IMG/VR virus record: IMGVR_UViG_3300032242_002579
Location: 1-25,440 of that record
Reading direction: 5' to 3' (one strand)
Length of the DNA: 25,440 bases
Origin: a virus
Shown: piece by piece, positions 1 through 25,440 of the stretch
How positions within the stretch are numbered: position 1 is the first letter of the stretch
How the letters are laid out: every line of letters begins with the position of its first letter
Translations under genes and position numbers: made by a program
Notes under the pieces: generated by a model
Told to the model about the DNA's origin: nothing
The model's input: only the letters and a program-made list of their open reading frames with translations
Database searches by the model: none

Positions 1-1
1 A

Positions 2-841
2 AATGCTCTTCAATTATCAGATCTTCCAGATAGAATAACATTATCTTTTGATACTAATGCTGCAAAAAAACTACATAGTTTTGGATATTTTAGTCCATCT
101 GAAAACAACATGTGGGTTTATGTAAAGAACAGAAATGCTGCGGATATTATTCGTACCATTGCACATGAGTTAATACATAGAAAACAAGAAGAAGAAGGTC
201 GAATAGATAATACTTCCGGAGAAACTGGATCAGAAATAGAAAATGAAGCTAATGCTTTAGCTGGGGTTTTGTTAAGAAATTATGGAAAAAAACACGTAGA
301 AATTTACGAAATCATGAAAAACAAAGAATTTTTAAAAAAATTAATCAATGAAGCAATTGAAGTCAACAACCAAGTTGCCCAAGAAGAGGGTTATAACGTT
401 AGAAACGTTATTAAAAAAATTGAGGAAGATGCACACCATGCATCCAAAGCTCAACAAATTGAAAGACTACAGCTCGAAATTGATTCTATAAATTCTAAAT
501 TAGCTGAAGAAGTTCTCAATGAAACTGATGAAGCTGAACGTAATATTAAGACGATGCGTATTAGTCGTAAAAGACTTCAAGATCATATTGGAAAGCTTAG
601 AGGATATGATCCAGCAGTTAGTAATGAACCTGTTGATATAAATACTCCTGAAAAATCAAAAAATGGTGGTGAATTAGAAGAAAGAAAGTTAACAGCACCT
701 GAAAAAAAGGAAAAGGAAAAAGTTGTTAAAGCAATTAAAAAAGATACTGGAGCTAATAAAAGTGGTGAGTTTACTTCCAAATCTGGAAAGACATATAATG
801 CATTTGCAGTTGCTACTGCAGCAGCAAAGAAAAAAAAATAG
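2..841 (+). CDS. HExxH zinc metallopeptidase-like protein, 5' end outside window
   Basis: The frame is open from base 2 to the stop at 841 with no stop codon before the ATG at 110, so this is the 3' part of a longer gene rather than a gene starting at 110. The visible protein has HELIH (bases 164-178), the zinc-binding and catalytic motif of gluzincin-type peptidases, followed about 25 residues later by an acidic stretch reading SEIENEANALAG. That spacing and the E-x-E-A pattern resemble ImmA/IrrE-type peptidases, where a downstream Glu completes the metal site. The rest is a charged, probably coiled-coil region and a Lys-rich tail ending in KKKK. A phage-coded peptidase could act in virion assembly or on host proteins; the sequence does not decide. 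The motif is clear, the exact family is inferred. Confidence 0.7.
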   Translation, partial: NALQLSDLPDRITLSFDTNAAKKLHSFGYFSPSENNMWVYVKNRNAADIIRTIAHELIHRKQEEEGRIDNTSGETGSEIENEANALAGVLLRNYGKKHVEIYEIMKNKEFLKKLINEAIEVNNQVAQEEGYNVRNVIKKIEEDAHHASKAQQIERLQLEIDSINSKLAEEVLNETDEAERNIKTMRISRKRLQDHIGKLRGYDPAVSNEPVDINTPEKSKNGGELEERKLTAPEKKEKEKVVKAIKKDTGANKSGEFTSKSGKTYNAFAVATAAAKKKK

Positions 842-863
842 TTTTACCTTAAAATAAACAGTT

Positions 864-1439
864 GTGAAAGACGAATCATATTTATTAAAAGAGTTTAAAG
901 ACTCTGATGTTTCTCGTATTAGGAATTTGATCAAGAAAGATTTTGGTTCCAATACAAAAATACAAGTAGGTTATAAGAAGGTGCAAGAGCATCAAGAAGG
1001 TGAAGAGTTTGAGGAGAATGGTAAGAGGTTTATTATGACAAATGGTATAAAAATCAAGCAAACGAAGCTTGATGAAATAAGAAAAATGGCCCACATACCT
1101 TTGATATGCCCACAGTGTAACAAAGCAATGAATAAGTCATTGGACAAGAGAGCTTATTCCCTTCATAAATTTTGTTTTAATTGTCTAATAGAACACGACA
1201 ATAAACTAGTTATTGAAGGAAAATTTCAAGATCATATTGATCAAATCAATAAAAAAGATCTTAAAGTTTTCATACAAGATGTAGAGGATGAATTTAAAGA
1301 GTATCTAGAAAATTCGGATGAAAGTTTTGTAACAGAAGAGGGAGTAATTGAAGATTGGGTTAATGTTGATAATAAACCTTTAAAAGATGGTTATCAAAAT
1401 ATGATTGATGACCTTAAAGAAAAATATGACACTCAATAA
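864..1439 (+). CDS. Zinc-ribbon protein of unknown function
   Basis: A 191-residue protein starting at a GTG codon 22 bases after the metallopeptidase gene; no earlier in-frame ATG is available. Two Cys pairs in the middle, CPQC and CFNC (about residues 83-86 and 105-108), separated by about 20 residues including His, form a plausible four-Cys zinc ribbon. The flanking sequence is charged, and the C-terminal third is acidic and probably helical. I recall similar uncharacterised proteins in T4-like phages but cannot name a family. A nucleic-acid-binding or structural zinc role is inference only. Its 3' end overlaps the next gene by 14 bases, which suggests translational coupling. Confidence 0.65.
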   Translation: MKDESYLLKEFKDSDVSRIRNLIKKDFGSNTKIQVGYKKVQEHQEGEEFEENGKRFIMTNGIKIKQTKLDEIRKMAHIPLICPQCNKAMNKSLDKRAYSLHKFCFNCLIEHDNKLVIEGKFQDHIDQINKKDLKVFIQDVEDEFKEYLENSDESFVTEEGVIEDWVNVDNKPLKDGYQNMIDDLKEKYDTQ

Positions 1440-2040
1440 TGAAATTTTAGGAGCTTTTGTTACTGGTATAATTGGACCAGTTGCCGTACAAGCCATAAAA
1501 TATTACCTTGATCACAGAAAATCTAAAAAAGCAGATTTAATAAAAGAAGCTTGTACAGTAAATAGAGATGTTGAAGATAAAATAGAAAAAATTCGTGAAG
1601 ATTTTGAAGCTGATAGGATTTGGATTAGTCAAATACATAACGGTGGCCATTTTTTACCAACGGGAAAATCTATACAAAAATTTAGTATGTTTTATGAAGT
1701 AGTAGATATAGAAATACCATCTATTAAATATAAATTTCAAAACATACCATTAAGTTTATTTACAAGATCAACAGAGCAGCTCATTAAAAATGATATGCTT
1801 ATTATTCCTTCATATCAGGATTCAAACTATGAGAAATATGGTTTATCTGATGTTTCAGTTATATCAGGATGTAAAAGTACATATTTATTTGCTTTGAAAG
1901 ATATTTATGGTAGATACTTTGGTACGTTTGGTCTTGAGTATACTAAAAAAGAAGTACTTTTAGAAGAAAAAGATATACAGGAAATATCAAGACTTGCATC
2001 TGTTATAGGTGGAGTTTTAATGATAAACTATCATGAATAA
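1426..2040 (+). CDS. Membrane-anchored GAF-like domain protein
   Basis: I chose the ATG at 1426 (MTLNNEILGAF) over an in-frame ATG at 1405 because it gives a cleaner membrane anchor and a shorter overlap with the upstream gene. The 204-residue product starts with one hydrophobic segment (about residues 6-26), then a short charged helix, then a mixed alpha/beta region with the stretch ISQIHNGGHFLPTGKSIQKF and a C-terminal strand-helix pattern that resembles a GAF-type sensory fold. No catalytic residues are evident. A small-molecule-sensing or scaffolding role at the host inner membrane is possible but unproven. The last 8 bases overlap the next start codon. Confidence 0.55.
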   Translation: MTLNNEILGAFVTGIIGPVAVQAIKYYLDHRKSKKADLIKEACTVNRDVEDKIEKIREDFEADRIWISQIHNGGHFLPTGKSIQKFSMFYEVVDIEIPSIKYKFQNIPLSLFTRSTEQLIKNDMLIIPSYQDSNYEKYGLSDVSVISGCKSTYLFALKDIYGRYFGTFGLEYTKKEVLLEEKDIQEISRLASVIGGVLMINYHE

Positions 2041-2557
2041 AAAAGAATTAACTGATATAGTTAGAAAAGCAGTAAAAGAAAAAATTCATTTATCTAACGT
2101 TAAAAACGATGATAATGTTCAAGAATTTACATATTTACGAGATACTTTAACTGATTTACTTACAGATCAATATCCTACTTTCATTAATGGAGTTGATTGG
2201 GTTGCACCAAAACCAACAACTTTTAGAGTAAATTTGCGTAACGGTCAATATTTCATGTTAATTTGGAATGTAGATGATTTTCAAGCTATTGTGGCTGGTA
2301 AAAAATATGATTTATCTTCTCTTCCACAACAAGAAAATGCAACAAAAGCTATTTCAAGACTTCTTTATACCAAAGTAAATGTTCAAAAAGAAAATGATTT
2401 GGCTACATTAGATTCTGGATTACCTGGAGCTGGGGCACCTGTACCTGGAAGTTTATCAGGAGGAGTTAGTCCAGAACCGGGTGGAGCTGTACCAGGGTCT
2501 CCGGAAACTCCACCAAGTGAAGAGCAACCAAGTGAAGAAGAAGTAGCAACAATATAG
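2033..2557 (+). CDS. Small protein with Pro/Gly-rich C-terminal tail
   Basis: A 174-residue protein of unknown function. It begins with a short amphipathic helix (MNKKELTDIVRKAVKEKI), continues with a compact globular region (about residues 30-115) containing several aromatic residues, and ends in a low-complexity tail rich in Pro, Gly, Ser and Glu (from about residue 128). The tail looks like a flexible or collagen-like linker. The start overlaps the preceding stop by 8 bases and the stop lies one base before the next start, so it is surely co-translated with its neighbours. A similar N-terminal helix occurs in the two following genes, hinting at a shared targeting role. Confidence 0.6.
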   Translation: MNKKELTDIVRKAVKEKIHLSNVKNDDNVQEFTYLRDTLTDLLTDQYPTFINGVDWVAPKPTTFRVNLRNGQYFMLIWNVDDFQAIVAGKKYDLSSLPQQENATKAISRLLYTKVNVQKENDLATLDSGLPGAGAPVPGSLSGGVSPEPGGAVPGSPETPPSEEQPSEEEVATI

Positions 2558-2558
2558 T

Positions 2559-3542
2559 ATGAAAAAATCATATTTAATTCAGAAATTAAGAGAAGCCATC
2601 AGAATGCAAATTTTGAAGGATAAACCTTTGATGGAAGCTGAGAAAATTGCTACCGGAAGAGAAGAATCTGAAGAAGAAGATCAGGAATTGGATCAAACAG
2701 TAGTTGGAAAGCCAGAAGAAAAAGAAAAGCAGATAGGTCCTGATACTGAGGTTGGAAATATTCAAAATGTTGCACCTCCTGCTGCAGGAACAGTAACAAC
2801 AGTAAATCCACCGTCAACTAAAATAGAACCAACATCCCCACCGGCCCCAGTATCGGCTGATGCTACGGTTGATAAATCAAAAGAAACGGATACCAAGGTA
2901 TCTCCAGGAGATGACATAACTAAACCAGATGGTGTTGATACTACAGGAAAAGTAGAGCCTAATAAACCACCCGCTGGACCAGAAACCGACATAAAAGGTG
3001 TAGAAGCTACAAGTGATATTGGAAAATTAGCTACACGGTTGTACGATAAAGGATATCGATTTGTAGTTAGTAGTGAGTCAGAAATTAAAGATTTATTGCA
3101 TAATGCTAGTAGTGTAAATATTAAAGGAGATAATGTAAAAAGAATAGGTAGTAAATTTATTACTATTATTTTTAGAAAAAGATCTGATAATAAATGGAGA
3201 GTACTTAGTGGTCAGATTGGTAGCATAAACAAAAGTTTTACTAATGATAAAAATAAACTTATGGGTACCCCTGTAAGAGATATTGCTGGAGAAAAAGTTA
3301 CAGATGCAAACGGAAAACCTGTTATAAAATATCCAGGTGAATGGGGAGCAAAATATGGTTTAAAAAGTTCTAATTTGTCCGATTATAATTTAATTCCAAT
3401 TTATACTAGCAATGTAAAACAAGATCCAAATTTAAAAAATGCAGCAGGAGAAAGCAAACCTAAAGCATCTAAATGGAGATCAGTACCTTTAGATAGAGTT
3501 AAAGGTGTTATAGTTGGTAAAAAGGTTTATTGGAAAAAATAA
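2559..3542 (+). CDS. Pro-rich linker protein with unknown C-terminal domain
   Basis: A 327-residue protein with three parts. An N-terminal helix (MKKSYLIQKLREAIRMQIL) resembles that of the upstream gene. A long, low-complexity Pro/Thr/Glu/Val-rich linker spans about residues 28-150. A globular C-terminal domain (about 152-327) is rich in Lys, Ser and beta-prone residues. No known family is recognised. The architecture of helix, flexible spacer and terminal domain is typical of virion-decorating or internal head proteins, but that is inference. It follows the preceding gene with a one-base gap. Confidence 0.6.
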   Translation: MKKSYLIQKLREAIRMQILKDKPLMEAEKIATGREESEEEDQELDQTVVGKPEEKEKQIGPDTEVGNIQNVAPPAAGTVTTVNPPSTKIEPTSPPAPVSADATVDKSKETDTKVSPGDDITKPDGVDTTGKVEPNKPPAGPETDIKGVEATSDIGKLATRLYDKGYRFVVSSESEIKDLLHNASSVNIKGDNVKRIGSKFITIIFRKRSDNKWRVLSGQIGSINKSFTNDKNKLMGTPVRDIAGEKVTDANGKPVIKYPGEWGAKYGLKSSNLSDYNLIPIYTSNVKQDPNLKNAAGESKPKASKWRSVPLDRVKGVIVGKKVYWKK

Positions 3543-3565
3543 AATAATTTAACTATATTTACAAA

Positions 3566-3856
3566 ATGAAACTAGAAGAATTTCAAGATCTTGTTAAAGC
3601 AATGATGAAAGAGCAAACAGCAAGTGTTGCCACGGGTGATTTTGCCATTCCATCTAAGTCATATCTTAAGCAAAACAAAAAAGCTATGGTAAAGGAAGCT
3701 ATCAGAGCTATGGTTAAGAAGCAAATGATGAACGAAGATGATTCAAATGAGCTTACATTTGATATTTCTGATCTTTCTCCTCAAGATCAAATGGCTAAAA
3801 AAAAAGAAATTATTCAACAAAATCCAGGTAAAACAGTTATTTTTAAAACAGAATAA
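3566..3856 (+). CDS. Small helical protein of unknown function
   Basis: A 96-residue, mostly helical, Lys/Met-rich protein. The N-terminus MKLEEFQDLVKAMMKEQ and an internal stretch MVKEAIRAMVKKQMMNED look like two versions of one amphipathic helix, also similar to the starts of the two genes upstream. The final 25 residues are beta-prone. A 23-base gap precedes it and carries an ATATTTAC element that ends three bases before the ATG. No function can be assigned. Confidence 0.55.
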   Translation: MKLEEFQDLVKAMMKEQTASVATGDFAIPSKSYLKQNKKAMVKEAIRAMVKKQMMNEDDSNELTFDISDLSPQDQMAKKKEIIQQNPGKTVIFKTE

Positions 3857-3857
3857 T

Positions 3858-4223
3858 ATGAATCAACAATTAATTAAACCCATCCTTATTATTATTGCAT
3901 CATTCATACTAATTGTTTCAATAGTAAATCATTTTATTAATCCTGTAGATAATTCTAATTATAAGAAGGATTCACTACATAGTATAGATAGCCTTAAAAA
4001 AATAATAGATTCTTTAAATAAAAGGCAAACTCAATTAGATAGTAATATAGTTTTATTAAAAACAAAAAGCTCAAAAATTGATAATTTAGTTAATTCTAAT
4101 AGGGAAAAAATAACTACCATTAAAGAAAAAACCAGTGAAAAAATTACTACTATTATTCTTGGTTATAATATTGACAGTGTCAAAAGGTACTTGTCAATTA
4201 ATTATAAGGAACCCATCAGATAG
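3858..4223 (+). CDS. Inner-membrane coiled-coil protein, candidate i-spanin
   Basis: The ATG at 3858 lies one base after the preceding stop and gives a 121-residue product; an in-frame upstream start at 3738 would only read the shadow of the neighbouring gene. The protein has an N-terminal transmembrane segment (about residues 6-27, very rich in Ile and Leu) and then a long polar region with heptad-like Leu/Ile spacing (about 38-100), predicted to be a periplasmic coiled coil. This is the topology of inner-membrane spanins of the Rz type, which help disrupt the outer membrane at lysis. Its last 89 bases overlap the next gene in another frame, as many spanin pairs do. The topology is visible; the lysis role is inferred. 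Confidence 0.5.
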   Translation: MNQQLIKPILIIIASFILIVSIVNHFINPVDNSNYKKDSLHSIDSLKKIIDSLNKRQTQLDSNIVLLKTKSSKIDNLVNSNREKITTIKEKTSEKITTIILGYNIDSVKRYLSINYKEPIR

Positions 4224-4566
4224 CATAAGAATTCCTGTATCACTTAGGACAATGAAGTTGATAATAGGTGATCTTGAATTGGGTAAAAGTTATAAAAAAC
4301 AATTGGATATCTATGTTCAAAATATTGGATTATTAGAAAGTAGAGTAAATATAAATAATAATATAATTAGTTCATATCAACTAAAAGAAGTAAATTACAA
4401 ATCAATTATTGAAAATAAAGATAAAATAATAATTGAAAGTAATAAAATAATGGTAGGTTTATCTCAAGATAAGACAAATTTAAAATTAAAATTGTTTAGA
4501 TCAAGATTAACTACTGTGGTTCTCGTTCCATTATCAATTGGTATAACATACTTCTTGTTAAAATAG
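4135..4566 (+). CDS. Secreted, C-terminally anchored protein, candidate o- or u-spanin
   Basis: A 143-residue protein starting at GTG 4135, inside and in a different frame (+1) from the preceding gene. The N-terminus is a good signal sequence (MKKLLLLFLVIILTVSKGTC) that ends at a single Cys, an imperfect lipobox. The middle is polar and probably coiled coil, and the C-terminus has a second hydrophobic segment (about residues 124-142). Signal sequence with Cys, coiled coil and C-terminal membrane anchor is the topology of unimolecular spanins such as T1 gp11; with its neighbour it could instead be the outer partner of a two-gene pair. The imperfect lipobox leaves simple signal-peptidase I cleavage possible. 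Confidence 0.5.
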   Translation: MKKLLLLFLVIILTVSKGTCQLIIRNPSDSIRIPVSLRTMKLIIGDLELGKSYKKQLDIYVQNIGLLESRVNINNNIISSYQLKEVNYKSIIENKDKIIIESNKIMVGLSQDKTNLKLKLFRSRLTTVVLVPLSIGITYFLLK

Positions 4567-4570
4567 GTTT

Positions 4571-4610
4571 TGTAACATAATAGATTCTAATATCTATTAA
4601 TTAAGTTACA
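4571..4610 (+). promoter_or_regulatory. Nested inverted repeat upstream of the terminase gene
   Basis: The 45-base gap before the terminase gene holds an inner hairpin of 8 bp (4578-4585 with 4592-4599, loop of 6) nested in an outer pair TGTAAC/GTTACA (4571-4576 with 4605-4610). The structure ends one base before the ATG at 4612. There is no T-tract, so it is not a standard terminator; it may shape translation initiation or act as an operator. An ATATCTAT sequence inside it (4590-4597) differs by one base from the recurrent box described elsewhere. Confidence 0.4.
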
Positions 4611-4611
4611 T

Positions 4612-7596
4612 ATGGAAGAAAATCAACAAGTTAGCAATCAAGCTGCGGCAAAGATTGCAATGAGACAAGAATACATAAAATGTGCGGTAGATCCTGCCCA
4701 CTTCATGCGAAAATACTGCATGATCCAGCATCCAATCAAAGGTACAATATCATTTAATCTTTACGAATTTCAAGGAAAAGTACTTCATTTATTGCAGAAC
4801 AATAACTATTCACTTATTCTTAAGTCACGACAACTAGGAATATCTACTTTAAGTGCTGGTTATGCTTTATGGTTAATGGTATTTAACAATGATAAGAACG
4901 TTCTTGTGCTTGCAACTAAGCAAGAAACAGCCAAGAATATGGTTACTAAAGTTAAATTTATGTATGAAAATCTTCCAGCGTGGTTAAGAGGTAACAAAAA
5001 ACCACAGGAAGCTAATAAATTAACACTTAAATTAGCCAATGGATCTCAAATTAAAGCAGTATCTGCTGCCGGTGACTCTGGTCGTTCTGAAGCAGTATCA
5101 TTATTGATTATAGATGAGGCTGCATTTATTGATGGAGTAGAAGAAATATGGGCATCATCTCAACAAACGTTATCAACTGGTGGTGGGGCTATCGTATTAT
5201 CATGTGTTACAAAAGATACATATGTTTATACTGATAATGGCATAAAAAAAATCGAAAATTTCTATAAAAACCCAGAATCGGAAGAAGATTATCGTATTGA
5301 TCAATATAATATACTAGGAAAGGATAAATTAAGAAAAGGAGAATTATTTCATAATAATGGAAAGACAAAAACAAAAATAATAAATTCAGTATATTCTTAT
5401 TTAGAAGGTTCTTTTAACCACAAAGTTTACGGATATTCATCTAATAACAATACATATGATTGGATGAGGCTTGATGAGTTATCAGAAGGTGATTATGTTG
5501 CGGTTCAATATGGTATGAATATATGGGGAAATAATAATGATGTAAGTTTGTTTCAACCATCTATTTCAAATAAAATAAAAATTAAATATAATCCATCTTT
5601 AATTGATGCTAATATAGCCTATCTTATAGGTCTTTATATATCAGAAGGATCATCATACATTAATAAAAATGAATATGGTAATGTTGTAGGTGGAAATATA
5701 ACAATAACTTGTGGTGATGATATTAGTAAATCTATAACTAAATGTGGCCTTAATTACTCTAGTCATGACAAATTACATTATACCGTATCATCAAAAAACT
5801 TAATAGAGTTCTATCAATATCTTGGTTTTGATCTATCAAAGAAAGCAAAAGAAAAAATTATTCCAGAAAGAGTATTAGAAATGTCTAAGGATAATATTAT
5901 ACAAATGCTTAGAGGTATTTTTGATGGTGATGGGAGTGTTATGAAAAAGAAAAATAATCTAAGAGTTTCTATAGGATTATCTAGTAAAGAACTTATATTG
6001 CAGTTAAGAGTTATTCTTTTAAATTTAGGAATATTACCAACATATCAAGAAACTATAACAAAAATTACAAAAAAAGTAAAAGTTGTCTCTAATTCATATA
6101 GATTAGATATTTCAGGTAAACAAGCAGAAAAATTTTGTGATATTATTGGATTTAATCTAGATAGAAAAATATCAATTTATGAAAACCATAATAAAAAAGA
6201 CGATATAAGAACTGGTGTATTAGATATAATACCAGGATATTCAGATATTTTTAGCAAAATAAAAGATAATTCTAAGTTGGGTTTACATTCACTTAATAAT
6301 AAAACAGGAATTTCTTTGAGTAGAATAGGTTCTACAAAATCTTTGCTTTCTTTAAGTAGAACGAATGCATTAAAAATAAAAGAATCACTAGAAGAATATT
6401 TTGATAAAGACATATTAGACTTTTATTCAAAAAATATAAATGAGAATATAATTTGGTCAAAGGTATCAAGTATTAAAGAATCAGAAAATTATACTTATGA
6501 TTTTTCATTACCAGAAACGGATAATGAATGGTGTCATTCTGTTATTTATAATGGAATTGTTGGCCATCAAACACCCAATGGTATTGGAAATTGGTTTCAT
6601 CAGATGTGGGAAAAGGCAGAATTATCTGAAAATAACTTTTTACCTATTAAACTTAGATGGGATGTTCACCCAGATAGGGATATATCATGGAGAAGACAGC
6701 AGGATGATGATCTTGGGGTTAAACTAGCTAGTCAAGAATGTGATGCTGAATTTTTAGCATCAGGTGATACTGCTTTTGAATCAGATGATTTGGCTTATTA
6801 TGAAAAAAATGTAATTCAACCTATTAATAAAAGAGGACAAGAAGGAAATCTATGGATATTTGAGGAAGCTGATTATAAAAAAGACTATATGGTTGTTGCC
6901 GACGTTGCTAGAGGAGATGGTAAAGACTTTTCGGCATGTCATGTTATTGAAATAGAATCAATGAGACAAGTAGCTGAGTATAAATCCCATATTCAAACTC
7001 CTGATTATGCTAACTTTCTTTATGCTCTTGGAACAGAATATAATGATGCTATGCTTGTAGTAGAAAATTCAAGTATCGGATGGGATGTAATTACAAGATT
7101 ATTAGAGAGAGGATATAAAAACTTCTACTATTCACCCAAGACCGATATACTAACACAAGAAGAATGGGTTTCAAGGTTTAACAATCCTAATAACTTTACT
7201 CCTGGATTCGTCAATTCACTTAAAACTAGACCTTTAATTATAGAAAAGTTTAGGGAATATGTATCAAAGAGGCAAGTAGTAATAAATTCTCCTAGATTAG
7301 TATCAGAAATGAGAACTTTTATTTGGAAGAATGGTAGAGCTGAAGCACAATCAGGATATAATGATGATCTAGTAATGTCTATGGCAATAGGTTTATACCT
7401 AAGAGATACTGCTGTTAGGTTTAGAAAGGCAAATTTAGACTTAACTAAAAATGCTTTAGATAATTTTAGTGTTAATAGGGGATATACTGATCAAAATAGT
7501 CAACAAGCTGATGGTGGATTCGGTATATATTCAGGTACTTCAATGAATGATAATTCTCTTTTACAACAATATAAAGATAACTCTTGGTTATTTTGA
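4612..7596 (+). CDS. Terminase large subunit (T4 gp17-like) interrupted by an intein
   Basis: The DNA-packaging motor ATPase and nuclease. The 994-codon frame contains a 456-residue intein (residues 198-653); the spliced product would be 538 residues, a little shorter than T4 gp17 (610). Visible motifs are the terminase-type Walker A SRQLGIST (residues 72-79), Walker B LLIIDEA with D168 and E169, and the coupling motif, split by the intein and restored on splicing as VLS-TPNG. The C-terminal RNase H-like nuclease has likely metal ligands D764 (VVADVARGDGKDF), E818 (LVVENSS) and D918/D919 (YNDDLVMSMA). The protein docks on the portal coded just downstream and cuts concatemeric DNA. Unlike T4, no sheath or tube gene lies between terminase and portal. 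Confidence 0.96.
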   Translation: MEENQQVSNQAAAKIAMRQEYIKCAVDPAHFMRKYCMIQHPIKGTISFNLYEFQGKVLHLLQNNNYSLILKSRQLGISTLSAGYALWLMVFNNDKNVLVLATKQETAKNMVTKVKFMYENLPAWLRGNKKPQEANKLTLKLANGSQIKAVSAAGDSGRSEAVSLLIIDEAAFIDGVEEIWASSQQTLSTGGGAIVLSCVTKDTYVYTDNGIKKIENFYKNPESEEDYRIDQYNILGKDKLRKGELFHNNGKTKTKIINSVYSYLEGSFNHKVYGYSSNNNTYDWMRLDELSEGDYVAVQYGMNIWGNNNDVSLFQPSISNKIKIKYNPSLIDANIAYLIGLYISEGSSYINKNEYGNVVGGNITITCGDDISKSITKCGLNYSSHDKLHYTVSSKNLIEFYQYLGFDLSKKAKEKIIPERVLEMSKDNIIQMLRGIFDGDGSVMKKKNNLRVSIGLSSKELILQLRVILLNLGILPTYQETITKITKKVKVVSNSYRLDISGKQAEKFCDIIGFNLDRKISIYENHNKKDDIRTGVLDIIPGYSDIFSKIKDNSKLGLHSLNNKTGISLSRIGSTKSLLSLSRTNALKIKESLEEYFDKDILDFYSKNINENIIWSKVSSIKESENYTYDFSLPETDNEWCHSVIYNGIVGHQTPNGIGNWFHQMWEKAELSENNFLPIKLRWDVHPDRDISWRRQQDDDLGVKLASQECDAEFLASGDTAFESDDLAYYEKNVIQPINKRGQEGNLWIFEEADYKKDYMVVADVARGDGKDFSACHVIEIESMRQVAEYKSHIQTPDYANFLYALGTEYNDAMLVVENSSIGWDVITRLLERGYKNFYYSPKTDILTQEEWVSRFNNPNNFTPGFVNSLKTRPLIIEKFREYVSKRQVVINSPRLVSEMRTFIWKNGRAEAQSGYNDDLVMSMAIGLYLRDTAVRFRKANLDLTKNALDNFSVNRGYTDQNSQQADGGFGIYSGTSMNDNSLLQQYKDNSWLF
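5203..6570 (+). mobile_element. Intein with LAGLIDADG homing endonuclease in the terminase gene
   Basis: In-frame insertion coding for 456 residues. It begins at Cys198 (CVTKDTYVYTDNGIKKIENF, block A) and ends NGIVGHQ at Gln653, followed by Thr654 as the +1 nucleophile. Block F is seen as TYDFSLP, and a block-B-like stretch as GSFNHKVYG. Two dodecapeptide motifs of a LAGLIDADG nuclease are present: YLIGLYISEGS (residues 337-347, acidic E345) and LRGIFDGDGSV (433-443, acidic D440 in the equivalent position). All splicing and cleavage elements look intact. The C-terminal Gln in place of Asn is less common but known in active inteins. By eye the insert is richer in A and T than the flanking exteins, which fits horizontal acquisition. 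Confidence 0.93.
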
Positions 7597-7597
7597 T

Positions 7598-7605
7598 ATA
7601 TTTAT
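7598..7605 (+). promoter_or_regulatory. ATATTTAT box upstream of the portal gene
   Basis: An exact copy of the recurrent ATATTTAT element in the 33-base gap between terminase and portal, ending 24 bases before the portal ATG. No Shine-Dalgarno sequence is seen between box and start. Interpretation as a late promoter element rests on recurrence, not on experiment. Confidence 0.45.
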
Positions 7606-7629
7606 AAACAAGTTAGTTAATAATTTAAA

Positions 7630-10600
7630 ATGGCAATAGATACCAGTCTTTACGGAAGACTTCAAAGACTTTTTGGAACAAGTGTTATAATCAGGAATGT
7701 TGGCGGAAACCAATTAAAAGCAATTGATTTAGACAATGTTCAATCATACGGTAATAAACAATCTAACGGATTAATGGATAAGTATGGCAGAATACATTCT
7801 GTTCATTACGCATCCTTATATGATTACCCATCAAATTATTCTACATTAAAGCCACAGTTGTATCGTGATTACGAAACAATGGATACTGATGCCATCATTA
7901 GCTCAGCTCTCGACGTACTGTCAGATGAGTGTTTAGGTGGCAATACTATTATTCCGTTATTAAACGGCAAGAAAAAAACAATAGAAGAACTATATAAAGA
8001 AAGTGCAACTAATTTTTGGTTATATGGTCTAAATAAGTCCACATTAATGTTTGAACCTGTACAAGCTGAGAAAGTGGCTTATAATGGAAAAAAACAAGTA
8101 TACGCCATTACTTTTGATGATGGAACTATTATTGAAGCAACTTCTAATCATATTTGGATAACCTCTGATGGAAATGAATTGACAACTTCTGAACTAACGA
8201 AAGGTTCATCTATATTAGCTCTTCCAACTAGATTATCAGATAACCAAACAATGAAAGGGTATGAACAAATTTGGGATGGAAAATCATTTAAATATGTTCA
8301 TAGAATTATTGGAAATTGCATCCAACACCTTGTTGAGCAAAAAAATAATTTACCAGATGATAAAACCAAGGTTATACATCATTCTTCTTTTGATAAATTA
8401 AATAATGATCCAGATTATTTAATTTGGATGGGTTGGTCTGATCATAATCGAGTACATTCTAATTTTAACAAAAATTTGTGGAAGGGAATAAATTCAGATC
8501 AAGAAAAAAAGAATATTTTTATAAAAAAAGTATTAGATGGTCAAAAAAAATATTGGGATAGTGTAGATAGGGTTGCTCTTAGTTTAAAATTGTCAGAAAA
8601 AAGAAAAGAAGTTTTTTCAAAAATGACAGATGATGAAAAAAAACTAAAATATGGAAAGCCAGGAATTTTAAATAATATGTTTGGCAATGGACATAAGTTA
8701 GTTGGTGATAAAAATGGAAGATATGATAAAATTTCAAATAGAATTGAAAATATTGATATAGAAAAAATTATTCTTGAAATAGCTGCAAACCCTCATCCAA
8801 AAATTTTAGAAGATATAAGATTAAAAAATGGATTCTGTAAGTTTGAATGGAGAAAAGTTAAATCAAAACTATATGCTAGATATAAAGAGACCACTCACAA
8901 ACCTTTAATAAATAAAATTTTAGTAGAAAACAGTACTGATATAGTAATATCATTTAGAACTTTTTGTTTAAATAACTATAAAGAAGGAAATAGATTTATT
9001 GTTAAGCAATATTGTACAGAAAAAAATATTTCTATTAGACATTTAAGGCGAGTAATATTAAATTTGGGTTATTCTTCATTAGAAAATTTTGCAACATCTA
9101 AAAACCATAGAATTGTAAAAATAGAAAAGAAAGGAATAGTAGATGTGTATGATATTGTAAATGCAGGAGAAAATCACATTTATGCAATAGAAGCGAAAGA
9201 TGGTTCAAAGATTTATACTCATAATTGTACACTTAAAAATGAGAACCGGGAAATACTTCAAATAAGAAGTTCTGATGATAAAATACAAGCTATACTTTAT
9301 AATTTATTTTACGATATTCTAAATCTTGAGTATACATTATGGCCATGGATTCGAAATATGTGTAAATATGGTGATCACTATGTTTACTTACGTATTAAAG
9401 AGGGATATGGTATCTATAATGTTCTTCCTATGCCTCCTCATGATATCAATAGACACGAAGGAGAGAATCCAGAAAAGCCTGATGAAGTATTTTTTACTTT
9501 AGGACCAGATGGTCAAGGTTCAGGAGTTCAATATAATAAGGATTTAAAGAATAGATACGAGAATTTTGAGATTGCTCACTTTAGATTACTTAGTGATACT
9601 CGTTATTTACCTTATGGTAGGGCATATATTGAACCTGCTAGGAAGATATATAAGCAATTAAGTCTTATGGAAGAGGCTATGATGATACATCGTATCATGA
9701 GAGCTCCTGAAAAGCGTGTATTTTATATAAATATTGGAGCTATTCCTCCTAATGAGGTTGAACAGTTTATGAAAAAGACTGTAGATAAGATGAAGAAGAC
9801 ACCATTTGTGGATCCACAGACAGGTGAATACAATCTTAAGTACAACATGATGAATGCTTTGGAGGATTTCTATATACCAGTTCGTGGTGGAGACGCTACT
9901 ACTAGGATAGATACTGCTAAAGGATTAGAATATAATGCTATAGAAGACGTTAATTACTTAAGGGACAAGCTGTTAGCATCATTAAAGATACCTAAAGCGT
10001 TCTTCGGTTATGAGAAAGATTTATCTGGAAAATCAACACTTGCTGCGGAAGACATTCGATTTGGTCGCACGATTCAAAGATTACAAAGTATTGTTGTTAG
10101 CGAGCTTACTCGTATAGCATTAATACATTTATATGTTCAAGGATATACGGATGAGAGGCTTACAAACTTTGAATTAAGTCTTACTACCCCATCAATTATA
10201 TATGAGCAAGAGAAGATAGCTCTTTGGAAAGAGAAAGTATCCCTTGCACAAGATCTTGTTGCTAGTAATCTAGTATCATCTGATTGGATATATGACAGGA
10301 TATTTGAATTCAGTGAGGATCAAGTATCAGAAATGCGGGATTTAATTGCTGAAGATAAGAAAAGAATATTTAGACTTACTCAGATTGAAAATGAGGGTAA
10401 CGATCCATCCGAATCAGGTGAATCATACGGAACTCCTCATGATCTAGCTTCATTATATGGTCGTGATCGTTTAAAAGATGGAGGATTGCCTGATGGATTT
10501 GATGAAACAAAAGTAGTAGGTAGACCTAAAGAAAAAAGTTCTATATATGGAACCCAGGATAGTGCATTTGGAAGAGATGCTATTGGAAAAAAAGAAATGA

Positions 10601-10755
10601 ATGCTCCTATGGATAGTAATCCACTTAGACATAATTTTAGAGGAGGATCACCACTTAGTCTTAAAGAAAAAAAAGAAATTAATATATTTCTAGGAAAAGG
10701 TGGTAAAGAAAACGAAAAAGATTTATTGTCTGAGTCGAATATTAAGGATTTATAG
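7630..10755 (+). CDS. Portal vertex protein (T4 gp20-like) interrupted by an intein
   Basis: The portal forms the DNA-entry vertex, nucleates prohead assembly and is the docking site for terminase. The 1041-codon frame carries a 432-residue intein (residues 101-532); the spliced protein would be 609 residues, against 524 for T4 gp20. The C-terminal extein contains stretches recognisable from gp20, notably IMRAPEKRVFYINIGAIPP, then the DTAKGLEYNAIEDVNYLRDK region and LKIPKAFFGYE. The splice junction joins LDVLSDE to CTLKNENREIL, a natural portal sequence. The last 100 or so residues are a polar Gly/Lys/Asp-rich tail, probably disordered and longer than in T4. Its start follows an A/T-rich leader and an ATATTTAT box. 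Confidence 0.95.
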   Translation: MAIDTSLYGRLQRLFGTSVIIRNVGGNQLKAIDLDNVQSYGNKQSNGLMDKYGRIHSVHYASLYDYPSNYSTLKPQLYRDYETMDTDAIISSALDVLSDECLGGNTIIPLLNGKKKTIEELYKESATNFWLYGLNKSTLMFEPVQAEKVAYNGKKQVYAITFDDGTIIEATSNHIWITSDGNELTTSELTKGSSILALPTRLSDNQTMKGYEQIWDGKSFKYVHRIIGNCIQHLVEQKNNLPDDKTKVIHHSSFDKLNNDPDYLIWMGWSDHNRVHSNFNKNLWKGINSDQEKKNIFIKKVLDGQKKYWDSVDRVALSLKLSEKRKEVFSKMTDDEKKLKYGKPGILNNMFGNGHKLVGDKNGRYDKISNRIENIDIEKIILEIAANPHPKILEDIRLKNGFCKFEWRKVKSKLYARYKETTHKPLINKILVENSTDIVISFRTFCLNNYKEGNRFIVKQYCTEKNISIRHLRRVILNLGYSSLENFATSKNHRIVKIEKKGIVDVYDIVNAGENHIYAIEAKDGSKIYTHNCTLKNENREILQIRSSDDKIQAILYNLFYDILNLEYTLWPWIRNMCKYGDHYVYLRIKEGYGIYNVLPMPPHDINRHEGENPEKPDEVFFTLGPDGQGSGVQYNKDLKNRYENFEIAHFRLLSDTRYLPYGRAYIEPARKIYKQLSLMEEAMMIHRIMRAPEKRVFYINIGAIPPNEVEQFMKKTVDKMKKTPFVDPQTGEYNLKYNMMNALEDFYIPVRGGDATTRIDTAKGLEYNAIEDVNYLRDKLLASLKIPKAFFGYEKDLSGKSTLAAEDIRFGRTIQRLQSIVVSELTRIALIHLYVQGYTDERLTNFELSLTTPSIIYEQEKIALWKEKVSLAQDLVASNLVSSDWIYDRIFEFSEDQVSEMRDLIAEDKKRIFRLTQIENEGNDPSESGESYGTPHDLASLYGRDRLKDGGLPDGFDETKVVGRPKEKSSIYGTQDSAFGRDAIGKKEMNAPMDSNPLRHNFRGGSPLSLKEKKEINIFLGKGGKENEKDLLSESNIKDL
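7930..9225 (+). mobile_element. Intein with HNH homing endonuclease in the portal gene
   Basis: In-frame insertion coding for 432 residues, from Cys101 (CLGGNTIIPLLNGKKKTIEE, block A) to THN at Asn532, followed by Cys533 as +1 nucleophile. Block B is clear as GTIIEATSNHIWIT, and the C-terminal part has VDVYDIV and KIYTHN, giving a canonical His-Asn/Cys junction. The inserted nuclease is of HNH type: IHHSSFDKLNND holds H250, H251, N258 and N259, and a second half reads DHNRVHS with H272 and H276. Downstream, FGNGHKLVGDKNGRYDK resembles a NUMOD3-like DNA-binding segment. No LAGLIDADG motif is seen, so the element is of separate origin from the terminase intein. All key residues look intact. Confidence 0.92.
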
Positions 10756-10764
10756 TATTTATTA

Positions 10765-10787
10765 ATATTTATACGAGAGGTATACCT
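10765..10787 (+). promoter_or_regulatory. ATATTTAT box plus 10-bp palindrome
   Basis: The 38-base gap after the portal gene carries an exact ATATTTAT (10765-10772), 21 bases before the next ATG, followed by the perfect palindrome AGGTATACCT (10778-10787). GAGAGG at 10775-10780 resembles a Shine-Dalgarno sequence but lies 13 bases from the ATG, farther than usual. Confidence 0.4.
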
Positions 10788-10793
10788 AAACTA

Positions 10794-11648
10794 ATGAAAA
10801 TTAAACACAACAAAGTAAAAAATACTGGACTAATATATGAATTGCTAGTTAGACAATTGGCATCAGATATTCTATCTAACAAGGATAGTAAGTCATTTGA
10901 GATCATAAATAAGTACTATAAGAATACTGAGATCTCAAAGGAGTATAAACTGTATAATACTTTAATTCATGCAGGCCAACTTACCGAATCTAAGGCAGAT
11001 GTCTTTATTTCTACGATATTAGAAGTGTCAAAAAGAATAAATAAGACTAAACTTAAGAAAGAAAAGTACAATTTGATCAAAGAAGTTAAAGAAACTTACG
11101 ACGTTGAAAACTTTTTTAAAGCAAAAGTTAATGACTATAAGGTATATGCTTCAATGTATAATCTAATTGAGGCTACTAACTCAAATGAGTTTATTGCACC
11201 TGCTGAAGTTATAGATAACAAGGTAACTTTATTGGAGTTCTTAACTAAAAAAGACATTGATAAGGAAGGTGTACAGAATCAAGTACTTGAAGAGTATGCC
11301 GAAAGTGACAAAGCCACTAAAATAATTGCTTATAAGATTCTTGTAGAGAAGTTTAATAAGAAATACTCTAGTTTAACACCGGATCAAAAGAACGTATTGA
11401 AAGAATATATCAATAATATCTCTAGTACACAGAACTTAAAGGAGTTCTTAAACCAAGAGATACTTAAAGCTGTAAAAATATTATCCGAACTAAAGAAAAC
11501 AGTAAAGGATGAGATAGTAAAAATAAAGTTAACAGAAGTTATAAAAACTGTTGAGCCAATCGATAAGAAGGATTCAGTAAAAGATCACCATGTTCTTGCG
11601 GTATTGCAGTATTATGAATTAATTAAAGAAATTAAATCTATTAAGTAA
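10794..11648 (+). CDS. Conserved helical head-region protein, function unknown
   Basis: A 284-residue, Lys-rich and almost entirely helical protein. The start KNTGLIYELLVRQLASDILS looks like a conserved N-terminal motif; I recall this type of protein next to the portal in related T4-like phages but no defined function. No catalytic motif, signal sequence or membrane segment is visible. The position between portal and protease is where T4 carries small prohead-core genes (67, 68), so a core or portal-associated role is the best guess. The stop codon overlaps the next start by one base. Confidence 0.6.
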   Translation: MKIKHNKVKNTGLIYELLVRQLASDILSNKDSKSFEIINKYYKNTEISKEYKLYNTLIHAGQLTESKADVFISTILEVSKRINKTKLKKEKYNLIKEVKETYDVENFFKAKVNDYKVYASMYNLIEATNSNEFIAPAEVIDNKVTLLEFLTKKDIDKEGVQNQVLEEYAESDKATKIIAYKILVEKFNKKYSSLTPDQKNVLKEYINNISSTQNLKEFLNQEILKAVKILSELKKTVKDEIVKIKLTEVIKTVEPIDKKDSVKDHHVLAVLQYYELIKEIKSIK

Positions 11649-11938
11649 TGAAAGTTGACAAAACCCTATTGAAGGAAGAAGTACTGAATGAGGTTTCTTA
11701 CCGCAGATTTATGCAGGAAGTTACTAAGGTATCAGGTTCTACTAAAAAGAAAAGAGGTCTTGTTCAAATGAAAAAAATGTTGAAGGAGATGGAGGATATG
11801 TACTCACATATTACCCGTCTTGATGAAGCAGATGGTGCAAATGATGGATACTGGGAGAAAAACAGAGGACATCTAATCGAAATCTCAAACAAGATGATCG
11901 ACATGGGTTTAAAAATCAGAAAAATAGGAAAAAAATAA
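11648..11938 (+). CDS. Small helical protein, possible prohead core component
   Basis: A 96-residue charged, helical protein. The N-terminus MKVDKTLLKEEVLNEVSYRR contains LKE and LNE, which fit the (L/I)xE cleavage rule of T4-type prohead proteases, as expected if it is packed in the head and processed. The rest has no recognisable domain. The location between portal and protease and the one-base overlap with the upstream gene support a head-assembly role, without proof. Confidence 0.5.
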   Translation: MKVDKTLLKEEVLNEVSYRRFMQEVTKVSGSTKKKRGLVQMKKMLKEMEDMYSHITRLDEADGANDGYWEKNRGHLIEISNKMIDMGLKIRKIGKK

Positions 11939-11942
11939 TACA

Positions 11943-13316
11943 ATGCAAAATATACAAAAATTATATCAAGATCTACATGAGGGTAAAATCTCTAGAAATC
12001 AATTCTTATTCCAATTAAGAAAAGATAGTAGAATCAATTCTTTCTTTACTAGTGCTAACTCATATGATGAGACAGTTCGTATTCTTAAAAATCGTGGATT
12101 ATTATTTGAGAAACATTTAACTCCTGCTGAAACTAAAAAGAAAGAAAGCATTATTACATCAATGAAAGATACATTCAAGGGACCTGCTCCTGCTATGTAT
12201 GCTATTGCCACTAAGAAAGCTGAAAAATTAGCTGAAGATAATTTAGATGAAGACTATGAAGTATCTATGGCAGAAGATTCATTAGATTCTATTATTCAAG
12301 CGGCCATGAAATTAAAATCTGAGCTAGGTGGACAAGAAGTTAATCTACCGGCTTGGGTACAAGATCATATTACTAATTCTGAAAATTATATTAACCAAGC
12401 AGCTAAGGGATATCATGAAGCTGATGCGGAAATGGAAAATCATGCAGGTGAAGAAAATGAATCAATGTATGAAGCTCGTTTTAAAAAGGGTGAAGATGTT
12501 GGAGAAAAAGGTATGAATTTCAAAAAGATCCAAAAAGATGCTGCTAAACGTTATGGTTCGGAGGAAGCTGGTAAAAGAGTTGCAGGATCTATCTTAAAAA
12601 AAGTACTTAAAAAAGAAGAAATTGGAAGTAACGATCCAGAGACTAGTTACGAAGGACTTAATAATATAAATGAAGCTAAAAATAATCCAAAAGTTGAAAA
12701 GCTTGTTAATGTCATTAATGATATGATAGCAAAAGCTATGGATGAAGATGGAGATCCTATTGGTGTAATAGAGCCGGGTACTACTTATGAAGAGCCATAT
12801 ACATACTTTCCTATTGAGTATAAGAATGGAACTCTTAGAATTACTTCAAAAAGTGTTTATAATAATAAACCTGAAGTTGATGTAATTAGTAGCGAAAATA
12901 TGATGTATGACGGAGTTCCTACATTACAATTAATTGCTAGAATGTATAAGAAGGCTATCAAGAAATCAGGTAATAATCAAGAAATGCCACCAGCACCATC
13001 TCAAGAAGAAACTGATGCTAATCAGGTATATGAGGGTAATTTAAATGAATCTAAAGAACCTACTAAGGGAGCAGATCAAGTAAATCCATATGAGTTAGAG
13101 AAAGGTACATATTATGAACTAGATTGCCAAAAGGATGGTGCAAAAGACACTAAAAAGGCAAAGGCTAAAGCAATAAAGAACCTTAATAAGAACCCTAAGT
13201 ATTACAGCGATCTCTTCTCTAAGAATTATAATGACAACCCAAATACATCTGATCAAATGCAGATAGTAAAAGAGTCATTAAAGAATTTAATTAATGATAT
13301 CTTATCTGAGAAGTAA
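11943..13316 (+). CDS. Prohead core-like multi-segment protein
   Basis: A 457-residue protein made of short segments: an N-terminal helical region (about 1-60, with LYQDLHEGKISRNQF), a segment LPAWVQDHITNSENYINQAA (135-154) of a type I associate with T4-like head-region proteins, a basic helix-rich stretch with MNFKKIQKDAAKRYGSEEAG (191-210), a mixed domain at about 245-345, and a C-terminal part with NPYELEKGTYYELD and KNPKYYSDLF. Acidic linkers join them. No enzyme motif is seen. Position directly before the protease suggests an internal head or core protein, but these segments also occur in proteins of unknown role. The stop overlaps the protease start by one base. Confidence 0.55.
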   Translation: MQNIQKLYQDLHEGKISRNQFLFQLRKDSRINSFFTSANSYDETVRILKNRGLLFEKHLTPAETKKKESIITSMKDTFKGPAPAMYAIATKKAEKLAEDNLDEDYEVSMAEDSLDSIIQAAMKLKSELGGQEVNLPAWVQDHITNSENYINQAAKGYHEADAEMENHAGEENESMYEARFKKGEDVGEKGMNFKKIQKDAAKRYGSEEAGKRVAGSILKKVLKKEEIGSNDPETSYEGLNNINEAKNNPKVEKLVNVINDMIAKAMDEDGDPIGVIEPGTTYEEPYTYFPIEYKNGTLRITSKSVYNNKPEVDVISSENMMYDGVPTLQLIARMYKKAIKKSGNNQEMPPAPSQEETDANQVYEGNLNESKEPTKGADQVNPYELEKGTYYELDCQKDGAKDTKKAKAKAIKNLNKNPKYYSDLFSKNYNDNPNTSDQMQIVKESLKNLINDILSEK

Positions 13317-13921
13317 TGGCTAATTTAATTGTAGAGCATACTAATGATGGTTCATCTTTATTGATGGAAAGCAAAATCATGCCTAATGGTGTTGTTATGA
13401 TATCAGGAAAGATTCATGAGGCTGAAAGGATTAACGGAAACAAAAGAAACTATCCATATGATACTCTTAGAAGAGAAATGGATAATTATATAAATGAATC
13501 CGTTAGGGCTAACAGAGCAATGGGAGAACTAGATCATCCAGAGAGTGCTATTATAAATTTAAACAACGTATCTCATCTTATCAAAAATATTTGGTGGAAA
13601 GATAAAGAAGTTTGGGCAGATATTGAATTACTTGATACTCCTGCAGGAAGAATTGCAATGGCTTTAGTAAAAAGAAATATACCAGTAGGAATTTCTGCCA
13701 GAGGAATGGGATCAGTACAACAAATAGGAGAAGCTGTAGAAGTTCAGGATGATTATTCATTACTTTGCTTTGATTTAGTATCCGTTCCTTCAACTCCGGC
13801 AGCCTATCTATCCCTTAAAGAAGGAATGGGGCATGATGCTTTGTTAAATCCATATGGAAAAATTAATGCCGTTATTACTGATATACTCTGTGGAAAGGGT
13901 TTTTGCTCTTGTCAAGTATAA
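13316..13921 (+). CDS. Prohead core protease (T4 gp21-like)
   Basis: A 201-residue serine protease that cleaves scaffold, core and capsid proteins during head maturation. The catalytic His lies in GELDHPES (H74) and the nucleophile in GISARGMGS (S127), the arrangement of T4 gp21-type peptidases; D153 in CFDLVSVPS is a possible third residue. T4 gp21 has a similar length (212). The C-terminus ends with three close Cys (CGKGFCSC), which I cannot explain. It is the last gene before a strong terminator, and the next two genes code for its main substrates. The enzyme family is well supported by both motifs and by context. Confidence 0.9.
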   Translation: MANLIVEHTNDGSSLLMESKIMPNGVVMISGKIHEAERINGNKRNYPYDTLRREMDNYINESVRANRAMGELDHPESAIINLNNVSHLIKNIWWKDKEVWADIELLDTPAGRIAMALVKRNIPVGISARGMGSVQQIGEAVEVQDDYSLLCFDLVSVPSTPAAYLSLKEGMGHDALLNPYGKINAVITDILCGKGFCSCQV

Positions 13922-13930
13922 AAAAATAAC

Positions 13931-13938
13931 ATATTTAC
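13931..13938 (+). promoter_or_regulatory. ATATTTAC element before the terminator
   Basis: A one-base variant of the recurrent box, directly after the protease gene and before the terminator hairpin. The identical octamer with the same flank, ATATTTACAAAA, occurs at 3555. Because a terminator follows at once, promoter function here is doubtful. Confidence 0.2.
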
Positions 13939-13947
13939 AAAAAAATT

Positions 13948-13978
13948 AGCTACTTTCAAAAAAAAAGTAGCTTTTTTT
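13948..13978 (+). terminator. Rho-independent terminator after the protease gene
   Basis: A 9-bp perfect stem (13948-13956, AGCTACTTT, with 13964-13972, AAAGTAGCT), a 7-base A-rich loop, and a run of seven T that starts at the last stem base (13972-13978). It ends the transcript of the packaging and protease genes and separates it from the scaffold-capsid unit. Confidence 0.85.
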
Positions 13979-13988
13979 ATTTTAGGTT

Positions 13989-13996
13989 ATATTTAT
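13989..13996 (+). promoter_or_regulatory. ATATTTAT box, candidate promoter of the scaffold-capsid unit
   Basis: An exact copy of the recurrent element, preceded by T (TATATTTAT), just downstream of the terminator. It lies 101 bases before the scaffold ATG, farther than in other copies, leaving room for a structured leader. This is the only promoter-like site visible for the most strongly expressed genes of the block. Confidence 0.45.
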
Positions 13997-14009
13997 TCTT
14001 GACTACAAT

Positions 14010-14073
14010 ATACTATTTCATATAGTATTAGTTTAAAAAAATAATCTGATTAAGCTTGATATCAATAAGCTTA
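14010..14073 (+). promoter_or_regulatory. Structured leader with two hairpins before the scaffold gene
   Basis: Two hairpins lie between the promoter-like box and the scaffold start. The first pairs ATACTAT (14010-14016) with ATAGTAT (14022-14028) around a 5-base loop. The second pairs TAAGCTT (14051-14057) with AAGCTTA (14067-14073) around a 9-base loop and ends 24 bases before the ATG. Neither has a T-tract. They may stabilise the mRNA or affect ribosome access; this is inference. Confidence 0.4.
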
Positions 14074-14097
14074 CTTCCAAAAAAAAATTTTAGGAAA

Positions 14098-15192
14098 ATG
14101 ACAAATTTATTAAAAGAAGCTATTGCTGAGGCAAAAGAAGTACGTGCTACGGCTTATAGTAATGCAAAACAAGCTCTTGAAGAACAATTTGCTCCACACT
14201 TACAATCAATGATAGCTGCAAAGTTACAAGAGATGGAAAGTGAAGATGAAGAGCATATGGGTACTGGCAAGGACGAAAAGGACATGAATGAAGGTGAGTA
14301 TATGGCTACTGGTGAAGATGAAAAAGACATGAACGAAGGAGAAGAAGACTTTAATTTAGAAGAAATCTTAGCTGAATTGGACATGGAAGAAGCACATGAG
14401 GAGCCAGATGCGGACAATATGGGTGGACCATCTGACCATGATGCTGACAACAAAGAAGAAGATGAGGAGAATGAAATGGGTGAAGAAGGAGAAGAAGGAG
14501 AAGAAATTGGTGAAATGACAGTTCAAGAGTTGAAAGACTTAATTCAACAAATAGTTGATGAAGAAATGGCTGGAGCTGGTGAAAATGAAGAAGGAAAGCC
14601 AGAAGATGAAATGGGTGGAGAAAACTTTGGTCAAGATGTAGCACCTCCTATGGAGAATCCTGCATTAGAAGAAGAAGAAACTATCAACTTAGAAGAATTA
14701 CTTGCCGAACTTTCTATTGAAGAAAGTGATGAAGAATTAGAAGAGGGTAAAACTTATAAGGATGATAAGTTCAAGGAAAAAGGAGAGAAAAAAGGTATGA
14801 AGCCAAGCATGAAACAAGATTCTAAGTATTCTAAGGATTTGAAAGAAGCTTATGCTGTTATCACTTATCTTAAGAAAGAATTAAATGAAATTAATCTTTT
14901 GAACTCTCGTTTGCTTTATGTAAACAAGTTGTTTAAAGAGAATGGTTCTTTAACAGAATCTCAAAAGATCAAAATTGTTAAGTCATTTGACGAAGTATCT
15001 ACTGTAAAAGAAGCTAAGCTTGTTTACAAAACTTTGACAGAAGGTTTAGCTACCAAACGTGCTACTAAAGGAGCATTTTTGAAAGAATCTTTAAGTTTCG
15101 CATCAAAAGCTGCAGGAACTTCTAGCAACAATATTATTGAGGCTAATCCAATCGCAGATCGGTTTAAAGCATTAATTAATTATAACAAGTAA
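14098..15192 (+). CDS. Prohead scaffold protein (T4 gp22-like)
   Basis: I chose the ATG at 14098 (MTNLLKEAIAEAKEVRATA), preceded by AGGA; an in-frame TTG at 14056 lies inside a leader hairpin and is rejected. The 364-residue product is extremely acidic in its middle (Glu/Asp/Met/Gly-rich) with helical ends, as expected of the major scaffolding core protein, which fills the prohead and is later degraded by the protease. N-terminal LKE and IAE fit the (L/I)xE cleavage rule. Related stretches NLEEILAELDMEE and NLEELLAELSIEE occur about 110 residues apart, and a 15-codon tandem repeat lies near residue 54. The gene sits between protease and capsid genes, as gene 22 does in T4. Confidence 0.85.
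   Translation: MTNLLKEAIAEAKEVRATAYSNAKQALEEQFAPHLQSMIAAKLQEMESEDEEHMGTGKDEKDMNEGEYMATGEDEKDMNEGEEDFNLEEILAELDMEEAHEEPDADNMGGPSDHDADNKEEDEENEMGEEGEEGEEIGEMTVQELKDLIQQIVDEEMAGAGENEEGKPEDEMGGENFGQDVAPPMENPALEEEETINLEELLAELSIEESDEELEEGKTYKDDKFKEKGEKKGMKPSMKQDSKYSKDLKEAYAVITYLKKELNEINLLNSRLLYVNKLFKENGSLTESQKIKIVKSFDEVSTVKEAKLVYKTLTEGLATKRATKGAFLKESLSFASKAAGTSSNNIIEANPIADRFKALINYNK
14257..14346 (+). repeat. Tandem 45-base coding repeat in the scaffold gene
   Basis: Two adjacent 15-codon units, MGTGKDEKDMNEGEY (14257-14301) and MATGEDEKDMNEGEE (14302-14346), differ at three residues and at several synonymous positions. They add an acidic stretch to the scaffold and look like an older in-frame duplication. 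Confidence 0.8.
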
Positions 15193-15206
15193 AATTTTTA
15201 AAAAAC

Positions 15207-16841
15207 ATGAATAATGTACAACAACTGTTAGAATCTTCTAACACTTACACAACTCAACTACAAGAAGCGGCTCGCTTGTCTTCTAAGTGGGAGAAATTTG
15301 GCCTTTTAGAAGGCTTGTCTGGATACGAGAAAGGATCTGTATCAATGATGTTAGAAAACCAAGCAAAACGCTTATTAGCTGAGGCAAGTTCTACCAACTC
15401 TGGTGGTGCTTCTTTCTCTTCTGGTGCTGGTGAGCAATGGCCTGGTATCGCATTACCTTTAGTTCGTCGTGTGTTCGCTGAAATTTCTGCTAAAGAATTT
15501 TTATCGGTACAACCAATGAACTTACCTGCTGGTTTAGTATTCTATTTAGATTTTAAATATGGTAATACTAAAGGTTTATTTACTTCTGGTAAATCAGTTT
15601 ACGGTTCGCCTGCTGATGAGCATCCTAACTTGACTTCAGTTCCTCCAACAGGTGGTGCTTATGGATTGCGTTTTGGATATTCATTAAACAACGCTTCTGC
15701 TTCTGTGTCTACTGGTGCTGCTACTTCTGCTTCATTTGCTGATGTAAACTTTGATGATGCTATTACTGGTTCAGTTGCTAATGGTCAAATTAAAAAGATC
15801 GTTGTAACTTCTGCTTCTTTGGCTGGTATTTCTTTAGATACTAATGCTACTCGTGGATTCTTACCAACTTCTGGATCTGCCGGTGCTTCTGGAACAATTG
15901 ATGCTACTACTGTATTACCTAGATTTAGTTTTTATAACGCATCAAATAATACATTTACTTTCTTTGTAACTTCATCTGCTCATATTACTGCTGCTTCTGC
16001 TGCTGTTACTTTGTATTATACAAAGCAAACTAAAGATAATGCTCGTGGTGATTTTGAAGATAACCCTACTGGTTCAATCAGTATCCCTGAATTCAACATC
16101 TCTATGAAGTCTGAATTCATCGTGGCTGAGACTCGTAAGTTGAAAGCACAATGGACTCCAGAATTTGCTCAAGATTTCAATGCATATCATGCATTAGATG
16201 CTGAAGCAGAATTGACTTCATTATTGTCTCAACACGTAGCAATGGAAATCGATATGGAATTGATCAATATGTTGATCGAGAACGCATTGGTTAAGGAATA
16301 CTGGTCTGCTAATAACAACCAATTCATCAACGCTGATGCTTCTGCATTCACTAACAAAGATGTTACTACTGGTGGATACTATAACTCACAAGGTCAGTGG
16401 TTCCAAACTTTAGGAACTAAGTTACAAAAAGCATCTAACAAGATTGCTCAGTTAACTTTAAAAGGTGGTGCTAACTGGATCTTAGTTTCTCCAACTATTG
16501 CAACTGTTTTGGAATCAATTCCAGGATTTGCAACTGATGGTGATGGTGGAAAGGATGAGTTCAATTTCGGAGTACAGAAGATTGGTTCATTATCAAACCG
16601 TTATAAGGTGTACAAAAACCCATATATGACTGAAAACGTGATACTTATGGGCTATAAAGGTGGACAATTTTTGGAGACAGGGGCCGTTTATGCACCCTAC
16701 ATTCCGTTAATGATGACTCCATTATTATACGATCCAAATACATTCACTCCACGTAAAGGGTTAATGACTCGTTACGGTAAGAAGATGTTGAGACCTGAAT
16801 TTTTTGGGAAAATCATCGTATCTGGTTTGAACAGTTTGTAG
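15207..16841 (+). CDS. Major capsid protein (T4 gp23-like)
   Basis: A 544-residue HK97-fold capsid protein. Stretches comparable with T4 gp23 include the VQPMNLPAGLVFYLDFKYG region, AETRKLKAQWTPEFAQDF, the ALDAEAEL segment and TGAVYAPYIPLMMTP near the C-terminus. An N-terminal propeptide is expected: RLLAEASS (LAE at residues 57-59) fits the (L/I)xE protease rule and lies close to the T4 cleavage after residue 65, which would leave about 485 residues. Residues 145-275 are a Ser/Ala/Thr-rich region with low similarity to T4, perhaps an insertion domain. Codons are strongly biased to GCT, TCT, ACT and GGT, in line with very high expression. The start lies 15 bases after the scaffold stop without a Shine-Dalgarno sequence. 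Confidence 0.95.
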   Translation: MNNVQQLLESSNTYTTQLQEAARLSSKWEKFGLLEGLSGYEKGSVSMMLENQAKRLLAEASSTNSGGASFSSGAGEQWPGIALPLVRRVFAEISAKEFLSVQPMNLPAGLVFYLDFKYGNTKGLFTSGKSVYGSPADEHPNLTSVPPTGGAYGLRFGYSLNNASASVSTGAATSASFADVNFDDAITGSVANGQIKKIVVTSASLAGISLDTNATRGFLPTSGSAGASGTIDATTVLPRFSFYNASNNTFTFFVTSSAHITAASAAVTLYYTKQTKDNARGDFEDNPTGSISIPEFNISMKSEFIVAETRKLKAQWTPEFAQDFNAYHALDAEAELTSLLSQHVAMEIDMELINMLIENALVKEYWSANNNQFINADASAFTNKDVTTGGYYNSQGQWFQTLGTKLQKASNKIAQLTLKGGANWILVSPTIATVLESIPGFATDGDGGKDEFNFGVQKIGSLSNRYKVYKNPYMTENVILMGYKGGQFLETGAVYAPYIPLMMTPLLYDPNTFTPRKGLMTRYGKKMLRPEFFGKIIVSGLNSL

Positions 16842-16867
16842 TTGTAAATCAATTAGTTACAAAACTT

Positions 16868-16898
16868 AAGGGGCTCATTCGAGCCCTTTTTGTTTTTT
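16868..16898 (+). terminator. Rho-independent terminator after the capsid gene
   Basis: The stem GGGCTC (16871-16876) with GAGCCC (16881-16886), loop ATTC, can be extended by a G-U and two A-T pairs at the base, and is followed by TTTTTGTTTTTT. It closes the scaffold-capsid transcription unit 27 bases after the capsid stop. Confidence 0.88.
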
Positions 16899-16936
16899 AT
16901 TTTAAAAAATAACTAACCAGTTACTAAAAACTAAGT

Positions 16937-16955
16937 ATATTTATTATTATATTTG
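16937..16955 (+). promoter_or_regulatory. ATATTTAT box and TATATTTG element before the homing endonuclease gene
   Basis: An exact ATATTTAT (16937-16944) is followed at 16948-16955 by TATATTTG, which matches the Bacteroidota -7 promoter pattern TAnnTTTG. The ATG follows 19 bases after the second element. No clear -33 TTG is visible upstream. Either could drive the endonuclease gene independently of the capsid transcript. Confidence 0.45.
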
Positions 16956-16974
16956 TCTCAATAAAAATATAATC

Positions 16975-18459
16975 ATGAATATAAGACCATCAAATATTAA
17001 TCCCAGTGAAAAAGAAAGACTTCTTTGTTTAATTTGCAATACAGAGTTTTTAGATGGGCATAAAAGAAATGCTCACCTTAAAGAAGTACATAGTATTACT
17101 TATGAAGAATATGTTGTAAAACAATATTTTAATAATAATAATCCAATCTGCATGTGTGGATGTAATATTAAGTTAAAGTTTAAACAATTTCTTAATAAAC
17201 CATTTTTTTCAGATTTTACTAAGAATCACTTTCCTAGAAAGGAACATACCCAAGAAGCAAAAGATAAAATTAAACAGGGAACCATTGCCACCATAAGGAA
17301 AAAATATGGTGTTGATAATATCATGGAACTTAAAGAGTATGTTGATAAAATAGCAGAGGTTAAGAAAAAAAGATATGGTGATGCTAATTATAACAATATA
17401 GAAAAGGGTATGAAGACAAATCTTGATAGATATGGATCTAATAATTACAATACTTCAGATTCGGCTAAAGATAAATTCTTAGAAAATAAAGATAAATGTA
17501 GGCTTTGCAAACAACCTGTTAAAACTGCTGGAAATTACTATTGTAGTAGAAACTGTTTGTTGCAGGATAAAAAAGATTTAAAGTTTAGCTCAGTTGCTGA
17601 ACGTGAAATAGCAGATTTTTTAAGATCTAAAGGCTTAAATGTTATTCAGGGAAGTAGAACTATGGGTATAGAAGTTGATATATTACTACCAGATCTTAAC
17701 ATTGCAATAGAATATAATGGAATGTTGTATCATTCAGAATATTATGGCAAGAAACCAAAGAGTTATCATTTAAATAAAACTAAAATTTGTGAAAGTAATG
17801 GGATACAGCTAATTCATATATTTGAAGAAGAATACAAAAAGAAAAAGAAATTACTTTTAAATAAAATATTATATAAATGTTCTGTAGGCGATACAATAAA
17901 GGTTCATGCTAGAAAATGCATCATTAGGGAAGTTAGTTCATTAGAAAGAAATATATTTTTAGAGGAGAATCATATTCAAGGAAAAGATAAAGCTACTATA
18001 TCATTGGGTGCTTATTATCAGGATGAACTGATTGGTGTTTATAGTTTATCTAAACCAAGGGTTGCACTTGGAAGAAAAACTTCAAAAGAAAATGAGTATG
18101 AATTAAGCAGATTTGCAACTAAATCTGGAATTTCTTGCAATGGACTTCTTTCTAAGATGATTAAGTATTCTCAAAAGAACTACATAATAGATAGTCTTTA
18201 TACTTATGCTGATAGAAGATATACATACTTACACGATAATGCTTACTTAAGAGCTGGTTTTATTCAGGAATCTATTACCAAGCCAAATTATTGGTATTTA
18301 AAAAACTATGACACTAGAATCCACAGATTTAATTTTACTAAATCAAAGATTATAAAAATGGGAGGTGATGCGAATAAAACTGAAATTGAAAATATGATTG
18401 AATGGGGTTATGATAGAATTTGGGATTCTGGTAGCATAAAATATATCTACAACAAGTAA
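16975..18459 (+). CDS. Free-standing homing endonuclease, Vsr-like (EDxHD type)
   Basis: A 494-residue protein typical of mobile genes in large phages. The N-terminus carries a C2H2-like zinc finger (C18, C21, H34, H39), a Cys cluster CMCGC near residue 60, and a zinc-ribbon-like group CRLC...YYCSRNC (about 175-194). The nuclease core at about 205-288 has AEREIADFLRSKG, GIEVDILLPDLNIAIEYNG (D235, E246), LYHSE (H253) and YHLNKTKIC (H265), then LIHIFEEEY, the pattern of EDxHD/Vsr-superfamily enzymes. The C-terminal region (about 310-460) with NHIQGKDKA and YELSRFATKSG is a companion domain of this class. It sits alone between the capsid terminator and phoH; genes on both sides are intact. Confidence 0.88.
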   Translation: MNIRPSNINPSEKERLLCLICNTEFLDGHKRNAHLKEVHSITYEEYVVKQYFNNNNPICMCGCNIKLKFKQFLNKPFFSDFTKNHFPRKEHTQEAKDKIKQGTIATIRKKYGVDNIMELKEYVDKIAEVKKKRYGDANYNNIEKGMKTNLDRYGSNNYNTSDSAKDKFLENKDKCRLCKQPVKTAGNYYCSRNCLLQDKKDLKFSSVAEREIADFLRSKGLNVIQGSRTMGIEVDILLPDLNIAIEYNGMLYHSEYYGKKPKSYHLNKTKICESNGIQLIHIFEEEYKKKKKLLLNKILYKCSVGDTIKVHARKCIIREVSSLERNIFLEENHIQGKDKATISLGAYYQDELIGVYSLSKPRVALGRKTSKENEYELSRFATKSGISCNGLLSKMIKYSQKNYIIDSLYTYADRRYTYLHDNAYLRAGFIQESITKPNYWYLKNYDTRIHRFNFTKSKIIKMGGDANKTEIENMIEWGYDRIWDSGSIKYIYNK

Positions 18460-18491
18460 TAATTATTAAACCATCTTTATTGTTTTCTTAG

Positions 18492-18499
18492 ATATTTAT
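18492..18499 (+). promoter_or_regulatory. ATATTTAT box upstream of the PhoH-like gene
   Basis: An exact copy of the recurrent element, ending 32 bases before the ATG in the 72-base gap after the homing endonuclease gene. It would restart transcription for phoH and the neck genes downstream of the mobile gene. The rest of the gap is A/T-rich with no clear terminator. Confidence 0.45.
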
Positions 18500-18531
18500 A
18501 TTGGAATAACGTTTCACTTTAAAACCATTTT

Positions 18532-19197
18532 ATGTTAGAAAATAATTCCGAGCTAAGTATAGCTGAAAGAAAAAGACCAAAGGGAGAAATAAAATTTAAA
18601 ACAACACTAACAGAAGAACAAAAGGAAGCCAAACGGCAAATATATGAAAATAAGGTTGTAGCGTTACACGGAGTTGCCGGAACATCAAAAACATTTGTAG
18701 CAATACATGTTGCTCTTAATATGTTTTTTAAGAAAGAGATTAGTAAGATTTATATACTAAGGCCAGCAGTTTCAATTGAAGATATTGGATTTTTAAAAGG
18801 TTCCGCAGAGGATAAGTTACAGTATTATTTCTTGCCTATTATCCATAATATGTACGAAATGTACGACAAGGTTAAGATTAACAAAATGATTGAGGAGAAG
18901 GACATAGAAATACTTCCACTTGGATTTATCCAGGGAATTACTGTAAAGGATTTTCTTATTGTAGATGAGGCAGAAAATGTTACTCAATTACAGATGAAAA
19001 TGGTCTTATCAAGACTTGGTAAAACTGGAAGGATAGTATTCACAGGTGATACTGATCAGGTTGCATTAAAGGATTATCAAAAATCAGGTTTCAAAAGATT
19101 AATAGACTTAGATGGTCAGATAGAAAATTTTAAAGCAGTTGAGCTTTTAGAAAACTACCGTGATCCATTTGTAAGAAAAATACTTAAAATGTACTAA
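18532..19197 (+). CDS. phoH: PhoH-like ATPase
   Basis: A 221-residue P-loop protein of the PhoH family, which is widespread in phages. Visible motifs are Walker A GVAGTSKT (residues 47-54; Ser at position 52 where Gly is usual), Walker B FLIVDEAEN (141-149, D145/E146), and GDTDQVAL (172-179), the sensor-like GDxxQ motif of the family. The N-terminal 25 residues are charged and variable. The host homologue is an ATPase linked to RNA metabolism; the role in phages is not settled. Here it is followed by a three-base gap and the gp13-like gene, so it is transcribed with neck genes rather than with replication genes. Family assignment is firm. Confidence 0.92.
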   Translation: MLENNSELSIAERKRPKGEIKFKTTLTEEQKEAKRQIYENKVVALHGVAGTSKTFVAIHVALNMFFKKEISKIYILRPAVSIEDIGFLKGSAEDKLQYYFLPIIHNMYEMYDKVKINKMIEEKDIEILPLGFIQGITVKDFLIVDEAENVTQLQMKMVLSRLGKTGRIVFTGDTDQVALKDYQKSGFKRLIDLDGQIENFKAVELLENYRDPFVRKILKMY

Positions 19198-19200
19198 TAA

Positions 19201-20328
19201 ATGGCAGATATTTCCATATATAACGGTTCGAGCTCATTTTCATCTGGACAAACTCCTTTTGGGTTTTATGATACTGATAGCCAGTTCCAATCAGATGCTG
19301 ATAAAGTAGTTAAATTTTGTGCAACAAGACTTGGCTATCCTATAATGGATGTAGAATTACAACCAGTATCTTTTTATTCGGCATTTGAAGAAGCTGTTAA
19401 CGTATATGGAAACGAAGTCTATAATTACAAAATAAGAGAAAATTATATGTCATTAGAAGGATCTTCTACTGGCACCTATTTAAATAATAAAGTACAAGTT
19501 CCATCATTAGGCACCCAAATTCGTATAGCTAATATGTACGGATCAGAGGCTGGTGTGGGAGGTTATACACATTACTATTCAGCATCCATTCAAATAAATG
19601 TAGACCAACAAGTATATGATTTATCAAGCGTTGTTACAGGCTCAATCGAGATTAAAAGAGTTTTCCATGATGCACCACCAGCTATTACAAGATATTTTGA
19701 CCCTTATGCAACAACAGGTTTAGGATTTCAAGGATTGTTAGATAACTTTGGTTTTGGGTCAATGTCACCTTCTGTTAACTTTATGTTAATGCCAGTTTAT
19801 TATGACATGCTCAAAATTCAAGCAATTGAGTTTAATGATCAAGTAAGAAAATCTGGTTATTCTTTTGAAGTAATTGATAATATTTTAAAGATATTCCCTA
19901 GACCTTTATCTTCAACCAATCTTTGGTTTGAATATATTAATACTTCAGAAAGAGATACTGCGTATATTGAAACTTCTGGAAATAAGATAACAAACATATC
20001 GAATGTACCTTATTCTAGTCCCGTATACAGCCAAATTAATCCTATTGGTAAGCAATGGATCTATCAATATACTTTGGCCCTTACAAAGGAAATGCTGGGC
20101 CTTATACGAGGTAAATATTCAACTACTCCAATACCTGGAAATACGGTTAATATAAACTATGCAGATTTATTAAGTGCAGCATCTGCAGAGAAAACAGCTT
20201 TAATTGAAGCTCTTAGAGCTACTCTTGATGATACATCTAGAAAGAATCAATTAGAGAAAAAACAACAAGAAAGTCAATTCTTAAAAGATACTTTGGGTGG
20301 AGTTCCACTTCCTATCTATATTTATTAA
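19201..20328 (+). CDS. Neck / head-completion protein (T4 gp13-like)
   Basis: A 375-residue protein. Residues about 30-75 (VVKFCATRLGYPIMDVELQP and the helical YSAFEEAVNVYGNEVYN) resemble the N-terminal helical region of gp13-like neck proteins of T4-like phages, in which a short segment 'LG.P...V.L' leads to helices that bind the portal ring. The central part is beta-rich with RVFHDAPPAITRYFDPYA, and the C-terminal part holds WIYQYTLALTKEMLGLIRGK and a coiled region ending PLPIYIY. gp13-like proteins bind the filled head under the portal and allow tail joining. The order with gp14- and gp15-like genes downstream supports the call. It is somewhat longer than T4 gp13 (309). Confidence 0.75.
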   Translation: MADISIYNGSSSFSSGQTPFGFYDTDSQFQSDADKVVKFCATRLGYPIMDVELQPVSFYSAFEEAVNVYGNEVYNYKIRENYMSLEGSSTGTYLNNKVQVPSLGTQIRIANMYGSEAGVGGYTHYYSASIQINVDQQVYDLSSVVTGSIEIKRVFHDAPPAITRYFDPYATTGLGFQGLLDNFGFGSMSPSVNFMLMPVYYDMLKIQAIEFNDQVRKSGYSFEVIDNILKIFPRPLSSTNLWFEYINTSERDTAYIETSGNKITNISNVPYSSPVYSQINPIGKQWIYQYTLALTKEMLGLIRGKYSTTPIPGNTVNINYADLLSAASAEKTALIEALRATLDDTSRKNQLEKKQQESQFLKDTLGGVPLPIYIY

Positions 20329-20329
20329 T

Positions 20330-20665
20330 ATGAAGTTATTTAATTTATTATTAGAGTCATTCCAAATGTTCAAAGTTCAATTAATATTGAAAATGGACTC
20401 AGATGCTAATGCTGTTGAAATTTATAATCAATTAAGAGCATTGAGAGGAATTGTTGTTTTAACTTTATTACCTAGTGATGTTTTACATGCCAAATCCCAA
20501 GGAAGATTTCATTATACTTTAGTTAGAATTAAATTTATAGGATTAGGTAGTGCTACAGAAGCTTTAGAGCAAGTCAGGGCAATAGCTTTAAATCCAGGTG
20601 ATATAGAAGGTCTTCGTAATATTATTGTGAGAAACAACACAATTAAGAAAATTAGAAACTACTAA
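20330..20665 (+). CDS. Small protein within the neck operon, function unknown
   Basis: I chose the ATG at 20330, one base after the upstream stop; an in-frame ATG at 20297 would overlap the gp13-like gene. The 111-residue protein has an N-terminus MKLFNLLLESFQMFK and a following alternation of strands and helices (about 17-105) compatible with a small ferredoxin-like fold, but no known family is recognised. The N-terminal LLLE fits the (L/I)xE rule and recalls the capsid N-terminus MNNVQQLLES, so processing in the prohead is conceivable. It is not part of the T4 gene 13-14-15 order. Confidence 0.55.
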   Translation: MKLFNLLLESFQMFKVQLILKMDSDANAVEIYNQLRALRGIVVLTLLPSDVLHAKSQGRFHYTLVRIKFIGLGSATEALEQVRAIALNPGDIEGLRNIIVRNNTIKKIRNY

Positions 20666-20666
20666 G

Positions 20667-21158
20667 ATGGCATTATTCTTTGGTAAAAGAGATATAGGAT
20701 TATTCAACAGCCTTAATAAAGAGCTTCTATCTAATATTATAGAGCAGAAGGTAGGTTATTACAAAATATCTCTAGAGAATAGTGAATCAAATATGTATGG
20801 AGAATCAAAAGGTACTAAAAACTTTTTGGATCCTGTTCTTATTTCTTGTTTAATAACTCCTGGTGATTTTACTATGGAAGACTATAGTGATGTACAAAAC
20901 GTTGGTAGATCAATGTCATTTGCCTTCTTAATGAAAGATTTAGTACAATCTAATGTAGTACCAGATGTAGGAGATATTGTCATGTGGAATGATGATTATT
21001 ATAAAGTAGACAATGTAAATGAGAATCAATACTTGGGAGGAAAAATACCAGAATATCAATACATAGATTATTTGCAGAATTTTGGATCAAGTTTCTCAAT
21101 AACATGTGAATGTCACTTATCTAACCCAGCTAAACTTGGGCTTCAATTGTTGCAATAA
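20667..21158 (+). CDS. Neck protein (T4 gp14-like)
   Basis: A 163-residue, beta-rich protein. The region VPDVGDIVMWNDDYYKVDNV, followed by ENQYLGGKIPEYQY, recalls the strand pattern of gp14-type neck proteins, and the place between gp13- and gp15-like genes fits. T4 gp14 is longer (256), so this version lacks part of the family or is only distantly related. Such proteins join gp13 at the head exit and close the channel. Assignment rests on weak sequence likeness plus strong gene order. The last base overlaps the next start codon. Confidence 0.6.
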   Translation: MALFFGKRDIGLFNSLNKELLSNIIEQKVGYYKISLENSESNMYGESKGTKNFLDPVLISCLITPGDFTMEDYSDVQNVGRSMSFAFLMKDLVQSNVVPDVGDIVMWNDDYYKVDNVNENQYLGGKIPEYQYIDYLQNFGSSFSITCECHLSNPAKLGLQLLQ

Positions 21159-22381
21159 TGGCTAAATTAAAACCACTTGTACCGCAATTACCTAATCTAA
21201 AGAAGGATTACATAACTCCTTTAGATAAAAATGCTAGTACCTATGAGGAGCCTATAAAAACATTAAATCGAGGCAATGAGTTAGCATCTTCAATTAACCA
21301 AGCAGATGCAGATAATCTATCAGTTGGACTTGAAACTATAGATTCAGCAGTAAAATATTATTTTGAAAATAAAATAAGGTCATCTGTTATAATGAATGGG
21401 GAAAGAATAAATGTCCCTATTATGTATGCAACTCCAGAAGCGTGGGATTCTATTCAAAAAAATGGAATGTATCGAGATAAGAATGGTAGGATACTTTCTC
21501 CATTAATTATATTTAAAAGAGGATCATTAGATATTGACAAGACAAAGGGTAATAAATTGGATGGTAATATGATCCATAATTATCATTTATTTAAAACTAA
21601 ATACAATAGAAAAAATCAATATACTCCATTTGGTAGAATAGGAAATGTATCTCAAAATGAAGAATATAAATTAATAGCAGTACCAGATTATGTTACTGTT
21701 AGCTATAATTGCGTTTTAATAACAGATTATATAGAGCAAAATAATAAGATAATCGAAGATATAAACTTTGTATCGGATGCCTATTGGGGAGAACCTAATA
21801 AGTTTAGTTTTAAAGCTAATATATTAAATTATCAACAAGCAATAGATTTATCACTTGGTAATGATCGAGTTGTAAAAACAACATTTACACTTGTAATAAA
21901 TGGATATCTTATTAATAATAACTTAGTAAGACAGATGGCAGGTGTTAAGAAATTTTATTCTAAATCTACTGTATCATTTGGTTTAGAAACTGTTACATTT
22001 GATAATCAAACTAATTATATGAGAGCTGGAGATATACCTAAAACAATTAAACCTGGGCCTGCAAATGCAGGTCCTACTGGACAAATTATTGATGCATATA
22101 CAATAAGTTATCTTAGTACGACTAAACAACAATCTGGTACTTATGTAAACGCAAATACTGTGACATTTTCTGTTGCTAACATGTTAGCTGCTCCATTTGG
22201 ATTTCCTCCTACGGGGGCAGATAATTTTTTATTTTTTATAAATGGTGTTTATGTTCCAAAAACAGCAATTACATCTTTTACTCAAATAGGATCTGACTGC
22301 CAGTTAGTTCTTAATACAACCATATTGGATTATACACTTAAACCAACCTATGAGTTCACAGCCGTAGGTAAATTTTCTTAA
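21158..22381 (+). CDS. Tail sheath stabiliser / terminator (T4 gp15-like) with extra C-terminal domain
   Basis: A 407-residue protein. Residues about 80-270 can be matched by eye to T4 gp15: INVPIMYATPEAWDSI with its IRVPITYAS segment, VSYNCVLITDYIEQNNKII with YELSIFTRYEDDMFQIV, and VVKTTFTLVINGYLINN with RRIEWSLTFEVNGWMYP. gp15 caps the tail tube and sheath and forms the joint to the neck. T4 gp15 has 272 residues; the additional 130 or so here (from about 275) form a separate beta-rich domain (LFFINGVYVPKTAITSF...) with no T4 counterpart that I can see, perhaps a decoration domain. The start overlaps the upstream stop by one base. Confidence 0.75.
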   Translation: MAKLKPLVPQLPNLKKDYITPLDKNASTYEEPIKTLNRGNELASSINQADADNLSVGLETIDSAVKYYFENKIRSSVIMNGERINVPIMYATPEAWDSIQKNGMYRDKNGRILSPLIIFKRGSLDIDKTKGNKLDGNMIHNYHLFKTKYNRKNQYTPFGRIGNVSQNEEYKLIAVPDYVTVSYNCVLITDYIEQNNKIIEDINFVSDAYWGEPNKFSFKANILNYQQAIDLSLGNDRVVKTTFTLVINGYLINNNLVRQMAGVKKFYSKSTVSFGLETVTFDNQTNYMRAGDIPKTIKPGPANAGPTGQIIDAYTISYLSTTKQQSGTYVNANTVTFSVANMLAAPFGFPPTGADNFLFFINGVYVPKTAITSFTQIGSDCQLVLNTTILDYTLKPTYEFTAVGKFS

Positions 22382-22383
22382 TA

Positions 22384-22617
22384 ATGCCTAGATTAGACAT
22401 ATCACAAATAGCGGGATTTTATACATCGGGAACTGATTTAGTTTATAGTGGAAGTTTACTTGTAAGTGGATCAATGACTATCAAACAAACAGGGAATTAT
22501 CCAGACGGTCTTGTTGTATCAGGATCTACTAATACATCTGGTTCTATAACTATTATAGGATATGATACATTTGGTGATAAAAATTCACCAAGTACAATCG
22601 ACTTAGGCTCTTTTTAA
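22384..22617 (+). CDS. Small Gly/Ser/Thr-rich protein, fibre-like
   Basis: A 77-residue protein two bases after the gp15-like gene. The short repeated pattern YSGSLLVSGSMTI / VVSGSTNTSGSITI is like the SGS-rich strands of the fibre gene that follows, so it may be a small fibre-associated or virion surface protein, or a remnant of a larger fibre gene. It has no known domain. It ends before an ATATTTAT box that introduces the long fibre gene. Confidence 0.5.
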   Translation: MPRLDISQIAGFYTSGTDLVYSGSLLVSGSMTIKQTGNYPDGLVVSGSTNTSGSITIIGYDTFGDKNSPSTIDLGSF

Positions 22618-22628
22618 TTCATGTTATG

Positions 22629-22659
22629 ATATTTATATAGAGCAGTACATACTGTTCTA
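22629..22659 (+). promoter_or_regulatory. ATATTTAT box and 9-bp hairpin before the fibre gene
   Basis: An exact ATATTTAT (22629-22636) is followed by a hairpin: TAGAGCAGT (22638-22646) with ACTGTTCTA (22651-22659), loop ACAT, one G-U pair. No T-tract follows, so this is not a standard terminator. If the box is a promoter, the hairpin would lie at or just after the transcript start, where it could protect the 5' end or serve as an operator. Confidence 0.45.
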
Positions 22660-22673
22660 GAATACTCATATAT

Positions 22674-25440
22674 ATGGCAAAGCAAACACTCCAGTTTTTA
22701 AGGTCAGCAGTACCTTCAAAAAAACCAACAACAGCTCAAATAGAGTTAGGAGAACTTTCGATGAATACCTACGATGGTAGGTTATTTATGAGAAAATCTG
22801 GTTCAGTTGGTGATTCAATTGTGAGTTTTGTTTCTTATGAAGAGTTAACGGGTAGTTTATTTGGTAGTTCAATATCAATAACAGGATCATTAATTGTTAC
22901 TGCTGGAATTACAGGATCACTTCAAGGTACTGCTACAAGTGCATCTTTTGTTACTACTGCACAAACTGCTAGTTATGTACTTCAAGCAGTAAGTTCTTCT
23001 TTTGCAACTACTTCTTCTTTTGTTAAAAATGCACAAACTGCAAGTTACATATTACAGGCAGTAAGTGCTTCTTATGCTACAACGGCATCTTATGCTTTAA
23101 ATGTACCTGTTACTGCTTCATTCGCAATTACCGCAAGTTTTGTTACTACAGCTCAAACTGCTTCTTATGTATTAAATGCTGTTAGTTCTTCTTTTGCAAC
23201 TACTGCTTCTTATTTAGTAGGTCAGTCACCTACTGCATCTTATGCATTGACGGCATCCTATGCTGATAATTTTACAGTTGGAAATACATTAACAGCACAA
23301 CGTATAGTTGTTCAAACGATATCATCATCCATTGAATATGCTAGTGGATCCAATATATTTGGATCATTACAAACAAATACTCATTCATTTACTGGTAGTG
23401 TTGGTATAACTGGTAGTTTAGTAGCAACAGGTAATATATCTGCTACATCATTTACAGGTTCTACCAACTTTAATTCATTGGTAAATAAACCAAACCTGTA
23501 CAGTTCGTCAGCCCAGATAATCGGCAACATAAGTTCAGCGGGAAGTACATTCACATTTCAATACTTAGTATTAGGTTCGGGTACTAATCAAGGTAGAATA
23601 TCAACAGATGGTAGTAAACCAATACAAATAGTACCGGATGGTACAACTCAAACAGCACAATTTTGGCCAAATGGCAATGTTCAAATCCAAAGTGGTACTC
23701 CTAACACATTTACCGATAATGGATATCGTCTACAAGTAAATAGTTCAAGCTCAGTATCTGGTGCTTTATGGGTATCCGGTTCATCAGTATTTTCTGGTTC
23801 ACTAAGTATAACTCAAGGTATAACTGGATCTTTATTTGGTAGTGCATCTAATGCATTAAGTAGTTCTTATGCATTAAGTAGTTCTTATGCTCCAAGTTCT
23901 AGTTTTGCAAGTTTTGCAAGTACAGCTAGTTTTGTAACTACAGCTCAAACTGCTAGTTATATAGTTAGTGCTTCTAATGCAGTTAGTAGTTCCTATGCAT
24001 ATAGTGCATCATATGCTATTAGTTCTTCACAAGCAGTTACCTCTAGTTTTTCTTTATTGGCAAATACTGCTAGCTTTATAATTACAGCACAAACTGCTTC
24101 ATATGTAACTACGGCCCAAACTGCTAGTTACATTGTTAATTCACAGACAGCTTCCTATGTTTTAAATGCAGTTAGTTCTTCTTTTGCCACTACTGCCTCT
24201 TATTTACTTGGACAATCACCTACTGCATCCTATGCACTAACTGCATCTTATGCTGATAATTTTACTGTAGGTAACACTCTTACGGCACAACGTATAGTTG
24301 TTCAAACTATAAGCTCTTCTATAGTATATACTTCAGGTTCTAATAGATTTGGAAATGATGTAACTAATACCCAGTCATTTACTGGTAGTGTAGGTATTAC
24401 TGGATCGTTAAACGTTAATAATAGTCTATTAGTTACTGGTTCTGTTACTGCGGCTGGAGCAATTGCTCGAAGTACTTATATTAATCCTACATTAGTTGCT
24501 TCTGCGAATAGTGATACATTAGTAGGACTTGATATTGCTCCTACGTTTAATACTGGTTCGTTTACAGGGGTTAGTAATTATGGATTAAGAGTTCAAGTAT
24601 TATCGCTATTTACTAATTTAATACAATTTACAGGACCAACTGCTGGTAATAGTACATATTTTGGTAATGATAGAATTGATGCTTATGGTAATAATAATTT
24701 TAATATAAGTTCAAATGGTACAGGACAATTAAATATAGCATCAAGTGCTGGAGCAATAGTTTTTTCAACAGGTGGTTCAGCAAAAGGTAGATTATTTGCG
24801 ACAACAGGAAACCTTACCCTACAAAACGGAGGAACCTTCACCGATGCAGGATACAGATTAGATGTCGCAGGAACTACTCGATTAAATGGACAAACTACTT
24901 TAACAGGAAGTGTTACTGCTTCCTCTGCTTTAGCACAAGGTATTATAGCAAATCCTACATTAGTTGCTTCTGCAAATAGTGATGTGTTAGTAGGACTTGA
25001 TATTAATCCAACGTTTACAAATGGTTCGTTTACAGGGGTAACAAATGCAGCAATTAGATTTAAAGGAGATATTTTACCAAGTAATGGAAATACATATAGT
25101 GTAGGAAATGGTTCTTATAATTTAAATAGTATTTATTCTTTAATATATTATTCATCAACTAATATAAATTTATTTTCAAATAGTGAAATAAGATTAAATA
25201 ACTCAGGAGTACATCAAGCAAGATTATTTTCAACAGGAAATTTTCTTATACAAAATGGAGGAACATTTACAGATGCAGGATACAGATTAGATGTAGCAGG
25301 AACTACTCGTTTTCAAGGAACTACTGCAAGTGATACTGCTCCTTTAGGTTCAGAGTTAGCAGGTGTAACAGGCACAGGAACTAACTGGGCATTAGCAAGT
25401 GGTGCAACCAATTTAAACGTAGGCGGATACGTTCATACAG
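22674..25440 (+). CDS. Long repetitive tail-fibre protein, 3' end outside window
   Basis: From the ATG at 22674 the frame is open through 922 codons to the end of the window; I read every codon and found no stop. The N-terminus (FLRSAVPSKKPTTAQIELGE, then LSMNTYDGRLFMRK) is the start seen in many phage fibres, where it probably anchors to the baseplate or to another fibre. Two long arrays of short (T/S)(A/S)S(Y/F) repeats follow (22932-23262 and 23844-24252), linked by beta-rich modules, then duplicated modules with GGTFTDAGYRLDVAGTTR. Such fibres are trimeric, and a C-terminal chaperone or receptor-binding domain is expected beyond the window but cannot be seen. Confidence 0.85.
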   Translation, partial: MAKQTLQFLRSAVPSKKPTTAQIELGELSMNTYDGRLFMRKSGSVGDSIVSFVSYEELTGSLFGSSISITGSLIVTAGITGSLQGTATSASFVTTAQTASYVLQAVSSSFATTSSFVKNAQTASYILQAVSASYATTASYALNVPVTASFAITASFVTTAQTASYVLNAVSSSFATTASYLVGQSPTASYALTASYADNFTVGNTLTAQRIVVQTISSSIEYASGSNIFGSLQTNTHSFTGSVGITGSLVATGNISATSFTGSTNFNSLVNKPNLYSSSAQIIGNISSAGSTFTFQYLVLGSGTNQGRISTDGSKPIQIVPDGTTQTAQFWPNGNVQIQSGTPNTFTDNGYRLQVNSSSSVSGALWVSGSSVFSGSLSITQGITGSLFGSASNALSSSYALSSSYAPSSSFASFASTASFVTTAQTASYIVSASNAVSSSYAYSASYAISSSQAVTSSFSLLANTASFIITAQTASYVTTAQTASYIVNSQTASYVLNAVSSSFATTASYLLGQSPTASYALTASYADNFTVGNTLTAQRIVVQTISSSIVYTSGSNRFGNDVTNTQSFTGSVGITGSLNVNNSLLVTGSVTAAGAIARSTYINPTLVASANSDTLVGLDIAPTFNTGSFTGVSNYGLRVQVLSLFTNLIQFTGPTAGNSTYFGNDRIDAYGNNNFNISSNGTGQLNIASSAGAIVFSTGGSAKGRLFATTGNLTLQNGGTFTDAGYRLDVAGTTRLNGQTTLTGSVTASSALAQGIIANPTLVASANSDVLVGLDINPTFTNGSFTGVTNAAIRFKGDILPSNGNTYSVGNGSYNLNSIYSLIYYSSTNINLFSNSEIRLNNSGVHQARLFSTGNFLIQNGGTFTDAGYRLDVAGTTRFQGTTASDTAPLGSELAGVTGTGTNWALASGATNLNVGGYVHT
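23172..24410 (+). repeat. Duplicated 83-codon fibre module
   Basis: Two equal-length copies (23172-23420 and 24162-24410; 249 bases each) code for the same module, from LNAVSSSFATTASYL to SFTGSVGITGSL. By my alignment they differ at 8 of 83 residues, most of these clustered in one stretch, while many more codons differ synonymously. The protein sequence is thus held under selection or copied by rare recombination. Confidence 0.85.
24483..25310 (+). repeat. Tandem duplicated two-part fibre module
   Basis: Part one occurs at 24483-24572 and 24951-25040 (90 bases each, about 79 identical by eye; NPTLVASANSD and GSFTGV). Part two occurs at 24789-24881 and 25221-25310 (31 and 30 codons; RLF..TGN and QNGGTFTDAGYRLDVAGTTR). 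The order part one, variable spacer, part two is repeated, so the whole unit was duplicated. A more distant relative of part two lies at about 23686-23745 (TFTDNGYRLQV). Confidence 0.8.

Follow-up and report, generated by a model that had tools for sequence, protein, structure and literature searches.

A recurrent intergenic octamer looks like a two-letter variant of the T4 late switch in a phage group that includes one Flavobacterium phage

Nearly every sizeable gap between genes in the window (the whole 25,440-nucleotide stretch of viral DNA analysed) contains the octamer ATATTTAT, which raises the question of whether this box is a promoter and, if so, for which genes and for which reader. 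The six coordinates given in the original prediction all correspond to exact plus-strand copies: 7598–7605 before the portal gene gp20 (7630), 10765–10772 before the gene at 10794, 13989–13996 before the gp22-like and major capsid genes, 16937–16944 before a homing-endonuclease-like gene (16975), 18492–18499 before phoH (18532), and 22629–22636 before the gene at 22674. Non-coding DNA amounts to 628 bases with our own gene set, close to the ~600 estimated earlier, and every gap longer than 30 bases holds an exact plus-strand copy (7597–7629, 10756–10793, 13922–14097, 16842–16974, 18460–18531 and 22618–22673) except 4567–4611; there the expected one-mismatch copy, ATATCTAT, occurs at 4590–4597 on the plus strand before the terminase gene (4612), as a weak candidate. 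The proposed spacing of 21–37 bases to the next start applies to five of the six boxes, while the gene after box 13989 begins at either TTG 14056 or ATG 14098, 59 and 101 bases downstream, respectively. The list of six nevertheless omitted five further exact copies (878, 1881, 1901 and 20318 on the plus strand, 9727 on the minus strand), and the octamer is not unusually abundant across the window, where 11 copies compare with a shuffle mean of 7.7 and at least 11 were reached in 16 of 100 shuffles. The copies at 878, 1881 and 1901 sit within genes and count against a promoter reading. The signal in the window is the placement of ATATTTAT, not its overall count: non-coding copies number six on the plus strand and none on the minus strand, with six of the ten plus-strand copies falling in those 628 bases, versus an expectation of 0.34 from a first-order Markov model and no instance of six copies in 20,000 simulations.

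The genes identified in the window are almost wholly concerned with the head and packaging, save phoH and a homing endonuclease; a late class therefore cannot be judged there, and was evaluated on relatives. We assembled 80 related loci, of which 54 remained for most counts after removal of 26 near-duplicates. Their genes were called with a procedure of our own that takes the most upstream ATG, sets a minimum length and removes overlaps greedily, and start positions are therefore approximate. In 560 upstream regions from all 80 relatives, ATATTTAT occurs 328 times versus a composition-matched expectation of 39.5, and its reverse complement, the internal control, 23 times, which provides the enrichment anticipated for related genomes. 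The reversed word of ATATTTAT in the octamer count over 49 records, TATTTATA, could not serve as a backwards-word control because it is part of the extended box. Plus- and minus-strand copies in the dereplicated loci number 312 and 33 in non-coding DNA and 32 and 25 in coding DNA (889 and 5 genes, respectively), and ATATTTAT ranks first among upstream octamers in each of four large records from relatives (G001, G002, G003 and G004). Non-coding boxes close to genes in six genomes point towards the next gene in 169 cases and away from it in 13, as expected of the plus-strand element originally proposed. The box marks operon heads; 39 of 45 portal and 32 of 45 PhoH orthologues have it in the 60 bases preceding their start, whereas none of the 55 major capsid or 48 protease orthologues, which are operon-internal, does. 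It also precedes 41 of 47 orthologues of gene 10794 and 7 of 19 of gene 22674. Less favourably, the reverse complement also accompanies 17 of the 45 portal orthologues.

Preference for late genes was evaluated with classes assigned by homology to Flavobacterium phage immuto, not by expression; phages RM378 and Mel-JY01 lie outside these statistics. The box precedes 32 of 59 structural or lysis homologues versus 4 of 96 replication or metabolism homologues (p=7e-13), the latter class taking in PhoH, glycosyl and queuosine genes, with PhoH accounting for two of its four boxed members. For genes preceded by a gap of at least 25 bases, the corresponding values are 27 of 36 and 3 of 31 (p=7e-8). 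No box occurs within 70 bases of the remaining 27 of 59 late homologues, and the preference is weakest in G002 (4 of 14 late homologues). Boxes also precede 24 of the 124 genes homologous to an unnamed immuto gene and 74 of the 513 with no counterpart in immuto, genes that carry no late or early assignment. Among named phages, immuto carries 31 forward and 4 reverse copies, and upstream regions with the box number 20 versus 2 in Mel-JY01. RM378 has 29 copies of TTATTTAA versus 3.2 expected (reverse complement, 11). In that phage TTATTTAA is present upstream of p118, p119, the portal gene and the gene preceding terminase, and absent upstream of the capsid and protease genes; the shorter core TATTTA also precedes ribonucleotide reductase.

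The late-promoter class postulated at the outset thus gains support from strand bias, late-gene preference, operon heads, T runs upstream of the box and a predicted start site. Probably ATATTTAT, extended to TATTTATA, is a –10-type late-promoter element read by a phage sigma factor in a T4-like lineage near immuto. The sequence statistics show where the box lies and on which strand, its preference for late genes, the missing –33 element and the start-site signals; we infer that the box is a promoter at all, that this sigma reads it, when it acts and which polymerase uses it.

A gp55-like sigma gene had been suggested as the reader, and a candidate does exist in the lineage, though not on this 25-kb record. 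It belongs to a divergent family of ~250-residue proteins, annotated as hypothetical in immuto, and is the only Sigma70_r2 match in G001, G002, G004 and G005; these records are not independent of the discovery, as the family was first seen there. We searched 49 records (38 selected by capsid, 8 by the sigma-like protein itself, and 3 named phages). The gene is present in 8 of the 38 capsid-selected records, most of which are fragments, and in four of the five longer than 85 kb, G003 (128 kb) being without it. The Pfam Sigma70_r2 matches (E 0.009–0.046) fall below the Pfam cut-off, and a Foldseek search with the protein model gave no match at E≤0.001 (best E 0.042). The sigma assignment therefore rests on a second look by VIA structural comparison, in which model residues 31–132 align with region 2 of sigma-E (91 residues, rmsd 2.5, Z 9.5) and each of the top 14 rows has a sigma-factor title (RPSH and RPSB taken as sigma-H and sigma-B); the tool warns that helical models can commonly give Z under ~13. 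T4 gp55 is not among the best 50 rows, which says nothing for or against. Four sigma-like members had no listed match to phrog_234, the gp55 family, at E≤1 with filters that drop most matches above 0.1. Profile–profile alignment (hhalign) of the family with phrog_234, the sole sigma family compared, scored 23.5 versus a maximum of 12.7 for 200 column-shuffled profiles and 4.0 for the reversed profile; a standard run gave E 0.0046 and a probability of 7.6%. A PDB sequence search with the sigma alignment returned only glutamate racemase (E 0.033), taken for a chance match. When the C-terminal domain is compared by itself, rows for sigma region 4 (Z 5.8, 5.4 and 5.0) score level with those for signal-recognition-particle and other helical proteins. 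Each of these lines is weak alone; as modelled, the protein appears to possess a sigma-70 superfamily region 2.

By co-occurrence, this protein is the likely reader of the box: members of the family occur in immuto, in Mel-JY01 and, weakly, in RM378, and the TATTTA core covers that range too. The box–protein pairing depends on that co-occurrence, and RM378 possesses a second, orthodox sigma factor (p144), such that a phage late promoter served instead by a p144-like sigma or a non-sigma activator is an unlikely alternative, and one that overlaps the preferred explanation. It sits less well with the shared range and with the divergent protein being the sole Sigma70_r2 match in four records.

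The reader could also be the host's own sigma factor, with the box representing a late-used housekeeping promoter of the Bacteroidota sigma-A type, assisted by a phage activator and without a phage sigma. We presume a host polymerase of the sigma-ABfr kind, whose promoter is described in PMC7366714 as –33 TTTG and –7 TAnnTTTG; TATTTA resembles this –7 element, and a report quoted there found no –33 element in F. johnsoniae (PMC7366714). A variant of the host –7 site was also the original suggestion, but by the alignment of 252 boxes lying within 45 bases of a start in the 54 dereplicated loci the box is not just that site: the leading T is found in 27%, the closing G is replaced by A, and TTG at –24 occurs in only 5 of 252 (the counts for late boxes of immuto being 2 of 18 and 0 of 15). 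The box therefore differs from a Bacteroidota housekeeping promoter (–33 TTG/TTTG, –7 TAnnTTTG) at both elements. TTG anywhere from –26 to –19 is found in 26 of 252 boxes, versus 24 in upstream and 4 in downstream control windows, with a flat logo in this region. Two counts speak against a reading without this element: 6 of 18 immuto ATATTTAT late boxes have TTG within –26 to –19, and of 81 regions 12 have TTG 18–23 bases ahead of the box, versus 8 and 8 for permuted words.

A separate immuto class, TATATTTAG, most of it within one small-gene cluster, carries TTG at –24 (18 of 21 for the ATATTTAG class) and is little different from the box, which favours a host promoter. Conversely, TTG-N17-22-TAnnTTT[GA] forms a distinct class in box-less upstream regions of some genomes (10 of 49 in G001, 15 of 30 in G003 and 8 of 60 in Mel-JY01; reversed control, 0), with 2 of 66 versus 1 in G002 and 1 of 23 versus 1 in G004. 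On balance the host-promoter account seems improbable, and the best reading of the box is a putative late promoter without a –33/–35 element. The logo does display G at –17 (50%) and T-rich positions –3 to –7, and, of the 252 boxes, 55 have a run of five T in the 20 bases preceding them and 3 have one following. A conserved upstream promoter element was rejected as the source of the G and the T-rich positions, which we tentatively attribute to terminator stems and T runs just upstream.

Two signals coincide 12 bases after the box start: (i) the logo has A in 76%, G in 17% and C in none of the 252 boxes, and (ii) start codons at a spacing of exactly 4 bases after the box account for 30 of 266 in the 54 relatives, versus 3 at spacings of 0–3. 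We therefore place the predicted transcription start ~12 bases downstream of where the box begins. The cases behind the spacing-4 spike are not independent, since the 30 genes, from 25 loci, include 12 of one orthologue group and 7 terminase genes. Neither immuto, in which four starts lie 1–2 bases past the box, nor Mel-JY01 shows the spike. Insofar as the box mostly lies 4–30 bases ahead of start codons, and Bacteroidetes are described, in a statement of PMC6847099, as naturally without Shine-Dalgarno sites, an RNA-level element in the 5′ leader (a translation enhancer or mRNA processing site) might be envisaged. This is very improbable given the missing box before operon-internal capsid and protease genes, the T runs upstream, and the purine at +12 and scarcity of starts nearer than 4 bases, both of which fit a transcription start.

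The T4 late promoter, TATAAATA, is read by gp55 together with gp33 and the clamp gp45. Its likeness to the box was recognised in the original prediction and stands, but the reverse-complement reading offered there is not needed: TATTTATA differs from TATAAATA in the forward direction by two changes (TAT-AA-ATA in T4, TAT-TT-ATA here), and thus looks like a variant of the same switch. Our scan of T4 late DNA, a control for the method, ranked TATAAATA first (12 versus 1.5 expected), whereas upstream of the relatives' genes TATAAATA occurs 25 times versus 20.0 expected. Every ATATTTATA does hold TATAAATA on the opposite strand, but minus-strand T4-type promoters producing antisense late RNA are scarcely credible, as the agreement between box and gene strand and the unenriched forward TATAAATA rule out this reading. 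Chance in AT-rich intergenic DNA, with which the ~69% A+T of the record and the unremarkable whole-window count would agree, is regarded as refuted by the composition-matched expectations and the reverse-complement control.

The resemblance to T4 extends to a single AT box, use at late genes and a small divergent phage sigma, here a candidate; gp55 has 185 residues, whereas the sigma-like protein has ~250 and an extra C-terminal helical domain. A gp45-type clamp was sought with PF09116, which detects 4 of 4 T4-like controls, and with PF02916, which lacks such a control; each matched 0 of 13 records. A diverged clamp might escape these profiles, and the annotation of Mel-JY01 includes a clamp loader subunit. 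According to PMC2988020, the T4 late promoter is an 8-bp AT box at –10 with a non-conserved –35 region and AT-rich downstream DNA, and Aeromonas phage Aeh1 has a lineage-specific change of this consensus at –13/–12; in the present 8-bp box it is letters four and five that are changed. At the gene level, the lineage resembles the aquatic, T4-like Far-T4 phages, which were compared with RM378, share T4-type capsid, portal, terminase and tail genes, and include RM378 relatives widespread in fresh and sea water (PMC4360716, in extract). That extract of Roux et al. (2015) states that T4 core transcription-regulation genes were not detected (PMC4360716); a candidate promoter and sigma are added here. 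The late promoter of phage AR9 (AACA-6N-TA/G), which has its own multisubunit RNA polymerases, likewise directs starts on a purine after the element, with 5′ leaders of 26–491 nt, as excerpted from PMC5312081, but is unrelated in sequence to the box. Judged by title, opening of the abstract or word counts, neither TATTTATA or ATATTTAT as a phage late promoter nor this lineage's sigma appears among the open-access literature matches listed.

In the proposed mechanism, a phage sigma would redirect the RNA polymerase of the host, which would open the DNA at TATTTA without needing a –33/–35 contact, and RNA would start ~12 bases past the box start. The structural operon would then be transcribed, often to an intrinsic terminator, with the next box starting the next operon, and an ATG exactly at the start site would yield a leaderless mRNA. 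Early genes would instead depend on a promoter of host type (in immuto, TTG and TATATTTAG separated by about 20 bases), and the reader would probably be the divergent ~250-residue sigma-region-2 protein found across the lineage. With slightly more doubt than confidence, we further suggest that the lineage, from Flavobacterium to Rhodothermus phages, may have its own TATTTA code, its own sigma, partly leaderless mRNAs and no T4-type clamp coupling. If so, the T4 late switch would have been rebuilt for another host polymerase, a case of joint change of a –10-only phage promoter and its sigma. A promoter word, a start base and a candidate sigma would make the late programme testable in the isolate immuto, and candidate late operons and leaderless genes could be called from sequence as an aid to annotation.

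In the window, a purine occupies +12 at all six boxes, with predicted starts at 7610, 10777, 14001, 16949, 18504 and 22641. Terminator-like hairpins with T runs, recognised from sequence and fold with coordinates set by eye, occur on the plus strand at 13948–13978, directly before box 13989, and at 16868–16891, after the major capsid gene; the 70 bases before box 16937 fold at –18.0 kcal/mol. Box 13989 has a counterpart within 60 bases of the start in just 3 of 32 orthologues of its downstream gene, and the homing-endonuclease-like gene has no orthologue among the compared loci. Also against the proposal, gene 19201 lacks a box, though 21 of 32 orthologues have one. The change in ATATCTAT is absent from the 14 commonest variants listed, and the window's terminase gene has only this one-mismatch copy, while seven terminase homologues have an exact box at spacing 4. 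The copy at 20318–20325 overlaps the end of gene 19201–20328 and lies exactly 4 bases ahead of ATG 20330, whose gene has no orthologue found among the compared loci. Since this spacing is over-represented in relatives, the copy may be a real seventh site, with a start predicted at 20330 and a leaderless mRNA as the +12 start would entail.

The window, a phage fragment of 25,440 bases from IMG/VR, encodes a T4-like head cluster comprising terminase, portal (gp20), prohead protease (gp21), major capsid (gp23), PhoH and a head-tail adaptor. In the likely gene set, almost every open frame of appreciable size lies on the plus strand. Its capsid protein shares at most 59% identity with the best 80 IMG/VR relatives, and the nearest annotated phages are immuto of Flavobacterium (51% identity), Mel-JY01 (47%) and RM378 of Rhodothermus (35%), with an uncultured phage record in between at 44%. 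The six copies of the octamer ATATTTAT (the box) listed in the original prediction, at 7598, 10765, 13989, 16937, 18492 and 22629, were recovered at exactly these coordinates, along with five additional exact copies, four on the plus strand and one on the minus strand. Across the whole window the octamer count is unremarkable (11 copies when both strands are counted, versus a shuffle mean of 7.7); within its 628 non-coding bases there are six plus and no minus copies compared to 0.34 expected, and none of 20,000 simulations reaches six. Hairpins with T runs stand in front of the boxes at 13989 and 16937, and the copy at 20318 lies at spacing 4 (bases between box end and start codon) from the ATG at 20330. 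Two sites are candidates only: ATATTTAC at 3555–3562, 3 bases ahead of the ATG at 3566, and, from among the additional exact copies, the box at 878–885 within the 5′ end of the open frame 864–1439.

The element is also prominent in related genomes. Among the octamers in 560 upstream regions of 80 relatives, an unbiased scan, with expected counts drawn from a third-order model, ranks ATATTTAT first (328 versus 39.5 expected) and finds its reverse complement 23 times. After 26 near-duplicate loci were taken out, the box occurs 312 times forward and 33 times reverse in 46.6 kb of non-coding DNA, and 32 and 25 times in 877 kb of coding DNA, in loci where 889 of 894 genes point forward; exact copies occupy 215 of the 412 upstream segments with gaps of 25 bases or more. 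In the whole records of four large related viruses (G001–G004), the box is again the top upstream octamer, found in 34, 35, 29 and 33 upstream regions, with the reverse complement in 3, 1, 1 and 4. Genomes read on the minus strand carry it likewise on that strand; summed over six genomes, 169 near non-coding boxes point the same way as the gene that follows and 13 do not. Two variants, CTATTTAT (17 versus 1.1 expected) and ATATGTAT (8 versus 0.4), are also in excess in relatives. As a control, the identical pipeline applied to T4 late DNA ranks TATAAATA first (12 versus 1.5 expected). Of 252 boxes, 55 have a run of five T in the 20 bases that precede them, and 3 have one downstream. Separately, CCGTAAGG and CCCGTAAG are strongly enriched, one-stranded upstream words in relatives L009–L088 (42 and 47 copies versus 0.7 and 1.2 expected), and perhaps belong to terminators that recur there, as their stem and tetraloop.

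Among genes that can be classed, the box favours late ones. With genes of G001–G004 classed through homology to annotated immuto genes, 32 of 59 structural or lysis genes have a box within 70 bases, versus 4 of 96 replication or metabolism genes (p = 7e-13), or 27 of 36 versus 3 of 31 when only gaps of at least 25 bases are considered (p = 7e-8); the contrast is smallest in G002 (4/14 versus 2/25). Boxes also precede 24 of 124 homologues of unnamed immuto genes and 74 of 513 genes without an immuto homologue, neither set being classable. The strand asymmetry in non-coding DNA and this late preference support the late-promoter class of the original prediction. The box is a real strand-specific element, and we consider it quite probable that it is a late promoter class; its being a promoter at all is more probable still. 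Its placement marks operon heads. Among orthologues in 54 dereplicated loci plus immuto, the box precedes the portal (39/45), gene 10794 (41/47), PhoH (32/45), gene 11943 (12/35), gene 22674 (7/19) and the gp22-like gene 14098 (3/32; so named for its position and its homology to the corresponding immuto gene); gene 19201, which lacks a box in the window, has one at 21 of 32 orthologues. The reverse complement is found upstream of 17 of the 45 portal orthologues, possibly as part of one palindromic stretch. No box precedes capsid (0/55) or protease (0/48) orthologues in the same loci, and its absence before the capsid gene counts against the box being a signal for translation.

Late promoters of T4 consist of an 8-bp box and lack a −35 element, and the late consensus shows slight variation between relatives of T4 (PMC2988020). 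In the forward direction, the extended form of the present box reads TATTTATA, in contrast to the TATAAATA of T4. Among 252 boxes of relatives, position +12 from the box start carries A at 76% of sites, G at 17% and C at none; it is a purine at all seven candidate sites of the window and at two of its three intragenic plus-strand copies. Of 266 start codons, 30 lie exactly at +12, 3 lie 0–3 bases past the box and 20 lie 5–8 bases past it. The 30 come from 25 loci and are not independent, as 12 belong to orthologues of immuto gene 123578 and 7 to those of terminase. We propose that transcription begins at +12, in which case an ATG located there would yield a leaderless mRNA. Such a start would explain the spike at spacing 4, as well as the scarcity of nearer start codons, since the transcript would begin downstream of them. 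The spike comprises 4, 2, 2 and 6 cases in G001–G004, and is not seen in Mel-JY01 or in immuto; in the latter, four starts lie 1–2 bases past the box. The top upstream word of RM378 (42.5% GC) is TTATTTAA (29 versus 3.2 expected; reverse complement 11), with A at +11 to +14 in 90–100% of the 29 sites; judged by sequence, a TATTTA core and downstream purines appear to be common to a wider group that includes RM378. At 9 of these 29 RM378 sites, the start codon follows the box at a distance of 6 bases, which suggests very short A-only leaders.

A second class of site in immuto resembles the host-type −33/−7 arrangement (PMC7366714). Ahead of annotated immuto genes, ATATTTAG is found 21 times, with 17 of the copies at 60–77 kb amid small, mostly unnamed genes, and TTG lies exactly 24 bases ahead in 18 of the 21 copies. 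From this genomic placement, we infer that these TTG-TATATTTAG sites are early promoters. ATATTTAT and CTATTTAT in immuto precede genes that include terminase, portal, PhoH, sheath, tube, hub and tape measure; TTG stands at −24 in 2 of 18 and 0 of 15 copies, respectively, and in 5 of 252 boxes of relatives. A looser spacing range blurs the contrast, as TTG occurs anywhere in −26 to −19 for 6 of the 18 immuto ATATTTAT boxes; across five genomes, 12 of 81 regions have TTG 18–23 bases ahead of the box, compared to 8 and 8 for permuted words. A host-like TTG-N17-22-TAnnTTT[GA] class is present in box-less regions of G001, G003 (15 of 30) and Mel-JY01, and was not seen in those of G002 or G004. Additional upstream words around TATTATCTTTATAG, TAnnTTTA-like, occur in G003 (L207–L213) and possibly mark an early promoter family.

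The Far-T4 genome paper reports T4 core transcription-regulation genes as not detected (PMC4360716), and in open-access literature we found no description of the ATATTTAT box or its candidate sigma. A Sigma70_r2 profile search of nine records gave one match above cut-off (RM378) and four weak ones, all within 259–263-aa open frames (G001, G002, G004 and G005) that form one family, with relatives encoded on at least 589 viral-contig stretches. The original prediction had suggested looking for a gp55-like sigma gene; this family is a candidate in the lineage, and it is not on the 25-kb window record. A 42-member profile matches 19 of 49 records. These are 8 of the 38 records chosen through their capsid (4 of the 5 larger than 85 kb), all 8 picked by the sigma-like protein itself, and the three named phages, with E-values of 2e-75 for immuto gp118 (YP_010114565, annotated 'hypothetical'), 3e-61 for Mel-JY01 and 7.5e-8 for RM378 p020. 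The structure predicted for this protein has a mean pLDDT of 78 and matches region 2 of sigma factors (sigma-E; Z 9.5 and rmsd 2.5 across 91 residues), the first 14 rows of the structural search being sigma factors as judged by title; Foldseek gave no match at E ≤ 0.001. Profile comparison with gp55 scores above all 200 shuffled controls and is weak in absolute terms; we therefore propose that the protein is gp55-like in role, and claim no gp55 membership. Pairing of the box with this divergent protein seems somewhat likelier than otherwise. No gp45-type clamp of either Pfam family was detected in 13 records, and PF09116 matches all four T4-like controls.

RM378 (NC_004735) carries two sigma-like genes, the orthodox p144 (phrog_1740) and p020, a weak relative of the divergent family. 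Mel-JY01 (PP395634), recorded as a Microcystis phage, has the late box, the divergent sigma and TTG-TAnnTTT sites like immuto's kin, and its stated host deserves checking. Within the window, the terminase (4612–7596) and portal (7630–10755) both look intein-interrupted, with Intein_splicing matches at residues 207–638 (below the Pfam cut-off, with LAGLIDADG_3 at 430–513) and 108–509 (above it), respectively. A large homing-endonuclease-like gene (16975–18459; phrog_3339, phrog_559) lies between capsid and phoH with its own terminator-like hairpin and late box in front, and this free-standing mobile gene seems to be wired into the late programme.

What the first reader, a model, noticed from the sequence alone, without database searches (positions are those of the whole stretch)
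7930..9225. Second intein, with an HNH nuclease, in the adjacent portal gene
A complete intein with canonical Cys start and His-Asn/Cys end sits in the portal gene, and its HNH nuclease is unrelated to the LAGLIDADG nuclease of the terminase intein 1.4 kb upstream. Portal inteins seem less familiar to me than terminase inteins. Two neighbouring proteins that bind each other both depend on protein splicing.
Basis: partly seen in the sequence, partly recalled or inferred. Interest (0 to 1): 0.65.

Follow-up and report, generated by a model that had tools for sequence, protein, structure and literature searches.

The report
Mobile HNH intein in phage portal
The portal gene of this uncultured T4-like phage carries a self-removing protein insert with its own DNA-cutting enzyme, a known kind of genetic parasite, and sister phages show the same spot empty, fully occupied, or holding a remnant that has lost the enzyme.

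Summary
Window 7930-9225 is a 432-residue class 1 intein in a T4-type portal (gp20) gene. It has Cys1, block B TxNH, and His431-Asn432 followed by Cys+1, and an HNH nuclease sits between the two halves of the Hint splicing domain. The AlphaFold model matches solved inteins at Z about 20. A near-identical sibling contig (98-99% portal identity) lacks both this intein and the neighbouring terminase intein, with no scar. About 244 related portal loci are empty at the same point, so the segment is not a native portal domain.

At the same site I found 28 occupied records (20 with HNH, 8 without). One nuclease deletion is very recent: its flanks are at least 99.7% identical to a full copy. One transfer is recent: inteins 99.3% identical inside portals only about 79% identical. 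The intein and host-gene trees conflict. This is a homing element seen at every stage of its cycle.

Portal inteins (mycobacteriophages) and HNH inteins were already known, so this is a new insertion-site family of a known kind. The pairing with terminase inteins recurs but is not significant once phylogeny is controlled. Splicing and cleavage are inferred, not tested.

The parts
7630..7929 (+). portal (gp20) N-extein, 100 aa, ends ...ALDVLSDE
   Evidence: aligned without gap to intein-free portals
7930..9225 (+). intein at portal site a, 432 aa, class 1, CLGG...THN
7930..8220 (+). N-terminal part of the Hint splicing domain (residues 1-97): block A Cys1, block B T71-x-N73-H74
   Evidence: this half is kept in all mini-inteins
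8377..8457 (+). HNH nuclease core motif (residues 150-176: HH...KLNN.P...H...H) inside the linker of about 290 aa
   Evidence: the linker is absent in L088, L089, L091, L093, L094, L096 and mostly absent in L120, L121
9091..9225 (+). C-terminal part of the Hint splicing domain (residues 388-432): blocks F and G, His431-Asn432
9226..10755 (+). portal C-extein, begins with the +1 nucleophile Cys (CTLKNE...), with stop codon
5203..6570 (+). neighbouring LAGLIDADG intein in the terminase large subunit gene (ends HQ|T); context, not the finding itself

Best explanation
It is a mobile class 1 intein with an HNH homing nuclease, inserted at one fixed point ('site a') of a T4-type portal protein gene. 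Shown: a continuous frame, complete splicing residues, Hint fold, HNH motif, exact empty sites in close and distant relatives, site-specific relatives with and without the nuclease, recent horizontal transfer, and tree conflict. Inferred: after translation Cys1 attacks the Glu-1/Cys1 bond, Cys+1 takes over the N-extein, Asn432 cyclises and the portal is ligated to its 609-residue form; meanwhile the HNH domain cuts or nicks intein-free portal genes during co-infection, and repair copies the intein into the break. The portal itself is the ordinary dodecamer subunit. The insertion falls at about T4 gp20 residue 98/99 in the wing domain, so an unspliced portal is unlikely to assemble.
For: Domain and residue evidence. 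Fold: AlphaFold model (mean pLDDT 73; about 83-94 in most of the splicing halves) matches Ssp DnaB mini-intein 6frg at E 3e-7 and intein structures at Z about 20 over 135 residues spanning model 1..432. Empty twin L007 with both sites vacant and no scar. Thirteen independent-pattern hits in IMG/VR, all real portals with an intein at the same codon, then more by profile. Recent transfer: L102 and L104 inteins differ at 9 of 1296 nt while the exteins are about 79% identical, with background divergence resuming about 35 nt upstream and about 50 nt downstream; each version is seen in at least two metagenomes. Tree conflict: exteins join L112 with L095 and L108 (97/96), the intein data reject this at p-AU 6e-5. 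Nuclease loss: L089 lacks HNH but its exteins are 99.7-99.9% identical at nt level to full L097. HNH dN/dS 0.09-0.13 between close full copies, although minis show it is dispensable for the portal. About ten gains or losses on the portal tree. Inteins group by insertion site, not by phage.
Against: No splicing or cleavage experiment exists. The HNH call in the window's own copy is modest in score and its model region is low confidence (pLDDT about 45-60). Between the more distant copies (window to L087, L095) HNH dN/dS rises to 0.33-0.44, with dS near saturation, so constraint on the window's own nuclease is not proven. The window has no close intein-bearing relative (best 55%).
Confidence: 0.93

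Rival explanations
1. The segment is a native, retained domain of this portal lineage that merely resembles an intein.
For: It is in frame and the gene is otherwise intact.
Against: 244 homologous portal loci, including one 98-99% identical, have nothing there. All splicing residues are intact and the Hint fold matches solved inteins. The nuclease part is lost independently in at least two and probably three lineages.
Confidence: 0.02
2. It is a genuine intein that no longer moves: the HNH is decaying and the copy is inherited vertically, splicing only for the host gene's sake.
For: HNH-less relatives persist at the same site, and HNH dN/dS between distant copies is up to 0.44.
Against: The window's HNH keeps every invariant motif residue in an open frame. 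Its closest extein relative is empty, which fits recent gain or loss rather than long vertical inheritance. A sister family shows very recent transfer.
Confidence: 0.2
3. The portal and terminase inteins act as a coupled regulator: both packaging proteins become active only when both have spliced, timing DNA packaging.
For: Portal-a intein and terminase intein co-occur in 12 of 23 scorable occupied loci against 5 of 201 empty ones (Fisher p 3e-10). gp17 and gp20 bind each other (T4 structure paper PMC4493910). Conditional splicing was proposed for a cyanophage terminase (PMC7156551).
Against: With phylogeny controlled the association is not significant (about 3 concordant pairs to 0, p 0.25). 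The paired terminase inteins differ in site and type between lineages, some split and some in frame, and siblings work without either (L007). The portal site lies in the wing, not at the gp17-binding clip tip. A simpler cause is that some lineages meet more homing elements.
Confidence: 0.04

Closest known systems
Portal (PORT) inteins of cluster C1 mycobacteriophages (Kelley et al. 2016, PMC5050341)
   Same: Inteins in a phage portal gene; six are listed.
   Different: That portal is filed under POG1190 in mycobacteriophages. The one here is a T4-type gp20 portal (PF07230). I did not compare the sequences directly, and I read no statement there that the portal inteins carry HNH.
HNH-type inteins (first recognised by Dalgaard et al. 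1997, cited in PMC5050341)
   Same: Class 1 Hint splicing domain with an HNH nuclease in the linker.
   Different: New host gene and insertion site; the family has its own site-a clade (100/99).
Ssp DnaB and Npu DnaB mini-inteins (PDB 1mi8, 6frg, 4o1r)
   Same: Closest solved splicing-domain structures by sequence profile and by fold.
   Different: These are mini-inteins of a cellular helicase with no HNH domain.
Terminase inteins of T4-like phages (Salmonella phage Maynard, PMC3868846; Campylobacter phage IBB_35, PMC3322345)
   Same: Inteins in packaging genes of T4-like phages.
   Different: Terminase only; no portal intein was mentioned in the passages I read.
HNH portal intein in uncultured huge phage LR756508 (third of three inteins in its portal)
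   Same: HNH intein in a gp20-type portal, about 28% identical over the splicing and HNH regions.
   Different: Inserted in the tunnel-loop region (LEGK|S), not at site a; that record carries no annotation.

Membership tests
Class 1 intein | N-terminal Cys or Ser nucleophile | tested here: met
   Cys1, invariant in 13 relatives
Class 1 intein | Block B TxxH | tested here: met
   T71-S72-N73-H74; T, N and H invariant
Class 1 intein | Penultimate His, terminal Asn, +1 Cys/Ser/Thr | tested here: met
   His431-Asn432|Cys; occupied copies have +1 Cys or Ser only
Class 1 intein | Hint fold | tested here: met
   Z about 20 to RecA, DnaB and DnaE inteins, 135 residues aligned
Class 1 intein | Precise in-frame insertion, absent from homologues | tested here: met
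   Gap of 0 codons in 244 empty loci
Class 1 intein | Autocatalytic protein splicing | not testable with these tools
   Needs expression of the precursor
HNH homing endonuclease intein | HNH motif in the linker between splicing blocks | tested here: met
   phrog_21964, HNH_3 in 5 of 7 relatives, invariant motif residues; window's own score modest
HNH homing endonuclease intein | Site-specific cleavage and homing | not testable with these tools
   Indirect only: recent transfer L102/L104 with short flanking tracts, tree conflict
T4-type portal (gp20) | Portal_T4 domain and neighbours gp17, gp21 protease, gp23 | tested here: met
   PF07230 2e-64, Peptidase_S77, Gp23, terminase in order
Split intein | N and C halves in separate reading frames | tested here: not met
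   Single ORF of 1041 aa; split forms occur in some relatives' terminases instead

The most novel reading that the evidence does not exclude
Portal and terminase splicing are functionally linked in this phage group, so that the two partners of the packaging motor mature together after translation, and paired inteins are kept for that reason rather than as unlinked parasites.
Probability: 0.04. Interest if true: 0.8.

Novelty: new member of a known kind. Interest (0 to 1): 0.38.

Why it matters
As a single intein it is ordinary. Its value is the natural series around it: one portal site seen empty, occupied with nuclease, and occupied without nuclease, with a near-identical sibling vacant at both the portal and the terminase site. 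That makes two open questions testable in a phage setting: how quickly the nuclease is lost once a site is occupied, and whether two neighbouring inteins hinder each other's homing, as reported for haloarchaeal MCM inteins (PMC10643990). About 13% of empty portals carry Ala at +1 (32 of 244), which by known chemistry should block splicing, so invasion-resistant alleles can be predicted.

Tried and rejected
Single-sequence search with the window's intein in IMG/VR found nothing, because exact peptide patterns are too strict; a junction pattern and a profile then found relatives. Co-conversion at the window's own site against L007: 5 differences within 100 nt either side (about 2.5%) against about 6.5% over the portal gene; too few to claim. 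The cellular genome scan gave only one weak hit in a Dependentiae MAG at 24%, not followed. AlphaFold of the intein-free portal was poor (pLDDT 41) and not used; the site was mapped on T4 gp20 by profile alignment only. A preference of occupied sites for +1 Cys/Ser over Ala/Thr was considered, but there are too few independent lineages to test it. L278 was first counted as site a, then found to be another site 12 residues upstream.

Full report
What is there. The window is a 25,440-base virus record of IMG/VR with no host genome. It carries the T4-type head module in order: terminase gp17 (4612-7596), portal gp20 (7630-10755), prohead protease gp21 (13316-13921) and major capsid protein gp23 (15207-16841). 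The nearest cultured relatives by portal sequence are Flavobacterium phage immuto (60%) and Microcystis phage Mel-JY01 (54%), so a Bacteroidota host is plausible but not shown.

The intein. Cys1, block B T71-x-N73-H74, His431-Asn432 and +1 Cys are all present and invariant in 13 relatives. Pfam Intein_splicing matches above its cut-off. The linker of about 290 residues holds an HNH motif: phrog_21964 matches at 2.4e-05, Pfam HNH_3 matches 5 of 7 relatives, and the motif residues are invariant. The AlphaFold model (pLDDT 73 overall, high in most of the splicing halves and low in the HNH core) matches Ssp DnaB mini-intein by Foldseek (E 3e-7). VIA-align gives Z about 20 to RecA and DnaB inteins over 135 residues spanning both ends of the model.

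Not a native domain. In 80 portal homologues from IMG/VR and two phage isolates the two flanks join with no extra codon. Locus L007 (IMGVR_UViG_3300010885_075255) is the key case: its portal is 98-99% identical to the window's, its terminase 93-97%, and both intein sites are empty. Over three portal scans and two further scans, 274 loci (a few are repeats of one contig) could be read at the site: 244 empty and 30 with an insert. After removing a duplicate record and one insert at a different site (L278), 28 records including the window carry an intein at site a: 20 with HNH and 8 without. Two more records are cut off by contig ends (L116, L124). The occupied records were sought deliberately, so this is not a frequency; in the unselected portal scans only about 1% were occupied.

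A homing cycle in snapshots. (1) Empty: L007 and most others. (2) Full: the window, L087, L095, L102, L104, L097, L090, L112 and others. (3) Nuclease lost: L089, L091, L094 and L096 (141 aa), L088 and L093 (148 aa), L120 and L121 (178 aa). These lie in three lineages on the portal tree; strongly supported branches of the intein tree force at least two changes. L089 and the full L097 have exteins 99.7-99.9% identical at nucleotide level, so this loss is very recent. Metagenome 3300016466 holds both a mini copy (L096) and a cut-off full copy (L116).

Movement. L102 and L104 carry inteins differing at 9 of 1296 bases, while the portal around them is about 79% identical. Divergence returns to background within about 35 nt upstream and about 50 nt downstream. 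The L102 version also occurs in L103 and the L104 version in L105, from other metagenomes, so a chimeric contig is unlikely. On matched taxa, the extein tree joins L112 with L095 and L108 (97/96), and the intein data reject that grouping (p-AU 6e-5); the reverse test on the extein data was not significant (p-AU 0.11). Inteins at site a form one clade and those at the tunnel-loop site another (100/99 and 100/100), which is how homing alleles behave. Parsimony needs about ten changes of state on 148 portals.

Constraint on the nuclease. Between close full copies the HNH linker has dN/dS 0.09-0.13 (L097, L098, L099; L090/L111). Because minis in the same lineage keep an intact portal frame, the nuclease is not needed for the portal, so this constraint is best explained by selection for homing (inference). 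Between distant pairs, including the window, the ratio is 0.24-0.44 with dS near saturation, so the state of the window's own nuclease is not settled.

Where the site lies. Profile alignment to T4 gp20 (99.8% probability) puts the insertion at about residues 98/99, inside the wing domain (70-254). gp17 contacts the clip tip at residues 291-296 (PMC4493910). The site is therefore not at the motor interface, but an unspliced insertion in the wing should prevent assembly (inference).

The terminase neighbour. The second intein (5203-6570, LAGLIDADG, ends His-Gln before Thr) is a separate element. Portal and terminase inteins co-occur in 12 of 23 scorable occupied loci against 5 of 201 empty ones, but lineages are few: independent pairs give about 3 to 0, p 0.25. 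Neighbouring inteins in haloarchaea hinder each other's homing (PMC10643990), so pairs are thought to arise by separate invasions. The window, L007 and relatives with one or other intein would be a phage test of that.

Comparison with what is known. Portal inteins are reported in cluster C1 mycobacteriophages, HNH inteins have been known since 1997 (cited there), and terminase inteins are common. The library searched is open-access only, and I found no report of an intein in a T4-type portal. New here, to the extent searched: the site-a family in gp20, its mini forms, and portals with two or three inteins (L088, L108, L109, L112; LR756508). I file it as a new member of a known kind. Splicing and cleavage remain to be tested.

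Noticed in passing
L097:5352-8145, L096, L098, L099, L088, L104, L105 (terminase genes): Terminase genes of several portal-intein relatives look split by an intein whose N half ends at a stop codon and whose C half restarts later. In L097 a 261-codon open frame lies between the halves, in L098 and L099 only about 0.4 kb: a fractured terminase with a probable split intein.
   Followed up: partly
L108 and L109 (portal ORF, 1757 aa): Three HNH inteins in one portal gene. The middle one begins with Pro and has Cys in block F (VYCMTVV), which looks like a class 3 intein.
   Followed up: partly
L004 (LR756508, 484-kb uncultured phage), 3668-7828: The portal holds three inteins at three further sites, and a nearby gene (1805-3586) holds another; the record is unannotated.
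   Followed up: partly
L132-L139, L141, L088, L093, L108, L109: A second portal insertion site in the tunnel-loop region (GYE..|C...HN|SGKATLAAED) is occupied in 13 contigs, some apparently without HNH.
   Followed up: partly
L278 (1914-5186): Portal HNH intein 12 residues upstream of site a (DPIIA|C...SN|SALDI), with an in-frame intein carrying a LAGLIDADG-like linker in its terminase (linker read by eye, no domain search).
   Followed up: no
window 16975-18459: Free-standing homing endonuclease gene (phrog_3339, 6e-91) directly behind gp23 and before PhoH. T4 has segD in the same place behind gene 23.
   Followed up: no
window 5203-6570: The terminase intein ends in Gln with +1 Thr, an atypical C-terminus; none of the relatives read here has an intein at that terminase position.
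   Followed up: no
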